Origin: Actinomycetota bacterium | GTDB lineage: Bacteria; Actinomycetota; Thermoleophilia; Solirubrobacterales; Solirubrobacteraceae | Assembly: GCA_005884115.1 (NCBI GenBank) | Contig: VAXW01000006.1 | Location: forward strand, 62,001-126,000 | Length of the DNA: 64,000 nucleotides | Reading direction: 5' to 3' | In this document: in pieces, positions 1 to 64,000 of the stretch | Position numbering within the stretch: the stretch's first letter is position 1 | How the letters are laid out: each line of letters begins with the position of its first letter | Made by a program: the position numbers and the translations under genes | Notes under the pieces: model-generated | The model's database searches: none | The model's input: the letters and a program-made list of their open reading frames with translations, nothing else | What the model was told of the DNA's origin: nothing

Positions 1-1165
1 GCACGTACTCCTTGCCGCGGCGCCCGAGGAACTTGCCCAGGGCGGGGTCGTTTAGCACCTCGAGCGAGCGTTGGGCGCACTCCTCGACGCTGTCGACGAG
101 GAAGCCCGTCACGCCGTCCTCGATCTGCAGCGGTATGCCGCCCACGTTGCCGCCGATGAACGGTCGCGCCTTCCAGATCGCCTCGGTCACGGTGAGCCCG
201 AAGCCCTCGCGCGTTGACTTTTGGACCACGACGTCGGCATGCGACTGGAACGCGTTGACCTCGATCGCGCCGACGTTGTTGAAGTTGTTGAGGATGTGGA
301 TGTCGAAGTCGCCCGCCGCGTGGGCAATCGTCGCGTTGAAGAAGTCCCACCCCTCTGGATCGTCGCTGGCCATCGAGCCGACGAGCGCGAGCTGCACCTC
401 CGGCAGATGCTGCTTGACGGCGCGGTATGCGTCGATCACGCCCAGCGGGTCCTTCCAGGGGTCGAAGCGCGACACCTGGCACATCAGCGGGCGGTCCACG
501 TCGATGCCGAACTGGTCACACACGAACGAGGCGTCCTCGGGGGAGAGCGCCATGTTCTTGGGCGTCAGCGGATCGATCGCCGGCGGTACCACGTGCACAT
601 GTCCGCTCATGCCGTCGGGCACGTAATCCTGCATGTGGAACAGCGTGGCCGGGTAACCCTCGACGTAGGGCAAGAAGCGCGCGATCGTGTCCGGATTGGG
701 CGTCGAGAGGTCGATGTGGCAGCGCCACACCCAGCCCTTGGCCTTCTCGGGCACGAGCCCGAACAGCCCGGCCGGCTGTGGGTCGTGCACGAGGCACACG
801 TCCCAGTCTCCCGACAGCTCGCGCGCGTTCATCTCGTTGTAGCGCAGCCACGTCGACCAGTGTTCTTCGTCGAGGTCCTGCGGCGCGCCCTGGAGCGCGT
901 TGTGCAGCAGCTTGGTCGCGTTGAAGAACTCTTCGCGCCCATAGATCACCTGCCACTCGCAGTCGAGCCCGACGTCACGCATCAGCGGCACGAGCGTGTA
1001 GAGGATCTCCGAGACGCCGCCGCCGAACGCGGTCGCCGAGATGTGCACCACGCGCCGGCCGCGCAGCGGCTCGGCCAGCTCCTTGATTTCCGCAATCAGC
1101 TCTCGGCCGCAGATGTGGGTGTAGTCCGACAGCATCTTGCTGCCTACTGCGACGGGCTGGAGCAC
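1..1165 (-). CDS. treT: Trehalose synthase TreT (glycosyltransferring), 3' end outside window
   Basis: GT4-family glycosyltransferase that joins a nucleotide-sugar glucose to glucose to give trehalose (known for TreT). Visible on the minus strand: start region LSDYTHICGREL, a GGGVSEIL glycine-rich donor loop, HDPQPAGL, RCHIDLS, VSRFDPWKDP, and the C-terminal STREGFGLTVTEA donor-binding motif followed by GGNVGGIPLQI. About 388 residues are present and the C-terminus runs off the left edge. I chose GTG at 1165 because it gives MLQPVAVGSK before the conserved start; ATG at 1135 is the alternative. It is divergent from the M28-like gene, with 236 bp between them that hold no other gene. Cytoplasmic, compatible-solute synthesis. 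Confidence 0.88.
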   Translation of the reverse strand, partial: MLQPVAVGSKMLSDYTHICGRELIAEIKELAEPLRGRRVVHISATAFGGGVSEILYTLVPLMRDVGLDCEWQVIYGREEFFNATKLLHNALQGAPQDLDEEHWSTWLRYNEMNARELSGDWDVCLVHDPQPAGLFGLVPEKAKGWVWRCHIDLSTPNPDTIARFLPYVEGYPATLFHMQDYVPDGMSGHVHVVPPAIDPLTPKNMALSPEDASFVCDQFGIDVDRPLMCQVSRFDPWKDPLGVIDAYRAVKQHLPEVQLALVGSMASDDPEGWDFFNATIAHAAGDFDIHILNNFNNVGAIEVNAFQSHADVVVQKSTREGFGLTVTEAIWKARPFIGGNVGGIPLQIEDGVTGFLVDSVEECAQRSLEVLNDPALGKFLGRRGKEYV

Positions 1166-1401
1166 GCGGCCGCACGATATCTCACGAATCCGCTGCTTCT
1201 GCGGCGCTATGGACCGGACGCCGAACAAGGCCTAGCCGGTAGGGCCTGCACACCCGCATGCGCCGGATATCCGTCGCGACGCGGCGTCCTCGGCACTCGA
1301 CGTGGCGAGGCCGCGCCTTCGTTCCTGCGTCCTTGCCCGGATCCGCCCTCGAACGCCCCGGTCACACACGTCCTACCGGGATAGGCCCTAAGGTCTAGCC
1401 G

Positions 1402-3255
1402 GTGCTGAGCGGAAGGCTCTACCGCGCCGCGTTCCTGCCCCTGGTGCCCGTTCTCGCGATCGCGGCCTTCTCGCTTTCGGCCCGCCCGCGCGCGCCGACC
1501 TCGACGCTGGCGCCGGACGCGTTCGACGGAGCTGCGGCGTCCGCCGAACTGGGCGCGCTCGCCAGCGAATTCCCCGACCGCACGCCCGGCGGCCACTCGG
1601 ACCGTGCGCTGGCGGCGCGCGTCGCCCAGACGCTCAACGCCCTCGGCGGCACCGCGGGCGGCGGCTTCAGGGTCCGCCGGCGGCATTTTGAGGCGCAGAC
1701 GATCGCGGGCGAACGCACGCTCGAGACGGTGCTCGCTGAACGTCCAGGCTCCACGGACGCCACGCCGATCGTGATTCTCGCCCACCGCGACGCAGCGGCG
1801 GGCGGCCCGGCCCGCGCGGAGCTCTCGGGGACCGCTGCGCTGCTGGAGCTCGCGCGCGTGTTTGCCGCGCGCGAGACCAAGCGTACGATCATCCTGCTCT
1901 CGACCAGCGGCGGCAGCGGCGGCGATGGGGGCGCGGCGGACTTCGCCGCAAACCGCTCCGTGCTCGACGAGCACGGGCCCCTGGACGCGGCGATCGCGCT
2001 CGGCGACGTGGCGAGCGTGCGCGCATCCAAGCCGTTGGCCGTGCCCTACTCCGACGGCTTCGGCTCGGCGCCCGCGGTGCTGCAGCGCGCCGTCAGCGAC
2101 GCAATCGCCCGCGAGGCTGGCTCCGACCCGGGCTCGCCGAGCGCCTTCGGGCAGCTCGCTCACCTCGCCTTCTCGCTAACTGTCGGCGAACAGGGCGCGC
2201 TGGACTCCGCCGGCATCCCCGCGGTCCTGATCCAGGCGAGCGGTGAACGCGGGCCGTCGGCGAGGGCGGCCGTCTCGCCCCAGCGCCTCGAAGGCCTGGG
2301 TCGCGCGGCGCTGAGCGCGATCGATGCCCTCGACGCAGCCCCCGATGTCCCCGCGGGAAAGCAGACGGGCGTGGTCGTGCAGCGCATGACGATCCCGGCG
2401 TGGGCCGTGCGCCTGCTGGTCGGGGCCCTGCTGCTGCCGGCGCTCCTCGTCGGCGCCGACGGACTCGCCCGCGCTCGCCGTCGCAGGAGCTCGAGCACCC
2501 TGACGGGCACACCCGAGCGGGCGCAGGCAGGCGGATCGGTCAGGCGCTCGCTGGCGTGGGTGCTGAGCTGCGCGGCGCCGTTTGCGGCCACCGCCGTCTT
2601 CGCTCGCCTGCTCGGCGCCACGGGGATCCTCGTGGCGCCCGCCGCGCCTGTGCCGCCCACGGCGCTCTCCTTCGACGGCGGGGCCGCGCGAGCGGTCCTC
2701 GCCGTCTCTGTATTTTTCGCCCTCGGGTGGCTGTGCTGGCCGCTGCTCTTGAGGCAGCTCGGGCTCGCGCCGCGCCCGGACACCGAGCTCGCGGGGCTCA
2801 CCGCGGTGCTCGTCCTGCACGTGCTCTGCGCGGTCGTGTGGGTGGTGAACCCGTACACCGCGCTGCTGTTGCTCGTACCCGCGCACGTGGGGCTGCTGCT
2901 CGCCTCGCCGCAGCTGCGCCCGCGCCCCTCAGCGGCGCTCGCGCTGGTCGCCCTCGGGGCGCTTCCGCTGGCGCTCGTCAGCGCCTTTTACGCGCACGAG
3001 CTCGGCCTCGGCCCGGCGCGCGTGGCGTGGATGGTCGTACTGCTGCTCGCGGGCGGCCACATCGGCGTCCCGGCTGGCATCTTCTGGAGCCTGATCCTGG
3101 GCTGCGGGGTCGCCGCCGTGCGCGTCGCGCTCTCCTCCGGCCGCCCGCCCCAGGACGGCGAGCAAGGCGGAGAGACAGTCATCACGATCCGCGGTCCGCT
3201 CACCTACGCTGGACCCGGCTCCCTTGGCGGTACCGAGTCGGCTCTGCGACGATAG
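1402..3255 (+). CDS. M28-like membrane protein, probably catalytically inactive
   Basis: 617 residues. Residues 8-27 form a signal anchor, residues about 45-320 resemble an M28 aminopeptidase fold, and the second half contains about seven hydrophobic segments (near 335-360, 380-410, 430-460, 470-490, 500-600). The HxD pair survives as H128-R-D130 in ILAHRDA. However, the usual bridging Asp of the DNASG motif is replaced (AELSG, about 139-143), and the Glu-Glu pair that should follow the next strand is a Gly/Ser stretch (STSGGSGG, 167-174). Peptidase activity is therefore doubtful; a structural or binding role is inference. GTG start. It lies 7 bp upstream of sortase 1, so the two are probably co-transcribed. 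Confidence 0.7.
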   Translation: MLSGRLYRAAFLPLVPVLAIAAFSLSARPRAPTSTLAPDAFDGAAASAELGALASEFPDRTPGGHSDRALAARVAQTLNALGGTAGGGFRVRRRHFEAQTIAGERTLETVLAERPGSTDATPIVILAHRDAAAGGPARAELSGTAALLELARVFAARETKRTIILLSTSGGSGGDGGAADFAANRSVLDEHGPLDAAIALGDVASVRASKPLAVPYSDGFGSAPAVLQRAVSDAIAREAGSDPGSPSAFGQLAHLAFSLTVGEQGALDSAGIPAVLIQASGERGPSARAAVSPQRLEGLGRAALSAIDALDAAPDVPAGKQTGVVVQRMTIPAWAVRLLVGALLLPALLVGADGLARARRRRSSSTLTGTPERAQAGGSVRRSLAWVLSCAAPFAATAVFARLLGATGILVAPAAPVPPTALSFDGGAARAVLAVSVFFALGWLCWPLLLRQLGLAPRPDTELAGLTAVLVLHVLCAVVWVVNPYTALLLLVPAHVGLLLASPQLRPRPSAALALVALGALPLALVSAFYAHELGLGPARVAWMVVLLLAGGHIGVPAGIFWSLILGCGVAAVRVALSSGRPPQDGEQGGETVITIRGPLTYAGPGSLGGTESALRR

Positions 3256-3262
3256 AGGTGCT

Positions 3263-4270
3263 GTGGCTGGGCTGCTCAGCCCCATCTCGCGCGCGAGCTC
3301 TAGCTCTCCCGCGCGCGGGCAGGCGCGGAGAGACCGCGGGGCCAGCGAGCGCGATGGCGTCCGCCTGATCGACCAGGATGAGCGCCGAAGAATCGTGCTC
3401 CAGCTCGTCCCCGCGCGCTCGCGCGGACGTATCTCGCGCTCACGCCGTGCCCGCGCACGGATGCTCGAGCGGGCCCTCGCGGCCAGGCGCACGCTCCGCC
3501 GGCGGGCGCTGAGCGGCCTCGGGCTGCTGTTGACGGTGCTCGGCGTGCTCGTCGTCGCCGATGCCGTGGTGACGCTTCTGTGGCAGGAGCCGATTTCGGC
3601 GCTGTACGCAAAAGCTCGTCAGGATCGTTTGAGTGGGGCGCTTCGCGCCGAGGAACGCGCCGCGCCCACCGCGCTCGAACGCCGCACCCTGATCAAGCTG
3701 CCCGACCAGGCCAGCCGCATCTCGTTCCTAGCCTCGGAGCTCGAGCACCGCGCCCGCGAGGGCAGCGCCGTTGGGCGCATCAGGATCCCGCGCATCGGGA
3801 TCAGCTTCGTCGTGGTCAAGGGCACGAGCAGCGCCGACCTGCGCAGCGGCCCTGGCATCTTCCCCGAAACGCCCTTCCCCGGCGTCGCGGGCACGACCGC
3901 GATCGCCGGCCACCGCACCACCTACCTGGCGCCCTTCCGGCACATCGATCGGCTTCACGCCGGCAACAGGATCCTGCTGCGCATGCCCTATGCGCGCTTC
4001 ACCTACACGGTGACCGGCAAGCGCGTCGTTGCCCCGACGAACGTCCGCGCCGCGATCGCCGAGGTCGGTTACTCGCGACTCGTGCTGTCCGCCTGCACGC
4101 CGCTGTTCAGCGCTGCCAAACGTCTGCTCGTGTTTGCGCGCCTGACCGCCACGGCTCCGCTTTCCGGTGCTAGAAGCGGTGCTCGAAGCCCTCGAGCTCC
4201 ACTTCGTGCCCACGCTCATCGCGCAGCGAGGCGCCCGCTCGGCCATCCGCGACGCGGCCGACCCAGCTGA
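3263..4270 (+). CDS. Class D/E-like sortase (sortase 1)
   Basis: Cysteine transpeptidase that attaches or cross-links surface proteins on the outer face of the membrane. The roughly 85-residue basic N-terminus is followed by a transmembrane segment (about 84-105) and the sortase barrel. Catalytic residues are H217 (IAGHRTT), C278 (LSACTP) and R293 (LLVFARL). The same architecture, and even a cytoplasmic stretch [14 protein letters not shown], recurs in sortase 2 at 50.3 kb, which supports the upstream GTG at 3263 rather than an internal ATG. The last 101 nt overlap the 3' end of thiL on the other strand; the tail beyond R293 is low-complexity and may be neutral read-through. No LPxTG-type substrate was seen nearby. 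Confidence 0.85.
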
Positions 4271-5114
4271 CGTGCGCGCCGCCCGCTCGGGCGCAAGCAG
4301 CCTCGATCTCGGCGCGCCTGCTCTCGGGGGCGCAGAAGCACAGCTCGTAGTCTTCTCCCGCAGCCGCCGCGAGCTCCCACGGCGCCACGCCAAGCTGCGC
4401 GCTGACCTCGCGTACGCCGTCCTCTAGCGGAAGGGAGGAAAGCTCGAGGAGCAGCTGCGCGCCGCTCGCGCGGCCCACGTGGACGGCGTCGGTGGCGAGG
4501 CCGTCCGACAGATCGATCATCGCGGTAGCGCCCGCGGCGGCCAGCGCGCGCCCCTCGCGCAAGCGCGGAAGCGGTTCGCGCACGCGCCGCAGAAGCTCCG
4601 CGCCCGACGGCGGTGCGCTCGCGCGACCCTCCAGCACCGCGAGCCCGGCGCCCGCGCCGCCGAGCGAGCCGGTGACCCCCACGAGATCGCCCGCGCGCCC
4701 CCCGTCGCGCCCCACGAGCTCCGAGTCGGTGTGCGCCCACCCGACCGCGGTCGCGCACAGGCTCAGCGCCGGTGCGCCGACGACGTCGCCGCCGGCGAGC
4801 GCGGTGCCGGTGGCGCTCGCAAGCTCCTTTGCCCCCCGCAGCAGCTCGAGCGCGCGCCGCTCGCCGAAGCCGTCGGGCAGGCCCAGCACGAGATAGGCCT
4901 CGCCCGGCAGCGCTCCCATCGCCGCCAGGTCGGAGAGCGCGGCGGCCAGTGCCCGCCAGCCCACCTGCCGCGCGGTCAACCACCCCTCGCGCAGGCGGAA
5001 GTGGACGCCGTCGACCATCGCGTCGACCGACGTCACGCACACCGGCAGCGCGCGCACCACGGCGGCGTCATCGCCCATCCCCCGCAGCAGGCGCGGGTAC
5101 GCGCCCGCCGGCAC
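4170..5114 (-). CDS. thiL: Thiamine-monophosphate kinase ThiL
   Basis: Phosphorylates thiamine monophosphate to thiamine diphosphate with ATP, the last step of cofactor synthesis. Family motifs are clear: [49 protein letters not shown] and [10 protein letters not shown]. About 314 residues from GTG 5114. Homology appears to continue upstream ([13 protein letters not shown]) back to the infA stop codon, in the same frame, but no ATG/GTG/TTG lies there, so the true start may be a rarer codon. It follows infA closely and is probably in one transcript with it. Confidence 0.9.
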
Positions 5115-5168
5115 GGCAGCCAGCTCGGCGGCGATGGATTCGATCAGCGACTGCTCGGCTATGTCTAA

Positions 5169-5387
5169 TCAGCGATGGCGGTAGACGATGCGCGCGCGAT
5201 CAAGATCGTATGGCGAGAGCTCGCAGCGCACGCGGTCCCCGGGCAGGATGCGAATGCGGAAGCGCCGCATCTTGCCCGCGACGTGGCCGAGCACCACGTG
5301 GTCGTTGTCGAGCTTCACGCGGAACATCGCATTGGGCAGCGCCTCGATCACCTCGCCCTCGAATTCGACCTTGTCCTCCTTGGCCAT
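5169..5387 (-). CDS. infA: Translation initiation factor IF-1
   Basis: 72-residue OB-fold protein that binds the 30S A site during initiation. The reading [19 protein letters not shown] is typical, as are [22 protein letters not shown] and [15 protein letters not shown]. Start chosen at the ATG giving MAKEDK; an in-frame upstream extension of 12 residues is not conserved in the family. It is not in a ribosomal-protein cluster here, as it usually is in bacteria, but sits upstream of thiL with the two reading frames in register across the stop codon. Confidence 0.95.
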
Positions 5388-5513
5388 CCACTCCAACCTA
5401 CCAGCGCGCAGCGCAAAGGGCACACCGCGTGAGGGGGGTGGCGCCGCGGTGGCCCGGCGCCGCGCTTCAAGACGCGCTTCAGCGACGCGCGCGAGCGCGT
5501 TTGCTCGCCGCGG

Positions 5514-7655
5514 TCAGGGTGGCCCTGCGCCGCCCGTCTTCCGTTCGCCGCCCCCGTGCTTGAGGTGCCCGGGCGCGGTCGCCGGCGGACCCGCGGACGG
5601 TGCCCCGCCCGTTCCCTGCGTGCCGCCGCCGAGCGGGCCGCCCTTGCTCTTGTTGCTCGACCCGGGGGGCGGGCCGAGCGGAGCGGGCGCGATGTATTCG
5701 TTGTGGCCGGTGGTGGCGTATTTGCCGTAGAACGGGCGGTAGGAGATCGATTCTTTGGCGGTCGGGAACCGCACGCAGCTCTTGCCTTCGAGCACCGCCG
5801 ACATGTAGTCGTGCCAGATCACGGCCGGAAGGTGCCCGCCCTGCTGCGGTTCGCCGTGGACGCTCGTCATCGACACGCGCCTGTTTGGATAGCCCATCCA
5901 CACGACGGTCGAGTAATTGGGCGTATAGCCATCGAGCCACGCGTCGACGAGTTCTTCGGTCGTGCCCGTCTTCGCCGCCGAGGGGCAGCTGACGGCCGAG
6001 CGCACCGCGGTGCCGCTGAGGACGTTCTGATGCAGGATGCTCGTCTCTGCCGCCGCAACTGCTTCGCTGAGCGCTTTCACGCGGTGCGGTTTGCCCCAGT
6101 TGTTGTCGACGCGCCCGTCTGGGAACACCACTTTGGTGATCGCGATCGGGCTGTTGCGCCAGCCACCGTCGGCGAGCGTCGCGTACACGTTCGCCATCTC
6201 GAGCGGCGTGACGCCGATGCGCAGGCCGCCGAGAGCCTCGGCAGCGTAGCTGTTGAGCGGGCTCACGACGCCCATCTTGCGCGCCATTTCGGTGACAGTC
6301 GACTCGCCGAGGTCGGCAGCCAGCTGCGCGTAGACGGTGTTGTCGGATTTGAGCGTCGCCGTCACCAGGTTGATCGACCCGGCGTACGTCCCGTCGAACG
6401 TTTTCACGGGGTATTCGAAGTAGCCGGGCAGCCACCCAGATGCGAGCGGGTGCGAGTTGTAGTAGGTGCTGTATGGATCGACGCCCCTCGAGAGCGCGTC
6501 GGCGAGCACGATCGCCTTGAACGTCGAGCCCGGCTGACGGTGTCCCTCGGCGGCGAGGTTGAACTGCGACTGGCCGTAGCTCTGCGACTCCGCCATCGCC
6601 TTGATCTCCCCGTTGGCGGGGTTGATCGTGACGACCGCCGCCGCCGGGTCTTCGCGCTCGTTGAGCACGCCCGCAATCGCCTTGCGTGCCAGGCGCTGCA
6701 TGCGCAGGTTGATCGTCGTGTGCACTTTCAAGCCGCCCAGCGCGACCGTGCGCTCGCCGTAGCGGTCGATGAGCTTCTGGCGCACGTATTCAAAGAAGAA
6801 GCTCTCCGAGCGCTGGCTGTAGAAGTAGCCGCGTTTGACTTCCAGCGGAGCCGCCCTCGCAGCGGCGGCCTGATCGGAGGTGATGTAGTTGAGCTGCGCC
6901 ATCTTCGTGAGCACCTCGTTGCGGCGGTCACGGGCGGCGCCTGCGTGGCGGAAGGGGTTGTATTCGGAGGGCGCCTGCGGAAGGCCCGCCAGCAGCGCGC
7001 TCTGCTGCAAGTCGAGCTCCCACACGGGCTTGTCGAAGAAGATGCGCGACGCCGCCTGTACGCCGATCGCCGTCTGCCCGCCGACGGTTCCATAGGGAAC
7101 GCTGTTGAGGTAGCTCGTGAGGATCTCGCGCTTGCCGTGGTGTTCCTCGTATTCCAACGCGTCCTTGGCCTCGATGATCTTCTGCTTGAGCGTGTGCTGA
7201 TCGCCGCCCAGGTACAGGTTGCGCATCAGCTGCATCGTGATCGTCGAGCCGCCCTGCAGCGCTGAGCCGTGCGTGATGTCCTTGACGGCCGCGCGGAAGA
7301 TGGCGGTCACGTCGACGCCGTCGTTTTTGTAGAAGCGCTGGTCCTCGATCGCGACGGTCGCGTTCCTGAGATCGGCCGGGATCTGCTGCCAGGAGACAGG
7401 GGTGCGCAGCACGTCTGACTGGACGAAGCCGAGGCGCGTGCCGTCGGCGGCGTACACCTGCGAGGAGCCGACTCCCAGGATCGGGCGCAACGTGCTGATC
7501 TTCGGCGCGGAGTTGGCGACGTTCAGGACAAACGCTACGGCCGCGATCGTGCCGATGATCGCAGCGCCGACGAACACGCAGCTTCCGATCAACAGGATGC
7601 GCGTGGGGCCGGCGCTATTGTGCGCCCGCCGGCGCTTTCGTGCCTGTCGAGACAT
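5514..7655 (-). CDS. Class A penicillin-binding protein (GT51 + transpeptidase)
   Basis: Bifunctional peptidoglycan synthase, 713 residues. Basic cytoplasmic start, signal anchor about 20-46, GT51 domain with catalytic Glu104 in IEDQRFY and GGSTITMQL at 135-143, then the transpeptidase domain with nucleophile S377 in GSTFK (K380), S437-D-N and K562-T-G-T. The C-terminal roughly 65 residues are Pro/Gly/Ser-rich and probably disordered in the wall. It is divergent from the mannosyltransferase gene with 84 bp between starts. All catalytic motifs are intact. Confidence 0.95.
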   Translation of the reverse strand: MSRQARKRRRAHNSAGPTRILLIGSCVFVGAAIIGTIAAVAFVLNVANSAPKISTLRPILGVGSSQVYAADGTRLGFVQSDVLRTPVSWQQIPADLRNATVAIEDQRFYKNDGVDVTAIFRAAVKDITHGSALQGGSTITMQLMRNLYLGGDQHTLKQKIIEAKDALEYEEHHGKREILTSYLNSVPYGTVGGQTAIGVQAASRIFFDKPVWELDLQQSALLAGLPQAPSEYNPFRHAGAARDRRNEVLTKMAQLNYITSDQAAAARAAPLEVKRGYFYSQRSESFFFEYVRQKLIDRYGERTVALGGLKVHTTINLRMQRLARKAIAGVLNEREDPAAAVVTINPANGEIKAMAESQSYGQSQFNLAAEGHRQPGSTFKAIVLADALSRGVDPYSTYYNSHPLASGWLPGYFEYPVKTFDGTYAGSINLVTATLKSDNTVYAQLAADLGESTVTEMARKMGVVSPLNSYAAEALGGLRIGVTPLEMANVYATLADGGWRNSPIAITKVVFPDGRVDNNWGKPHRVKALSEAVAAAETSILHQNVLSGTAVRSAVSCPSAAKTGTTEELVDAWLDGYTPNYSTVVWMGYPNRRVSMTSVHGEPQQGGHLPAVIWHDYMSAVLEGKSCVRFPTAKESISYRPFYGKYATTGHNEYIAPAPLGPPPGSSNKSKGGPLGGGTQGTGGAPSAGPPATAPGHLKHGGGERKTGGAGPP

Positions 7656-7739
7656 CTCCGCAATCTCCGAGACTACCGTGCCGGTTGTGATTTCCTGGCG
7701 TTTGCTTCGAGGTGCCCTCCCCGCAACCTGCCTAGCTAC

Positions 7740-9203
7740 GTGAACTCCGACACCGCCGAGCTCGCACTCGCGCCCAGCGAGCGCACCAGCCCGCTTGCGC
7801 CGCCGCGCGTTGGAGGCGCGGGCCGCCTCCGGCGCCTGCCCCGCGCCTGGAGCGCTCTACGCGCGGACGCCGCGCGCATGGCAGCCGTGCGCGACAGCGC
7901 GCGCGCTCTGCTCGCCTCGCGCCTGCTCGTGTGGGCGGCCGGCTCGGGCGCGGTTGCGGCGTTCGGGTTCGGCCCCGCGCGCCACGTGCTCAACCCGCCG
8001 CACACGACGCGCGGATTCGGCTGGCTCGGCGACCTGCTTGCCGCACCCGCCGCCCGCTGGGACGCCTCCTGGTATTTGGTCATCGCCAAGTACGGCTACC
8101 GCCCCGACCTCGGCGCGTTCACCTCCCCGCGCGCGGCCTTCTTCCCCGCGTACCCGCTCGGCTTGAGGTCGCTCGCGTCGCTCGGCGTTCCTCCGGTGCT
8201 CGCCGGAGTGCTGCTGTCGCTGGCGGCGCTCGCGCTGGCGCTCTATGGGCTGCACCGCCTGACAGCGCTCGAGTTCGCGCATATCGGCGCGCTCGCCCGC
8301 TCGTCAGGCAGGCGTCTTGTGCCTTCGCGCGCGGGCGTCCGCGCTGAGCCCGGCGAGGTGGCCCGACTGGCGGTGCTCGTTACGGCCCTGGCGCCGGTGG
8401 CCTTCTATCTTTCGGCTGTCTACTCGGAGTCGCTGTACCTCGCCCTGTCCGTCGGTTGCTTCTGGGCGGCTCGCCACGGGCGTTTTGCGATCGTCGGCGC
8501 GCTGGGCGCGCTCGCCGCCGCCACGCGCTCGGCCGGCCTGCTGCTGCTGCTGCCGGCGCTGGTGCTGTACCTGTACGGCCCGCGTGAGGACCGCGCTCCC
8601 GACGCGGCCGATGCGAGCGGTCTGCGGCCGCGCTACCGCCTGCGGGCGGACGTGCTGTGGCTGCTCCTGCTGCCCGCCGGCGTGGCCGCGTTCATGCTCT
8701 ACCTCGCGCTCTCCGGCGGTGACCCGCTGGCGCCGTTTGCCGCCCAGGACGTCTGGGGCCGCCACTTCGCAGGGCCCTACCTAGCCACATGGGATGGGCT
8801 GCAGGCGGCCTTCGAGGGCGCTCGCCAGCTGCTGAGCTTCCAGGCACACCACCTCTACTTCCACGACACTAGCGGCAGCGCGACGGTCGCTGCCGAGCAC
8901 AACCTGCTGCTGCTGGGCTTCCTGCTCGCCGCAGCTCCGGCAGTCGTGGGAGTCTTCCGCAGGCTGCCGCTGGCCTACGGTGTCTATGTGGTGGCCGCGC
9001 TCGCGCTGCCGCTCTCCGACCCCGTCTCCTCGCAGCCGCTGATGTCGCTTCCGCGCTTTTTGCTCGTGCTGTTTCCGCTGAGCATGTGCTTCGCTGCCTG
9101 GCTTGCGGAGCATCCGCGTGCGCAGACGCCCGCGCTCGCAGCCTCCGCGCTGTTGCTGGCGCTGTTTGCGGCTCAGTTCGCGACCTGGCACTGGGTGGCG
9201 TAG
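7740..9203 (+). CDS. PIG-V-like membrane mannosyltransferase
   Basis: 487-residue polytopic protein related to the PIG-V/GT76 family, which uses lipid-linked mannose on the outside of the membrane. Family-type motifs: RWDASWYLVIAKYGY, FFPAYPL, APVAFYLSAVYSESLYLAL and AAATRSAGLLLLLP. Around ten membrane segments follow a roughly 60-residue Arg-rich N-terminus. GTG 7740 was chosen because the upstream in-frame codons overlap the divergent PBP gene. The substrate in this organism (glycolipid or glycoprotein) cannot be read from sequence. The next gene starts 5 bp downstream. Confidence 0.8.
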   Translation: MNSDTAELALAPSERTSPLAPPRVGGAGRLRRLPRAWSALRADAARMAAVRDSARALLASRLLVWAAGSGAVAAFGFGPARHVLNPPHTTRGFGWLGDLLAAPAARWDASWYLVIAKYGYRPDLGAFTSPRAAFFPAYPLGLRSLASLGVPPVLAGVLLSLAALALALYGLHRLTALEFAHIGALARSSGRRLVPSRAGVRAEPGEVARLAVLVTALAPVAFYLSAVYSESLYLALSVGCFWAARHGRFAIVGALGALAAATRSAGLLLLLPALVLYLYGPREDRAPDAADASGLRPRYRLRADVLWLLLLPAGVAAFMLYLALSGGDPLAPFAAQDVWGRHFAGPYLATWDGLQAAFEGARQLLSFQAHHLYFHDTSGSATVAAEHNLLLLGFLLAAAPAVVGVFRRLPLAYGVYVVAALALPLSDPVSSQPLMSLPRFLLVLFPLSMCFAAWLAEHPRAQTPALAASALLLALFAAQFATWHWVA

Positions 9204-9208
9204 CGCGA

Positions 9209-10243
9209 GTGGACGTCCTCGCGGGCCAGTCGCCCGGAGAGAACCCGCCCGAGGGGCAGCCCACAGGCGGGCAGCCACCAAGCGGTCAGCCCCTACGCGC
9301 GCCGCCCCCAAGCGGGCAGTCGCCAAGCGGGCAGTCGCCAAGCAGGCAGTCGCCAAGCGGGCAGTCGCCAAGCGGGGCGCCGCACGGGCTGCCGGGCTCA
9401 GAGCGCGAGCGGCAAACGGCGCGCAGCGGACCGGCCGCATGGCCTCCCTGGGCGGGGCCGGCGGCGCTCGCGATGGGCGTCGTGCTTGCCGCCGTCGGCG
9501 GGTTGCTGATCGACATCCCGGCGCTCGCTCTGGGCGCGGACGTGACCTCCTCGCACATCCCGGCTGGGCTGGAGATCGCGGATACGGCCGTTCAGGACCT
9601 CGGGTTCGTGCTCGCGGCCGTGTTCTTCGCACAGCTCGGCGGGCGCAGCGCGAGCGCCGCGCAGTTCGGACTTCGCAGTACGCGTCTGTGGAGGTCGGTG
9701 CGGCTCGTGGCGGTGACGGTCATCGCGTTTTTGGCCTTCAGCGCAAGCTGGGCGGCGGCGTTCAACGCTCCCAAGGAGAAACTGCTCGAACAGCTGGGCA
9801 CCGGCGAGAGCGTTGTTCTGCTGCTGCTGAGCGCCGCCCTCACGTGCGCGCTGGCGCCGGTGTGCGAGGAGCTCCTGTTCCGCGGCTTCATCTTCGCCGC
9901 ACTGCGCAACTGGCGCGGACCGGCGCTCGCGGCGGTCATCACCGGCATCCTGTTCGGGGCCATCCACGCGGGGTCGGCGCCGGCCATCGACCTCGTGCCG
10001 CTGGCCGTGCTGGGCGTGGCGCTGTGCGCCCTGTATCAGAGAACCGGATCGATCTACCCCTGCTTCGCGGTGCACTCGCTCAACAACTCGCTCGCCTTCG
10101 GCCTGCTGGAAGAGTGGAACTGGTCGGAGATCCTCGCGCTGATGGTGTGCGCGCTCGGCCTGATCTGGGCAGCCATGCTTGCCATGCGCCGCGCTGGACT
10201 GATCGCCGTGGACATGGCCGCGAACATCAGACCCGGCGGATAG
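9209..10243 (+). CDS. CPBP-family intramembrane metalloprotease
   Basis: 344 residues. Residues about 1-75 are a Pro/Ser/Gly/Gln-rich stretch built partly from SPSGQ repeats encoded by 15-bp direct repeats. Membrane segments follow, with the CPBP (Abi) motifs EELLFRGF, FGAIHA and HSLNNS that carry the presumed metal ligands. Members of the family process prenylated proteins or act in stress and bacteriocin immunity; the role here is not known. GTG start 5 bp after the mannosyltransferase stop; it ends 11 bp before the L,D-transpeptidase start, consistent with one transcription unit. Confidence 0.88.
   Translation: MDVLAGQSPGENPPEGQPTGGQPPSGQPLRAPPPSGQSPSGQSPSRQSPSGQSPSGAPHGLPGSERERQTARSGPAAWPPWAGPAALAMGVVLAAVGGLLIDIPALALGADVTSSHIPAGLEIADTAVQDLGFVLAAVFFAQLGGRSASAAQFGLRSTRLWRSVRLVAVTVIAFLAFSASWAAAFNAPKEKLLEQLGTGESVVLLLLSAALTCALAPVCEELLFRGFIFAALRNWRGPALAAVITGILFGAIHAGSAPAIDLVPLAVLGVALCALYQRTGSIYPCFAVHSLNNSLAFGLLEEWNWSEILALMVCALGLIWAAMLAMRRAGLIAVDMAANIRPGG
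9311..9382 (+). repeat. 15-bp tandem repeat inside the CPBP protease gene
   Basis: Four adjacent copies of agcgggcagtcgcca (9311, 9326, 9341 with one change, 9356) and a partial fifth copy at 9371. They encode repeated Ser-Gly-Gln-Ser-Pro. More degenerate units precede them from about 9255. The unit is a multiple of three, so copy-number changes would keep the frame. Confidence 0.9.
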
Positions 10244-10254
10244 CATCGCCCGCC

Positions 10255-11358
10255 ATGCAGAAGGCGCGAATCTCTCGCCGCGCTCACGCAGGCGCTCGCG
10301 CAGGCGCCGCCGTGCTCGCTACGGCGATCGGCTGTGCGGCGCTCAGCGGGCCTGAAGCCGCGCTGGGCTCGCGCCACGGTGCCGCGGCGCTCGTGGTTTC
10401 AGCTGCCGCGCCGCCTGCGGCGAGCACCCCGGCGTCGGCGCCGGGGCAGATCAAACTGGTGATCCAGCACGCCTTCGGACACCCGCCGTTCGTGATCGCG
10501 GGCGGACGTATGGTGGTACGGGGGATCGTGCTGCCGTTCGTCGCGGGGCAACGCGTCAAGCTCAGCTTCTATCGCGACGGGCGCAAGGTCCAGGTGAGCT
10601 CGGCGGCAGTGCAGGATCTGGGCAACGGCGCGGGGCAGTTGCACGTGAGCTTCTCGAGCGCGATCACCGGCGTCGTGCAGGTGCACGCGGTGCACTACGC
10701 AACCGCCGAGCAGGCGCAGTTCACGGCACGCTCTGCCCGCGTGCACTTCGCAAGCCCCTCGCTCTCCAGCGGATCGCGCGGGCCCTCGGTTCGGGCGCTT
10801 CAGTCGGAGCTGCACGGGCTGCACTACGTCGTGCCGCTGAACGGCGTATTCGACGAAGCCACTGCACGCGCGGTGACCGCCTTTCGGAAGCTGACGGGCC
10901 TCGCGCGCGTGTCGTCGACCAACCGCTCGTTCTTCAGGCGGCTGCAGCACGGCGGGGGCGCCTTCCACGTCCGCTACCGCCGCGACGGTCGCCACGTCGA
11001 GGCAGACCTGACGCGGCAGGTGCTCGCCGAGATCGAACCCGGCGGGCACGTGCACGCGGTCTTTGAGATGAGCTCGGGCAAGCCCTCCACGCCGACGGTC
11101 GTCGGCCACTTTCGCGTGTACTCGAAGACGCCCGGCGTGAACGCCAAGGGCATGGTCGACTCCAACTACTTCATCCGCGGTTACGCGATCCACGGCTACC
11201 CCGAAGTGCCCGTGTATGCGGCCAGCCACGGCTGCCTGCGCGTACCGATCCCCAACGCGGCGGCGATCTATGCATGGGTGAGGCTGGGCACGCCGGTGGA
11301 CGTCTACAACGAGTCTGGCGGGGGCAGCCACCACGTCAGAGAGCACGCTGGTCCGTAG
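10255..11358 (+). CDS. L,D-transpeptidase with peptidoglycan-binding domain
   Basis: 367-residue exported protein. Signal peptide about 1-32, an unknown beta-rich domain about 65-160, a PG-binding-1 type helical repeat about 170-230 (GSRGPSVRALQSEL), and a YkuD catalytic domain about 245-355. Catalytic motif H313-G-Y ... S-H325-G-C327-L-R. It makes 3-3 or protein cross-links in peptidoglycan (known for the family). ATG start; it follows the CPBP protease by 11 bp and converges with the small membrane protein at 11.4 kb. Confidence 0.92.
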   Translation: MQKARISRRAHAGARAGAAVLATAIGCAALSGPEAALGSRHGAAALVVSAAAPPAASTPASAPGQIKLVIQHAFGHPPFVIAGGRMVVRGIVLPFVAGQRVKLSFYRDGRKVQVSSAAVQDLGNGAGQLHVSFSSAITGVVQVHAVHYATAEQAQFTARSARVHFASPSLSSGSRGPSVRALQSELHGLHYVVPLNGVFDEATARAVTAFRKLTGLARVSSTNRSFFRRLQHGGGAFHVRYRRDGRHVEADLTRQVLAEIEPGGHVHAVFEMSSGKPSTPTVVGHFRVYSKTPGVNAKGMVDSNYFIRGYAIHGYPEVPVYAASHGCLRVPIPNAAAIYAWVRLGTPVDVYNESGGGSHHVREHAGP

Positions 11359-11427
11359 CATTTCGTGGTAGTGCTCCGCAGTGCCTGAACGCAGGGACGG
11401 CCGGTCGCGCGCGGCGCGCGCCCAGGG

Positions 11428-11802
11428 CTAGAGGTGCGGACGGATCACGCGCACGAGGAAGCCCAGGCCGAAGCCGTAGACGAGCAGCGCGAGCAGCACG
11501 TCGGCGCCGTGAATCACCCACTCGCTGCTCGACCCGGACGTGATGCCGGAGAAGGGTGAGGTGAGAGCTTCCGAGGCTTCGTCGATCACGCGATGCACGG
11601 TGCTCTTGTGATGGGCTGCTTCGCTCGCCGCGCGAGAGCTCGGCGAGCTGCCTTCGGTGGGCACCGCGCCGTTGAGCACTTCCTGCTGGTGGCTCGAGGC
11701 GCTTTTCGTCTGGTTGGCGGCGAACAGCGCGAAAGACGCGATCGTTATCAGGCAGATCACGATCGAGGCCAGGCGCAGCAGGCTGGAGACGGGCGCGAGC
11801 AT
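11428..11802 (-). CDS. Small two-helix membrane protein, unknown function
   Basis: 124 residues. An N-terminal hydrophobic segment (about 8-29), a central Ser/Ala/His-rich polar stretch of about 60 residues, a second hydrophobic segment (about 97-117) and a basic end VRVIRPHL. No family recognised. The gene faces pyrE divergently with 21 bp between the start codons, so the two promoters must overlap neighbouring coding sequence. Confidence 0.6.
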   Translation of the reverse strand: MLAPVSSLLRLASIVICLITIASFALFAANQTKSASSHQQEVLNGAVPTEGSSPSSRAASEAAHHKSTVHRVIDEASEALTSPFSGITSGSSSEWVIHGADVLLALLVYGFGLGFLVRVIRPHL

Positions 11803-11823
11803 ATCGCTAGATTAGATCCCGCT

Positions 11824-12432
11824 ATGGACGCGCTAGCCGAATGTGCGAGCGATCTCCGCGGTGCGCGCCAGAGCCTGATCGCAGAGCTGTGCGAGCACGC
11901 GCTCGTGATCGGCGAGGTCACGCTCACGAGCGGCGCACGCGCGCACTACTACGTCGACGCCAAGCGCGCGATCTTGCGCCCGCGGGGGTTTGCCGCGGTT
12001 AGTGCGCTGCTCGCCGCACAGGCCGCCGAGTGGGGCGCGACGGCGGTGGGAGGCATGAGCATGGGCGCCGATCCGCTCGCATGTGCGGCGCTCGCAGGAG
12101 GCGCGCAGGCGAAGGCCTTCTTCGTGCGCAAGCAGGCCAAGATGCACGGCTTGCAGCGGCGCATCGAGGGCCCCGACCTGGATGCGGGTGATCGCTGCAT
12201 GGTGGTCGAGGACGTCGTCACCACCGGAGGCTCGACGATCGAGGTCATCGACGTGCTGCGCGAGGCCGGACATGCGATCTGCGGCGTCACCAGCGTGCTC
12301 GACCGCCTCGTCGGGGGGGGCGCGGCGATCGAACGCGCAGCCGGCGCGCCCTACGTGGCGCTCAGCACGATCGACGACGTCTACCCGGAGCGCCCCGACC
12401 GCGAGCCGGCGAGCTCGTCCGCTCCCGGCTGA
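11824..12432 (+). CDS. pyrE: Orotate phosphoribosyltransferase
   Basis: 202 residues. Transfers phosphoribosyl from PRPP to orotate in pyrimidine synthesis. The PRPP loop reads VVEDVVTTGGST, preceded by FFVRKQAKMHG and GGMSMGADPLA, as in PyrE of actinobacteria. ATG 11824 was chosen because homology begins within the first 15 residues; longer in-frame extension upstream overlaps the divergent gene. Confidence 0.9.
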   Translation: MDALAECASDLRGARQSLIAELCEHALVIGEVTLTSGARAHYYVDAKRAILRPRGFAAVSALLAAQAAEWGATAVGGMSMGADPLACAALAGGAQAKAFFVRKQAKMHGLQRRIEGPDLDAGDRCMVVEDVVTTGGSTIEVIDVLREAGHAICGVTSVLDRLVGGGAAIERAAGAPYVALSTIDDVYPERPDREPASSSAPG

Positions 12433-12487
12433 GCGCGCTTGAGCACCGCTGAGATGCTTGCAGGCTACGCCCGGGAGGGAGCCACGC

Positions 12488-13012
12488 GTGGGAGGCGCTG
12501 ACGGCGCAATCGCGATCCGCGACGCGGAGCCGGCCGACGTGCCGCTGCTGCTCAAGCTGTTCGGCGAACTCGCCGACTATGAGCACCTGCGCGACGAGCT
12601 GCGCGCGACGCCCGAGCAGCTTCAGAGCGCGCTGTTCGGCGAACATCCGCTCGCCGAGACGCTGATCGCCGAGCACGCCGGCGAGCCCGCCGGCTACGCG
12701 CTCTTCTTCCCTACCTTCTCGAGCTTTCTCGCACGCGAGGGGTCGTGGCTGGAGGATCTGTTCGTGCGTCCCGCGCACCGCGGCGCAGGCGTCGGCCGTG
12801 CACTGCTCGCGGCCGTGGCAGCGCGCGTGCACGAGCGCGGCGGAGCGCGGCTGGGCTGGGCGGCGCTCGACTGGAACGAGCTGGCGCTCGGCTTCTACGC
12901 GCGCCTCGGCGCGAGCACCACGCGGGAGTGGATCACGCACCGGCTGCAAGGCGAGGAGCTCGCAGCGCTCGCGCGCGAGGGCGCCATGCACGTGCGCCAG
13001 CGAGACTCGTAA
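12488..13012 (+). CDS. GNAT-family N-acetyltransferase
   Basis: 174 residues. Motifs of a GNAT fold: IAIRDAEPADVPLL at the first strand, WLEDLFVRPAHRGAGVGRALL (acetyl-CoA pyrophosphate loop RGAGVGRAL) and the C-terminal ALDWNELALGFYARLGA. The pattern resembles the diamine/thialysine acetyltransferase type, but the substrate is not certain. GTG 12488 is preceded by GGGAGGGA with a 5-nt gap, which decides the start. Located 55 bp after pyrE. Confidence 0.85.
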   Translation: MGGADGAIAIRDAEPADVPLLLKLFGELADYEHLRDELRATPEQLQSALFGEHPLAETLIAEHAGEPAGYALFFPTFSSFLAREGSWLEDLFVRPAHRGAGVGRALLAAVAARVHERGGARLGWAALDWNELALGFYARLGASTTREWITHRLQGEELAALAREGAMHVRQRDS

Positions 13013-13154
13013 GGCGGGCGGGGCGCGGCTCGTGGCCGTCCGTTGCGCCGAGCGCCGAGCCCATGCCCCGAGCCTACGGTGCGCCTGCGTCGGTGCCGTA
13101 AGGCGGCGCGCCGGGCTGCGCGGATAGCCTTGACCTGCGGGCCTTGGCCCGCTC

Positions 13155-13226
13155 GCCCTCGTAGTCCAATGGACAAGACGACCGCCTCCTAAGCGGTAGA
13201 TTCAGGTTCGACTCCTGACGGGGGCA
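13155..13226 (+). tRNA. tRNA-Arg (anticodon CCT)
   Basis: 72-nt cloverleaf. Acceptor GCCCTCG pairs with CGGGGGC (one T-G pair, discriminator A). The anticodon stem ACCGC/GCGGT holds the loop CTCCTAA with anticodon CCT, which reads AGG. T-arm TCAGG/CCTGA with loop TTCGACT. CCA is not encoded. Its 3' half recurs in decayed form at 20.2, 27.1 and 39.7 kb, so this is the likely insertion anchor of the accessory region that follows. Confidence 0.95.
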
Positions 13227-13410
13227 CTAGCACGGACGCCCTGTGACGCTGTAGCGAGGTTGTGGGCTCGACAGGAGGGCCGCGAACGAGCGCTTGGGGG
13301 GACGGCAGGAGATCAGGTGCGGGCGGGCTGCTGCCGTTCACGCGCAAAGCGACACCGCGCATAGCTCGGGCAGCCTTGCATGGCTCACTCGCCGGGCCTA
13401 TCGTTGCGGC

Positions 13411-13926
13411 ATGGCGGTCAGCGATTCGCCTCCTGTCGTGTCGGAGCTGCGTGACTTCGTAGAGCGCTACCTGGCGGCTTGGAACGGCTGCGACGTGGGC
13501 GCGATGGCGAGGTTGATCACCGACGACATCGTCTGGGTGGACCCGGCTCTACCGGAACCGGCGCGCGGCGTCCCGGCGGTGCAGGAGTTCATGCGCGCTA
13601 GCTGTCGCGCCTTCCCGGACCTGCGGTTCGGCGAGCCCGACGCTCCCGCGCTAGCAGTCACGGGCGATGTGGTCCTGTGGGGGTGGTACATGGAGGGCAC
13701 GCACCGCGGCCCGCTCGACCCACCCGGCTTCGCGCCGACGGGTCGCCACATGCGCGTCGACGGGTTCGACCAGTGGACGATGCGCGACGGCCAGATCGCC
13801 CGCTATCGCGCCTTCTATGACATGAACGACGTCGCCCGCCAGCTCGGCATCGTGCCGGCGCCGGGCAGCCGTGCCGAGCGGGGAATGGTGGTACTTCAGC
13901 GCCTGCAGGCCCGGCTCGGGCGCTGA
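13411..13926 (+). CDS. SnoaL-like polyketide cyclase-fold protein
   Basis: 171 residues with the NTF2-like cone fold pattern: LRDFVERYLAAWNGCDV, DDIVWVDPA, VQEFMRASCRAFPDLRF, VVLWGWYMEGTHRG, PTGRHMRVDGFDQW and IARYRAFYDMNDVARQLG. This is the SnoaL/ester-cyclase type, often annotated in stress or degradation contexts; the substrate is unknown. First gene downstream of the tRNA, 184 bp away. ATG start. Confidence 0.82.
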   Translation: MAVSDSPPVVSELRDFVERYLAAWNGCDVGAMARLITDDIVWVDPALPEPARGVPAVQEFMRASCRAFPDLRFGEPDAPALAVTGDVVLWGWYMEGTHRGPLDPPGFAPTGRHMRVDGFDQWTMRDGQIARYRAFYDMNDVARQLGIVPAPGSRAERGMVVLQRLQARLGR

Positions 13927-14150
13927 TGAGGACAGCCGTCAGAGGGTTCTGCTGACCGCGACCGAGGCGCAGGCCACTCGCTCTGCGCTCCGTGCCCCCC
14001 TTGGTCGCCGGCTACTGCCCGAACTCCGCGCCGCTCGTATTTCACCACGAGGCGCGTTCATTTCTGATAGACGGCAAGCGCCCTAAGGAGGCGGGTAGCC
14101 GTGCGCCGTTGTCGTGGCGCGAACAACCTGGTGGTTGAGAATGAGCGACG

Positions 14151-15052
14151 ATGGTTGCTGGTTTGGCCCTGGCGCTGGGCTCGGCGCTCGGCACAAGCAT
14201 CGCGTTCCTGTTAAAGCAGCGCGGCGCGCTGTTGGCGCCGCCGGTGCGTGCGCGTCATCCGCTGCGCAGCGCTGTGGGCCTGTTCCGCTCCCGCTGGTTC
14301 TCGCTGGGCTGGGCGGTCGCGGTTGTCGCCTGGGGGCTTCATGTGGGCGCCCTTGCCCTGGCACCGCTGTCGATCGTGCAGGCGGTGCTCTCGGGCGGGT
14401 TGGTCTTTCTCGCGGTGCTCGCGGAGCGCTACTTCGGCTTTCGGCTGGGACGCCGGCAATGGGCGGCGTGATAATCACCGCTGCAGGGCTCGCGGTGATC
14501 GCGATCACGGGGGGATCACACACCAGCGCGCTACGTCACTACTCGCTCGCGGCGCTGATCGCGGTTGAGTGCCGCGTCTTTGCGCTCGGCGCCGCGCTGA
14601 TCAGGATCTCGATGCGTGGCAGCCTCGGCCCAGCCGCACGGGGTTTGCTGCTCGGAGTGGCCGCCGGTGTGCTGTTCGGAGTGTCCGACATCGCCCTGAA
14701 GTACCTCACCGAGGCCTTGCACGGAGGCGTGCAAGGGATCGTCAGTAAGTGGACATTGGCGGCGCTGGCGGCCTCGGTGCTGGCCTTCTACGCCTCGGCG
14801 CGCGGGCTCCGGCTCGCTCGGGGAGTGGCCGTGATCGCATTCACCTCGGTCGCCGCCAACCTCGCCGCGATCATGGGCGGCATCCTCGTCTTCCGCGACC
14901 CGATCGGGATCGGCGCGCCGGCCGTCGCCGGGCGAGTGATCGCCTTTGGCCTGGTGATCGTCGGTGCGGCACTGATGCCCGCGCCAGTCCGGGCCCGTGG
15001 GGCGCAGGGAGGCTGGCTTGGCTTTGCGCCAGCGCCATCGGCTCGGCGTTGA
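14151..15052 (+). pseudogene. DMT-superfamily permease broken by a 1-nt frameshift
   Basis: The first 106 codons (14151-14471) encode an EamA/DMT-like start with GSALGTSIAFLLKQRGA, then LGWAVAVVAWGLHVGALALAPLSIVQAVL and stop just after RRQWAA. The rest of the family pattern continues in another frame from about 14462 (GVIITAAGLAVIAITGG, LLLGVAAGVLFGVSDIALK, SKWTLAALAAS) to the stop at 15052. One extra G in the tgggcggcg run near 14460 would restore one frame, so either a real 1-nt loss or a sequencing error. The full protein would have about nine membrane segments. Confidence 0.8.
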
Positions 15053-15111
15053 GCCCAATCCTAAGACTGTGTGATTGCCGAGCAGCTACGGCACGAGAAG
15101 GCTTCTGAAAG

Positions 15112-15486
15112 ATGATCGAGCACCAGCAAGACGCCGAGTGGAACGTCGCCGAGTGGCACGGCAAGATGCTGGTCGATCGCGACGGCGAGAAGATAGGCAA
15201 GCTGCAGGATGTGTACGCGGATGTCGAAAACGACGAGCCGCAGTTCGCAACCGTCAAGGAGGGCTTCATCGGCCGCCACCTGACCTTCGTGCCGCTAGGC
15301 GGGATCAAGGTCAGTCCCGATGAGCTGCAGGTAGCCGTCACACGGGAGCAGATCAAGGCGGCGCCCAACATCGAGCAGCATGGTGAGGAGCTCTCCCAGG
15401 CGGATGAGTCGGCCCTCTACCACCACTACGAGCTCAACTACACCCCGCCCAACACAGCGAGCGGGCGTAGACTCGCCCGCCGCTGA
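15112..15486 (+). CDS. PRC-barrel domain protein
   Basis: 124 residues. Barrel signature: WHGKMLVDRDGEKIGKLQDVYAD, ATVKEGFIGRHLTFVPL and VAVTREQIKAAPNI, then an acidic/His-rich tail (LSQADESALYHHYELNY). Such proteins, often paired with DUF2382, are common in actinobacterial stress islands; the role is unproven. ATG start with a weak GAAAG upstream. Intact, unlike the preceding permease. Confidence 0.85.
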   Translation: MIEHQQDAEWNVAEWHGKMLVDRDGEKIGKLQDVYADVENDEPQFATVKEGFIGRHLTFVPLGGIKVSPDELQVAVTREQIKAAPNIEQHGEELSQADESALYHHYELNYTPPNTASGRRLARR

Positions 15487-15653
15487 CGCCCACAGCAACG
15501 CCCGACGGTTGCACCGCAGCGACCCGCGCTGCCCCCACAATTCCGAGTTCATAAGTCGGATTTGCGGTATGCTTGTGGTGCGCCCAGTGAGCCCAGCTCT
15601 TCTCGCTTTCCGGGCGACTGTCGTGGGTCAGAAGGGCAGAGAGGCGGTTGGCC

Positions 15654-16007
15654 ATGGCCACGCCGACAAAGGAGTCTCGCGGTGCTAGCCAACTCGCTCG
15701 CGATGGGCGCGGCGCGTCCGAGTCGGCGTCGCTGGAGTTCTTCGTCTTTGAGGACAACGGCGGTGGCTACCACTGGGCGATCGTGCGTGGTAGTGGCGAG
15801 AGCCTGGCGCAATCGGGGAGCTTCGGGTCTTACGAGGAGGCGGCACAGGTCGGACGCTACGTGCGCGACGGTGCCGAGTCAGCTCGGTTCGAACGCCGCG
15901 CGGCGGAGGATCGTGTGGTTAATGTGCCCGATCGCCGCGAGGCGGCGGTGTGTGACGAGCTTGATGTCGGGCGTTGGTTAGATGAGGGCGGGAGCTTCAG
16001 AAGCTAG
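15654..16007 (+). CDS. DUF1508/YegP-like small protein
   Basis: 117 residues. One YegP-type unit: LEFFVFEDNGGGYHWAIVRGSGESLAQSGSFGSYEEAAQ, preceded by about 25 disordered residues and followed by a charged tail with no recognised domain. The family usually has two units; one is visible here. ATG 15654 is preferred over the in-frame TTG two codons upstream. The 167 bp upstream contain no gene. Confidence 0.75.
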   Translation: MATPTKESRGASQLARDGRGASESASLEFFVFEDNGGGYHWAIVRGSGESLAQSGSFGSYEEAAQVGRYVRDGAESARFERRAAEDRVVNVPDRREAAVCDELDVGRWLDEGGSFRS

Positions 16008-16193
16008 CGGTGTGACACTGGAAGCACCGCGCGCGTCCCTTCTTGGGGGAGTAGTCGGATCGTGTACCGGCTGCGGGCAGAGGCGTGAAGAGAACGCACG
16101 AACGACATCACCGCAGCGAAAGCCTGCCTCTCGAGACAGGTGAACGCACCCACCGCTGCGGGGGCGCTGTTTGGTTGCGTGCGTGGCGCGGCG

Positions 16194-16280
16194 GAAGCCA
16201 GACTTCGCCGGGATGAGGCCTCGCCCATAGAACTTCTTCAGCAGCTCAACCATTCCCTCCTGGATGCCCGTCAGCACACC
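16194..16280 (-). pseudogene. Fragment resembling a DUF2294 domain
   Basis: In the 447-bp gap 16008-16454 a minus-strand segment reads GIQEGMVELLKKFYGRG followed by AKSGF, which resembles the conserved start of DUF2294 proteins (helix then F/YGRGPTKAKS). Here the GPTKAKS part is altered to GLIPAKS, and nothing recognisable follows. It is probably a remnant of a lost gene. No other gene was seen in the gap. Confidence 0.4.
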
Positions 16281-16454
16281 CCGCGCTGGTGCTCGGGACG
16301 GCGTGTGACGGTTCATCGCTGACCTACATGTGCTCGCGAGGCGAGGTCCAGTCGATGGGAGCCGAATGCGCTAGTGTGGCCTTGGTCGCTCGTCGGGTTC
16401 TTAGCCCTTCGCCTTGCGTGCGAACCCGACTGGAGGGCGAGAGAGAAGGTCAGC

Positions 16455-16991
16455 ATGTCGGCTGTCCGCCGTCCGAGGGTTGCGTCGCCTCGCCGCCCAG
16501 CTCCAGTTGCGCTCGATCCAGTTGCGCTCGATTTGCCTCCGCGTGAAGGCTTGGATCGGGGTGGCCACAAAGAGGCGAAGAAAGCGTCCACCGTGCCCAC
16601 CGAGCCAGATCTCGCGATCTCGCTGCGACTTGATGCGCACGCGCCCCGCGCGGCCCGCTGCTACGTGGCCCGTGTCGACCGTCCCTCGCCCGACCTGCGA
16701 GATGCCGTCATGCTGATCACCAACGAGCTCGTCACGCGGGCCCTGCGGCAACGTCACTTCACATCAGGAGAGGACATCGAGCTGCGGGTATGGATGCCCG
16801 CCGACGTCGTGCGAGTGGAGATACAGGGACCTCGGAACCTACTACCCCCGCCAGGCGCACCCGACGAGCCGCACGATGGGCTGCTCATCGAAAAGCTCGC
16901 CGACCGCTGGTCGATGGACACCCACGAGCGCCGCGCGTGCGCGTGGTTTGAGATTGACCGACACAAGCTGAATGTCGTACCGGTGCCCTGA
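16455..16991 (+). CDS. Degenerate HATPase_c/RsbW-like protein (paralogue of 61.5 kb gene)
   Basis: 178 residues. After a roughly 50-residue Pro/Arg-rich start comes an anti-sigma-kinase-like domain: AARCYVARVDRPSPDLRDAVMLITNELVTRALRQ, DIELRVWMPADVVRVEI, and IEKLADRWSMD with ACAWFEID. The usual N-box SELVTNAVRH Asn, which binds Mg-ATP, is Arg95 here, and the GLGL lid glycines are missing, so ATP binding is doubtful. The gene at 61503-61916 has the same changes. ATG 16455 with AGAAGG upstream. An exact 15-bp duplication lies inside the N-terminal part. Confidence 0.65.
   Translation: MSAVRRPRVASPRRPAPVALDPVALDLPPREGLDRGGHKEAKKASTVPTEPDLAISLRLDAHAPRAARCYVARVDRPSPDLRDAVMLITNELVTRALRQRHFTSGEDIELRVWMPADVVRVEIQGPRNLLPPPGAPDEPHDGLLIEKLADRWSMDTHERRACAWFEIDRHKLNVVPVP
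16503..16532 (+). repeat. Exact 15-bp tandem duplication
   Basis: ccagttgcgctcgat occurs twice back to back (16503-16517, 16518-16532) in the N-terminal part of the degenerate HATPase gene, encoding Pro-Val-Ala-Leu-Asp twice. In-frame and recent-looking, since both copies are identical. Confidence 0.9.
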
Positions 16992-17201
16992 GAGTGGTCT
17001 GGCGGAACTCACGCCCGGGCGGGGGTCGGCGCTAGGCACAAGAGCGGTGGCCATGGACCCGCGCACACCTGCCGCCAAAACGACGACCGAAGCCCGGAAG
17101 CCGCCGCAGGCGGCTCTCACGCGGACAGGGAGTGGAGCAGAGGCAAACGGCGTTCCTCCGGTCCAGCACCCTGACTTGATTGGCCGCGCTACAGTCAACT
17201 C

Positions 17202-17426
17202 ATGGCAGCGGAAATAGTCTTCTCCGGCGGTGAGAGAGTTCGGGTGCCATCAAACAACCCCGATGAGGTGATGGCCAGAATGGCCACTGAAGGGTCGCGT
17301 GACCATCAGGCCATGGGCGGCGTTAGGGTCCGCCCCGGGTTCATTGATATTGAGTCTGACCGGGGCATCATTTACATCCGTCCGGATCAGGTTGCCTACG
17401 TTTGCGAGGCGCCGGGGCCGTCCTAG
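17202..17426 (+). CDS. Small hypothetical protein, 74 residues
   Basis: Not recognised. Predicted beta-rich: IVFSGGERVRV, a central segment DEVMARMATEG, then GFIDIESDRGIIYIRPDQVAYVCEAP. The pattern of a short beta sheet ending in NPDQV/PDQV-like residues is seen in small stand-alone actinobacterial proteins. ATG start. The codon use is less GC-biased than neighbours (for example attgatattgag), fitting an acquired gene. Confidence 0.5.
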   Translation: MAAEIVFSGGERVRVPSNNPDEVMARMATEGSRDHQAMGGVRVRPGFIDIESDRGIIYIRPDQVAYVCEAPGPS

Positions 17427-17697
17427 CCGTCCTCACGCACGATACGCTGAGGTGGCTCTCTGATACCGCTGCCGCTCCGGTCACCGGGCGACTGCATCCG
17501 CGGGATTACGCCGACCTGCTGCAAACTTCTCCGGCACGTCCTTGTCCGACCACTTCTCGGCGAGCTTGGCCTCCGCGATGCGATGAATCGCCACGACCGT
17601 CATCTTCATGTCGTTGCCGGTTCGAGGAATGCCAGGCAGTCACGCTGGCCCGCGTGCGATGTCCAGCATGGTCCGGCGCTGGTCATATCGTTCGCTT

Positions 17698-18669
17698 GTG
17701 GCGCGCACCCGGCTGTACCGCGAGGGAAAGCTCGTGCTCGAGGATTTTCCAGTGGACGACATCTCCGAGCACCTCAAGGACGAGGGTGCATGCGTATGGT
17801 TGGACTATTGCGACCCAACCGCGGCGGAGCTCGCGACGATCGTCGCGGAGTTTCAGCTGCACCCGTTGGCAGTCGAGGATGCGATCAGCGAGCGTCAGCG
17901 CCCGAAGCTCGACCGGTACGACTCGCATCTGTTCCTGAGTGCCTATGCCGTGAAGCTGGATACCGAGTCTGGCGAGCTACGCACGCACGAGATCGGAGCT
18001 TTCATAACGACGCATGCGCTCGTCACTGTCCGCAAGGACGAGGACGTGCCGATCGACTCGGTAGTCGCTCGCTGGGACGAGTCAATCGAACTCGCCACGT
18101 ACGGCGTGTCGTTCCTACTCTGGGGCCTACTGGACGACCTCGTCGACGGGCATTTCGAAGCGGTGCAGTCACTCGACAGTGAGATCGAATCGCTGGAGGA
18201 CCTTCTATTCGATGACGCGCCGCGCAACACCGAGGTTCAGCGTCGGTCGTTCGAGTTTCGCAAGAGCCTAGTCCTACTTCGACGCGTGGTGCTCCCGATG
18301 CGCGAGGTCGTCAACTCGCTGATGCGCCGCGACTTGCACGTTCTCGATGAGGGAATGGCCCCCTACTACCAAGACGTGTATGACCACGTGTTGCGTGCGA
18401 CGGAGTGGACGGAGTCGCTGCGCGACCTCGTGAGCACGATTCTCGAGACGAACCTCACGATCCAAGGCAACCGGATGAACCTCGTGATGAAGAAGGTCAC
18501 GAGCTGGGCGGCGATCATTGCCGTCCCGACGGCAATTACCGGCTTCTACGGGCAGAACATTCCCTTCCCCGGTTTCGCGGCTCATTGGGGGTTCTGGTTT
18601 TCGACGGCACTCATCGTCGTGCTGTCAGGTGGTCTGTACCGGTCCTTCCGACGTCGCGACTGGCTCTAG
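17698..18669 (+). CDS. CorA-family metal transporter with GQN instead of GMN
   Basis: 323 residues. Typical CorA layout: cytoplasmic alpha/beta funnel (VWLDYCDPTAAELATI, HPLAVEDAISERQRPKLDRYD), long helix with VLLRRVVLPMREVVNSLM, TM1 ending in YGQNIPF, TM2 and a basic end FRRRDWL. The signature GMN, which forms the pore entrance for Mg2+ in CorA, reads GQN. Either selectivity is changed or the gene is drifting. GTG 17698 was chosen from the domain start; ATG at 17662 is possible. Compare the canonical copy at 56.3 kb. Confidence 0.85.
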   Translation: MARTRLYREGKLVLEDFPVDDISEHLKDEGACVWLDYCDPTAAELATIVAEFQLHPLAVEDAISERQRPKLDRYDSHLFLSAYAVKLDTESGELRTHEIGAFITTHALVTVRKDEDVPIDSVVARWDESIELATYGVSFLLWGLLDDLVDGHFEAVQSLDSEIESLEDLLFDDAPRNTEVQRRSFEFRKSLVLLRRVVLPMREVVNSLMRRDLHVLDEGMAPYYQDVYDHVLRATEWTESLRDLVSTILETNLTIQGNRMNLVMKKVTSWAAIIAVPTAITGFYGQNIPFPGFAAHWGFWFSTALIVVLSGGLYRSFRRRDWL

Positions 18670-18690
18670 CAGGCAGACAACGCTCAGGGA

Positions 18691-18750
18691 CGTGAGCCTC
18701 TCAAGCCGCGCGCCTGACAACGCCTCGGTCAGGTTGCCAAGAGGCTCACG
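18691..18750. other. Long two-tier stem-loop after corA
   Basis: An 11-bp perfect inverted repeat, CGTGAGCCTCT (18691-18701) with AGAGGCTCACG (18740-18750), encloses a second one, CCTGAC (18713-18718) with GTCAGG (18728-18733). It starts 21 bp after the corA stop. No T-run follows on either strand, so a simple intrinsic terminator is not obvious; a structured RNA or a remnant of a mobile end are alternatives. Confidence 0.6.
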
Positions 18751-19151
18751 CTTGACAACTGACCGGGCGAGGTCGATGGACTGCGATGGGATCGCACGCA
18801 TGGCCGATCTCGTTAACGGATACGACCCTAACCGTGGGACGGTGAGAAGGCCACCTGCGTGTCCGCGCTCGGTTTGGTGAGTAGGTGGGCATGTTGATCG
18901 CGGCCCTTAGCCTAGGCATCGGCAGGGAACCTGGAGCTGCTTGAAATGGGAGCGCTGATCGCTAGGGGCAGCCAACTTGGCGTCGAACTGGAACTCGAAG
19001 CCTGCAACCGGCCTCACATCTACAAAAACAGGGAACCTGGCCCCGAAGAGGCCGCGGGACGAGCGAACGTACCCGGCGCGGCGCTCGAGGTGAGGCCAGG
19101 AAACGCCTTGACGGACCACCCCGGTTCCAGGCGTCCCGATACGCTGGATCC
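18751..19151. other. Non-coding or decayed stretch between corA and the SDR
   Basis: Together with the stem-loop this makes a 482-bp gap. Open frames exist, as expected at this GC, but none shows family-like sequence or a ribosome binding site. The last roughly 100 bp are open in the SDR frame without a start codon. I see no RNA gene. Confidence 0.4.
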
Positions 19152-20045
19152 ATCGAGGGTTTCGACCGCCGCATCTCGGGTGAGCGTGTCGTCGTCACCG
19201 GCGCCACGAGCGGTATCGGACGCGCAATCGCCCGCGACCTTGCTCGACGCGGCGCCCGCTTGACCCTGCTCGCGCGGGATGAGGCGAGGGCGGCGGCGAT
19301 CGCGGCGGAGCTCGCGGCCGTGCCGGGTTCGGCGGGAACACCTGACCTCGTAAGCTGCGATCTGGCCGACCTGGGCTCCGTGCGCCACGCTGCTCGCGAG
19401 CTGCACGGCCGCTACGACGCGATCGACGTGCTCATCAACAACGCCGGCATGCGGTCGTTTTCCCCCGGCACGACCGTCGACGGCTTCGAGCTGATGATGG
19501 GGACCAACCACCTCGGGCCGTTCCTCCTCACCAACCTGCTGCTCGACTCGCTGACCGCGTCGCAACGCGCCCGCGTCGTGACCACCGCATCGGAGGCGCA
19601 TCGTCTGGGTGGCCGCGTCGATCTCGCCCATCTGGCCGAGCCCGTTTTCTCTGGCCCGGCCGGAGCCGAGCGGCGCTACGGCCAGTCGAAGCTGATGAAC
19701 ATCCTCTTCACCCAGGAACTCGCCCTACGCCTCGCCGAGACCACGGTCACCGCCAACTGCTTTTGCCCGGGCGCTGTGGCAACCGGGCTGGTCCGCGAGA
19801 CGCGAGCACTCGACCTTAGTGCGCGGCTGCTGTCGCGAACGCCGCTGCTGCGCACACCGCAGCAGGGCGCGCGCATGGGCGTTCGCCTGGTCGTCGACCC
19901 GTCGCTGGCAGAGACAACCGGGCGGTTCTTCACCTCGACGCCTGGGCTCGGCCGCCTCGGCCCGGTCTCCGCGCGCACCGACCGGGCATACCAGCGCGAA
20001 GCGTGGGAGCGCTCGTCGGCGCTCGTCGGTCTCGGACACGTGTGA
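19152..20045 (+). CDS. Short-chain dehydrogenase/reductase without a canonical start
   Basis: NAD(P)-dependent oxidoreductase of the SDR family (retinol-dehydrogenase-like). Rossmann loop TGATSGIGRAIA, then CDLADLGSV, INNAG, TNHLGPFLLT, the catalytic Ser in VTTASEAH and Y-x-x-x-K in RRYGQSKLMN, and FCPGAVATGL. The cofactor loop lies upstream of the first possible start in this frame (TTG 19260), so that start would give a protein without its NAD site. The coordinate used is an ATC codon preceding EGFDRRISGERVVVTGA; the real start may be lost. About 297 residues. Confidence 0.7.
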   Translation: MEGFDRRISGERVVVTGATSGIGRAIARDLARRGARLTLLARDEARAAAIAAELAAVPGSAGTPDLVSCDLADLGSVRHAARELHGRYDAIDVLINNAGMRSFSPGTTVDGFELMMGTNHLGPFLLTNLLLDSLTASQRARVVTTASEAHRLGGRVDLAHLAEPVFSGPAGAERRYGQSKLMNILFTQELALRLAETTVTANCFCPGAVATGLVRETRALDLSARLLSRTPLLRTPQQGARMGVRLVVDPSLAETTGRFFTSTPGLGRLGPVSARTDRAYQREAWERSSALVGLGHV

Positions 20046-20195
20046 GCTCCAGGTCGGGAGGTCAGGTCGCTGGCCTGACGGGCAGCAAGCTGCGTCTGCT
20101 GCCCAAACCCAGCCCGATCGCGCCTAATCCCGCCTCATCGCCGATCTCGGCGAATGATCCAAATCGCCTGCAGCGGCCGAAGGATCCGGCTCTTC
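20046..20195. other. Intergenic stretch upstream of pseudo-tRNA copy 1
   Basis: No gene seen. The end (about 20162-20190, atcgcctgcagcggcc then gatccggctc) is similar to 39655-39684 before pseudo-tRNA copy 3, so the repeated unit is longer than the tRNA itself. The gap as a whole (20046-20464, 419 bp) holds only this repeat, the pseudo-tRNA and the protease leader. Confidence 0.45.
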
Positions 20196-20239
20196 GCCAG
20201 CGAGTCGAGCCGGCCTCCTAAGCGGTCCTGGCGGGGGCA
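20196..20239 (+). pseudogene. Decayed tRNA-Arg copy 1
   Basis: Reads GCCAGCGAGTC, then gcctcctaagcggt (14 nt identical to the anticodon arm of the tRNA at 13155) joined directly to cctggcgggggca, the 3' acceptor strand with one change. The 16-nt T-arm segment and most of the D-arm are missing. The preceding 30 bp (20162-20190) also resemble the stretch before copy 3 at 39.7 kb. Confidence 0.75.
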
Positions 20240-20399
20240 TCAGCCCCGAAACGCCCGCAAATCATCTAGTTCTAACTCACACAACGGGGCAGGCCGGCCG
20301 CCTGGTCTCTGCCGCCGCCCCGGGCAGCGGAGCGCGAGCTCCTGGCCGAGCTCCCCGCGACGCTCGCCGATGCCGCGAAGTCGTCATAATCTGTAGGTC

Positions 20400-20454
20400 G
20401 CGTCACGGGTGGCGAGACGCGCCGGTTTGCCACCCGGATTGAGAGCCAAACCGG
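20400..20454 (+). promoter_or_regulatory. Predicted H-type pseudoknot leader of the subtilisin gene
   Basis: Two 8-bp helices cross each other: CGGGTGGC (20406-20413) with GCCACCCG (20429-20436), and CCGGTTTG (20422-20429) with CAAACCGG (20447-20454). They share one base, so 7-8 bp each can form together as a pseudoknot, or they compete. A third option is GCGTC/GACGC (20400-20404, 20416-20420). The second helix abuts the ribosome binding site GGAGGGGG (20453-20460) before ATG 20465. A -10-like CATAAT at 20385-20390 would start the transcript just upstream. Confidence 0.5.
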
Positions 20455-20464
20455 AGGGGGCGCC

Positions 20465-23122
20465 ATGCCCGGGCCCACCAGTTCCCTGCTGGGCTCAATG
20501 AGTCTCCGACTACGACGACGATTGTCAAGGAGCTTGCTGGTAGTGGCCGTGCTGATCGCGGCGTCGCTCGCGCTCGCCGTGGCGCCCGCCCAGCCGGAGG
20601 CCATCTCGCAGACCGCCGCCGGTTTGCGGGCTCTCGCGGTCAACGACCCCTTCGCGAGCGCCCCGAGCTCCTCGCCGTCGATCAGTCCGAAGCTGGCCTC
20701 CTCACCGGCCCCCTACCGCCCGGGGGTTGTGCTGATCGGCTTTCACGCGGGCGTCTCGGCGGCTCGCATGCGCTCGATCGCGGGCACCGTGGGGGGGCGC
20801 GGCCTCGCGCGGCTTGGCCCGGCCATCCGGCCGGTCACCAGCCCACTCACGCACCGTCGGCCTCTGACCCCCTTCGTGCTGACGGTCCCGAGCACCCCGG
20901 TGCTCGCGGCCGTGAGCCGTCTGCGCCGCGAAGCGGGCGTTGCCTATGCCGAGCCGGACTACCTGATGACCGCGAGCGCGACGCCGAACGATCCCTCGTT
21001 CCCGCTGCAGTGGGCGGACAGCAACACGGGGCAGAGCATCCCCACCCAGAACAGCAACGAGGAAATCGGCCCACCCGCGAACGGCACGCCGGGAGCCGAT
21101 GACCGCGCGCTGAGCGCGTGGGGCATGAGCACCGGCAGTCGCTCGATCGTGATCGGCGAGACCGACACCGGCATCGACTACAACCACCCCGACCTCGCGG
21201 CGAACGTCTGGAGCAACCCCGGGGGGATCGGCGGCTGTACGGCGGGGACCCATGGCTACAACGTGCTGACGAGCACATGTGAACCGCTGGACGACGACAC
21301 CTTCTACGGCGGCCACGGCACCCACGTCGCCGGGATCATGGGAGCGGTCGGCAACAACGCCACCGGGGTCGCCGGGATGAACTGGCAGACGACGCTCCTG
21401 CCGGTCAAGTGGCTCAACTCCCAAGCCGCCGGCGAAACGAGCGGGCTGATCGCGGCTCTGCAATGGCTCGTGGCGGCCAAGCAGGCAGGCGTGAACATCC
21501 GCGTGGTCAACGACTCGGCGACGTTCAAGGGAACGGCCTTCTCGCAGGCGCTCTCGGAAGAGATCGACACGCTCGGGGCGAACAACATCCTGTTCGTGAC
21601 CGCGGCCGGCAACACGGGCGATAACAACGATGAACTCGCCGTCCGGCGCTATCCGTGCGGGTATGAGCGCCCAAACGAGATCTGCGTGACGGCGAGCAAC
21701 AACAACGACGAACTCCCGAGCTGGGCTAACTACGGGCCCAGCACGGTGCAGCTGGCCGCGCCCGGCGTGAGCATCTACTCCACGCTTCGCAACAACACAT
21801 ACGGATATCTCAGCGGCGGCTCGATGGCCTCGCCGCAGGTCGCCGGAGCGGCGGCGCTCATCCTGTCGCTCAAACCCTCGATGTCGACGACCGAAGTGAG
21901 GGCGGACATCCTGGAAGATGTCGACAAACTGCCCTCGCTCGCCGCCAAGGTGATCACGGGTGGGCGCCTGAACGTGTGCAAGGCGATACCGGGCTGCGTG
22001 ACGCCGTCGCCCCCGCTCACCTTCGGCAAGACGACCGTGGGCGCCTCCTCCGACACCTTCCTGGCGGACCGCAAGCGGGTCAGCCGCTACGCGCTGCCCA
22101 CCAGCGGCGCGGTCACCAAGCTGAGCATCTACCTGGCGCCGACGGGGACCTCGGGGCAGCAGGTGCTCAAGGGCGTGGTCTACGCCGACTCAAGCGGCGC
22201 GCCCAGTGCGCTGCTCGGCGTATCCGAACAGCTGACGTTCAGCAGCACGAGTTCCGCCGGCTGGTATGACCTGACCTTCTCCTCGCCACTGAAACTGGCC
22301 GCCGGCAACTACTGGATCGGAGCCATCACGGGCCCCACCAGCAAAGTCGGCGGGTTCCGCTATGACAGCGTCGCCAGCTCGCGCGACTACAACTCCAACA
22401 CCTACACATCGGGGCCCAGCAACCCCTTCGGCCCGGTGACCATCGACAGCGAGCAGACCTCGCTCTACGCCACCTACGTGGTTCCTCCCGTCAATGTGAC
22501 GCCACCCACGATCAGCGGAACCGCCCGGCAGGGCCAAACCCTGACCGAGGCCCACGGCTCATGGACGAACGAACCGACGAGCTTCACCTACCAGTGGCTG
22601 CAATGCGACTCCGCGGGAAACAATTGCGCGGCGATCTCCGGTGCCGCGAGCCAGACCTATGTGCCTGTGAAAAATGACGTGGGACACACACTCAGGGTGC
22701 AGGAGACGGCGAGCAACGCAGGCGGCTCGAGCAGCCCGGCAACCTCTTCAGCGACCGCTCCGGTCCTCCCGCCTCCGCCGAGCGTGACGGGCGTGTCTCC
22801 CAGCGAAGGCCCAGAAGCCGGCGGCACCTCGGTGACGATCACGGGCACGAACCTGGGCAAAGCCTCGGCGGTCGTGTTCGGAAGCAGTGAAGCCACCAGC
22901 TTCACGGTCAACTCCGAAAGCTCGATCACCGCCACCTCCCCCGCCGGCAAAGGCAGCGTCGACGTGACCGTGGACGAGCTCCGCCGACCACTTCAGCTAC
23001 GTCTCGCCACCGTCAGTGAGTTCGGTCAGCCCCAGCGAAGGCCCAGAAGCCGGCGGCACCTCGGTGACGATCACGGGCACGAACCTGGGCAAAGCCTCGG
23101 CGGTCGTGTTCGGAAGCAGTGA
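20465..23122 (+). CDS. Secreted subtilisin-family (S8) protease, C-terminus frameshifted
   Basis: 885 residues as read. Signal peptide about 18-45, a propeptide-like region (VLIGFHAGVSAARM ... VAYAEPDYLM, about 80-175), then the S8 domain with Asp in GETDTGIDYNHPDL, His in GGHGTHVAGI, Asn in AAGNTG and Ser in GGSMASPQVAG. After about 510 come a beta-sandwich segment, an Ig-like unit (PPTISGTARQGQTLTEAHGSW) and the first IPT/TIG repeat (about 775-840), where a 23-bp deletion throws the frame; the last roughly 45 residues are out of family. The catalytic domain is complete, so a shortened active enzyme is possible. Confidence 0.88.
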   Translation: MPGPTSSLLGSMSLRLRRRLSRSLLVVAVLIAASLALAVAPAQPEAISQTAAGLRALAVNDPFASAPSSSPSISPKLASSPAPYRPGVVLIGFHAGVSAARMRSIAGTVGGRGLARLGPAIRPVTSPLTHRRPLTPFVLTVPSTPVLAAVSRLRREAGVAYAEPDYLMTASATPNDPSFPLQWADSNTGQSIPTQNSNEEIGPPANGTPGADDRALSAWGMSTGSRSIVIGETDTGIDYNHPDLAANVWSNPGGIGGCTAGTHGYNVLTSTCEPLDDDTFYGGHGTHVAGIMGAVGNNATGVAGMNWQTTLLPVKWLNSQAAGETSGLIAALQWLVAAKQAGVNIRVVNDSATFKGTAFSQALSEEIDTLGANNILFVTAAGNTGDNNDELAVRRYPCGYERPNEICVTASNNNDELPSWANYGPSTVQLAAPGVSIYSTLRNNTYGYLSGGSMASPQVAGAAALILSLKPSMSTTEVRADILEDVDKLPSLAAKVITGGRLNVCKAIPGCVTPSPPLTFGKTTVGASSDTFLADRKRVSRYALPTSGAVTKLSIYLAPTGTSGQQVLKGVVYADSSGAPSALLGVSEQLTFSSTSSAGWYDLTFSSPLKLAAGNYWIGAITGPTSKVGGFRYDSVASSRDYNSNTYTSGPSNPFGPVTIDSEQTSLYATYVVPPVNVTPPTISGTARQGQTLTEAHGSWTNEPTSFTYQWLQCDSAGNNCAAISGAASQTYVPVKNDVGHTLRVQETASNAGGSSSPATSSATAPVLPPPPSVTGVSPSEGPEAGGTSVTITGTNLGKASAVVFGSSEATSFTVNSESSITATSPAGKGSVDVTVDELRRPLQLRLATVSEFGQPQRRPRSRRHLGDDHGHEPGQSLGGRVRKQ

Positions 23123-23515
23123 AGCCACCAGCTTCACGGTCAACTCCGAAAGCTCGATCACCGCCACCTCCCCCGCCGGCAAAGGCAGCGTCGACGTGAC
23201 CGTGACCACCCCAGGCGGCACCAGCGCGACGAGCTCCGCCGACCAGTTCAGCTACGCACCGGCGCCGAGCGTGACGGGCGTTTCTCCCAGCGAAGGCCCA
23301 GAAGCCGGCGGCACCTCGGTGACGATCACGGGCACGAACCTGGGCAAAGCCTCGGCGGTCAGGTTCGGCTCGACGGCCGCCAAAGGCTTCAAAGTCAACT
23401 CGGGCACCTCGATCACCGCCGAATCCCCCGCCGGCAAAGGCAGCGTCGACGTGACCGTGACCACCCCGGGCGGCACCAGCGCGACGAGCTCCGCCGACCA
23501 CTTCAGCTATCTGCC
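22785..23515 (+). repeat. IPT/TIG-encoding near-identical DNA repeats
   Basis: Three direct repeats begin with cagcgaaggcccagaagcc at 22801, 23033 and 23288. The first two are almost identical for about 180 bp. The spacing is 232 bp then 255 bp; the 23-bp difference is a missing accaccccaggcggcaccag-type segment in unit 1 at about 22972. Two more divergent IPT/TIG units follow (about 23520-23765, 23770-24050). Confidence 0.9.
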
Positions 23516-24053
23516 ACTCCCAACCGTCACCAAACTGAAACCGGCCAGTGGGCCCGTAGGCGGCGGCAAGACCGTGACCATCACGGGCGCCAATCTCAGC
23601 GGTGCCACTGCCGTCAAGTTCGGCGTGACGAACGCCACGAGCTTCAACGTGATTTCGGCGACCTCGATCAGCGCGATCTCGCCGGCCGAGCCGGCAGGCA
23701 CGGTAGACGTAACCGTGACAACAGCCGGCGGGACAAGTGCCCTCGCGACGAGCGACCGCTACAAATTCCTGCCCTCGATTGGCAAAGTGATCCCGAACGC
23801 GGGCTCGACAGCCGGTGGGGAAGCTATCACGATCACTGGGACCGGGTTTGTGAAAGGCGCAACGGCGATCAAATTCGGAACAGCGAACGCGACTTCGGTC
23901 AGCTGCACCTCTTGGGATGTCACCCAACCGACCCTTGAAACGACCTGCACGGTACTGTCGCCGGCACACGCAGCCGGAAAAGTGGACGTCAAAGCGACCG
24001 TGAATAAGGTGAGCAGCCCGAAAACGGCCGCAGACCAGTTCACCTACAGCTGA
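23016..24053 (+). CDS. IPT/TIG-repeat C-terminus of the S8 protease (separated by frameshift)
   Basis: 345 residues in the frame that follows the 23-bp deletion. Four IPT/TIG Ig-like units, each of the type PSEGPEAGGTSVTITGTNL ... SAVVFGS ... ITATSPAGKGSVDVTVTTPGG, joined by FSYAPAPSV-like linkers. Such repeats act as extracellular spacers or adhesion modules. No signal peptide of its own, so if translated separately it would stay inside; it is best read as part of the upstream gene. GTG 23016 is nominal. Confidence 0.75.
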   Translation: MSSVSPSEGPEAGGTSVTITGTNLGKASAVVFGSSEATSFTVNSESSITATSPAGKGSVDVTVTTPGGTSATSSADQFSYAPAPSVTGVSPSEGPEAGGTSVTITGTNLGKASAVRFGSTAAKGFKVNSGTSITAESPAGKGSVDVTVTTPGGTSATSSADHFSYLPLPTVTKLKPASGPVGGGKTVTITGANLSGATAVKFGVTNATSFNVISATSISAISPAEPAGTVDVTVTTAGGTSALATSDRYKFLPSIGKVIPNAGSTAGGEAITITGTGFVKGATAIKFGTANATSVSCTSWDVTQPTLETTCTVLSPAHAAGKVDVKATVNKVSSPKTAADQFTYS

Positions 24054-24287
24054 TCGCACCGCCGACGGGGGGTCCACACCATCCTCCAGCGACAGCGTGC
24101 CCAGGCCACCACATGCGGACGGTTCGCAGGCGCGACCTTCTAGAGTGCCTTATCGAGCCAGTGGGAGATTCTGAAACATCGCGCTTGATCTGGTCGACTC
24201 GCGAACCTTCCCGAAGGTGGTAGCGATCCAGGTCTACCGGCCCGCCGGGCGCCCCCAGTACGCAACGGCCACGGCCAACCTAATGCA

Positions 24288-25370
24288 GTGAACGCCGCGA
24301 GCCGAACGATCAGCGACGACTCTCTGTGGCCGCGGCTGGCGGGGCTGCCGCTCCTGGTCGAGGCGTGCGAGTACGACCGTCTGCACGCCACGCTGGCGCA
24401 CGAGTTCGAGCGCGTCACGACGCACGTGCGGCTGGTCGGCGCCGGCGCCGACGGGCTGGGCGAGGACGTCTCGACGTTCCGCGAGGACGGCACCACGCTG
24501 CACGAGACCCGGCCCGCGCTGCCGCTCGAGGGCGAGTGGACGCTGGCCGGCTTCTGCGACCACGTCGCGACGCTCGAGCTGTTCCCGCAGCCGCCCGAGT
24601 GGGCGGGCGCGGTGCGTTTCCGCAACTGGGCGTTCGAGTCGGCGGCGCTGGACCTCGCGCTGCGCCAGGCCGGCCGCTCGCTGCCCGACGTGCTCGGGCT
24701 CGAGCCGCAGCCGGTGCGCTTCGTCAACTCGCTCAGCCTCGGCAAGGAGCCGTCGTTCGCGCCTCTGCGCCGGCGGCTCGCCCGCTCCCCCGGGGTGCGC
24801 TTCAAGCTCGACGCGGAGGCGACCTGGGCGCCGGCGCTCGTGGACCAGGTTGCGGCGACCCGCGCCGTCGACACCATCGACTTCAAGGGCCATTACGGCT
24901 TCGAGGTCGAGGATCCGGAGGCCCTCGGCGCGCTGTACGACCGCGTTCTTGCGGCGTTCCCTGACGCCTACCTCGAGGATCCGCACGACCGGCCCGAGAT
25001 CGCCGAGCGGCTCGGCGATCACCTCGACCGCGTGTCCTACGACTCGCCGATCCACACCGCCGAGGACATCGACGCGACTCCGCTTGCCGCGCGCGTGTTG
25101 AACGTCAAGCCGTCGCGGATCGGGCGCCTGCACGACCTCTTTGAGGTGTACGCACGCGGCGCGCGGGAGGGGCGACCGATGTACGGCGGCGGCATGGGCG
25201 AGCTGGGCGTGGGACGCGGGCAGATCGAGCTGCTCGCAGCGCTGTTCCACGCCGACGCGCCCAACGACGTCGCGCCGAGCGCGTACAACGAGGACGACCC
25301 GGCGAGCGAGCTGCCGGGCAGCCCGCTGCAGCCACGCCCCGCCGCGACCGGCTTTCGCTGGGCGGCGTAG
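24288..25370 (+). CDS. Enolase-superfamily (MLE/MR-like) protein
   Basis: 360 residues. Barrel motifs with plausible metal ligands and bases: RFKLDAEATW, DTIDFKGHYGFEVED, AYLEDPHD, VLNVKPSRIG and YGGGMGELGVGRGQIELLAALFHADAPNDVAPSAYN. Members abstract an alpha-proton from a carboxylate (muconate, mandelate, dipeptide or succinylbenzoate types); the substrate here is unknown and the order of Asp/Glu ligands looks less standard than in characterised groups. GTG start. Converges with gadB, 94 bp apart. Confidence 0.75.
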   Translation: MNAASRTISDDSLWPRLAGLPLLVEACEYDRLHATLAHEFERVTTHVRLVGAGADGLGEDVSTFREDGTTLHETRPALPLEGEWTLAGFCDHVATLELFPQPPEWAGAVRFRNWAFESAALDLALRQAGRSLPDVLGLEPQPVRFVNSLSLGKEPSFAPLRRRLARSPGVRFKLDAEATWAPALVDQVAATRAVDTIDFKGHYGFEVEDPEALGALYDRVLAAFPDAYLEDPHDRPEIAERLGDHLDRVSYDSPIHTAEDIDATPLAARVLNVKPSRIGRLHDLFEVYARGAREGRPMYGGGMGELGVGRGQIELLAALFHADAPNDVAPSAYNEDDPASELPGSPLQPRPAATGFRWAA

Positions 25371-25464
25371 CTCAGTACCCGAGGCGATCGAGGAGGTCCG
25401 TCCTGCCCTTCTCGAGGTCGGCGTGCGAGACGCGATCGGAGCGCTGCCCGACGCAGACTCGGGC

Positions 25465-26910
25465 TCAGAAGCCAGGGTTCGTCTTGACGCGCTTTCGGTC
25501 GGACTCGTGCATTGGGCCCTTGATGCTAAGGGTCTCGACGGCTCGCGCGATGTCGGCACCGAGAGCCGTCGTGAGCGAGCGACCGAGCGACTCCTTGACG
25601 AGCACACGCATGATCTTCACGTGCTCGGCGTTCGGCGGCAGCGTGTAGGCGGGCACCATCCACCCGCGCCCAGCCGCGAGCTGCGCGGCCACGTCGAACT
25701 CGTCAAAGGCATGTTCGCCGGCGAGTTTGAAGGCCACGAGCGGCAGCTGCTCCAGGTCATCGCCGCCGACGATCTCGAAGTCTCCCGCTGCCGCGATCTC
25801 CTGCGACAGCGCCCGTGCGTTGTACTGCAGCGTCTCCATCACGTAGCGGTAGCCGTCGTGGCCCAAGCGGGCGAAGTTGTAGTACTGGGCGAGCACCATC
25901 GAGGCGCCGGTGGAGAAGTTCAGCGTGAACGTGGCGTCGCGCTTGCCGAGGTAGTTCTCATAGAAGACGAGATCCTCGGGGAGATCATGCCGCTCGCGAA
26001 ACACCAGCCAGCCGATGCCCGGATAGACGAGGCCGAACTTGTGCCCTGAGACATTGATCGAGCGGACCTGCTCGAGTCGGAAGTCCCACTCGGAGTCGGG
26101 GTAGAGAAACGGCCACACGAAGCCGCCGCTGGCCGCGTCGACGTGCAGCGGTACGTCGAGGCCGAGCCCGTGCTTGACCGCCACGAGGTGGTCGTTGATC
26201 CCGCGAATGTCGTCGGCATGTCCGGTGAACGTGGTGCCGACGACGACCGCGACACCGATCGTGTTGTCGTCGATGTGTGGCTCGACATCTCCTGGGCCGA
26301 TCGTGTACTTGTCGGGTCTCGGCGCGACGATCCGTGGTTCGACGTCGAAGTAGCGGCAGAACTTCTCCCACACGACGTGCACGTCGCCGCCGAACACGAG
26401 ATTCGGCCGGTCGACGCCCTTGTTTTCGGCCTGCATGCGGTGGCGCCACTTCCACTTCAGCGACAGCGCGCCGAGCATGATCGCCTCGGAGGAGCCCTGC
26501 GTGCGCGCGCCGGTCGTCTCGCCGGGGGCATGGAAGAGGTCTGCAAGCATGCGGATGCAGCGCTGCTCGATCTCCGCCGTCTGCGGGTACTCGGCGTGAT
26601 CGATGAAGTTCACGCGCAACGTCTCGCCGATGACGCGATCGGCCTCGGGCTCCATCCACGTTGTCACGAAGGTCGCGAGATTGTGCGTCGGCAGCCCGTC
26701 GAGCACCATCTCCTCTTCGATCAGGCCGGCCGCTTCCTCAGGGGACATACCCGACTTCGGCAGTTTGTGGTCCGGCGCGGGCTCGCGCAGGTAGCGCTTG
26801 CCGTAAATGCTCGCGCGGGACTCGATCTGCTTCCCCGACGGCTCATGCGCCTGCCGCGTGTGGCTGCGAGCTGCGTCCCCGGCGGCTGGCGGTTGTCGCT
26901 CGTCGGCCAC
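25465..26910 (-). CDS. gadB: Glutamate decarboxylase
   Basis: 481 residues, the usual GadB length. PLP enzyme converting glutamate to GABA with proton uptake. Motifs: LPKSGMSPEEAAGLI, NLATFVTTWMEPEADRVI, the substrate/PLP region TQGSSEAIMLGAL, VDAASGGFVWPFLYP, and the PLP lysine in NVSGHKFGLVYPG. No transporter of the GadC type is adjacent. The C-terminus (GPMHESDRKRVKTNPGF) is short and basic. ATG start. Confidence 0.94.
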   Translation of the reverse strand: MADERQPPAAGDAARSHTRQAHEPSGKQIESRASIYGKRYLREPAPDHKLPKSGMSPEEAAGLIEEEMVLDGLPTHNLATFVTTWMEPEADRVIGETLRVNFIDHAEYPQTAEIEQRCIRMLADLFHAPGETTGARTQGSSEAIMLGALSLKWKWRHRMQAENKGVDRPNLVFGGDVHVVWEKFCRYFDVEPRIVAPRPDKYTIGPGDVEPHIDDNTIGVAVVVGTTFTGHADDIRGINDHLVAVKHGLGLDVPLHVDAASGGFVWPFLYPDSEWDFRLEQVRSINVSGHKFGLVYPGIGWLVFRERHDLPEDLVFYENYLGKRDATFTLNFSTGASMVLAQYYNFARLGHDGYRYVMETLQYNARALSQEIAAAGDFEIVGGDDLEQLPLVAFKLAGEHAFDEFDVAAQLAAGRGWMVPAYTLPPNAEHVKIMRVLVKESLGRSLTTALGADIARAVETLSIKGPMHESDRKRVKTNPGF

Positions 26911-27082
26911 GCGCGTCGAGTCTACGCCGCCGCGACGGGCTGGGTGGGCTCCTCAGCGCGGGGCGCGTTTGCGCAGCAAGCCACTCTGCTGGCCAAACGC
27001 AGCCGAAAGCCCTCAACTCGCGACGAATCGAAGGCAGTCCCGGCCGCCCAGATCGCGCCCAGGCACCGCGAACTGGGCGAGT

Positions 27083-27142
27083 GCCGGGAATCCAGGAGCG
27101 TCTCCTGAGCGGTAGATCCAGCTTCGACTTCCGGCGGGGCAC
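27083..27142 (+). pseudogene. Decayed tRNA-Arg copy 2
   Basis: 27099-27142 aligns with the anticodon arm, T-arm and acceptor strand of the tRNA at 13155: cgtctcctgagcggtagatc, then cagcttcgacttccggcggg and gcac, about eight changes in 45 nt. GCCGGGA at 27083 may be the old 5' acceptor; the D-arm is gone. It ends 61 bp before the O-methyltransferase start, in a 293-bp gap with no other feature. Confidence 0.7.
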
Positions 27143-27203
27143 TTCTCGCCTGCTCGTCGTTGTGAGCGCGACACGGATAATCTCGACGCCGCGAGGCACA
27201 CAT

Positions 27204-28250
27204 GTGAGCGACCCGGAGGCAGAGGTGTCCGAGCAAGTCGATCCTTCACACATCATGCAGGTTGGCATGGGCTTTTGGGCGTCGAAGACGCTCCTGTCGG
27301 CGGTCGAGCTAGAGCTGTTCTCCGAGCTGGGAAGCGACGGCATGACCGGTCCACAGATCGCCGAGGCACTCGAGCTGCATGCGCGCGCGATCCCCGACTT
27401 CCCCGATGCGCTCGTCGCACTCGAGCTGCTGGAGCGCGAAGGCGAGGGGAAGGATGCGCTGTATCGCAACACTCAGGCCACGGCCGTCTTTCTCGACAAG
27501 CGCAGCCCCGCCTACATCGGCGGGATCTTCGAGATGAGCAACGCGCGGCTGTATCGGTTCTGGGGTGATCTCACTGAGGCTCTGCAGACGGGACGGCCCC
27601 AGAACGAGATCAAGCACACCGGTAAGCCGGTGTTCGAGGAGCTCTACAGCGATCCGGACAGGCTCGAGCAGTTCATGAGCGCGATGGCCGGGATCTCCCT
27701 GGGTGCCTTCAATGCGCTAGCCGAGAAGTTCGACTTCTCCAGTTACAACACGCTGTGCGACGTCGGTGGCGCAACGGGGCAGATGTCGATCATCGTCGCC
27801 AACCACCACCCCCACATGCGCTGCACGAGCTTCGACCTGCCGCTCGTCGAGCCGATCGCAAAGCGAACGATCGAAGCTGCGGGACTGAGCGAGCGCGTGA
27901 CCGCGGTGGGCGGTGACTTCTTCGCCGAACCCTTGCCCCAGGCCGACGTCATCACGATGGGATTGATCCTCCACGACTGGAACCTCGAGGGCAAGATGCA
28001 CCTGATCAAGGCTGCCTTCGACGCCCTGCCAGAGGGCGGCGCTTTCATCGCGATCGAGAACCTCATCGATGACGACCGCCGCGAGAACGCGTTCGGGCTC
28101 TTGATGTCGCTCAACATGCTGATCGAGTTCGGAGACGCCTTTGACTTCACCGGCGCCGACTTCGCGCGATGGTGCGGCGAGGTCGGGTTCGAGCGGACAG
28201 AGGTCGTGCCGCTCGCCGGTCCGGCTAGCGCTGCTATCGCGTACAAGTAA
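27204..28250 (+). CDS. SAM-dependent O-methyltransferase (acetylserotonin-type)
   Basis: 348 residues. N-terminal dimerisation helix bundle (MGFWASKTLLSAVELELFSEL), then the Methyltransf_2 domain: LCDVGGATGQMSIIVA (SAM glycine loop), CTSFDLPLVEPIAKR, VGGDFFAEPLPQADVITMGLILHDW (catalytic-His region) and AFIAIENLIDDDRR. It transfers a methyl group to a small hydroxylated metabolite; which one is unknown. GTG 27204 gives MSDPEAEV and fits the family start. It lies just after pseudo-tRNA copy 2. Confidence 0.87.
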   Translation: MSDPEAEVSEQVDPSHIMQVGMGFWASKTLLSAVELELFSELGSDGMTGPQIAEALELHARAIPDFPDALVALELLEREGEGKDALYRNTQATAVFLDKRSPAYIGGIFEMSNARLYRFWGDLTEALQTGRPQNEIKHTGKPVFEELYSDPDRLEQFMSAMAGISLGAFNALAEKFDFSSYNTLCDVGGATGQMSIIVANHHPHMRCTSFDLPLVEPIAKRTIEAAGLSERVTAVGGDFFAEPLPQADVITMGLILHDWNLEGKMHLIKAAFDALPEGGAFIAIENLIDDDRRENAFGLLMSLNMLIEFGDAFDFTGADFARWCGEVGFERTEVVPLAGPASAAIAYK

Positions 28251-28367
28251 TCGCGCCGCGCATCGTCGGTGCTCGTCCGCACACGTGCCTGCGCCAAAAA
28301 GGCGACCGTTCGCCGTGGACCTCGCCGTCGTGCGAGGGCGCGTTCTGTGCGGCCTGCCCGCCGGGCT

Positions 28368-29606
28368 CTAGAAGCCGGCGGTGCCGCTAGGCGAGCCGAG
28401 GCCGGTGGGGCCGTCGTAGCCGCTTGCGGGTTTGCACGCCGTCGTGGTGCAGCTGCCCGTGCTGGCCCCCGCGGTGATGTCGTGCAGCGCGCTCGCAGCG
28501 CCGTAGGGAAGGGCCGCCGGGTATGCGACGGTAGCGGCGTTGCCGGCGAGCGCGTAGGTGGCGGCGATCAACGGCGAGGCGAGGCTCGTGCCGCCGACCT
28601 GGAACCAGCCCCGGCGGCCCTGGTATCTGGTCGAGTCGTAGACTGCCGCACCGGTATTCGGGTTGGCGTCGGCCGCGACGTCCGCGACGCCGCGACTGTG
28701 TCCGCACCCCGTCAGCGAGAAGCCGGCCGCCGCTTCCTGGAAGCTCTGGGCGGTGAAGTAGAGGCTGCAGCCGCTCCCTGCGCCGCTCCAGGTTTCCTCG
28801 CCCGCCCACGCGTAGCTGCCGCCGGAGAGAGACACCTTGAGCGTCGTGCCGCCCGCGTCGATCACGTCGGGAGAGGCAGCGGGGAAGCCGAAGTGCTGAT
28901 AGCCGCTGTCGCCGGAGGCGACCGTGATGGCGATGCCGGGGTGGTTGAAGTGTTCGTTTTCAGCCGTCTCGCCGAGGTACTCGCTTTCGGTGCCCCAGCT
29001 GTTCGAGACCTCGGTCGCGCCGAGCCTCACGGCGGTGTCCTCGGCGGCGTCGAGGTTCGCGCCGCTGCTCGAGTTCGCCTCCACGAGCAGCACCTTGCAG
29101 GTCTGGCAGATCTGGTGCGCCGTCTCGACGTCGAGCGCTATCTCTAGCGCCCAGCCGGAGCTCGCGCCGGGCAACGGGCTCGCGGCGCCGCTTTGGTTGA
29201 CCTTTGCAAAGCAAGCGCTCGTCACCGTCGAGCTGCATGTCGGCAGATCGGGGATCCCGAAGGTCTTGTCATAGGTGGTGAGGTCGTTGCGGATCGACGG
29301 GTCGTCGTATGCGTCGACAATGGCGATCGTCTGTGCCGGCGCGCTCGAGGGAGGTGCCGTGGCGAGCGCATACGCGCCATGAAACTGAGCGGGCCCGTAG
29401 CCCGACGGCGACGAGCTGGTCGCCGCCAAGCCGTGAGCGTCGACGATCACGTGAGCGTGACAGCGCGCGAACCCTTCGGCGAGCGGTCCCGGACAGACGG
29501 CCCTCTCCGGGCGCGCCACAGCGCTGCCGGCGGCACCGAGCATGATCAGCAGCGATGCAAGCAGCGCAAGCGGCCCACTCCTGAGAATCCGTTCTCCTCG
29601 AGGCAT
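28368..29606 (-). CDS. Secreted sedolisin-like (S53) serine peptidase
   Basis: 412 residues from the ATG giving MPRGERILRS. Signal peptide about 8-32, then the S53 domain: Glu and Asp in WALEIALDVE, oxyanion Asp in VASGDSGYQ, nucleophile in VGGTSLASP, and the Ca-site-like end DITAG ... YDGPTGLGSP. The long propeptide usual for sedolisins is missing: the catalytic domain begins within about 45 residues of the signal. A further in-frame start 36 codons upstream exists. Divergent from the penicillin-acylase gene, 153 bp apart. Confidence 0.85.
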   Translation of the reverse strand: MPRGERILRSGPLALLASLLIMLGAAGSAVARPERAVCPGPLAEGFARCHAHVIVDAHGLAATSSSPSGYGPAQFHGAYALATAPPSSAPAQTIAIVDAYDDPSIRNDLTTYDKTFGIPDLPTCSSTVTSACFAKVNQSGAASPLPGASSGWALEIALDVETAHQICQTCKVLLVEANSSSGANLDAAEDTAVRLGATEVSNSWGTESEYLGETAENEHFNHPGIAITVASGDSGYQHFGFPAASPDVIDAGGTTLKVSLSGGSYAWAGEETWSGAGSGCSLYFTAQSFQEAAAGFSLTGCGHSRGVADVAADANPNTGAAVYDSTRYQGRRGWFQVGGTSLASPLIAATYALAGNAATVAYPAALPYGAASALHDITAGASTGSCTTTACKPASGYDGPTGLGSPSGTAGF

Positions 29607-29759
29607 CACAGAACACGTTACAGGCTCGACCGACGGCTGGCAAGCGGCGTCCCGTGCGAGGGCTGTCGAGTCCAAGACGCTCCTCCCGCTGAGCGGTCCA
29701 ACAAGCGCGAGCATGCTCTATCGTTCGCCGGGCCACAGACCCGGGAGGGGACGAGGGCA

Positions 29760-32561
29760 ATGGGAGAGGCATGCGTTCGGTCAAGAGCGCGTCAAGTCGC
29801 GCTCGTCGTCGCGGGTGCGCTCGTCTGTGCCGCGCTTCCCAGCGCGGCGGCGGCCGAAGCGCCGGTCCAGCCGTATGGGGCCAACGATGCCGGCGGCTTT
29901 CGCAACGTTCTCCCATCGGGCGAGAACGGCTTCGACAACGCGACACAGCTCGCCGAATTCGAACTAACCGGCACCAACCCACCGCACTTCGCGGACCAGC
30001 TGCCGCCCTATGCCGACCTGCTGTACGCCTCGCCGACGCTCACCCACGCCCAGATTCCCGAATATTTCAAAGACGCGACCTTCGGCGTCAAAGAAGGCGA
30101 TCTGGCGTCAATCGAAAGCCCGCGAGCCGATGTGACGATCGAGCGCGACAGCTCGTTCGGCGTTCCGCACATCTACGGGAGGACGCGCGCGGGTGTGATG
30201 TTCGGCGCAGGCTACGCCGCCGCCGAGGATCGACTCTTCTTCATGGATGTCCTACGCCACGCCGGCCGGGCTGAACTATCGTCGTTCGCGGGTGGCGCCG
30301 AAGGCAACCGCGCGATGGACCGCACGCAGTGGTCGATTGCGCCCTATACGGAAGCCGACCTGCAGTCGCAGATCGACGACGCGCCCAAACTGTATGGGGG
30401 AGCCGGCGAACAGGCCGTTGAAGACGGCAAGGAATTCGTCGCCGGTATCAACGCGTACATAAACGCGGCGCTGCTCGATCCCAACCTGCTTCCCGCGGAG
30501 TACGCCGGGCTCGGGAGGCAGCCCACGGAATGGAAGCTGACCGACGTGATCGCCGAGGCGTCGCTCGAGGGCGGCGTCTTCGGTAAGGGCGGAGGCGCCG
30601 AGGTGCGATCCGCGCTGGCGCTGGAGGCGTTCGAAAAACGGTTCGGACGGCGGGCTGGCCGGGCCGCTTGGAAGAACTTCCGCGAGGCCAATGACCCCGA
30701 GGCCCCGACCACAGTGTCGAAATCCTTCCCGTACGAGACGGCCGCGCCGTTCGCACCCGCGGGCCTGGCTCTACCCGATCCAGGCTCTCTCACGTTCGTC
30801 AACATCGGCGAAGAACTCAAAGCTTCCGCCGCTCTTCGGCCGCGGAGCTCGTCGTCCGGAGGCGGGGAAGTCACCGACACCCCCGACCCGCAGCCGATCC
30901 CAAACGATGGCTCGATCGGCTCGGAGCTGCTGCACCAAGCTCTCGCGGGTCCTCCTCACGAGTCCAACTGGGAGCTCGTTAACGCGAGCCACTCGACGGA
31001 TGAACACTCGCTCGCCGTCATGGGCCCGCAGGTCGGTTACTACACGCCGCAGCTGCTGATGGAGGAGGATCTGCACGGTCCTGGCATCGATGCGCGGGGC
31101 GCCGCAGCCCCCGGCCTTAACACCTACGTCCAGCTCGGTCATGGCCGCGACTATGCCTGGAGCATCACGAGCGCCGAAGCGGACACCGTCGACACGTTCG
31201 CCGAGGTCCTCTGCGAAGACGACTTCCACTACCTCTACAAGGCCCAATGCCTGGCGATGGAAAGGCTGGAACACACGAATATCTGGACTCCGAACGCGTC
31301 GGATAAAACGCCGGCGGGGTCTGAAAAGCTGACCGTCTATCGCACGGTCCACGGCATCGTCTACGCGCGCGGCACGGTCAAAGGGAAAAAGGTCGCGTTC
31401 GCAAGCGCGCGTGCGACCTACTTCCACGAGGCCGATTCGGCGACCGGCTTCTCGGAGCTCAACGAACCGGGGTTCATCACCAGCCCCGAGAAGTTCCAGC
31501 AGGCCGTGTCGAAGATCAACTTCGGTTTCAACTTCGCCTACGTCGACGCCAACCACATCGCGTATTACCTGTCCGGCTGGTATCCCAAGAAAGCACCCAA
31601 AACCTCCCCTGACTTCCCGATCCTCGGGACCGGTGAATATGACTGGCAGGGGTTCAACCCGCAGCTGCGCACCGAGGAAGTGCTGGCCTTCAAAGCACAT
31701 CCGAACGCGATCGATCCCGACTTCCTGGTGTCCTGGAACAACAAACAGGCCCCGCGCTTCGCGGCGGCCGACGACAGGTACGCCTACGGTCCCATCTACC
31801 GCATGCAGCTGATCCGCAACTTCATCGAAAAAGACATCGCCGGCGGGAAAAGGATGGGGATCGAACAGCTCGTCAGCGCGATGGAGGAAGCGGCCACGCA
31901 GGATATTCGCATGGTCGTGCTGTGGCCGATCCTCAAGCAGGTCCTCGGGACACCGTCGGATCCGCGACTGCAGGACGCGATCGCAAAGCTCGAAAGCTGG
32001 TACGCCGACGGCGGGCACCGGCGGGACCTGACGAACAAGAACATCGCAAGCCCGGGGACCTACCAGCACAACGACGCGATCACGATCGTGGACGCGTGGT
32101 GGCCGAAACTGCTTGAAGCTGAGTTTCGTCCGGCGCTCGGGAACGAAGTCTTTGATGCGGTCCGGAGCATGTTGCGCTTCGGCCCGCCCAATCCGGGATC
32201 GCCGCCAGCAGAACCGGACTTCTCCGACGGCTGGTATGGCTACGTGAGCAAGGACCTACGCGATCTTCTCGCGGCCAGCGGCAGCGGGGCCACGCCAGAA
32301 GGCGCCTACTCGAGGATCTACTGCGGCAACGGCTCACTCGAAGCGTGCCGAGGGGAGCTCCAGAACTCGCTGCTCGAGGCGCTGTCGGCGACGCCTGCGG
32401 AAATCTACGGCAACGGCGCGTGCGCGGAAGACGCGCAGGCGAGCTGCTTTGACATGAATCGCTGGATCAGCGCGAGCGCGATCACCGTGCCGCCGTTCCC
32501 GTTCCAGAATCGACCGACTTTCCAGCAGGTCGTGGAGCTCACGAAGACACTGTCACGGTAG
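29760..32561 (+). CDS. Penicillin-acylase-family (S45) Ntn hydrolase
   Basis: 933 residues, exported precursor. Signal peptide about 12-33. Alpha chain motifs IERDSSFGVPHIYGRTRAGVMFGAGYAAAEDRLFFMD; linker with Ser/Gly run (about 362-385); beta chain would start at S402 in HESNWELVNASHS, where autocleavage gives the N-terminal Ser nucleophile. The usual S-N-x-W spacing is one residue shorter here (SNW). Later motifs: GHGRDYAWSITSAEADTVDTF, VSWNNKQAPRF. Substrates may be N-acyl amides (beta-lactams, homoserine lactones, others). The peptide ABC operon follows 272 bp downstream on the same strand. Confidence 0.85.
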   Translation: MGEACVRSRARQVALVVAGALVCAALPSAAAAEAPVQPYGANDAGGFRNVLPSGENGFDNATQLAEFELTGTNPPHFADQLPPYADLLYASPTLTHAQIPEYFKDATFGVKEGDLASIESPRADVTIERDSSFGVPHIYGRTRAGVMFGAGYAAAEDRLFFMDVLRHAGRAELSSFAGGAEGNRAMDRTQWSIAPYTEADLQSQIDDAPKLYGGAGEQAVEDGKEFVAGINAYINAALLDPNLLPAEYAGLGRQPTEWKLTDVIAEASLEGGVFGKGGGAEVRSALALEAFEKRFGRRAGRAAWKNFREANDPEAPTTVSKSFPYETAAPFAPAGLALPDPGSLTFVNIGEELKASAALRPRSSSSGGGEVTDTPDPQPIPNDGSIGSELLHQALAGPPHESNWELVNASHSTDEHSLAVMGPQVGYYTPQLLMEEDLHGPGIDARGAAAPGLNTYVQLGHGRDYAWSITSAEADTVDTFAEVLCEDDFHYLYKAQCLAMERLEHTNIWTPNASDKTPAGSEKLTVYRTVHGIVYARGTVKGKKVAFASARATYFHEADSATGFSELNEPGFITSPEKFQQAVSKINFGFNFAYVDANHIAYYLSGWYPKKAPKTSPDFPILGTGEYDWQGFNPQLRTEEVLAFKAHPNAIDPDFLVSWNNKQAPRFAAADDRYAYGPIYRMQLIRNFIEKDIAGGKRMGIEQLVSAMEEAATQDIRMVVLWPILKQVLGTPSDPRLQDAIAKLESWYADGGHRRDLTNKNIASPGTYQHNDAITIVDAWWPKLLEAEFRPALGNEVFDAVRSMLRFGPPNPGSPPAEPDFSDGWYGYVSKDLRDLLAASGSGATPEGAYSRIYCGNGSLEACRGELQNSLLEALSATPAEIYGNGACAEDAQASCFDMNRWISASAITVPPFPFQNRPTFQQVVELTKTLSR

Positions 32562-32720
32562 GCGCTCGCTGCGCGAGAGCGTCCGCTTACGATCCTGCCG
32601 ACGCCGCCGCACTACCAAGGCGCATGAGCGATTCCCACGATCGCCGAGATTGGGCATATCCGAGGTTGCCGTTGCGGGGTAAAGGGTAATTAAAGGGCGC
32701 CCACACCGTTCGGAGCGAAG

Positions 32721-32752
32721 GTTGCATGCCGCTGTAAGCATGAGTTGCATGC
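32721..32752. repeat. Direct repeat gttgcatgc upstream of the peptide-binding gene
   Basis: gttgcatgc occurs at 32721 and 32744, 23 bp apart, each containing the palindrome GCATGC. They lie about 85-110 bp upstream of the binding-protein start, a position suited to a regulator site. No further support. Confidence 0.35.
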
Positions 32753-32833
32753 GGTCGTGACCAAACTCTCGGAGCTGGCGAGGACACCGTAATGCGGGAT
32801 GCTCGCAACAACAGGAGGAGGAGGAAGTCGGCG

Positions 32834-34480
32834 ATGAGAAAGCTTCGCTTGGTTGGCACCCTGGGCAGCATCCTTGTGCTCGCTCTGTCCGTGAGCGCCT
32901 GCGGGAAAAGCACGAAGGTCGGGGGGACGGTGACGGTGCTCTTCGGCACGGCACCCGACTCCCTGGACCCGGGCATGGCGTACACGACGCAGGCCCTGGA
33001 GCCGGACCAGACCGCCTACATTCCCATGACCACCTATGCGCACGTGGCCGGCGTCGAAGGCGGCAAACTGATCCCGGGCCTGGCGACGGCCCTGCCTACG
33101 ATCTCGGCGGACGGCAAGACCTACACGATGACCATGCGCCCGGGTCTGGTCTTCTCCAACGGCCGGCCGGTCAAGGCGAGCAATTTCACGTACGGCATCG
33201 AGCGCGCGCTGAAGATCCCCTGGGGCGGATCGTCGTTCATCACGGCCAACATCGTGGGAGCGGAAGCCTACGCCAGCGGCAAGGCGAAAACGATCTCGGG
33301 CATCACCGCCAACGATGCGACCGGGCAGATCACGATCAAGCTGATCGCGCCCTACGGCGCGTTCGACAACGTGCTCGCGTTCCCGTCCTTCGCGCCGGTC
33401 CCCAAAGGCACCCCGTTCAAAAACGAACCCACCAACCCGCCGCCGGGAGTGGGCCCGTACAAGATCACCAGGATCGTCCCCAATGTCTCCTACCAGGTGG
33501 TCAGAAACCCATACTGGGCCAAAGAGGCGATCCCGGGTATCCCGTCCGGATCGGTGGACCGGGTCATCGCCAAGATCTCCTCCAACACGACCGCCAACGC
33601 GCTGTCGGTGCTCGGAAATTCGGCCGACGTGTTCGACTTCGCCGACACGATCCCGCCCAGCATCCTCTCGCAGGTGCCGAGCAGGGCGTCGGGCCGCTAC
33701 GAAAAGGTGATCAAAAACTCCACCTACTACTTCTTCCTGAACACGAAAACGAAGCCGTTCTCGAGCGAACTCGCGCGCCAAGCGGTGATCGTGGGGCTCG
33801 ACCGCAACGCGATCGCGCGCCTCGGCTCGGGCTTCTTCACCCCGGCCTGCTACCTGCTCCCGCCGGGGATCGTGGGCCACCCCACGTCGCCATGTCCGTA
33901 CGGCGACCCGACCAAGCCCGACCTCGCCAAGGCCAAGGCGCTGGTCAAACAGTCCGGCATGGCGGGAACGCCCGTGACGGTGTGGGGCGAGATGCGCTCG
34001 CCGCGCAGGCAGTTCGTTGACTACTACACGAGCTTCCTCAACCAAATCGGGTTCAAGGCGACCGAGAAGATCATCGCCGACGCGACGTACTTCCCGACGA
34101 TCGGCAACCTGAAGCTCAACCCCCAGACGGGCTTCGCCGACTGGAACGAAGACTTCCCCAACCCGATCGACTTCTACGGCATCCTGATCGCCGGCGACGC
34201 GATCCTGCCAACCAACAACCAGAATTTCAGTCAGGTCAACGATCCGGTGATCAACGCCAAGGTCAACATGCTCGGCAGCCTCTACAAGGTGCCGACGAGC
34301 AGCCTGAAGTCGGTCGAATCACAGTGGCAGGCGCTCGACGAATACAACGCCAAGAAGGCCTACACGGCCGTCTATGGCTACGCGTCGTTCCCCAAGCTCA
34401 CCTCGAACCGCCTCGACTTCAACGCCGCGACGCTGCATACGGTCTTTGGCTGGGACTGGCTGACGTTCAAGCTGAAGTAG
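32834..34480 (+). CDS. Peptide ABC transporter substrate-binding lipoprotein
   Basis: 548 residues, SBP_bac_5 family. Lipobox LSVSAC with Cys at about 23, then GGTVTVLFGTAPDSLDPG, SADGKTYTMTMRPGLVFSNGRPVKASNFTYGIERAL and VRNPYWAKEAIPG. It captures oligopeptides (or nickel/other ligands in some members) outside the membrane for the permease encoded downstream. The ATG is preceded by a very strong purine stretch, aggaggaggaggaag. A GC-rich hairpin separates it from the permease genes. Confidence 0.92.
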   Translation: MRKLRLVGTLGSILVLALSVSACGKSTKVGGTVTVLFGTAPDSLDPGMAYTTQALEPDQTAYIPMTTYAHVAGVEGGKLIPGLATALPTISADGKTYTMTMRPGLVFSNGRPVKASNFTYGIERALKIPWGGSSFITANIVGAEAYASGKAKTISGITANDATGQITIKLIAPYGAFDNVLAFPSFAPVPKGTPFKNEPTNPPPGVGPYKITRIVPNVSYQVVRNPYWAKEAIPGIPSGSVDRVIAKISSNTTANALSVLGNSADVFDFADTIPPSILSQVPSRASGRYEKVIKNSTYYFFLNTKTKPFSSELARQAVIVGLDRNAIARLGSGFFTPACYLLPPGIVGHPTSPCPYGDPTKPDLAKAKALVKQSGMAGTPVTVWGEMRSPRRQFVDYYTSFLNQIGFKATEKIIADATYFPTIGNLKLNPQTGFADWNEDFPNPIDFYGILIAGDAILPTNNQNFSQVNDPVINAKVNMLGSLYKVPTSSLKSVESQWQALDEYNAKKAYTAVYGYASFPKLTSNRLDFNAATLHTVFGWDWLTFKLK

Positions 34481-34504
34481 GAACGCAGGGAAGAGCATGA
34501 GACC

Positions 34505-34533
34505 GGAGGGGCGCGCGAGTGTCGCGCCCCTCC
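34505..34533 (+). terminator. GC-rich hairpin between binding protein and permease genes
   Basis: 11-bp perfect stem GGAGGGGCGCG (34505-34515) with CGCGCCCCTCC (34523-34533), 7-nt loop, no T-run. Lies 25 bp after the binding-protein stop and 29 bp before the permease ATG. It likely protects or partly terminates the upstream message, giving more binding protein than permease. Confidence 0.65.
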
Positions 34534-34561
34534 CGAAGCCTGGACGTAGGCTGGAGTCGAT

Positions 34562-35614
34562 ATGGCCATCGATAGCGGCACGAAGGCGACCGGCACCGAG
34601 TTCTCCAGCGAAATCCCTGTAGAGCTCCTGGGCGAGTCGGGCAAGCTCGCCGCGGGGGCGGGCCCGTATCGGCTGGCCTGGCGGCGGCTCCGGCGCAACC
34701 GCGCGGCGCTGGCGTTCGGCGGGCTGTTTTTGCTGATCCTCCTGCTGTGCCTGCTGGCGCCGGTGTATGCGCACGACATCGCGCACACCGGGCCCGACGA
34801 CAACCACATAACGGAAACGGTCAAGGTGGGGGGCAAGGTCAGGGACGTCGTCAACGCGATCGGACTGCCGATCGGTCCGACGTGGCACTCGCGCTTCTTC
34901 CTGGGCGCGGACTCGAACGGTCGCGACGTCGCCGTGCGGCTGCTCTATGGGGGTCGCAACTCGCTCGAGGTGGGGACCGTGGCGACGCTGATCACGATGG
35001 TGCTCGCCACGATCATCGGCGTGCTGGCGGGCTACTCGCGCGGTCTGGTCGATGGCCTGCTGACGCGGGCCCTCGACGTGATCTGGGCATACCCGGTGGT
35101 GATCCTCGGCGTGGCGCTCGGCGCCATACTCGCCGTGAGCGGCATCGACCTAGGGATCGTGAAAGTGAGGGGGAGCTCGCTAATGGTGCCCGCGGTCGTG
35201 ATCGGCATTGTCTACGTGCCATACGTCGCCAAGCCGATCCGCGGCCAGGTGCTGGGGCTGCGCGAGCGCGAGTTCATCGACGCCGCGCGCGTCCAGGGCC
35301 AGAGCAGCCTGCGCATCATGTTCAGCGAGCTGCTGCCAAACGTCGGCTCGACGGTGATCGTGTTCGTGCCGCTGATGCTCGCCAACGCGGTCCTGCTCGA
35401 GGCCGGGCTGTCCTACCTCGGCGCCGGCGTACAGCCGCCCAACCCCTCGTGGGGCACGATGATCTCTGACGGGATCAGCTCCATCCCGGCGGCCATCCAC
35501 CTCGTGCTGGTACCGGGAATCATGCTCGTGCTGGCGGTCCTGAGCATCAACGTGTTTGGAGATGGCGTGCGTGACGCGCTCGACCCGCGGGCGAAGATCC
35601 GCATCGGCCGCTGA
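34562..35614 (+). CDS. dppC: Peptide ABC transporter permease, DppC/OppC type
   Basis: 350 residues. OppC N-terminal segment (LAWRRLRRNRAALAFGGLFLLI), a periplasmic loop with GADSNGRDV, then the inner-membrane domain with the EAA loop REFIDAARVQGQSSLRIMFSELLPN and the end GDGVRDALDPR. Six membrane segments expected. Its stop overlaps the next gene's start by one base (TGATG). C-type before B-type is the reverse of the usual order. Confidence 0.9.
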   Translation: MAIDSGTKATGTEFSSEIPVELLGESGKLAAGAGPYRLAWRRLRRNRAALAFGGLFLLILLLCLLAPVYAHDIAHTGPDDNHITETVKVGGKVRDVVNAIGLPIGPTWHSRFFLGADSNGRDVAVRLLYGGRNSLEVGTVATLITMVLATIIGVLAGYSRGLVDGLLTRALDVIWAYPVVILGVALGAILAVSGIDLGIVKVRGSSLMVPAVVIGIVYVPYVAKPIRGQVLGLREREFIDAARVQGQSSLRIMFSELLPNVGSTVIVFVPLMLANAVLLEAGLSYLGAGVQPPNPSWGTMISDGISSIPAAIHLVLVPGIMLVLAVLSINVFGDGVRDALDPRAKIRIGR

Positions 35615-36563
35615 TGCGCCGCTTCGTCGTGCGCCGGCTCGCAGCCGCCGTTGGCGTGCTGTTTGTCATCTCGGTTCTGACCTTCCTCATCTTCCAGACG
35701 ATCCCCAACGGCGACCCCGCGCTGCGCATCGGCGGACGGCTGGCCACTGCCCAGGAGATCGCGCAGATACGCCACGAGTGGGGCTTCGACAGGCCGATCT
35801 ACGTCCAGTACTTCAGGACCATGGAGAAGATCTTCAACGGCACGGTCGTCTCCTACACCCAGGGCGTCAACGTGCTCGATCAGATCCGCCACGGCCTGCC
35901 GGCGACGCTGTCGCTGGCCGTGGGAGCCGGCTTCATCTGGCTCATGCTCGGGATCCTCTTCGGCGTGATCACCGCGATCAAGGCGGGCCGCTTCGCCGAT
36001 CGCGCGCTAACCGTCTTGGCTTTCATCGGCGTGTCCAGCCCGCCCTTCTTCCTCGGGGCACTGGTGATCTACTACCTCGGCTATAAGGCGGGGGTAGTTC
36101 CGCTGGGCGGTTACGTGCCGCTGGGCCAAGACCCGGCGCAATGGTTCTCGCACCTGATCGCCCCCTGGCTGGTGCTGTCTGTGCTCTTTATCGGCATCTA
36201 CTCCCGCGTCTTGCGCTCGACGCTGCTCGACACGCTCGGGGAGGACTACGTGCGCACCGCGCGTGCGAAGGGAATCTCCGAGCGCCGCGTGCTGGCCCGG
36301 CACGTGCTGCGCAACTCCCTGATCCCGATCATCTCCCTGTGGGGACTGGACTTCGCGCAGATAATCGGCGGCGGCGCGATCCTCACGGAGTCGGTCTTTA
36401 GCCTGCACGGGGTGGGCCAGTTCGCGGCAGAATCGATCGGCCGGCTCGACCTGCCGCCGATCCTCGTGGTGACGATGCTGACCGCCTTCGCTGTGGTCTT
36501 GCTCAGCGCTGTAGTGGACATCCTCTATGCGGTGCTCGACCCGCGCATCCGTCTCAGCGGCTG

Positions 36564-36564
<1 letters not shown>
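35614..36564 (+). CDS. dppB: Peptide ABC transporter permease, DppB/OppB type
   Basis: 316 residues. Family start RRFVVRRLAAAVGVLFVISVLTFLIF, GFDRPIYVQY, EAA loop EDYVRTARAKGISERRVLARHVLRNSL, and the end VVDILYAVLDPRIRLSG. Forms the channel with the C-type permease upstream. Overlaps the next gene by one base. Confidence 0.92.
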
Positions 36565-37603
<1,039 letters not shown>

Positions 37604-37607
<4 letters not shown>

Positions 37608-38788
37608 GCACGGCGGATCGGCACAGCCGAGCCCGCGATGCCTCCTTGGCCGGCGACGCGGTCGCGGTTCGCCCCCCTCCCGACGCCCAGCCGCGCCCGC
37701 TGCTGGAGGCGGAGCATCTGGTGGTCTACTTCCCGGTCAAGGCCGGGCTGTTGATCAACCGCACGGTCGCCGAAGTGCACGCCGTGGACGACGTTTCCTT
37801 CCAGCTGATGGAGGGTGAGACGGTGGGCATCGTGGGCGAGTCCGGCTGCGGCAAGACGACACTCGCTCGCGCACTGATCCGTCTGCTGGAGCCGACTGCA
37901 GGAACGATCCGCTTCCGGGGGCGCGACATCAGCCACGCCAACCGACGCGAGTTGCGGCCGGTACGTCGGCAGATGCAGATGGTCTTTCAGGATCCGCAGG
38001 GTTCGCTGAACCCACGCAAGCGAGCGATTCAGATCGTGGGCGCTCCGATGCGCATGCAGGGCACGCCGCGCAACGAGATCGAGCGCCAGGTACGCGAGCT
38101 GCTGGAGCGTGTCGGGCTCAACCCGGAGCACGTCAACCGCTTCCCGCACGAGTTCTCCGGCGGCCAGCGTCAGCGCATCGGGGTGGCGCGTGCGCTGGCG
38201 GTGGAGCCAACGCTGATCCTTCTCGACGAGCCGGTCTCGGCGCTGGATGTTTCGATCCAGGCGCAGGTCATCAACCTGCTCGACGACCTCCAGGACGGCT
38301 TCGGTCTCAGCTATGTGTTCGTCGCTCACGACCTCTCGGTCGTGCGCCACGTATCCGACCGCATCGCGGTCATGTACCTCGGCAAGCTGGTTGAGATATC
38401 GCCCGGGGAGGAGCTCTACATCAAGCCGATCCACCCCTACACGCAGGCGCTCCTGGCAGCGATCCCGATCCCCGACCCGAAGGAGAACCGGGCGCGCCAG
38501 CGACCGGTCGTCAAGGGCGAGCCGCCGAACCCGATCTCGCCGCCGTCCGCATGCCGGTTTCATCCACGCTGCCCCTATGCCACGGAGATCTGCCGGACCG
38601 TCGAGCCACCCCTGAGCGAATATGCGAACGGACACCTCGCGGCGTGTCACCATCCGCTCAACCTCACGGCCGGGCAGATCGCCGCAGCGCGGCGCTCAGC
38701 TCTCAGCCCGCGCACCGCCGGCGATGAGCTGCCGGTCGCCAGCAGGGCGCCTTCAGGTGGAGCGGACGCCAGCGGCGCGTCGAACTGA
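37604..38788 (+). CDS. dppF: Peptide ABC transporter ATPase, DppF/OppF type
   Basis: 394 residues. After about 35 variable residues: Walker A GESGCGKTTLAR, FQDPQGSLNPRKRA, signature FSGGQRQRIGVARAL, Walker B LILLDEPVSALDV and AHDLSVVRHVSDRI. C-terminal CRFHPRCPYATEIC cluster. Start is TTG 37604, overlapping the dppD stop by four bases (TTGA), which implies translational coupling. The roughly 60-residue tail is Ala/Ser-rich. Confidence 0.93.
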
Positions 38789-38931
38789 CGAGCGCGCGCT
38801 TCCGAGGGGGCTTCGCAGGCCTGGCCGCGCCGGTGCGGGATCGATCAGTTCAATACTTTCCGCAGCTGAATTCCGCGCTGAAGGCCGACGGCCGGCCCGC
38901 ACTCCCGCTGAAGTACGGTGTTTCTGTCGCT

Positions 38932-39597
38932 ATGACACCGGATCACCTCGACTCCTTGCTGGCTGAGCAGGTCGCCTATTACCGAGCTCGAGCCCATGAG
39001 TACGACGCGACCCACGCATTCGAGGCGGCGTCGCGTGCGAAGCTCCTCGCTGCGCTGCGAGCGTTCTCTCCGCGAGGCCGAGTCCTCGAGCTCGCGTGCG
39101 GCACTGGCCAGTGGACCGCCGAGCTTGCCATGCACGCATCGCTGCTCACCGCGGTCGACGCCTCGCCGGAGATGATCGCGCTCAACCGCGCGCGCGTCCC
39201 GTCGGACAATGTCCATTATGTGGAGGCAGACCTCTTCGCGTGGTCGGCGGCGGAGCGCTACGACGTCGTGTTCTTCTCCACGTGGCTTTCGCATGTGCCG
39301 CCACAACGCTTCGAGGGCTTCTGGGCGCTCGTAGGTGAATGTCTGAAGGAGAATGGTCGGGTGTTCTTCATCGACGAGCTCCCGGCGGTTGCCGCCCACG
39401 AGCGTTGGATCGCTGGCGCTATCGCTCCCCTGGTTGAGCGCCCGCTGACCACGGGCGAGCGCTATCGAGCCATCAAGGTGCTCTACGACCCAGCCGAGCT
39501 TGGCGCTCGACTGTCCGAACTCGGCTGGCTGGCCGACATCCGGACGGTCAGCTGGCGCTTGTTCTACGCCACCGTCGAGCGGGCACCGACCGGGTAG
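38932..39597 (+). CDS. Class I SAM-dependent methyltransferase
   Basis: 221 residues. AYYRARAHEYDATHAFE, SAM motif I VLELACGTGQWTAELA, motif II LTAVDASPEMIALNRAR, DLFAWSAAERYDVVFFSTWLSHVP, then FFIDELP. Generic small-molecule methyltransferase of the UbiE/Methyltransf_25 group; substrate unknown. ATG 38932 fits the domain start better than the GTG 99 bp upstream. Follows the transporter operon by 143 bp, with pseudo-tRNA copy 3 downstream. Confidence 0.82.
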   Translation: MTPDHLDSLLAEQVAYYRARAHEYDATHAFEAASRAKLLAALRAFSPRGRVLELACGTGQWTAELAMHASLLTAVDASPEMIALNRARVPSDNVHYVEADLFAWSAAERYDVVFFSTWLSHVPPQRFEGFWALVGECLKENGRVFFIDELPAVAAHERWIAGAIAPLVERPLTTGERYRAIKVLYDPAELGARLSELGWLADIRTVSWRLFYATVERAPTG

Positions 39598-39688
39598 CCG
39601 GCAAGCGGCGCAAGGCCGTGCCCGGCCTGATTCATAACCCGCGAGAGCGACCACATCACCTGCAACGGCCCCGAGATCCGGCTTCCTG

Positions 39689-39748
39689 GCCCGGCCGCCG
39701 GGCCCCGCCTCCTCGGCGCTAAATCCAGGTTCGACCCCTGCCGGGGCA
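39689..39748 (+). pseudogene. Decayed tRNA-Arg copy 3
   Basis: 39706-39748 aligns with the 3' half of the tRNA at 13155: cgcctcctcggcgctaaatc then caggttcgacccctgccggg and gca. The T-arm is intact (CCAGG/CCTGC-like with TTCGACC), but the anticodon stem is broken (cgcct/cggcg) and the 5' acceptor and D-arm cannot be folded. The 30 bp before it resemble the stretch before copy 1. The 269-bp gap 39598-39866 holds nothing else. Confidence 0.7.
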
Positions 39749-39866
39749 TGGGCCCGGGGATGCATACCCGCGAGCCTTGCGCTGGCGGCGGCGGCGATAT
39801 AGGCTGGCCGCGAGGAGGCCACTCTCCAGACGGTCTCCTTGTTCAACAGACGGAGAGGAGAAGCTC

Positions 39867-41144
39867 GTGAGGCCGTGTAAGTTCGTTCGCATCACGAGCG
39901 CGCTGGCAGTCGCCGCGCTCGTCGTGGGAGCCACCTCTGGCTGCGGCAGCAAGAGCAGCAACACGCTGAAGGTCGGTGACATCGTGCCGCTCACCGGCGA
40001 CCTAGCGCCATTCGGCCCGTCGGGTGAGAAGGCTGCCCGTCTGGCCGTGAATCAGGCCAACGCGGCGCTCAAACAGGATGGGATCAAACTCACTGTCAAG
40101 CTTGAAAACGCGGACGAGCAGACCAACTCGGCGGCATCCGTCTCGGCCGCGCGCAAGCTGATCTCCGAAGGTGCCACCTGCATAGCTGGCGCGTGGGCGT
40201 CGTCGGACACGATCCCCGTCTCGCAGTCGGTCACCAGCCGCGAGCGCATACCGCAGATCTCACCCGCATCGACCAGCGCGCTGATCAGCACGCTGAACAA
40301 CGGCTACATCTTCAGAACCTCGCCGTCGGACAAACTACAGGGCAAGACCCTGGCCGGCTACGTCGACAAAGCGATTGGTGGCGTTAGGGGCAAGCTGATC
40401 TCGATAGCTGGCCGCAACGACGCCTACGGGCAAGGTTTCGTCGCTCGGCTCAAGGAAGTCCTGACCGAACTGGGCGCCAAGGTGCAAGGGCCGCTGCTGT
40501 ACGACCCGGCGGCAGCCAGCTACGACTCCGAGGCGGCCAAGATCGTGGCCAACAACCCGGCCGCGTTCATCATCATTGACTTCCCCAAGACATACGCGAA
40601 GGTCGGGCCGGCGCTCCTGAGGACCGGGGCGTTCAGCCCTGCGAAGCTGTTCATCTCCGACGGCTTGGCGGTGTCCAAGATCGCGGGTTCGGGAATGGTG
40701 CCAGCGTCGCTCAACGGCGCCCACGGCACCAACCCGTCATCGCCACCCGGCGGGACTCTCGCCTTGTCGGCTGCCGCCGAGCGGGCGTTCAACACGCTCT
40801 ACACGAGCAGCCCTGGACCGCCGCGGGAAACGTTTGACGTGCAGAACTTCGACGCCGTGACTCTCTGCATCCTCGCTGCCGTCGCGGCCAAATCGAACAG
40901 TGGTCCGGCGATCGCCAAAGAGATCATTCCCGTCAGCGGGTCGCCGGGAACGAAGTACACCTGGCAGCAGGAGGCGGCGATGTTTGCAGCTGCCCACGCC
41001 GGCCAGAAGGTCAATTACGAAGGCGTTTCGGGACCGATCGACATGGCATCCAACGGCGACCCGACCGGAGCTACGTACGCGATCTACACCTACACCAACG
41101 GCAAGCTGGTGGTGCTGAGGAAGGTGTTCGCCACGGCCGGCTAG
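39867..41144 (+). CDS. livK: Branched-chain amino-acid ABC transporter substrate-binding lipoprotein
   Basis: 425 residues, Peripla_BP_6 type. Lipobox VGATSGC (Cys about 26), then LKVGDIVPLTGDLAPFGPSGEKAARLAV, SEGATCIAGAWASSDTIPV and GRNDAYGQGFVARLKEVL. GTG 39867 is preceded by ggagaggag. It converges with livF, sharing the hairpin at 41.2 kb as terminator, so it is transcribed apart from the permease/ATPase operon that it presumably serves. Confidence 0.9.
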   Translation: MRPCKFVRITSALAVAALVVGATSGCGSKSSNTLKVGDIVPLTGDLAPFGPSGEKAARLAVNQANAALKQDGIKLTVKLENADEQTNSAASVSAARKLISEGATCIAGAWASSDTIPVSQSVTSRERIPQISPASTSALISTLNNGYIFRTSPSDKLQGKTLAGYVDKAIGGVRGKLISIAGRNDAYGQGFVARLKEVLTELGAKVQGPLLYDPAAASYDSEAAKIVANNPAAFIIIDFPKTYAKVGPALLRTGAFSPAKLFISDGLAVSKIAGSGMVPASLNGAHGTNPSSPPGGTLALSAAAERAFNTLYTSSPGPPRETFDVQNFDAVTLCILAAVAAKSNSGPAIAKEIIPVSGSPGTKYTWQQEAAMFAAAHAGQKVNYEGVSGPIDMASNGDPTGATYAIYTYTNGKLVVLRKVFATAG

Positions 41145-41173
41145 CAGGCCAGGCTGCCGAGCCGACGCTCAAC

Positions 41174-41202
41174 GTGGAGCCCGTCTGCAGGGCGGGCTCC
41201 AC
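41174..41202. terminator. Bidirectional hairpin between livK and livF
   Basis: 10-bp perfect stem GTGGAGCCCG (41174-41183) with CGGGCTCCAC (41193-41202), 9-nt loop. Placed midway between two convergent stop codons, with no clear T-run, as often in high-GC genomes. Confidence 0.75.
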
Positions 41203-41237
41203 GCCCGTTAGGCCTTCGCCACGAGCGCGCCCGCCGA

Positions 41238-42014
41238 TCAACCCTCGGCGCGATCCTCACCGGGGATCGGTCGCGCGCGAACGCCGCGACGGTCGATGCC
41301 CAGATACAGCTCGACCACCCTGGGGTTGTCCAGCAGCTCGCGCCCCGTACCGCGGAAGCGGTTGCGGCCGAGATCGAGCATGTAGCCGTGGTGCGACATT
41401 GCCAGCGCGCGACGCGCGTTCTGCTCGACCATAAGGATCGTGACGCCGGTCTTATTGATCGCCGCGATTCGCTCGAAGATCAGGCCCACCAGCGTCGGGG
41501 CCAGTCCCGCCGACGGCTCGTCGAGCACGAGCACATCGGGCTCGGGGATCAGCGTCCTGGCCATCGCCAGCATCTGGCGCTCGCCGCCGGAGAGCGTGCC
41601 CGCTCGCTGCCGGCGGCGCTCCTTCAGGCGGGGGAACAGCTCGTACATCGCCGCGATCCGCTCGCGCAGGGCCGTGCGACGACGCGCGATCGCGCCCAGC
41701 TCGAGGTTCTCCTCGACCGTCATGCTGACGAACACGTTGTTCAGCTGGGGAACGTACCCGACGCCCTTGCGCGCGATCGCATGTGCCTTGGTGCGCGAGA
41801 TGTCCTCGCCACGGAAGAGCACCTGTCCCGAACGCGCAGGCAGTAGGCCGCAGATCGATCTCACGAGCGTCGACTTGCCGGCGCCGTTCGGCCCGGCGAT
41901 CGTGACGATCTCGCCCTCGGCGACGTGCACGTCCACGCCGTGCAGGATGTCCACGCCGGCCACGTAGCCCACCACCAGGTCATGCGTCTCGAGCAGGCCC
42001 GAAGCAGCGCTCAT
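41238..42014 (-). CDS. livF: Branched-chain amino-acid ABC transporter ATPase LivF
   Basis: 258 residues. Walker A GPNGAGKST, LivF-type VGYVPQLNNVFVSMTVEENLELGA, signature LSGGERQMLAMARTL, Walker B VLVLDEPSAGLAP, VEQNARRALAMS. Last gene of livHMGF; start overlaps livG by four bases. Confidence 0.94.
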   Translation of the reverse strand: MSAASGLLETHDLVVGYVAGVDILHGVDVHVAEGEIVTIAGPNGAGKSTLVRSICGLLPARSGQVLFRGEDISRTKAHAIARKGVGYVPQLNNVFVSMTVEENLELGAIARRRTALRERIAAMYELFPRLKERRRQRAGTLSGGERQMLAMARTLIPEPDVLVLDEPSAGLAPTLVGLIFERIAAINKTGVTILMVEQNARRALAMSHHGYMLDLGRNRFRGTGRELLDNPRVVELYLGIDRRGVRARPIPGEDRAEG

Positions 42015-42850
42015 CGGTCGTCCTCGACCGACCCTAGATACGCGTCGATCACTCGGGCGTCGCGGCTCACCCGTTCGGGCGTACCGTCCGCGATCACTTC
42101 TCCCTGCGACATCACGACCACGCGGTCTGACTGGCCCATCACGACGTCCATGTCGTGCTCGATAAAGAAGAAGGTCACATGCTCGCGTTCCCGCAGCGCG
42201 TGGATGTGCTCTAGAAGGCGCTGAGCCAGCGCCGGATTGATCCCGGCCATCGGCTCGTCCAGCAGGATCAGGCGTGGCTCGAGCATCAGCACGCGGGCCA
42301 GCTCCAGCAGCTTGCGCTGACCGCCCGACAAGGTGCCGGCGTAGGCGTACGCCTGGTCGCGCAGGTCGAAGGTGTCCAGCAGCGCAAGCGCACGTGCGCG
42401 CACCACGTCCTCGCGCGCGCGCCAGCGACGTGGATGCAGGACGACGTTTGCCAGCCGCTCGCCGGGTTGATCGGGCGCCGCCAGCATCATGTTGTCCAGC
42501 ACGGGCATCGCTGCGAGCGTCTTCGTGAGCTGGAACGTGCGCGCCATCCCGAGCCGCGCGATCGCATGGGGCGGCCTGCCGAGCACCGGCTGGCCATCGA
42601 ACAGCACCACTCCGCGCTCGGCGCGGTAGAAGCCCGTGACGGCGTTGAAGAGCGTTGTCTTGCCGGCACCGTTGGGTCCGATCAAGGCCGTGATCGAGCC
42701 GCGACGGACGTCGAGATCGGTGCCGGCCAGCGCATGCACGCCGCCGAACCGCAGCTCGAGCCCCGAAACGGTGAGGATCGCGTCGTCTCTGTCGGCCGCT
42801 GCGGACGGCTCGTCCCCTCTGCCGGGCACACGCACCGCAGCCTCAGCCAC
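42011..42850 (-). CDS. livG: Branched-chain amino-acid ABC transporter ATPase LivG
   Basis: 279 residues. LRFGGVHALAGTDLDV, Walker A GPNGAGKTTLFN, MARTFQLTKTLAAMPVLDNMMLA, signature LSGGQRKLLELARVL, Walker B LILLDEPMAGINP, FFIEHDMDVVM. Overlaps livM by eight bases and livF by four. Confidence 0.94.
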   Translation of the reverse strand: MAEAAVRVPGRGDEPSAAADRDDAILTVSGLELRFGGVHALAGTDLDVRRGSITALIGPNGAGKTTLFNAVTGFYRAERGVVLFDGQPVLGRPPHAIARLGMARTFQLTKTLAAMPVLDNMMLAAPDQPGERLANVVLHPRRWRAREDVVRARALALLDTFDLRDQAYAYAGTLSGGQRKLLELARVLMLEPRLILLDEPMAGINPALAQRLLEHIHALREREHVTFFFIEHDMDVVMGQSDRVVVMSQGEVIADGTPERVSRDARVIDAYLGSVEDDR

Positions 42851-43793
42851 CGAGCACCATCTCCTCGCGCTTGCCGAACAGGCCCTGTGGCCGGAACGCC
42901 ATCAGGCCGATCAGCACCGCACCGACGATCACGAACCGCAACGCGGCAATCTGCTCGGCCGAGAGCGGAAGGTTGATGAAGCGGGTGCCCTCCAGCAGGA
43001 CCCACAGGATCGCCGTGCCGGCGGCGATGCCCACGTAGCTCGCCAGGCCTCCGAGGATCAGCACGGCATAGCCGGTGAAGGTCACGCTGGGGTCGAACTG
43101 GTCCGGCGATAGAAACGCGAGGTCGAGCGCGAGCAAGTAGCCGGCGAGCGAGCCCAGGGTGGCAGCGATCGCCAGCGACTGGAGCTTGTAGGAGAAGACG
43201 TTCTTCCCCAGCGCGCGCGCGGCGTCCTCGTCCTCGCGCACGGCTCGCAGCACGCGTCCCCAGGGCGTGCCTTGCACGCGGCGCATCACCACGGTGAGCA
43301 CGCCGAAAAGACCCCAGGTCACGAGCAGCAGCGGCAGCTGGATTTCAGACGTCGACAGCCAGCCCTGGATCGAGTTCGACACGCTCACCCAGCTCGAGTC
43401 GAAGCCCAGCAGGCCGATGTTGCCGTTCGTAAGGCCGCGGGCGTTCTCGGCGACGTAGCGGATGATCTCGGCGAAGGCGATCGTCGCGATCGCGAAATAG
43501 TCGGCGCGCAATCGAAGCGATGGCAGTCCTATCAGCAGCCCGGTCGCGACAGCGACGGCCGTCGCCGCCGGCAGCGACAGCCAAAACGACCAGTGGGCCT
43601 TCAGCACGAGGATCGCCATCGCATACGCGCCGATGCTCATGAAGCCGACCTGCCCGAAGTTGATGATCCCGGTGAAGCCGACGTTGAGCTGGAGTCCGAG
43701 CACGAAGATCCCGTAGATGCCAGCGAGCACGCCGACGCCGATCCAGAATTCAGCCTGCCCGAAGGCGCTGAAGCTGATCGAAGAGAGCGTCAT
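42843..43793 (-). CDS. livM: Branched-chain amino-acid ABC transporter permease LivM
   Basis: 316 residues, about nine membrane segments. LQLNVGFTGIINFGQVGFMSIGAYAMA, LRLRADYFAIATIAFAEIIRYV and the EAA-like VREDEDAARALGKNVFSYKL. ATG 43793 overlaps the livH stop by four bases (ATGA), which fixes the start; upstream in-frame sequence lies inside livH. Confidence 0.93.
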   Translation of the reverse strand: MTLSSISFSAFGQAEFWIGVGVLAGIYGIFVLGLQLNVGFTGIINFGQVGFMSIGAYAMAILVLKAHWSFWLSLPAATAVAVATGLLIGLPSLRLRADYFAIATIAFAEIIRYVAENARGLTNGNIGLLGFDSSWVSVSNSIQGWLSTSEIQLPLLLVTWGLFGVLTVVMRRVQGTPWGRVLRAVREDEDAARALGKNVFSYKLQSLAIAATLGSLAGYLLALDLAFLSPDQFDPSVTFTGYAVLILGGLASYVGIAAGTAILWVLLEGTRFINLPLSAEQIAALRFVIVGAVLIGLMAFRPQGLFGKREEMVLGG

Positions 43794-44791
43794 ATGGCCC
43801 TTGCGCGGCCGAAGATGCCCTGCGGTCGCAGGACCAGCGTGATGATCAGGGCGGCAAAGCCGACCGCCACCTTCCAGCGGGCGTCGATCACGAGCGTCGA
43901 CCATTCCTGGATCAGGCCCAGCAGGAAGCCGCCGGCGAGCGCGCCATAGGCGTCGCCGATGCCGCCGAGGATCACCGCCGCAAACAGGCTCAGCAGCAGC
44001 AGGAAGCCGAGGTCTGGCGTGAACACGCCGACCGCGGAGGCATACAGCACGCCCGCGAGGCCGGCCAGTCCGCCGGCCAGCAGCCACGTGGCGAGGATGA
44101 TCCGGTTGGTGTCGACGCCACTCGCCTCGGCGAGTTCGGCGTTGTCGGCCAAAGCGCGCATCTGCTTGCCCAGGCTCGTGAAGCGCAGCATCAGCCCAAC
44201 GAGCGTGAGCACCACGACGCTCGTGAGGACCACGATCAGCTCGGTGCGCCCGATCCGCAGGCCGAGGAAGGCGATCGTGGACGTTACGTTGACGCGCAGG
44301 TTTCGCTCACCCGTGCCAGCGACCATCTGGATCCCGTTGCGGATCACGAACGCCAGCCCGATCGACATCAGCAGCAGCGGCAGCATGCCGGCCCCCTTGG
44401 CCCGCATCGGCCGCCACATGAAGAGCTCGAGCCCGACTCCAACCGCGCCCGTCGTCGCGATCGCAAACAGCACCGCGACGATCAGCGGGAGGCCGACCGT
44501 CACGTTGATCACGAACGCCATGTAGGCGCCGAACGTGAGGAAGTCACCGTGGGCGAAGTTGACCAGGCGCAGGACGCCGTACACGATCGTGAGCCCGACC
44601 GCACCGAGTGCGAAGTAAGAGCCCGAGACAACCCCGAAGACGGTGGTCTGTCCAAACGCGTTTGCTCCCTTGGCGATCAGCAGGGCGATCGCGATCGCGA
44701 GGAAGAACGCGAGACCAGCGAGTGCCGGACGCGCGCCAACGGCGCGGCGCAGCCTCCCCCGCTGTGCATCGAGCGCGCGCACCGAACGCAT
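43790..44791 (-). CDS. livH: Branched-chain amino-acid ABC transporter permease LivH
   Basis: 333 residues. FGVVSGSYFALGAVGLTIVYGVLRLVNFAHGDFLTFGAYMAF, FTSLGKQMRALADNAELAEASGVD (EAA loop) and AVILGGIGDAYGALAGGFLLGLIQ. ATG 44791 has GGAG five bases upstream; GTG 44800 is possible. First gene of livHMGF; the 276 bp up to the GST stop (44792-45067) contain no gene and should hold the promoter. Confidence 0.92.
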   Translation of the reverse strand: MRSVRALDAQRGRLRRAVGARPALAGLAFFLAIAIALLIAKGANAFGQTTVFGVVSGSYFALGAVGLTIVYGVLRLVNFAHGDFLTFGAYMAFVINVTVGLPLIVAVLFAIATTGAVGVGLELFMWRPMRAKGAGMLPLLLMSIGLAFVIRNGIQMVAGTGERNLRVNVTSTIAFLGLRIGRTELIVVLTSVVVLTLVGLMLRFTSLGKQMRALADNAELAEASGVDTNRIILATWLLAGGLAGLAGVLYASAVGVFTPDLGFLLLLSLFAAVILGGIGDAYGALAGGFLLGLIQEWSTLVIDARWKVAVGFAALIITLVLRPQGIFGRARAI

Positions 44792-45067
44792 CAACTCCAC
44801 GACCTCGCCAGTATCCCAGCGTCGCTCGTCGTTGGCCAATGAGTACGCCGCCGATGCAGCCACCCACACGGCCCCGCATCTGCACCCGCGACCGGACTCG
44901 CATCAGGCCCAGCCGCATCTACGACGAGTATGTGCTCGATCTCAGGGCGTGGCCTCGCGAGGGCCTCACCGCTGCGGCCTTTGCCCGCCGCTCACCTCGG
45001 CGATCAGCTGCAGCGTCGCCAGCGGGCGGAAGAAGACGATCAGGTCGTCGAGGAGACCGTCGCTCGC

Positions 45068-45820
45068 CTACGCCGGCTCGGGCAGGAGCCGATCGACGAG
45101 CTCGAGTGCCGGGCGACCCTCGAAGAGGGGCAGGACGTCGGGCCGGTAGAGGATCAACGCCAGGCTCGGCGCGACCATGAAGTCCGCCGCGTTCAGCTGT
45201 GCTGCGCCGAGCGTGCCCTCGGCGATCCAGGCGTCGATCCGGTCGAGCATCGCTGGGAGCTCGGCCAGGAGCTCGCGCTCGGAGGCCGGTCCGGCGGCAA
45301 AGATCCCGCGCAGGATCCTCGGTGTGATCAGGCGCCGCGCGAGCTCCCGCTTGTAAAGGAGGTACCCGAGCCGGCCGTCTTTCGCCGACCGGCTCAAGGT
45401 CACGGGGTCGCGCACCGCGGCCGCGCCCGCGATCCGGCGAGCGTCCATCTGCAGAGTTTCGTTTGCCCAGCGCTCGGCCTCCTCGACCGCGGCCCGTCGC
45501 TCGGGATCTGCCGGGAAGAGCGGCGGCTGCTGGTGGCGCTCGTCCAGAAAGCGTGCGATCCCGTGGTTGGTCGAGATCCGCTGGCCGTTGGCAGCCAGCG
45601 CCGGCACGGTGCCGACGCGATCGCCCAAGCGCAGCCCGAGCGTGCGCCGTCCGCCCGCGGTGCGCGTCTGCCCTCCGGCGTCAAATCCGTGCAGCCGGAC
45701 GACCAGTGGGTGCAGGAGCGGGACGATGTCGACGCGCCGGTAGGGCACCTGCTTGTGCTCGAGCATGAGCATCGCCGAGCGGCACGCGTGCGAACCGGGG
45801 ATCACGTACAAGCGGTACAT
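45068..45820 (-). CDS. Glutathione S-transferase-like protein
   Basis: 250 residues. N-terminal thioredoxin-fold half: YRLYVIPGSHACRSAMLMLEHKQVPYRRVDIV, VGTVPALAANGQRISTNHGIARFLDE; helical C-terminal half ending with AADFMVAPSLALILYRP. The catalytic Ser/Cys position falls in SHACRSA. Most actinobacteria lack glutathione, so the thiol partner is uncertain. The start codon lies inside the palindrome shared with the divergent TetR gene. Confidence 0.8.
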   Translation of the reverse strand: MYRLYVIPGSHACRSAMLMLEHKQVPYRRVDIVPLLHPLVVRLHGFDAGGQTRTAGGRRTLGLRLGDRVGTVPALAANGQRISTNHGIARFLDERHQQPPLFPADPERRAAVEEAERWANETLQMDARRIAGAAAVRDPVTLSRSAKDGRLGYLLYKRELARRLITPRILRGIFAAGPASERELLAELPAMLDRIDAWIAEGTLGAAQLNAADFMVAPSLALILYRPDVLPLFEGRPALELVDRLLPEPA

Positions 45821-45840
45821 ACTGACTGGTCAGTCAGTAT
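45819..45840. promoter_or_regulatory. TetR-type palindromic operator between GST and tetR
   Basis: atactgactg then gtcagtcagtat: near-perfect 22-bp palindrome built around ACTGACTGGTCAGT, a common TetR operator pattern. It covers the GST start codon (45818-45820) and ends 8 bp before the TetR ATG, so binding would block both genes. Confidence 0.8.
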
Positions 45841-45847
45841 CATACCC

Positions 45848-46552
45848 ATGATGGCCGCAAGCCAAACACGCAGATCCCGCCGCGCTCGCAGGTCTGGTCG
45901 AGACGACGGCGAGCGTCTCGATCAGCGCACCCGCGCCGCTCGCGCCCGAGGCCGCGAAGCTCGCGACGAGCTCTTGACGGCGGCGCTGCGCGTCTTCGCA
46001 CGCCGGGGGTACCGGCAGGCCGGCGTCGAGGAGATCGCCGCCGAGGCGGGCTACTCGAAGGGCGCGCTCTACTGGCACTTCACGGGCAAGGAGGAGCTCC
46101 TCATGGCGCTCCTCGATGAGCGCGTCGACGCACCGATGCGCGACAGGTTCGAGCTGCTCGCGTCGGCGCCGCCCGAGCGCGACATGTCGGTTGAGGCGAC
46201 CCGGGCGTTCGCTGGGCAGCTCAGCGAGCAGCGCGAGGCGCTGCTCCTCGAGCGCGAGTACTGGAGCCTCGCGATCCGCGATCCCGAGCTCCGCGCCCGC
46301 TACGCCGCGCGCCAGACCGAGCTTCGCGGCGCGCTCGCGGCGGCGATGGAGGCGCGGGCGCGCCACCTCGGGACGCCCGAGCTCACAATGTCGGCAGAGG
46401 ACGTCGCTCGCATCGTGATGAGCATCATCGGCGGTCTCGCTGTCGATGAGCTGATCGAGCCGGGCTCCGTCCGCCCGGAGCTGCTCGGCGAGGCCCTTGC
46501 GCTCGTCTACGCCGGCCTGGTAGCACGGGCCCAGGGGCACGCTGGCTCCTGA
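45848..46552 (+). CDS. TetR-family transcriptional regulator (divergent to GST)
   Basis: 234 residues. About 35 basic residues, then the HTH: ARDELLTAALRVFARRGYRQAGVEEIAAEAGYSKGALYWHFTGKEELL. The C-terminal ligand domain is unspecific. Two ATGs in tandem (45848, 45851). Probably represses the GST gene and itself through the palindrome at 45819-45840. Confidence 0.88.
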   Translation: MMAASQTRRSRRARRSGRDDGERLDQRTRAARARGREARDELLTAALRVFARRGYRQAGVEEIAAEAGYSKGALYWHFTGKEELLMALLDERVDAPMRDRFELLASAPPERDMSVEATRAFAGQLSEQREALLLEREYWSLAIRDPELRARYAARQTELRGALAAAMEARARHLGTPELTMSAEDVARIVMSIIGGLAVDELIEPGSVRPELLGEALALVYAGLVARAQGHAGS

Positions 46553-46705
46553 GCTCGCGTCGATCGGCTCGCGCCGCCGCCGGGCGCGCCCGACGTCGCG
46601 TTGCCTAGCGAGCGCCGCCCCTCCGTCGGGCGGACGCGGCCGCGCTCCCGAGGTGATGTGCTCGATCACGCGGCCCAACTCCTCGGCCGGCGAGAGGGAT
46701 TACCT

Positions 46706-47362
46706 CTACTGCGCCCTGCGGATCGCCTCGAGCTGTTCCAGCTTGAGCGCGCGGGCTGGGAGGCGGCTGGGGGCGTCGCGGCTGACGCGCAGGCCGTCGA
46801 GCGCGATCGCCACATAGCGGCGGAAGAGCTCGGGTGAGACGTCGGCGGTGATGTCGGCGATGCCCGCAAGCATCCGGCCCATCAGCGGGATGTCCGTCGG
46901 TCGCACATCGGCTCGCAGTTCGCCGGCGTCCTGTGCGCGCTTGACCAGGCGGGAGATGAGCGGCAACAGCCGCTCGCTCGCAGCGGCGATGCGCTGCTGG
47001 CTGCCTCTGCTCGACAGCAGCACCTCCTTGAGCCCGCGGTCTTGCGCCTGCATCGCGACAAAGCCCTCGAACCAGTGGACGAACCCCGCCCAGGAGTCCT
47101 CGTAGTCCAACGCGTCCTCAGCCAGCGCAACAACCTCGCCGATGCCGTCCTCGAAGAGGGCGTCGATCAAGCTCTCCTTGTCAGCGAAACGGCGGTAGAC
47201 AGTGCCCACGCCGACCCCCGCCCAGCGGGCGATCTCGTCGAGCGTGACGTGCAGGCCGCGGGCGGCGAAGGCCTCGCGGGCCGCATCGAGGATCAGGCGC
47301 CGGTTGCGCGCCGCGTCGCGCCGTAGGCGGCGCTCGCCCTCGATCGGAGAGGTGGCGCTCAT
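46706..47362 (-). CDS. TetR-family regulator of the adjacent MFS pump
   Basis: 218 residues. HTH: NRRLILDAAREAFAARGLHVTLDEIARWAGVGVGTVYRRFADKESLI; C-terminal domain of the SCO1712/TetR_C type (LLSSRGSQQRIAAASERLLPLISRLV). Divergent from the MFS gene; two identical-arm palindromes lie between. Inference: represses the pump until a ligand binds. Confidence 0.9.
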   Translation of the reverse strand: MSATSPIEGERRLRRDAARNRRLILDAAREAFAARGLHVTLDEIARWAGVGVGTVYRRFADKESLIDALFEDGIGEVVALAEDALDYEDSWAGFVHWFEGFVAMQAQDRGLKEVLLSSRGSQQRIAAASERLLPLISRLVKRAQDAGELRADVRPTDIPLMGRMLAGIADITADVSPELFRRYVAIALDGLRVSRDAPSRLPARALKLEQLEAIRRAQ

Positions 47363-47379
47363 GTGTGAAGCGTATCACT

Positions 47380-47402
47380 AAGCGGAGATCTATCCTCCGC
47401 TT
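47380..47402. promoter_or_regulatory. Operator 1 of the TetR/MFS pair
   Basis: AAGCGGAG, 7-bp spacer atctatc, CTCCGCTT. Same arms and spacer length as operator 2, 35 bp downstream. Lies 18 bp upstream of the TetR start. Confidence 0.85.
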
Positions 47403-47414
47403 CTGTGCTACACT

Positions 47415-47437
47415 AAGCGGAGATCATACCTCCGCTT
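47415..47437. promoter_or_regulatory. Operator 2 of the TetR/MFS pair
   Basis: AAGCGGAG, spacer atcatac, CTCCGCTT, 26 bp before the MFS start. Both sites are preceded by cact. A tacact box between the two sites (47408-47413) could be a -10 element of one promoter. Confidence 0.85.
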
Positions 47438-47463
47438 ATACCAGGACAACCCAGGAGCTTCTG

Positions 47464-48930
47464 ATGACCCACCTGCCGACAACCCGCTCCGAGGACTCTC
47501 GCCGCTGGCTGATCCTCGCGCTCGTCTCGCTGGCGCAGCTGATGGTCGTGCTCGACGTCACGGTCGTGAACATCGCGCTGCCCTCTGCGCAGCGCGCGCT
47601 CGGCTTCTCAGACGGCGACCGGCAATGGATCGTCACCGCATATGCCCTCGCGTTCGGCGGCCTGCTCCCGCTGGGCGGGCGGCTCGGCGACCTCCTCGGC
47701 CGCAAGCGCACCCTGCTGATCGGCCTCGCCGGGTTCTCGGCCATATCCGCGCTGGCCGGCATGGCCCAGAGCTTTGAATGGCTCGTCGCTACACGTGCGC
47801 TTCAGGGAGCGTTCGCCGCCCTGATCGCCCCCGCCGCGCTCTCGGCGCTGAGCACTACGTTCACCGAGCCCGCCGACCGCGGCAAGGCGTTCGGCATATA
47901 CGGAGCGATCGTCGGCAGCGGCGCCGCCGTCGGGCTCTTGCTCGGGGGCCTGCTGACCGAATACCTGTCCTGGCGCTGGTGCCTGTACGTCAACCTGGTC
48001 CTCGCGGTGCCGGCCCTGTTCGGCACTATCGCGCTGCTCAACCACGACCGAGTCGCGCCCAAGGCCCAGCTCGATCTGCCTGGCGCGCTCACCGCCTCGG
48101 GCGGCCTGTTCGCGCTCGTCTACGGGTTCTCGCACGCGCAGTCCGCCGGCTGGAGCGCGCTCACGACGGTCGGTTTCCTCGCCGTCGGCGTCGCGCTTCT
48201 CACGGTCTTCATCAGCATCCAGCGCCGCTCCCAGAACCCGCTCATGCCGCTGCGGGTGCTCGCCGACCGCAACCGCGCCAGCTCCTACCTCGCCGTGCTC
48301 ATCGCAGGCAGCGGCGTCTTTGGCACGTTCCTGTTCCTCACCTACTACCTGCAGCAGACGCTCGGCTACAGCCCCGTCACCAATGGTCTTGCCTTCCTGC
48401 CGATGATCGCAGCCGTGATGCTCACCTCCACCAGCGCCAACTCACTACTCCTCGCGCGCCTGGGCCCGCGGCCGCTGATCACCGCCGGCATGGCGGCAGC
48501 GGCCGTCGGCATGGCGCTGCTCACGCGACTCGGACTGCACGCGGCCTACGCCCTCGACATCCTGCCGGCACTGCTGCTCATCGGCGCCGGCATCGGGCTC
48601 GTGATGGCACCCGCCATGAACACCGCCACGGCCGGCATCCGGCCCGGCGACAGCGGCATCGCCTCGGCGCTCGTCAACACCAGCCAGCAGATCGGCGGCT
48701 CGATCGGCACCGCCCTGCTCAACACGCTCGCCACAAGCGCGACCGCGAGCTACCTGGCAACCCACCGCACCGGTCAGGCGCTCGCTGCGCACGCCACCCT
48801 CCATGGCTACACCGTCGCCTTCTGGACCTCGGCCGGGGTTTTCGCGCTCGGCGCGATCCTGTGCGGCCTGCTCCTTGGCTCACGCACGACCCAGCCGCTT
48901 GCGAGCGCCGAGCCGGTGCTCGTGCACTAG
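47464..48930 (+). CDS. MFS drug-efflux transporter, DHA2 (EmrB/QacA) type
   Basis: 488 residues, 14 membrane segments expected. SLAQLMVVLDVTVVNIALPSAQ (motif D1), GGRLGDLLGRKRTLLIG (motif A), ALQGAFAALIAPAALSAL and GIYGAIVGSGAAVGLLLGGLL (motif C). ATG 47464 with AGGAG upstream. Regulated, by context, by the divergent TetR through two palindromes. Confidence 0.93.
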   Translation: MTHLPTTRSEDSRRWLILALVSLAQLMVVLDVTVVNIALPSAQRALGFSDGDRQWIVTAYALAFGGLLPLGGRLGDLLGRKRTLLIGLAGFSAISALAGMAQSFEWLVATRALQGAFAALIAPAALSALSTTFTEPADRGKAFGIYGAIVGSGAAVGLLLGGLLTEYLSWRWCLYVNLVLAVPALFGTIALLNHDRVAPKAQLDLPGALTASGGLFALVYGFSHAQSAGWSALTTVGFLAVGVALLTVFISIQRRSQNPLMPLRVLADRNRASSYLAVLIAGSGVFGTFLFLTYYLQQTLGYSPVTNGLAFLPMIAAVMLTSTSANSLLLARLGPRPLITAGMAAAAVGMALLTRLGLHAAYALDILPALLLIGAGIGLVMAPAMNTATAGIRPGDSGIASALVNTSQQIGGSIGTALLNTLATSATASYLATHRTGQALAAHATLHGYTVAFWTSAGVFALGAILCGLLLGSRTTQPLASAEPVLVH

Positions 48931-48941
48931 CGACCACTCAT

Positions 48942-48956
48942 AGCCGCGAAGCGGCT
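48942..48956 (+). terminator. Short hairpin after the MFS gene
   Basis: AGCCGC-GAA-GCGGCT followed by T, 12 bp after the stop codon. Short 6-bp stem with a stable GNA-type loop; weak candidate. Confidence 0.4.
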
Positions 48957-49007
48957 TCATCGACTGGCGGCGCCTACGATTGCAACACCCGACAAGGGAG
49001 GATCCCC

Positions 49008-49631
49008 ATGAATGCCGAGTATCCCGTGCGGTTCTCAGTCGAGTATCCCGCGCGCCCGTTGAATCGCCTCACGTCGGCCCTTCGGATCTTCACCGCGATC
49101 CCAATCGTGATCGTGCTGGGCACGATCGACGGCTTCGGCGCCCGCTATGGCGCGAGCGACGCGCGCACAGTCGCCGCAGGCGGCACCGGACTGCTGTTCC
49201 TGCCGCCGCTTCTGCTCATCCTCGTGCGGCAGCGCTATCCCCGCTGGTGGTTCGACTGGAACCTGCAGCTGCTGCGCTTCTCTAACCGAATCGGCGTCTA
49301 CCTCGCACTGATGGACGACCGCTATCCCTCGACGGAGGACGAGCAGGCGGTCCGGCTGGACTTCGCCTACCCGGACGCCCGGGAGCTGAACCGGTGGCTG
49401 CCGCTGGTCAAGTGGCTGCTCGCCATTCCGCACTACATCGTGCTCTTTTTCCTGTACGTCGGCGCCCTCTTCGCGGTCATCGGGGCCTGGTTTGCGATCC
49501 TCTTCAGCGGCCGCTATCCGCGCGCGATATTCGACTACGTCGAGGGCGTGATCCGCTGGCACAACCGCGTCGTCGGCTACGCGCTGATCCTCGTGACCGA
49601 CCAGTACCCGCCCTTCCGCCTGCGCCCCTGA
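49008..49631 (+). CDS. DUF4389 membrane protein
   Basis: 207 residues. Start YPVRFSVEYPARPLNRLTSALRIFTAIPIVIVL, repeated again in the second half (RWLPLVKWLLAIPHYIVLFFLYVGALFAVIGAWFAILFSGRYPRAIFDYVEG), ending VTDQYPPFRL. Four membrane segments. The family is common in actinobacteria with unknown role. ATG has gggaggat upstream. An upstream in-frame extension runs antisense-like through the MFS gene and is not real. Confidence 0.88.
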   Translation: MNAEYPVRFSVEYPARPLNRLTSALRIFTAIPIVIVLGTIDGFGARYGASDARTVAAGGTGLLFLPPLLLILVRQRYPRWWFDWNLQLLRFSNRIGVYLALMDDRYPSTEDEQAVRLDFAYPDARELNRWLPLVKWLLAIPHYIVLFFLYVGALFAVIGAWFAILFSGRYPRAIFDYVEGVIRWHNRVVGYALILVTDQYPPFRLRP

Positions 49632-49709
49632 CGCAGCGCGCCAGCGACGCGCGAGCGACCGGCGCGGTTTGAGGATGGCCGCTTGTGCGAGCAAGATGGA
49701 GAGCGTGCC

Positions 49710-50246
49710 ATGGCCGACGCGCTTCTGATCGTCGACGTCCAGAACGATTTCACGCCGCCCGACGGCGCTCTCGCGGTGCCCCGCGGCGACGAGGTGATCG
49801 AGCCGATCAACGCACTGGCGACCTCGGGCTCGTACGAGCTCGTCGTCGCCACAAGGGACTGGCATCCGCCGGACCATTCGTCATTCCGCAGCCAGGGCGG
49901 CCCCTGGCCGGAGCACTGCGTACGCGATACGCATGGCGCACAGCTCGACTCTCGACTCCAGCGCGACGCGATCGACCTGGTCATCGACAAGGGCACCTCC
50001 AGAGACGCGCCGGGCTACTCGGCGTTCGAATCGACGCGACTGCTCGAGCTGCTGCGCGATCGGGGCGTCGACCACGTCATCGTCGCGGGGCTCGCCACCG
50101 ATTTCTGCGTGCGTCACACGGCGCTCGATGCGCTGAAGGAGGGACTGCAGATCAGCATCCAGACCGCTGCCGTGCGCGGAATCGACGCCGAGGACAGCGA
50201 TCGCTCGCTCGAGGAGCTGAAGGGGGCTGGCGCTGAGGTGATCTGA
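49710..50246 (+). CDS. pncA: Nicotinamidase (isochorismatase-like hydrolase)
   Basis: 178 residues. Converts nicotinamide to nicotinate for NAD salvage. Catalytic Asp in LIVDVQNDF, metal site RDWHPPDH, GGPWPEHCVRDTHGAQL, Lys in VIDKGTSRDAPGYSAF and Cys in GLATDFCVRHT, all in family order. ATG 49710 is the domain start; nine extra codons upstream are not conserved. Confidence 0.9.
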   Translation: MADALLIVDVQNDFTPPDGALAVPRGDEVIEPINALATSGSYELVVATRDWHPPDHSSFRSQGGPWPEHCVRDTHGAQLDSRLQRDAIDLVIDKGTSRDAPGYSAFESTRLLELLRDRGVDHVIVAGLATDFCVRHTALDALKEGLQISIQTAAVRGIDAEDSDRSLEELKGAGAEVI

Positions 50247-50312
50247 AGTACCGTCCGCGAGCGCCCTTTGACGCAATCGCGCAGCGCGAGCGGGGGGCGC
50301 CGGGGCAAATCG

Positions 50313-51452
50313 ATGCACGATCTCGCCCGGAAAGCCGATAATGAGATCGTGTCACGGATCGACGCTGTCTCACGGATAACCGATACGCCCGCCTCGCCCG
50401 CTCCCGAGGGCTCGGCAAGCGAGGTCGCAAAGCACGCCGCCGAGGCCGCCGTTCGCGCCGCCGATGCCGCCCTGGTCGCGGCCAACGCCGCCATCCTCGC
50501 GGCCAACGCCGCGGTTCGCCTGGTCGACGAACACGACCACAAGCTGATCGTGCTGGGGCCGCGGCGTGTGCCGCCACGCACTCAGCCGGCGCTCCCGACG
50601 CACCCGAAGGTGATCCACCTGCCAGCGACCAGCGAGCTGCGCCTGCCGGCCCCGAGCGAGCTGCGCCTTCCCGCGAGCAGTGGCGTCCCGGCACAGGCGC
50701 CGCCCGCGAGCAGGGGGCGCGGGCTGCGCGCGCTGGCCGTCGGCCTGATAACGGCCGGGTCTCTCGCGATGCTCGACGGCATCGTGACGCTCGTGTGGCA
50801 GGAGCCAATCTCCGCGCTCTACACGACGCTTCGCCAGGACCACCTGAGCAGCGCGCTGCGGCGCGCAGAACGTGCGCCTCCGACCGCGACCGAGCGCCAG
50901 GCGCTCCAGAGCATCGGCCAGCAGAGCCAGCGCATCGCGTATCTGGCGAGCGCCCTCCAGCGCCAGGCCGGCAACGGCAGCCCGGTTGCGCGTATCCGCA
51001 TTCCGCGGATCGGCGCGAGCTTCGTGGTCGTCAACGGCACCAGCACCTCGGCGCTGCAAAGCGGCCCCGGGATCTATCCGGAAACCGTCTACCCCGGTAT
51101 CGCCGGGACGACCGCCATCGCCGGGCACCGCACGACATACCTCGCGCCCTTCCGCCACATCGACTCACTGCGGCGCGGCAACCGCATCCTGCTGCACATG
51201 CCCTACGCCGACTTCACCTACACCGTGATCGGCAAACGCGTCGTGCCGCCGACCGACGTACACGCCGCCGTCGCCAACGTCGGTTACCCGCGACTGGTGC
51301 TCTCGGCCTGCACGCCGCTTTACAGCGCCGCAAAAAGGCTGCTCGTGTTCGCCCGCCTCGCGCGCACCGTGGCCGCGGGAGCCGGACGGCTGCCGCTCCC
51401 AGCGCTCCCCCCAGCCGCGGTCCCGGCGGCCCTGAAACGTCGCCCGGCCTAG
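50313..51452 (+). CDS. Class D/E-like sortase (sortase 2, paralogue of sortase 1)
   Basis: 379 residues. A long cytoplasmic part: Ala-rich helix about 39-69 (AAEAAVRAADAALVAANAA), the VRLVDEHDHKLIVL motif shared with sortase 1, then LPATSELR/LPAPSELR repeats. Membrane segment about 139-160, and sortase domain with H272 (AGHRTT), C333 (LSACTP), R348 (VFARL). From [10 protein letters not shown] onward it matches sortase 1 nearly residue for residue. ATG 50313 was preferred over TTG 50268. Likely a second sorting enzyme with a different substrate or partner. Confidence 0.87.
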   Translation: MHDLARKADNEIVSRIDAVSRITDTPASPAPEGSASEVAKHAAEAAVRAADAALVAANAAILAANAAVRLVDEHDHKLIVLGPRRVPPRTQPALPTHPKVIHLPATSELRLPAPSELRLPASSGVPAQAPPASRGRGLRALAVGLITAGSLAMLDGIVTLVWQEPISALYTTLRQDHLSSALRRAERAPPTATERQALQSIGQQSQRIAYLASALQRQAGNGSPVARIRIPRIGASFVVVNGTSTSALQSGPGIYPETVYPGIAGTTAIAGHRTTYLAPFRHIDSLRRGNRILLHMPYADFTYTVIGKRVVPPTDVHAAVANVGYPRLVLSACTPLYSAAKRLLVFARLARTVAAGAGRLPLPALPPAAVPAALKRRPA

Positions 51453-51589
51453 CTCACTCACCCTCGCGCCGCCAGCCGCATCGAGCTTGCCAGCCCCCGC
51501 AACGAGGTTCCCGGCGCGCATGCGCGCACAGCTCCGACGGAGCCCGGGGGCGTAGGCGTGTGCGCCGCCGCGAGGGTCACACTGCGCTC

Positions 51590-51802
51590 ATGCTCACGGC
51601 ATTCGGCGTGCTCTCGCTCACGTTCATGCTCACGATGTACTCGCTCGAGCGTCGAAGCCCACGATTCGTCCTCGCGTTCGCAGGCGGGTGCGCGCTCTCG
51701 AGCGTCTATGGCTTTCTCGCCGGCACCTGGCCGTTCGGCGTGGTCGAGATCGTGTGGGCGCTCGTTGCCATGCGGCGCTACCGCCGGCGCCTCAACGGCT
51801 GA
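51590..51802 (+). CDS. Small two-helix membrane protein
   Basis: 70 residues: LTAFGVLSLTFMLTMYSLERRSPRFVLAFAGGCALSSVYGFLAGTWPFGVVEIVWALVAMRRY. Two hydrophobic segments with an ERRSPRF turn and a basic end. Similar small proteins of unknown role occur widely. GTG 51560 would add ten residues. Its 3' end overlaps the convergent transglutaminase gene by 11 nt. Confidence 0.7.
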   Translation: MLTAFGVLSLTFMLTMYSLERRSPRFVLAFAGGCALSSVYGFLAGTWPFGVVEIVWALVAMRRYRRRLNG

Positions 51803-54134
51803 CTCGCCGCGCCGCCCCAGGCGGCAGTGCGAGCAACGCTCGCAGCCGCCGGCGCATGCCGCCGCCATCGGCAAGCGCGCGTCGCAGCTCGCGCCGTTCG
51901 CGCGGCCGCGGCCTCGGCGAGCGCTCGCGCCCATAGCGCAGCTCGCGCAGCAGGCTCAGATAGCGTCGCGCGAGCACTCGACGCGAGTGCCGCAGCTCGT
52001 GCTCGAGCGCTGCAAGCGTCTTCCCCTCGCAGCCGGGGTACCCGATGCGGTTGAGCGCCGCGCGGAGCTCCACCACCGCGCCGTTCGCGTCGCCTGCGAG
52101 CGCACGCCGCAAGCGGCGCGCGCCGAGCAGCCACCAGCACGCGGTCGCGAGAAGGAGCGGAAGCAGCGCAGCCGCGGACAGCAGCAGCCACGGGACACCT
52201 CCGCCGCCCGAGGCGTGTCCGCGGCGATGGCCCGCGCCCGCCGTCGAGGCGCCGCCCGCGCTCGGACGCGATCCGAGAGCGCTGCTGACGCCTGCTTTGG
52301 AGGCCGACCCCGCGCCTTCACCGACGGGCGATGAACCGCCCCGCGACGGAGTGGGGTCGAACGGCACCCAGCCGACCCCCGCGAAGTAGACCTCTACCCA
52401 GGAGTGAGCGTCGAGCGCCCGCACTCGCCATCTGTGCGCGCTCGTGTCGTACACGCCGGGCCTGAAGCCAGCGGCGATCCGTGCAGGCACCCCATCCATG
52501 CGCAGCATCAGTGCCATCGCGCCCGCGAACTGCTGGCAGTAGCCGCGTCTGTCCTTGAACAGGAACGCCTCCAACGGGTAGTGATCACGCGGTATGTGCT
52601 CGTCGTAGGTGTAGTTCTCGCGCAGATAGCGCTCGATGCGCGCGGCGAGGTCGTACTCCGTTCGCGCTCCCGCGGCCAAGCGGCGCGCGAGCGCGAACAT
52701 GGGGGCGTACGGCGATGCTGCGATACGCAGCACGCTGGCCGCGTCCGAGACCGGTGCGCGTCCCGGTGCCGGGGCCCCGATCCCGCTCTCCGTCGCGGCT
52801 GCGCCTCCCGGCGGGAGACCCTGGAGCCGGCCGCGCCGCGCCGCGCCCGCCGCCCGTTCGAGACCGCGTGCCGGGCTTTCGGCGGGAGGCAGCTCGAAGC
52901 GCGTGTAGGCGAGATACGCGCTCGGGAAGCTCCGCCGCGCGTTGCGAAGGGCCGCGACGCTCGCGGCGGGTGCGTAGGAGAGGACCTGGTAGCTGTCGCC
53001 TTCGACCGGCGCCGACCGGAAGACGGCCTCGCCGTCAGGCTGCGCGGTGATCGTATCCGTGTCCGCGCGCCTGCCGAGCCATCTGGCCGCGACGGGCAGC
53101 CCGCCGTCGCTCACGAGCAGCTCCGATCGCAGTCCGCCCACCCTCACCGTCGCCGTCGAGAGCCAGCTGCGCTCGTGCGTGCGCGGTATGTCCACTCGCG
53201 AGTCCCCCGGCGGCGCAGGCGAGCGCAGGAAGCGCCGACCGTCGAAGCGGTCGAGCGCCGTCACGCGCAACAGCTGCGGTCGCGGTGCCTGAAGTTCGAA
53301 CATCGTGAGGTTCGAGCGCGACCACGTGATCGGCCCGCTCGCCTGGTCCCACTGAAAGCTCGTCGTCGCGTGCGCCGCATTCCATGTCCTGTAGTGGATC
53401 CACGGTCTGCGCGCGCTCAAGAGCGGCGCGAGGAGGAGCGCGAGGGTCGAGCAGATCACAACCCATGCACCGGCGCGGTTGAGGTCCGCAGCAGCGAGCG
53501 AGGGCAGCCACAGCCAGGCCGCGGTCAGCGCCGCCAGCACCGACCCCTGCACCCCCCAGGCCGCGTCCGGCTGGTTGGCGGCGCCCGTTATGAAGAGGGC
53601 GATGAGCAGGGACAGGGCCGCCGTGCGGGTCGCAACGATGTGCCGCGAGGGCCAGAAGCAAAGAGCCGCCGCGCACGTGAGCCCCACCGGCACCGGCAGC
53701 AACACCGCCAATCGCGTCCACTCGCGCCCCCCGCGATATGGCCACAACCAGCCTTCCAGCGCGCGCAGTCCGCCGCGCAGATCGCGCACGAGCGTCGCCC
53801 ACCGGCTCGGCAAGAGCAGGTGCGCGGGAACGCCCAGCACGAGAAGCGCAAGCGCGAGCGTGGCGAGCGACACGGCCAGCGCCGCGGCGAGAGCCAAGCG
53901 GCGCGAAGGGAGCCGCGAGCTGAGCGTCAGCGCCCCGCCCCCAACAGTCACCACGGCGGCGATCGCGAGCAGGCGCGCGCTCGGCGGGTGAACCAGGAGC
54001 GCGCCGTACTGGAGCACCGCAAACGACGCCAAGGCAAAGAACGCGCACATCCGCAGCCGCAGCGACTCCGCCTCTGAAGCCGCGGCCCCGGCCTGAGGCA
54101 AGCGCACGGGGCGTCGTGCAGCCCACGTGCTCAT
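51792..54134 (-). CDS. TgpA-like membrane transglutaminase
   Basis: 780 residues. About six N-terminal membrane segments (30-240), an extracytoplasmic domain, and a transglutaminase core: YDEHIPRDHYPLEAFLFKDRRGYCQQFAGAMALMLR (nucleophile Cys), VRALDAHSWVEVYF (His) and GWVPFDPTP (Asp). A Ser/Gly linker, a further membrane segment (WLLLSAAALLPLLLATACWW) and an Arg-rich cytoplasmic tail follow. Last gene of the MoxR-DUF58-TgpA operon; starts overlap by four bases. Substrate unknown, presumably an envelope protein. Confidence 0.9.
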   Translation of the reverse strand: MSTWAARRPVRLPQAGAAASEAESLRLRMCAFFALASFAVLQYGALLVHPPSARLLAIAAVVTVGGGALTLSSRLPSRRLALAAALAVSLATLALALLVLGVPAHLLLPSRWATLVRDLRGGLRALEGWLWPYRGGREWTRLAVLLPVPVGLTCAAALCFWPSRHIVATRTAALSLLIALFITGAANQPDAAWGVQGSVLAALTAAWLWLPSLAAADLNRAGAWVVICSTLALLLAPLLSARRPWIHYRTWNAAHATTSFQWDQASGPITWSRSNLTMFELQAPRPQLLRVTALDRFDGRRFLRSPAPPGDSRVDIPRTHERSWLSTATVRVGGLRSELLVSDGGLPVAARWLGRRADTDTITAQPDGEAVFRSAPVEGDSYQVLSYAPAASVAALRNARRSFPSAYLAYTRFELPPAESPARGLERAAGAARRGRLQGLPPGGAAATESGIGAPAPGRAPVSDAASVLRIAASPYAPMFALARRLAAGARTEYDLAARIERYLRENYTYDEHIPRDHYPLEAFLFKDRRGYCQQFAGAMALMLRMDGVPARIAAGFRPGVYDTSAHRWRVRALDAHSWVEVYFAGVGWVPFDPTPSRGGSSPVGEGAGSASKAGVSSALGSRPSAGGASTAGAGHRRGHASGGGGVPWLLLSAAALLPLLLATACWWLLGARRLRRALAGDANGAVVELRAALNRIGYPGCEGKTLAALEHELRHSRRVLARRYLSLLRELRYGRERSPRPRPRERRELRRALADGGGMRRRLRALLALPPGAARRVSR

Positions 54135-55195
54135 GCCGCTGCCGGCCGGCTCGCTCGCTGCACGGGCTGCACGGCGCATCCCGCTAGCGCGAACAGCACC
54201 GGCAGATGCTCGCTTGCCAGCGGCGAGACGATGTAGTCGGCTTGGAGCGTCTCGAGCTCGCGCGAGCGCGAGATCGCCCGGGCGGTGACGTAGATGACGA
54301 CCGGCGCTTCGCCAACCGGGACCGAAGCCGCGCCCGCGGCGGGCCGCACGAGCGCAAGCCGTTCGTGCAGGGCCGGCCAGGCGCCCAGCTCGGGGCCGAG
54401 CCGGTCCACCCGTCCGGAGCCTCCCATCAACAGCGAGCAGCCACCGAGCCGCGCGAGCCCCAGGCAGAGCGACGCCGCCGCCCGCACCGCCGCGTCGAGC
54501 GCCTGTTCGCTCGGCGGACGGTAGGAGTCGAGCACGACCAGCGGAAGTCGCTCGCCCTCGGCGCGCAGGCGCCGCTCGAAGAGCTCCCCTGTCCGCGCGA
54601 CCGTGGGCCAATGGATCAGCGACGCGGGCGCGCCCGGACGGTACGCCCGCAAGCCGTCGACGTCGCTGCCGTGCGCACCACCCGCGATCGCCGGCCAATC
54701 GCGCGCAGCTCCCGCCAGGCGCGCGAGTTGCTCGCCGCGGATCGTCTCCGCGCGCGGGAGCACGAGCACCTCGGTCGCGGGCGAGCACACGGTGCGCTCG
54801 CACATGCCGAAGGGATCGCGAAAGCGCACCGACGAGGGCTCGATTCGATGCCGCCCGCGGCGTTGCGGGCGCACCACGAACACGTCCGGCCCCGCGGCAT
54901 GGCGCAGAAGCTTCGGGGGTGCCCCGGGGTAGCTCGAGACCTCGCCCGCTCCGAGCGGCAGCGTGCGTCCGCTGACGTGGAGCGTCAAGCGCAGCGGCGC
55001 TCCCTCTTCGACTGTCGCGCGATCTGGGTCGCGCGCGAGCTGCACCCTCCACGCGCCAAGACGCACGCACGCGGCGGCGGCGCCGGCGAGCAGTGCCAAC
55101 GCGATCCCGGGCACGTACAGTGCTCCCAGGCCGAACGCCCCTGCGAGCAGACACAATGACGTGCCCAGGGCAGCCGTAGCGAGCGTGCGATTCAT
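54131..55195 (-). CDS. DUF58 domain protein
   Basis: 354 residues. Two hydrophobic N-terminal helices, then a beta-rich part (RGRHRIEPSSVRFRDPFGMCERTV) and the DUF58 signature GSDVDGLRAYRPGAPASLIHWPTVARTGELFERRL with VVLDSYRPPSEQALDAAVRAAASLC, a vWA-like Asp site. In the family it works with MoxR ATPase as chaperone or assembly factor. Four-base overlaps with both neighbours. Confidence 0.9.
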   Translation of the reverse strand: MNRTLATAALGTSLCLLAGAFGLGALYVPGIALALLAGAAAACVRLGAWRVQLARDPDRATVEEGAPLRLTLHVSGRTLPLGAGEVSSYPGAPPKLLRHAAGPDVFVVRPQRRGRHRIEPSSVRFRDPFGMCERTVCSPATEVLVLPRAETIRGEQLARLAGAARDWPAIAGGAHGSDVDGLRAYRPGAPASLIHWPTVARTGELFERRLRAEGERLPLVVLDSYRPPSEQALDAAVRAAASLCLGLARLGGCSLLMGGSGRVDRLGPELGAWPALHERLALVRPAAGAASVPVGEAPVVIYVTARAISRSRELETLQADYIVSPLASEHLPVLFALAGCAVQPVQRASRPAAA

Positions 55196-56142
55196 AGCGC
55201 GCTGATGCCAGCCACGGCGTCCGCCACCACGGCCGCGCGCTCACTGTCCGCCACCGCGGGTGCCAGCAGCAGGCGATGCTCCAGCACGGAGCCGGCGAGC
55301 GCCTGGACATCGTCGGGCAGCACGTGATCGCGGCCCGCGAGCGCCGCGTGCGTCATCGCCGCGCGAAGCAGCATCAGCCCAGCCCGCGGGCTCCCGCCGA
55401 GCCGCGTGCGGACATCGCGACGCGTCTGCTCGAGCAGGGCCACCACATAGCGGCGAAGCGCTTCGCTCGCATGCACCTCAGAGGCCACGCCCTGCGCCGT
55501 CAGCACCTCCGCCGTGCTCGCGACCGGCACGAGCTCGCCCACGCGGTCGCATGCCGCCTGCGCCGCGAGCATCGCGGCCTCCTCCCGCGCAGGTGGGTAG
55601 CCGAGCCTGATGCGCACCATGAAGCGATCGAGCTGCGCGCGCGGAAGCGGGTAGGTGCCCTCGAACTCGATCGGGTTCTGCGTGGCGAGCACGATGAAGG
55701 GCCTGGCCAGCTCGTGGCTCGCCCCGTCGACGGTCACGCTGCGCTCCTGCATGCACTCCAGCAGCCCCGACTGCGTCTTGGGCGACGCCCGGTTGATCTC
55801 GTCGACGAGCACCAGGTTGGCGAAGATCGGTCCCGGCCTGAACTCGAAGCTGCCGTCGCGCTGGTTGAGCACGTTGGTCCCGATCAGGTCCGAGGGCAAC
55901 ATGTCGGATGTGGACTGAATGCGAGCGAACTCCGCCTCGATGCTCGCCGCCAGAGCTCGTGCGAGCGCGGTCTTGCCGACGCCGGGATAGTCCTCGATGA
56001 GAACGTGCCCGCCCGCGAGCAGCGCGACGAGCAGATCGCGCAGCGCAACCGCCGGAACGGTCACCGCGCGCGCGATGTTCGCGCTGACACGCGATCCTAG
56101 ATCCGCGACATCCGTCGGGCCGAGCTGGCCAACCGAACCCAT
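55192..56142 (-). CDS. MoxR-type AAA+ ATPase
   Basis: 316 residues. Walker A GVGKTALARALA, FARIQSTSDMLPSDLIGTNVL, Walker B LVLVDEINRASPKTQSGLLECMQE, sensor LATQNPIEFEGTYPLPRAQLDRFM, RRDVRTRLGGSPRAGLMLLRAA. First gene of the operon with DUF58 and the transglutaminase; divergent from corA with 113 bp between. Confidence 0.93.
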   Translation of the reverse strand: MGSVGQLGPTDVADLGSRVSANIARAVTVPAVALRDLLVALLAGGHVLIEDYPGVGKTALARALAASIEAEFARIQSTSDMLPSDLIGTNVLNQRDGSFEFRPGPIFANLVLVDEINRASPKTQSGLLECMQERSVTVDGASHELARPFIVLATQNPIEFEGTYPLPRAQLDRFMVRIRLGYPPAREEAAMLAAQAACDRVGELVPVASTAEVLTAQGVASEVHASEALRRYVVALLEQTRRDVRTRLGGSPRAGLMLLRAAMTHAALAGRDHVLPDDVQALAGSVLEHRLLLAPAVADSERAAVVADAVAGISAL

Positions 56143-56255
56143 CGCTCCTCCGATCTTACGCAGCCGCGCGAGGCGCGCGCGACGGTGCGCTGCCTGATCG
56201 GCCGCGATCGTGGAAGATGATCGAGTTCGAGCTTAGGTGGTGGTGAGAAGCAGCG

Positions 56256-57257
56256 ATGCCCAGGCACAAGGGCGACGTTCTGGATAGCGAGGACCCTGCG
56301 CGGGGGATCGAGCTGCGGGTGCCGTGCCTGACCGCGCTCGACGAGGACCGGATCCGCCGCCAGCTGGCTGAGGACAAGTTCTTCTGGCTCGACCTCGTAG
56401 GGCCCACCGAGGAGGAAATCGAGCACATGGGCGAGCTGTTCGGACTCCATGCGCTCGCGATCGAGGACACCATCCACTTCGGTCAGCGCCCAAAGCTCGA
56501 CTTCGGCGACCACGTCTTCCTCGTCTACTACGCGGCCGGAGAGCAGGGGCCATCGGGGAGCGGGTCGCTGCGCGAGGTCCACCTGTTCCTCTCCGGCAAG
56601 TACCTGGTCACGGTCCACCACGATCCGCTCCCGGCGCTCCGTGAACAGGGCAAGCACATCGAGGGTCGCGTGCTGCACAGCGAGCAGTTCGTCGTCTACC
56701 GCGTGCTGGATGCGCTCACGGACACCTTCTTCCCGACACTCTCTGCGATCGACGATGAGATCGACGAGCTCGAGGACGCGATCATCGCCAAGCCCACCGA
56801 TGCGCAGCTGCAGCGCATCTTCTCGCTCAAGCGCGACCTCGTCGCCATGCGCAAGGTGGTCACGCCCCAGCGTGACCTGCTCGTGCGCGGGATCGACACG
56901 ATCGCGCGGATACCCGGGTTCGAGCTCGACGAGCGCGACTACTTTCGCGACGTCTACGACCACGTGATCCGCATCTCGGATCTCATCGACTCCTACCGGG
57001 ACCTGCTCGCGGGAGCCATGGACGCGTACCTCTCGACGGTCGCCAACAGGCAGAACGAAGTCATGAAGCAGCTCACGATCATCGCCACGGTGTTTTTGCC
57101 GCTCTCCTTCTTGACGGGGTTCTTCGGGATGAACTTTGCCTTCATGGTCAACCACGTCCAGAACACGCTGCTCGGCTTCCTGCTGCTCGGGGTCGGCTCC
57201 TGCCTCGCCTCGATCGCGGCCATGTGGGCGTACTTCCGGCGCAAGCGATGGATGTAG
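56256..57257 (+). CDS. corA: CorA-family Mg2+ transporter (canonical GMN)
   Basis: 333 residues. FFWLDLVGPTEEEIEHMGELFGLHALAIEDTIHFGQRPKLD, long stalk helix (SLKRDLVAMRKVVTPQRDLL, YRDLLAGAMDAYLSTVANRQNEVMKQLT), TM1 ending in FFGMNFAF, TM2 and the basic end FRRKRWM. Intact motif in contrast to the copy at 17.7 kb. ATG start with gtggtgagaag upstream. Confidence 0.94.
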   Translation: MPRHKGDVLDSEDPARGIELRVPCLTALDEDRIRRQLAEDKFFWLDLVGPTEEEIEHMGELFGLHALAIEDTIHFGQRPKLDFGDHVFLVYYAAGEQGPSGSGSLREVHLFLSGKYLVTVHHDPLPALREQGKHIEGRVLHSEQFVVYRVLDALTDTFFPTLSAIDDEIDELEDAIIAKPTDAQLQRIFSLKRDLVAMRKVVTPQRDLLVRGIDTIARIPGFELDERDYFRDVYDHVIRISDLIDSYRDLLAGAMDAYLSTVANRQNEVMKQLTIIATVFLPLSFLTGFFGMNFAFMVNHVQNTLLGFLLLGVGSCLASIAAMWAYFRRKRWM

Positions 57258-57958
57258 TGCAGCGGGGGCGCGCGAAGCGCATGCGCTCAGCAGACTCTGG
57301 GGCGCCGCCAGCAGCGGCCACGAGCGCAGCGCACCCGATCAGCCAGGTTGACCTGCGCAGCGAGCTCCAGCTGCGCGAGGGGTCGCGGGTTGAGATACGG
57401 CCGCTGCAAGCAGACGACAAGGCGGGGCTGGCCGCGGGCTTTGCACGGCTGTCCGAGCTCTCGCGCTACCGCCGCTTCCTGAGCCCCACCACGCGCCTGA
57501 CGAACAGCCAGCTCGCGTACCTCACTGAGCTCGACCACCACGACCACGAGGCGCTCGTGGCGATCGAGCCGGCAAGCCGCCACGGACTCGGCGTGGCCCG
57601 CTACGTTCGCTCCAGCGACGATCCGCGAGAGGCGGAGTTCGCGGTCGCAGTCGCCGACGACTGGCAGCGACGCGGGCTGGGCACGGCTCTTCTGGGCGCG
57701 CTCGCCGCCCGAGCTCGCGAAGAGGGCATCACGCGTTTCACCGGCCTAGTTCAGGCCGAGAACCGCTCGATGCAGGCCCTGCTGCAGACGCTCGGCCCGG
57801 TCGAACAGCGGCCCGGTGGGGGCGGCACGATAGAGGTGTCCCTCGAGGTCCCCGAGGAGTCAGGCACCGGCGAGCACCTGCGCAGGCTCGCCGGCTGGAT
57901 GCGCGCGGCGGCCACCGGTCAGCTGAACTCGCGGCTCGGAAGACGAGGTGGCTCGTGA
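57248..57958 (+). CDS. GNAT-family N-acetyltransferase
   Basis: 236 residues. Disordered start of about 40 residues, then VEIRPLQADDKAGLAAGFARLSELSRYRRFL, FAVAVADDWQRRGLGTALLGALAARA (acetyl-CoA loop RRGLGTAL) and VQAENRSMQALLQTLG. Similar to the acetyltransferase domain often found fused in protein acetylases. Start uncertain: ATG 57248 overlaps corA by 10 nt, ATG 57281 does not. Confidence 0.8.
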   Translation: MDVVQRGRAKRMRSADSGAPPAAATSAAHPISQVDLRSELQLREGSRVEIRPLQADDKAGLAAGFARLSELSRYRRFLSPTTRLTNSQLAYLTELDHHDHEALVAIEPASRHGLGVARYVRSSDDPREAEFAVAVADDWQRRGLGTALLGALAARAREEGITRFTGLVQAENRSMQALLQTLGPVEQRPGGGGTIEVSLEVPEESGTGEHLRRLAGWMRAAATGQLNSRLGRRGGS

Positions 57959-57977
57959 TCCTCTACGGTCTGCAGTC

Positions 57978-58568
57978 GTGAACCCCTACCCGCTCCTCTA
58001 CCGGCTGGGAATCACGCCGTGGGAGCGCGAGCAGCCGCCCACGCCCGTGGTCGAGCTCGGCGAGCGGTATCCCTCGCCGGGACGGGCGCTCGACATCGGC
58101 TGTGGCACGGGTCGCGACGCCGTCTACCTGGCCGAGCGGGGATGGACCGTGACCGGCGTCGACAGCGTCGCGCAGGCGCTCGACCGGGCGCGCGAGCGGG
58201 CCGCGCATGCTGGCGTGGAGGTGCGCTGGGTGAACGGCGACGTCACCCGTCTGCAGACACTGGAGATCGGGGGTGACTACGAGCTCCTGATCGATCGCGG
58301 CTGCTTCCACGGGCTCGGCGATGACGAGCGCGAGCGGTGCGTACGAGGCGTCACCGAGGTGGCCGCGCCGGGCGCTCGCCTCGCGCTCTTCGCCTTCCAG
58401 CCGCGCAGGCTAGGCCTCGGCCCGCGCGGCGTCACCAGCGAGGAGATCACACGCCGCTTCGGCGCCGAGTGGGACCTCGCCTCGCGCACGCTCGACGTCG
58501 AGAGTCGCCCGCCGCGTTGGGTCGGCGACGCCAAACCGATGTGGTACGAGCTGCAGAGGCGCGGCTGA
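57978..58568 (+). CDS. Class I SAM-dependent methyltransferase
   Basis: 196 residues. NPYPLLYRLGITPWE, SAM loop ALDIGCGTGRDAVYLAERGW, VTGVDSVAQALDRARERA, NGDVTRLQ, then LLIDRGCFHGLGDDER. Resembles TehB/thiopurine-type small methyltransferases; substrate unknown. GTG 57978 fits the domain start; GTG 57948 would overlap the GNAT gene. Confidence 0.82.
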   Translation: MNPYPLLYRLGITPWEREQPPTPVVELGERYPSPGRALDIGCGTGRDAVYLAERGWTVTGVDSVAQALDRARERAAHAGVEVRWVNGDVTRLQTLEIGGDYELLIDRGCFHGLGDDERERCVRGVTEVAAPGARLALFAFQPRRLGLGPRGVTSEEITRRFGAEWDLASRTLDVESRPPRWVGDAKPMWYELQRRG

Positions 58569-58588
58569 GCACAGGTCGCGTCGAACCC

Positions 58589-59560
58589 GTGAGGCGCCGC
58601 CGGTCAGCGCCCCCCGGCGTCCGCGATGGCCTGGCGGCTTCGAGGCAGCCCCTCGCGCGCCAGGGCACGTACTCGATCGTCGCCTGCGATCGGCCCTCAG
58701 GCGAGCTAGGCGTGGCCGTGCAGTCGCACTGGTTCTCCGTCGGCAGCGTGGTGGGCTGGGCGCGCCCTGGAGTCGGCGCGGTTGCGACGCAGGCGATCGC
58801 GCAGGTCGCACACGGCCCCAACGCGTTGCTGCACATGGCCGAGGGGCTCGATCCCCTGGGCGCCGTCGAGGCGGTCCTGCGCGAGGACGAGTCCGCCGAC
58901 CACCGTCAGCTGGGCGTTGTCGACGCAGCGGGCCGAGTCGCGGCGCACACCGGGAAGTCCTGCATCGCACACGCCGGAGCGCAGACCGGCGAGGGCTTCA
59001 GCTGCCAGGCCAACATGATGGCGCGCGAGGGGGTGCCCGGCGCCATGGCCGATGCCTACACCTCGCACGACGGGGACCTCGCCGAGCGCCTGCTCGCCGC
59101 GCTCGATGCGGCCGAGTCCGCGGGCGGCGACGTGCGCGGACAGCAGTCCGCCGCGCTGCTCGTCGTGCCGGCGTCGGGCGAGGCGTGGCGCACTCGCTTC
59201 GACCTGCGCGTCGACGACGACGAGGCGCCACTTTCGGAGCTGCGCCGGCTGCTGCGCCTCGCGCGCGCCTACGAGCTCGCCGATCGCGCCGAGGAGCTGC
59301 TTGCCGGACAGGACGCGCCGGCCGGCGCTGAGCTCTACCGCCAGATCTCCGAGCTCGCGCCCGACTCCGACGAGCTCACGTTCTGGGCCGGCATCGGCGT
59401 CGGCGCCCAAGACCTGGCTGTCGGGGCCGAGCTCATCCGGAGCGCGGCCTCGCGCAATCCCTCCTGGCTCGAGCTGCTCGAGCGCCTGCCGAGCGAGCTT
59501 GCGCCGGCAGCCGCATCGCTAAGGGCGGCGATCGCCGAAGGGACCGAGCGCGCCAGCTGA
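58589..59560 (+). CDS. DUF1028 (Ntn-like) protein
   Basis: 323 residues. DUF1028 pattern: GTYSIVACDRPSGELGVAVQSHWFSVGSVVGWARPGVGAVATQA, GLDPLGAVEAVLREDESADHRQLGVVDA, and TGKSCIAHAGAQTGEGFSCQANMM. Thr/Ser after processing could be the nucleophile, as proposed for the fold; function unknown. The C-terminal 100 residues (ELLAGQDAPAGAELYRQISEL) look like TPR-type helices. GTG start about 20 bp after the methyltransferase. Confidence 0.82.
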   Translation: MRRRRSAPPGVRDGLAASRQPLARQGTYSIVACDRPSGELGVAVQSHWFSVGSVVGWARPGVGAVATQAIAQVAHGPNALLHMAEGLDPLGAVEAVLREDESADHRQLGVVDAAGRVAAHTGKSCIAHAGAQTGEGFSCQANMMAREGVPGAMADAYTSHDGDLAERLLAALDAAESAGGDVRGQQSAALLVVPASGEAWRTRFDLRVDDDEAPLSELRRLLRLARAYELADRAEELLAGQDAPAGAELYRQISELAPDSDELTFWAGIGVGAQDLAVGAELIRSAASRNPSWLELLERLPSELAPAAASLRAAIAEGTERAS

Positions 59561-59645
59561 GCTCGCACACGTGGGCGCCCGCGCGCGCGATTACCTGGCG
59601 CGCTCACCTGCCGCCGCACAGCCGGGCCGCGCCGGCCTCGTCGCG

Positions 59646-60242
59646 CTACGCGTGCGACGCCCCACCCACCCCCAGCTCGTCCGCGAGCGGCTCGAGCGCG
59701 GCGACAGTCGAGGTGATCAGCTCGTTCAACTCCACGCCGAGCTCCTCGGCGCCGCGCGCGATGTCATCGCGGTTTACGGCGGCAGCGAAGCTCGGCTGCT
59801 TGAGCTTCTTGCGCACCGACTTGGCGGTGAGGCCGTGAATGCCGCTCGGGCGCACGTGAGCGCAGGCCAGGATGAACCCGCACAGCTCGTCGACCGCCGC
59901 GAGCGCACGCTCCATTTCGCTCGTGCGAGGGATGCCAAGGTAGTCGGCGTGCGACCCGATCGCACGGATCAGCTCGCTCGGGTAGCCGAGCCGCTCGAGC
60001 TCCGACATCGCCATGCGCGGGTGGCCGCTATCCGGATCTGGATAGCGCTCGTAGTCGAGGTCGTGCAGCAGTCCGCAGATTCCCCACAGCTGTTCATCGC
60101 CACCGCGTTCGCGCGCCTGTGCGCGCATCGCCGCCTCGACCGCGAGACAGTGGCGGCGCAGCGACTGTGAGGAGACCCACGACTCCAACGTGGAGAGCGC
60201 CTCCTCGCGCGAGAGCTGGTCTGGAGTCGGGCCGGCTGTCAT
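59646..60242 (-). CDS. HD-domain protein (HDIG-type)
   Basis: 198 residues. Metal-site pattern LRRHCLAVEAAMRA (His), ICGLLHDLDYERYP (His-Asp), GHPRMAM, AIGSHADYLG and VDELCGFILACA. Known relatives hydrolyse nucleotides or phosphates; this short single-domain kind is uncharacterised. Divergent from the esterase gene. Confidence 0.85.
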   Translation of the reverse strand: MTAGPTPDQLSREEALSTLESWVSSQSLRRHCLAVEAAMRAQARERGGDEQLWGICGLLHDLDYERYPDPDSGHPRMAMSELERLGYPSELIRAIGSHADYLGIPRTSEMERALAAVDELCGFILACAHVRPSGIHGLTAKSVRKKLKQPSFAAAVNRDDIARGAEELGVELNELITSTVAALEPLADELGVGGASHA

Positions 60243-60264
60243 CGCTGTGCGGAACGATAGTCGC

Positions 60265-60954
60265 GTGGCGAAGCTCGTAGTCCGTGAGCGCCCGGCCGCT
60301 GGCGAGCCGGCCGGGCTTCTGATCCTGCACCACGGGCGCGGCGCCGACGAGCTCGACCTGCTCGGCCTCGCCGACGCGCTCGACCCAGCGCGTCGGCTGC
60401 ATGTCGCCGCACCGCGCGGGCCACTGCGCCTTCCCGGCTCGCCGGGCTACCACTGGTATCGGGTGCCGCGCGTCGGATACCCCGACGCGGCGAGCTTCCA
60501 CGCCGCATACGACGACCTCGCCGCCGTCCACGACTCTCTGTGGGAACACACGACGATCGAACCCTCGCGCACCGTGCTCGGCGGCTTCTCGATGGGCTCG
60601 GTGATGAGCTACGCGCTCGGGCTCGCGCCGCTGCGCCCTGCGCCTGCCGGAATCCTTGCCTTCTCGGGATTCATCCCCGTCGTAGAGGGCTGGCGGCCAT
60701 CGCCAGCCGACCGGCCGGGGCTGCGGGCCTTCATCGCGCATGGGCGCCGCGATCCCGTCATCGAGGTGGGATTTGCGCGCCGCGCGCGTGACGAGCTGCA
60801 GGCCGCCGGCCTGGACGTCTCCTACCACGAGTCAGACGCGGCGCATCACATCGATCCAGCGCAAGTGCCGCTCGCGGGCGCCTGGCTTCAGTCGACGCTG
60901 GGCCCGGGCGAGATGCCTGACGGCGGACGCGCTCAGGCTTCCGAGAGGCGCTGA
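60265..60954 (+). CDS. Phospholipase/carboxylesterase-type alpha/beta hydrolase
   Basis: 229 residues. LLILHHGRGADELDLLGLADAL (oxyanion HHGRG), nucleophile GGFSMGSVMSYALG, Asp in AHGRRDPVIEV and His in DAAHHIDPAQ. Same type as bacterial EstB/lysophospholipase-like serine esterases. GTG 60265 chosen since GTG 60247 would almost touch the divergent HD gene. Confidence 0.87.
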   Translation: MAKLVVRERPAAGEPAGLLILHHGRGADELDLLGLADALDPARRLHVAAPRGPLRLPGSPGYHWYRVPRVGYPDAASFHAAYDDLAAVHDSLWEHTTIEPSRTVLGGFSMGSVMSYALGLAPLRPAPAGILAFSGFIPVVEGWRPSPADRPGLRAFIAHGRRDPVIEVGFARRARDELQAAGLDVSYHESDAAHHIDPAQVPLAGAWLQSTLGPGEMPDGGRAQASERR

Positions 60955-61009
60955 TGCACGAGCCGGACCGCCATCGAGCCCTCGCCCACGTCAACGCCCA
61001 CGAGCTCGC

Positions 61010-61285
61010 TCAAGCCGAAGCCTGGAGCTCGAATGCCACGTTGTCCACGTAGCAGTAAGACCAGTGCTCACCCGGCTCGACCGAGCTCACGATCGGATGC
61101 GCGCTCTCGCGGGCGTGGCGAGATGCGTGCCTGTTGGGGGATGAGTCGCAGCAGGCGACGTGGCCGCAGCTGCGGCAGACTCGCAGGTGCACCCACGAGC
61201 CGCCGATTGCAAGGCAGTCCGCGCAGCCCTCGACGGCGTCCGGCCGCGCGACGAGCACCGACTCCAGATGCGAACAGGTGACCAT
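61010..61285 (-). CDS. UBP-type zinc-finger protein
   Basis: 91 residues. Zinc ligands: CSH near the start, EGCADCLAIGGSWVHLRVCRSCGHVACCDSS, NRHASRHARESAHPIV, ending in EHWSYCYVD. This is the ZnF-UBP fold, which in eukaryotes binds ubiquitin C-termini; bacterial stand-alone copies have unknown partners. ATG with GAAAGGAGAG upstream. Convergent with the esterase gene. Confidence 0.88.
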   Translation of the reverse strand: MVTCSHLESVLVARPDAVEGCADCLAIGGSWVHLRVCRSCGHVACCDSSPNRHASRHARESAHPIVSSVEPGEHWSYCYVDNVAFELQASA

Positions 61286-61502
61286 TGGCTCTCCTTTCAG
61301 GCGTTTGATGCGCCGCTCGAGCGGTCGCCTGCGCGGCGGACCGGGCTCCGCTTGCCGCGCATGCAGTTCAGAGTAGTGGGGAGGCGAACCGGCGGCCCGC
61401 TCGCGAGCGCCCCTGCCGGCCGCGCCGGTGGGCGGGCCCGTCCTCTGACTCCGGCTCTGATGGATCTCCCGAGGGTGCCCGGAGAACCCGAGCTAGGTCG
61501 GC

Positions 61503-61916
61503 CTAGTCTCCCCAGTCCTCGCGGTCGAGAGCGCGATGCCGGTCGATCTCAAACCACATGCACGCCGGGTACTGGGCAGTTTCGATCGACCAGCGGTCGG
61601 CGACCTGACGCAGCAGCATGAGGTCATAGCTGGGCCCGCTACGTTGCATCGGCAGCGAGAGGATGCCGGGCGTGCGCAGCTCCACCCGCACCAGCTCGGG
61701 CGCCATCCAGATGCACAGCTCTATGCCGTCGCCTGAGCCCGGCCGGGACTGCTGCACGGCGCGTGTGACGAGCTCGCTCGTAAGCAGCACCAGAGCGTCG
61801 CGCAGGTCGGGCGCCGGGTGGTCGACCTGGGCGACGAGGTGGCGCGCCGCGCGCGGCGCGTCGGCATCTAGCTCGAGCGTCGTCGCGAGATCAGGAGCGG
61901 CGGTGAGGAGCGACAT
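61503..61916 (-). CDS. Degenerate HATPase_c/RsbW-like protein (paralogue of 16.5 kb gene)
   Basis: 137 residues. LELDADAPRAARHLVAQVDHPAPDLRDALVLLTSELVTRAVQQ, IELCIWMAPELVRVEL, LRQVADRWSIE and ACMWFEIDRHR. It lacks the N-box Asn (Arg52) and the GLGL glycines, exactly as in the copy at 16455-16991, but without that copy's long N-terminal extension. Probably a protein-binding remnant of an anti-sigma kinase fold. No partner anti-anti-sigma gene is adjacent. Confidence 0.68.
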   Translation of the reverse strand: MSLLTAAPDLATTLELDADAPRAARHLVAQVDHPAPDLRDALVLLTSELVTRAVQQSRPGSGDGIELCIWMAPELVRVELRTPGILSLPMQRSGPSYDLMLLRQVADRWSIETAQYPACMWFEIDRHRALDREDWGD

Positions 61917-61987
61917 CTTGATTGAGGGTTCCCCGTCGCGCCGGCGGCAAACGCGCGGGCGGACAAGAATTGCTCCGCAAATTCTAG

Positions 61988-62020
61988 GTTGCTCAGGAGG
62001 CGTGTCGGCGCTTGAGCAAC
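61988..62020. promoter_or_regulatory. Inverted repeat upstream of the lipoprotein pair
   Basis: GTTGCTCA (61988-61995) and TGAGCAAC (62013-62020), perfect 8-bp arms 17 bp apart, ending 26 bp before the first lipoprotein ATG. Possible operator or leader hairpin. Confidence 0.45.
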
Positions 62021-62046
62021 GAATGATCGACTGCTAGCTTGAACTC

Positions 62047-62535
62047 ATGCCGGCGAGAGGCGCGCGTGGCCTGCCGAGGGCGACGGCGTGCATCGTTGCC
62101 GCCGCCGGCGTCGGGCTGCTCGCGGGTTGCGGTGGCACCAGCGGCACCTCCAGCAGCAGCCCAGCACGCGCCGCTGAAACGATCGAACGCAACGAACGCA
62201 ACGAAGAAGCCGCTGCGCTGCAGAAGGAAGAAGCAGCTGAAACGGCCAAGAACCGCGAACTGCTCTCACAGATAGAAGCGAAGACGAGCGAAGAAGCGGC
62301 CGAAGCCAAGGCAAAGGCGACCGAACACGCAGCCGCTGTGAAAGCAAAGAAGCGAGAAGCGGAAGCGAAGAAGAAGCAGCGCGCCCTCGAAGAACAGCTC
62401 AAGAAGGAACAGCAGGCGCACAAACAGGCGGCGCGTAAGCCACAGGAAGAATCCGCGCGCCAGAGGGAGGCCGCCTCCAACCGCCGGCAGCCCACCAAGA
62501 CCGCGGCCACGCCTACGACCGTGACGATTCCGTAG
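62047..62535 (+). CDS. Coiled-coil lipoprotein 1
   Basis: 162 residues. Signal with lipobox GLLAGC (Cys about 28), Ser-rich spacer, then a continuous Glu/Lys/Ala helix (about 42-140: NERNEEAAALQKEEAAE, KAKKREAEAKKKQRALEE) and a short Thr/Pro end. All but one Glu codon is GAA, against a GAG preference in most of the window. Function unknown; a surface spacer or wall-interacting rod is inference. The second lipoprotein starts 23 bp downstream. Confidence 0.75.
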   Translation: MPARGARGLPRATACIVAAAGVGLLAGCGGTSGTSSSSPARAAETIERNERNEEAAALQKEEAAETAKNRELLSQIEAKTSEEAAEAKAKATEHAAAVKAKKREAEAKKKQRALEEQLKKEQQAHKQAARKPQEESARQREAASNRRQPTKTAATPTTVTIP

Positions 62536-62558
62536 GGCTCAGCACACTCGCTCAGGCG

Positions 62559-63083
62559 ATGAGGAACTCCAAGACCGACAGCCACCCCCAAGGATCCTCC
62601 AGGCTGCTGCGGCTTTCGCTGTGCGCGCTGCTCGCGCTCGGCGCCACGGGCCCGCTGCTCGGCTGTGGTGGCGGTGGGGGGAAGGAAGGCGTCGAAGCGG
62701 GCGCGGGGTCGGAAACGCAGCTCGGTGCGCAGACCACCGAATCCGGCGAAGCGTCCGAAAGAGCGCGCGAAGCGGCGGCCAAGAAGCGCGAAGAACTTGA
62801 ACTTGGTGAACTGAAGCGCCAGAAGGAAGCGGCTGAACGCAGCAGCCAGACGCAGGCCGGCGCGAATGCGACCAAGAAGAAGCACCGCGCCAAGCGACGG
62901 CGGTCACCGCAACACCACGCGAAGGGCAAGCGCGTCAAGCAGCGCCCATCGCAAGGGGAAAGTAGCTCTGAAGCTGCCGCCCGCAAGCAGTTCGCCAAAG
63001 AAGAAGCCGCCGAACAGGCGGCGTTCAAGGCGCGCGAACGCGCTGAATCGGCGAAAAAAGAAGCGGCAGAAGAAGAACGCTAG
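62559..63083 (+). CDS. Coiled-coil lipoprotein 2
   Basis: 174 residues. Same design as its upstream neighbour: lipobox GPLLGC (Cys about 36), Gly-rich spacer, Glu/Lys/Ala helices (REAAAKKREELELGELKRQKEAAER; EEAAEQAAFKARERAESAKKE) separated by a Lys/Arg/His-rich middle (KKKHRAKRRRSPQHHAKGKR). GAA-rich codon use as well. Probably a diverged tandem duplicate. Its stop overlaps the convergent gene's stop by four bases. Confidence 0.72.
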   Translation: MRNSKTDSHPQGSSRLLRLSLCALLALGATGPLLGCGGGGGKEGVEAGAGSETQLGAQTTESGEASERAREAAAKKREELELGELKRQKEAAERSSQTQAGANATKKKHRAKRRRSPQHHAKGKRVKQRPSQGESSSEAAARKQFAKEEAAEQAAFKARERAESAKKEAAEEER

Positions 63084-63718
63084 TTGCGGCCGTCCTCGCC
63101 GTCGCCGTCCGCGTACAGCGACTCGCGCGCCAGCTCCTGGCCGCGCCCCCCGAACAGCTTTATCTCGAGCAGGTCGTGACGGTAGTCGTCGGGTGCGAGC
63201 AGGGTGAAGCGCTCGCTGATGAGCTCGCACTGATCGACGGTCAGGCCCGCGAGCTCTGCGGTGGCGATGCGACCCCCGGAGACCAGCGGGTGGCCCCAGA
63301 CGAGCGTCATCGCGGCGACCGCGCCGCCATGCCCCCGCCAGGCGCCGATCACCTCCTCGCACAGATCCAGCTGCCAGTCGGGGTTTCTCGCCGCCGTCTC
63401 CTCGGTGAAGTCGACGTGACAGGTGAGCTCGCTCGGCTCTGCCGACTGGCCCGCGGGAAGGAAGCGCACGTACCCGAAGAGCTCGTAGTCGTTTGTGGTC
63501 GAGGCGGTCGCCGGAACGTAGGTGCGCCCGTGCCACGTGCGGTCTGGATACCAGACGATCTGCTCAGGCTCGCCGAGCTCGACGCTGCCGCTGTCGAGCG
63601 CGGCGACGGCGCGCTGGAACTGCTCGCTCAGGCGCTCCTCCCAGCGCCCGTACGGGAGCGCTTCCTGCGGAGGCTCGGCGGCAAAGCGAGGCACGACGCG
63701 TTCCTCCGGAGGCACCAC
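63080..63718 (-). CDS. Conserved-looking hypothetical protein
   Basis: 212 residues, not recognised. Hydrophilic, probably cytoplasmic: PDRTWHGRTYVPATASTTNDYELFGYVRF, SELTCHVDFTEETAARNPDWQLDLCEEVIGAWRG, then MTLVWGHPLVSGGRIATAEL and LLEIKLFGGRGQELARESLY. Alternating strands suggest an alpha/beta fold. Codon bias is typical of the chromosome. It stops against the lipoprotein pair; upstream lies the GalT-like gene on the same strand. Confidence 0.65.
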   Translation of the reverse strand: MVPPEERVVPRFAAEPPQEALPYGRWEERLSEQFQRAVAALDSGSVELGEPEQIVWYPDRTWHGRTYVPATASTTNDYELFGYVRFLPAGQSAEPSELTCHVDFTEETAARNPDWQLDLCEEVIGAWRGHGGAVAAMTLVWGHPLVSGGRIATAELAGLTVDQCELISERFTLLAPDDYRHDLLEIKLFGGRGQELARESLYADGDGEDGRN

Positions 63719-63768
63719 CTCAGCCTAGCCGCCGGCCTCGGGCGCAGGTGCGCCGGGTCGCGATCGCA

Positions 63769-64000
63769 CTAGGCGTCGCGAAGCAGCGACGCCGCGTGCT
63801 CGGGCGCGACTATGTTGAGGCTGATCTCGCTCGAGAGCTCCAGCCCCGCGAGGTGCGTGAGGCGAGGCAGCACGTCTATGCGCCAGCAGAAGCCCTTGGC
63901 TCCGCGCGGCGCGGTGCGGACCCACATGTTCAGCGGCGGGCTTCCGCCGAGGTGGCGCGCGAGCCGCCTGAGCCCGTCGTGCAGCAGAGCTGCGCCGCTC
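63769..64000 (-). CDS. Galactose-1-phosphate uridylyltransferase-like, C-terminus only
   Basis: The last 76 codons are visible; the start lies beyond the right edge. HIT-fold end: NMWVRTAPRGAKGFCWRIDVLPRLTHLAGLELSSEISLNIVAPEHAASLLRDA, where the WRIDVLPRLT/LAGLEL pattern matches the GalT C-terminal domain (the usual His of HWHxE is replaced by Cys-Trp here). It transfers UMP between hexose phosphates in the family; the exact substrate is uncertain. Confidence 0.7.
   Translation of the reverse strand, partial: SGAALLHDGLRRLARHLGGSPPLNMWVRTAPRGAKGFCWRIDVLPRLTHLAGLELSSEISLNIVAPEHAASLLRDA

What the first reader, a model, noticed from the sequence alone, without database searches (positions are those of the whole stretch)
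13155..39748. Intact tRNA-Arg followed by three decayed copies of itself at ~7-13 kb steps
The anticodon arm through the 3' end of tRNA-Arg(CCT) at 13155 recurs at 20196-20239 (14 nt identical plus the acceptor strand, T-arm deleted), 27083-27142 (about 8 changes in 45 nt) and 39689-39748 (T-arm intact). All are on the same strand, all lack a usable D-arm, and copies 1 and 3 share about 30 bp of upstream sequence too. This is what repeated site-specific insertions at a tRNA 3' end would leave (one displaced end per insertion). Island anchoring at tRNA genes is well known; three nested relics without any integrase is less usual. An alternative is a tRNA-derived repeat family.
Basis: partly seen in the sequence, partly recalled or inferred. 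Interest (0 to 1): 0.75.

Follow-up and report, generated by a model that had tools for sequence, protein, structure and literature searches.

The report
Serial insertion scars downstream of tRNA-Arg
Three decayed half-copies of an arginine tRNA gene mark the far ends of at least three mobile DNA elements that inserted one after another at the same tRNA gene in an uncultured actinobacterium, and relatives show that such elements share fixed end sequences, split several different tRNA genes at the anticodon and sometimes carry a single defence-like gene without a recognisable integrase.

Summary
tRNA-Arg(CCT) is intact at 13155-13227; three displaced 3' halves, each beginning at the anticodon arm, follow on the same strand at 20213, 27096 and 39705. 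Upstream of each lies what remains of a conserved ~100-bp element end: 75.7, 19.1 and 9.9 bits with a model trained on copy 1 but not on copies 2 and 3; the third is not significant alone. Decay grows with distance from the tRNA, as serial insertion next to the tRNA predicts. In the five relatives where both flanks were seen, this tRNA lies 0.2 to 15 kb from the galT-side core gene; in the window about 50 kb. In the same genus and order the end motif precedes, by 112-134 nt, anticodon-loop halves of eight tRNA species, 3' halves in some and 5' halves in others. Left ends carry paired CTGCC repeats at about 85 nt. Some elements encode a tyrosine integrase; others of 1.5-3.6 kb show none and carry one Fic, DUF4143 or DUF4160/DUF2442 module. 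Tandem relics at tRNA/tmRNA genes are known; integrase-less cassettes sharing end motifs across several tRNAs look like a new variant. That they move in trans is inferred.

The parts
13155..13227 (+). Intact tRNA-Arg(CCT), the regenerated target gene
   Evidence: ARAGORN; Rfam RF00005 62.8 bits; syntenic with relatives' tRNA-Arg(CCT)
13228..13340 (+). Possible decayed left end of the newest element: terminator-like stretch and one arm-like CTGCTGCC at about 13328
   Evidence: 17 nt past the tRNA still match L023; single arm-like repeat only, repeat pair not found; weak, inferred
13228..20094 (.). Segment 1 cargo: SnoaL-like, PRC-barrel, CorA, short-chain dehydrogenase genes
   Evidence: gene prediction; Pfam; no integrase match
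20095..20191 (+). Right end 1 of an element (arm motif CTGCTGCCCAAACCC at 20096, second motif at about 20166)
   Evidence: model R1 75.7 bits (training member); homologous to ends in L019 and L023; positions
20213..20239 (+). Displaced 3' half 1: tRNA nt 30-43 plus 60-72, 16 nt of the T arm missing
20240..26979 (.). Segment 2 cargo: S8 peptidase with TIG domain, TIG protein, PLP-dependent decarboxylase
   Evidence: Pfam; 25452-26977 is 94% identical to L026
26985..27077 (+). Right end 2, decayed
   Evidence: model R1 19.1 bits, E 8.3e-5, not in training; also found in genome search
27096..27142 (+). Displaced 3' half 2 (tRNA nt 26-73)
   Evidence: score 48
27143..39621 (.). Segment 3 cargo: O-methyltransferase, penicillin amidase, opp-type ABC transporter genes, methyltransferase
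   Evidence: Pfam; two blocks 86-87% identical to L026, one inverted
39622..39683 (+). Right end 3, strongly decayed (second motif at about 39658 recognisable)
   Evidence: model R1 9.9 bits, E 0.063, not significant alone; 79% over 33 nt to copy 1
39705..39748 (+). Displaced 3' half 3 (from tRNA nt 28, T arm kept)
   Evidence: score 49
39749..63079 (.). Further DNA before the conserved galT-side flank; no tRNA relic recognised
   Evidence: flank orthologues of 63080-64000 lie just after the tRNA in L027; one search finds no further half at score 34 or more

Best explanation
The region downstream of tRNA-Arg(CCT) is an integration hotspot. Tyrosine-integrase elements recombine at the anticodon loop of the tRNA gene. 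Each carries a replacement 3' half that regenerates the gene, so the old 3' half is pushed to the element's far end next to the element's own right end. The next element inserts again at the regenerated gene and pushes the previous one away, leaving one right end plus one displaced half per insertion. At least three insertions occurred here, the newest next to the tRNA; integrase genes and most left ends have since been lost and the right ends have mutated. Shown: the halves, the element ends, their fixed spacing, empty and occupied sites, and integrases beside tRNAs in relatives. Inferred: the enzymatic mechanism, the order of events, and that each half marks a whole former element rather than a later rearrangement.
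For: Halves and ends in the window. End score falls with distance from the tRNA: 75.7, 19.1, 9.9 bits at 7.0, 13.9 and 26.5 kb. Ten places outside tRNA-Arg(CCT) were found by homology to the first ~50 nt of the L023 end; 8 of the 10 turned out to precede halves of Val, Ala or Ile tRNAs. Model R1 gives 36 hits in 11 of 24 genomes of the genus, own genome included. Of the 30 fetched genus hits a tRNA half follows in 13 of 14 training and 6 of 16 non-training ones; of 9 fetched hits elsewhere in the order, in 4, plus one intact tRNA; scores 61-90 (halves) against at most 32 in 37 upstream controls. Relatives with fresher copies: L019 three halves at 1.5-kb steps, L021, L022, L023, L036. L023 has tRNA, left-arm repeats, tyrosine integrase, right end and half within 10.7 kb. 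Left-arm repeat pairs lie 52-90 nt outside 13 of 147 tRNAs or halves scanned on both sides (about 1 expected at 0.4% per flank), four of them just after displaced halves (L021, L051, L134 twice), as accretion requires. Near-empty site: about 0.2 kb in L027 against 49.9 kb in the window. L026 homology ends at right end 2.
Against: No integrase match and no left-arm repeat pair remain in the window's variable region (the pair was looked for only within 170 nt of the tRNA and of copies 2 and 3); no Phage_integrase match lies on the window's contig C4. Right end 3 is not significant alone. The distal 23 kb (39.7-63 kb) carries no recognisable relic. One near-empty site was seen; other relatives have different contents rather than single-segment absences. 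Three scores decreasing in order happen once in six by chance. Of the 16 non-training genus hits 10 have no recognisable half, and 4 of 9 in the order have none above 44 (L093 scores 36); most of these are the weaker model hits, but G000:C5:384960 (57 bits), G022:C44:12458 (55 bits) and G000:C6:68545 (45 bits) are not.
Confidence: 0.93

Rival explanations
1. One large island was acquired already composite: the three segments and relics were assembled in another host and arrived together in a single integration (CIME-type accretion transfer).
For: Composite transfer of tandem elements is described (PMC5704250, passages). G011 shares blocks from segments 2 and 3 near its own tRNA-Arg.
Against: In G011 the blocks differ in order and orientation and no extra half was found there. 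Ends show graded decay with distance. Neither excludes this rival.
Confidence: 0.25
2. The halves are tRNA gene duplications or a tRNA-derived repeat family scattered by homologous recombination.
For: 7 of 26 partial tRNAs in the scanned part of G000 lie on a contig other than their best-matching gene, and 2 of the 19 others lie on the opposite strand.
Against: Breaks fall at the anticodon loop across many tRNA species: 20 of 21 3' halves start -11 to +3 nt from the anticodon. A common non-tRNA end motif sits at near-fixed spacing. 17 of 19 same-contig partial tRNAs lie on the strand of their parent gene.
Confidence: 0.04
3. The copies are functional RNA features (attenuators or terminators) kept by selection rather than scars.
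For: All three precede a predicted + strand gene.
Against: Copy 1 lacks 16 nt of the T arm and copies 2 and 3 carry changes in the stems (by inspection; no folding was run). Rfam at gathering level finds only the intact tRNA.
Confidence: 0.03

Closest known systems
Dehalococcoides ssrA genomic islands (PMC3146451, passages seen)
   Same: Tandem islands within 100 kb of one tmRNA gene, bounded by a repeat of its 3' end; a conserved 15-bp motif just upstream of the repeats; 15 islands without an integration module, possibly cis-mobilizable
   Different: Serine recombinases, one target gene, T-loop insertion, 20-bp repeat. Here tyrosine integrases, several tRNA targets, anticodon-loop halves of about 44 nt, end motif of about 100 bp shared between targets
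CIMEs and tandem accretion of ICEs/IMEs (review PMC5704250, passages seen)
   Same: Insertion, decay with loss of integrase, then a new insertion into the end that carries the target gene
   Different: Transfer genes were not searched for here; small integrase-less elements at different tRNAs share end motifs and carry one defence-like module
Islander tRNA islands (PMC4383910, passages seen)
   Same: Regenerated tRNA plus displaced fragment; anticodon-centred sites are common (2083 of 3919 islands), 5' fragments rare (159 of 3919)
   Different: Islander tests for an integrase and calls tandems only when each member has its own; it lists 4 tandems of three or more, so integrase-less relic arrays fall outside it
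Additive flexible island with recurring tRNA-Lys ends in Methylophilaceae, and the separate tycheposon there (PMC10872708, passages seen)
   Same: Additive island marked by repeats of the last 20 bp of a tRNA gene; the tycheposon starts at a tRNA and holds a tyrosine recombinase
   Different: Different phylum, tRNA and repeat length; no relation tested

Membership tests
tRNA-integrating tyrosine-integrase elements (Islander class, anticodon site) | Regenerated tRNA gene and displaced fragment in correct orientation | tested here: met
   window; relatives; own genome 17 of 19 same-contig partial tRNAs on the parent's strand
tRNA-integrating tyrosine-integrase elements (Islander class, anticodon site) | Fragment boundary at the anticodon loop | tested here: met
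   Of 26 partial tRNAs in the scanned part of G000: 20 of 21 3' halves start -11 to +3 nt from the anticodon, three 5' halves end 8-9 nt past its first base, 2 fit neither class
tRNA-integrating tyrosine-integrase elements (Islander class, anticodon site) | Integrase gene inside the element | tested here: not met
   None matched in the window's variable region or on contig C4; present in relatives' L023 and L040. The window holds relics: it works like such elements but is not a complete member
CIME (cis-mobilizable element) | Lost integration and transfer genes, both att ends kept | tested here: inconclusive
   L048 and L021 keep both ends without an integrase match; transfer genes not searched; window segments keep recognisable right ends only
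CIME (cis-mobilizable element) | Mobilised in cis with a neighbouring element | not testable with these tools
   needs excision assays
Lambda-type attP with arm sites | Repeated arm-type sites flanking the core on both sides | tested here: inconclusive
   Sequence pattern present: right CTGCTGCCCAAACCC, left paired CTGCC repeats. Integrase binding not tested
Mobile integron | attC sites and IntI-type integrase | not tested
   the sites here are tRNA halves with arm-like motifs, unlike attC as recalled; IntI was not searched for

The most novel reading that the evidence does not exclude
In this Solirubrobacterales genus one end-sequence family serves an integron-like traffic built on tRNA genes: a few elements encode the tyrosine integrase, while many 1.5-3.6-kb cassettes with the same arm sites but no integrase carry one defence or metabolic module, are integrated in trans at the anticodon loops of many tRNA genes, displacing either half, and pile up into arrays with the newest next to the tRNA.
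Probability: 0.3. Interest if true: 0.75.

Novelty: new variant of a known kind. Interest (0 to 1): 0.52.

Why it matters
Integrase-less relic arrays escape island finders that demand an integrase, so tRNA-anchored gene flow may be underestimated. About a quarter of this genome was scanned, mostly around tRNA genes, and it holds 26 partial tRNAs of 15 tRNA species. If the small defence cassettes move in trans with a shared integrase, they are a simple vehicle for single-gene defence systems between tRNA sites, and the conserved end motif makes them searchable. The graded decay could give a relative clock for successive insertions.

Tried and rejected
Searching the own genome with the intact tRNA alone finds only itself and five short matches of 15-23 nt at E 0.28-0.96; too insensitive for halves. 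A further relic at window 48032 (R1 12.4 bits, E 0.0098) was rejected: it lies inside a predicted gene (47464-48930) and no half follows. G000:C5:399959 is followed by a decayed Ala half (score 54, other scoring; 99th percentile of 200 random stretches 39), while C5:384960, C5:387160, C6:68545 and the two C2 ends have none recognisable and are counted as ends only.

The pattern scan of genome contigs (25 stretches) is a specificity control only: 7 of the 8 Solirubrobacteraceae/Solirubrobacterales matches have a half downstream (scores 76-90), but those 7 are loci from which the pattern was written; 0 of the 16 scored matches in other taxa have one (23 or less). L161 and the single viral contigs match L162 were not scored because the script stopped at L161. 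One search, a first count of halves, took each locus's best motif, so two overlapping loci scored one place twice; one search repeats it at the exact hit places and its numbers are used. The blastn inside one search printed no rows; the boundary rests and the letters printed.

Class-wide R1 search: 5 of 299 genomes at E 1e-4; order-wide 17 of 201 at E 1e-3; both use stricter filters, so these are lower bounds. No homologue of the L023 integrase at E 1e-20 in G000, nor in G006 or G023, which hold the integrase-less Fic elements; these genomes are 58-88% complete. G000 has 16 Phage_integrase matches at E 0.001, none on C4, the window's contig. Zhao and Williams 2002 and Williams 2002 could not be read and are known only from reference lists. 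For print on Solirubrobacterales or Thermoleophilia, one search listed 12 of 1,222 papers, none of which holds 'solirubrobacter'; one search listed 2 of 2, of which PMC9903846 was seen in passages, without such arrays.
Full report
What is there. The window carries one recognised tRNA gene, tRNA-Arg(CCT) at 13155-13227. Three partial copies follow on the same strand. Copies 2 and 3 align over tRNA nt 26-69 and 28-69 with scores 48 and 49, where unrelated window hits reach 22-26 and the other 42 tRNA genes recovered from this genome at most 32. Copy 1 is nt 30-43 plus 60-72, a 3' half lacking 16 nt of the T arm. Each begins in the anticodon arm.

An element end sits upstream. The ~130 bp before copy 1 is homologous to the sequence before tRNA-Arg halves in relatives L019 and L023. 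Fourteen such ends, next to halves of Arg(CCT), Val(CAC), Ala(TGC) and Ile(GAT), were aligned. They share a motif with CTGCTGCCCAAACCC and about 10-bp-spaced repeats, and a weaker second motif some 70 nt further. A sequence-only model, R1, finds in the window copy 1 (75.7 bits, training member), copy 2 (19.1 bits, E 8.3e-5, not in training) and, weakly, copy 3 (9.9 bits, E 0.063; matches at 48032 and 51142 score higher and are taken as chance).

Relatives at the same site. Same-genus loci carry tRNA-Arg(CCT) with syntenic upstream genes (window 5169-13012). The downstream core flank (window 63080-64000, called galT side by its look; recalled, not tested by Pfam) was seen with the tRNA in five same-genus loci: about 0.2 kb away in L027, 2 kb in L025, 3 kb in L037, 5.5 kb in L033 and 15 kb in L023, against 49.9 kb in the window (distances read). 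In the other same-genus loci one of the two was not seen. Extra halves stand in L019 (three at 1.5-kb steps), L021 (two), L022 (two), L023 (one), L036 (one) and, short, L020. L023 shows a whole element within 10.7 kb: tRNA, left-arm repeats, a 447-aa tyrosine integrase, right end and displaced half. Three blocks of window segments 2 and 3 are 86-94% identical to DNA beside G011's tRNA-Arg (L026), one of them inverted; the six core blocks upstream are 70-87% identical, and two short further matches are weaker. The block ending at window 26977 loses homology within about 10 nt of right end 2.

The same end at other tRNAs. Homology to the first ~50 nt of the L023 end found ten places away from tRNA-Arg(CCT) in the genus; eight precede halves of Val, Ala or Ile tRNAs, two (L043, L044) do not. 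R1 then gives 36 hits in 11 of 24 genomes of the genus (14 hits are its training sequences) and hits in 17 of 201 genomes of the order at E 1e-3. Thirty of the 36 and nine order loci were fetched; a half follows in 13 of 14 training, 6 of 16 non-training genus and 4 of 9 order loci, plus one intact tRNA in the order (L096). Halves start 112-134 nt from the motif start and score 61-90; 37 upstream controls reach at most 32. By best match: Arg(CCT), Arg(CCG), Ala(TGC), Ala(CGC), Ile(GAT), Gly(GCC) as 3' halves; Val(CAC), Ala(TGC), Arg(TCT) as 5' halves. So one end motif accompanies displacement of either half, and tRNA-Ala(TGC) is met both ways. As a specificity control, 0 of 16 scored pattern matches in unrelated taxa have a half. 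That family belongs to class Thermoleophilia.

Left ends. A pair of CTGCC repeats, starts 9-13 nt apart, stands 52-90 nt (11 of 13 at 82-90) outside 13 of 147 full or partial tRNAs scanned on both sides; some loci overlap, so 147 counts a few twice. Random 170-nt stretches have it at 0.4% (15 of 4000). Four of the 13 follow displaced halves (L021, L051, L134 twice): the next element's left end begins right after the previous half, which is what tandem insertion predicts. In the window one arm-like repeat remains near 13328.

Own genome. Stretches totalling 771 kb, mostly within 10 kb of tRNA genes, hold 26 partial tRNAs of 15 species besides 44 full matches (copy 1 of the window falls below its threshold). 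Of 21 classed as 3' halves 20 start -11 to +3 nt from the anticodon (Glu at +15 does not); three are 5' halves; two fit neither. Of 19 on their best-matching gene's contig 17 are on its strand; 7 are on other contigs. Ala(TGC) has six, Trp two, Val two (5' type). Three Pro(GGG) halves and an Arg(ACG) fragment lie on contigs without their parent, two Pro and the Arg inside the Ala(TGC) island. The scan is biased to tRNA neighbourhoods, and no other genus was scanned in this way, so whether this density is exceptional is open.

Cargo. Elements without a tblastn match (E 0.01) to six integrases: L048 at tRNA-Val (3.6 kb) and L021 at tRNA-Arg (3.2 kb), both with left and right ends and with Fic proteins 43% identical to each other (PADLOC SoFic); L019 with a DUF4143 ATPase (PADLOC PDC-S01) and a DUF4160/DUF2442 pair, and L041 at tRNA-Ile with a pair 75-77% identical to it plus a dGTPase-like gene, these with right ends and halves but no left-arm pair. 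The third L019 half has no R1 end before it. The same pair at two tRNAs suggests cargo moving between sites. L134 has a 1.5-kb element with an integrase remnant (76-aa frame, 24.4 bits, below Pfam's cut-off; 85% identical over 139 aa to the L040 integrase), plausibly a decay intermediate. The window's segments carry metabolic and transport genes instead, from the 20 genes given to Pfam.

Interpretation. Serial anticodon-loop integration with accretion is the best explanation (0.93). That integrase-less cassettes move in trans is inferred and has evidence against it: the genomes holding the Fic elements show no homologue of the L023 integrase at E 1e-20, though they are incomplete.

Known or new. 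Tandem islands with and without integration modules at one tmRNA gene are described in Dehalococcoides (PMC3146451, passages), and the decay-accretion cycle in an IME review (PMC5704250, passages). Islander counts 2083 of 3919 islands at the anticodon, 159 with 5' fragments and 4 tandems of three or more, with an integrase test (PMC4383910, passages). The likeness of the anticodon stem-loop to a lambda-type core is reviewed in PMC8371274 (passages). The window by itself is a new member of a known kind; the shared-end family with integrase-less defence cassettes at several tRNAs, displacing either half, makes it a new variant.

Noticed in passing
L164 5309-5352, 16634-16690, 19240-19286 (G000:C5, minus strand): 3' halves of tRNA-Pro(GGG) (two) and a larger 3' fragment of tRNA-Arg(ACG) lie inside the tRNA-Ala(TGC) island although their best-matching genes are on other contigs; how they got there is unexplained.
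   Followed up: partly
L046 4550-8061 (G000:C10): tRNA-Val(CAC) is followed on its 5' side by two displaced 5' halves, 1.9 and 1.5 kb apart; in this 5' type the element would have to supply the tRNA's promoter, and a -10-like AATAGAAT (tRNA sense) stands just upstream (by inspection).
   Followed up: partly
L136 7980-8021 and 9854-9896 (G022:C45): A tRNA-Ala(TGC) half and a tRNA-Phe half lie 1.8 kb apart on the same strand, a second mixed array; the 477-aa predicted protein between them has no Pfam or PADLOC match at E 0.001.
   Followed up: partly
L031 8885-8957 (G024, another genus of the family): The tRNA-Arg(CCT) gene is inverted relative to both flanks compared with the window.
   Followed up: no
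window 22799-23688: Tandem copies at 232-255-nt spacing (four of 139 nt, 71-84% to the reference; three of 224 nt) within the TIG-domain protein genes, whose predicted frames overlap at 23064-23122.
   Followed up: no
L084 around 1600 (G000:C6:68545): A right-end motif faces a second arm-like CTGCTGCCCAAA stretch head to head, without a recognisable tRNA half.
   Followed up: no
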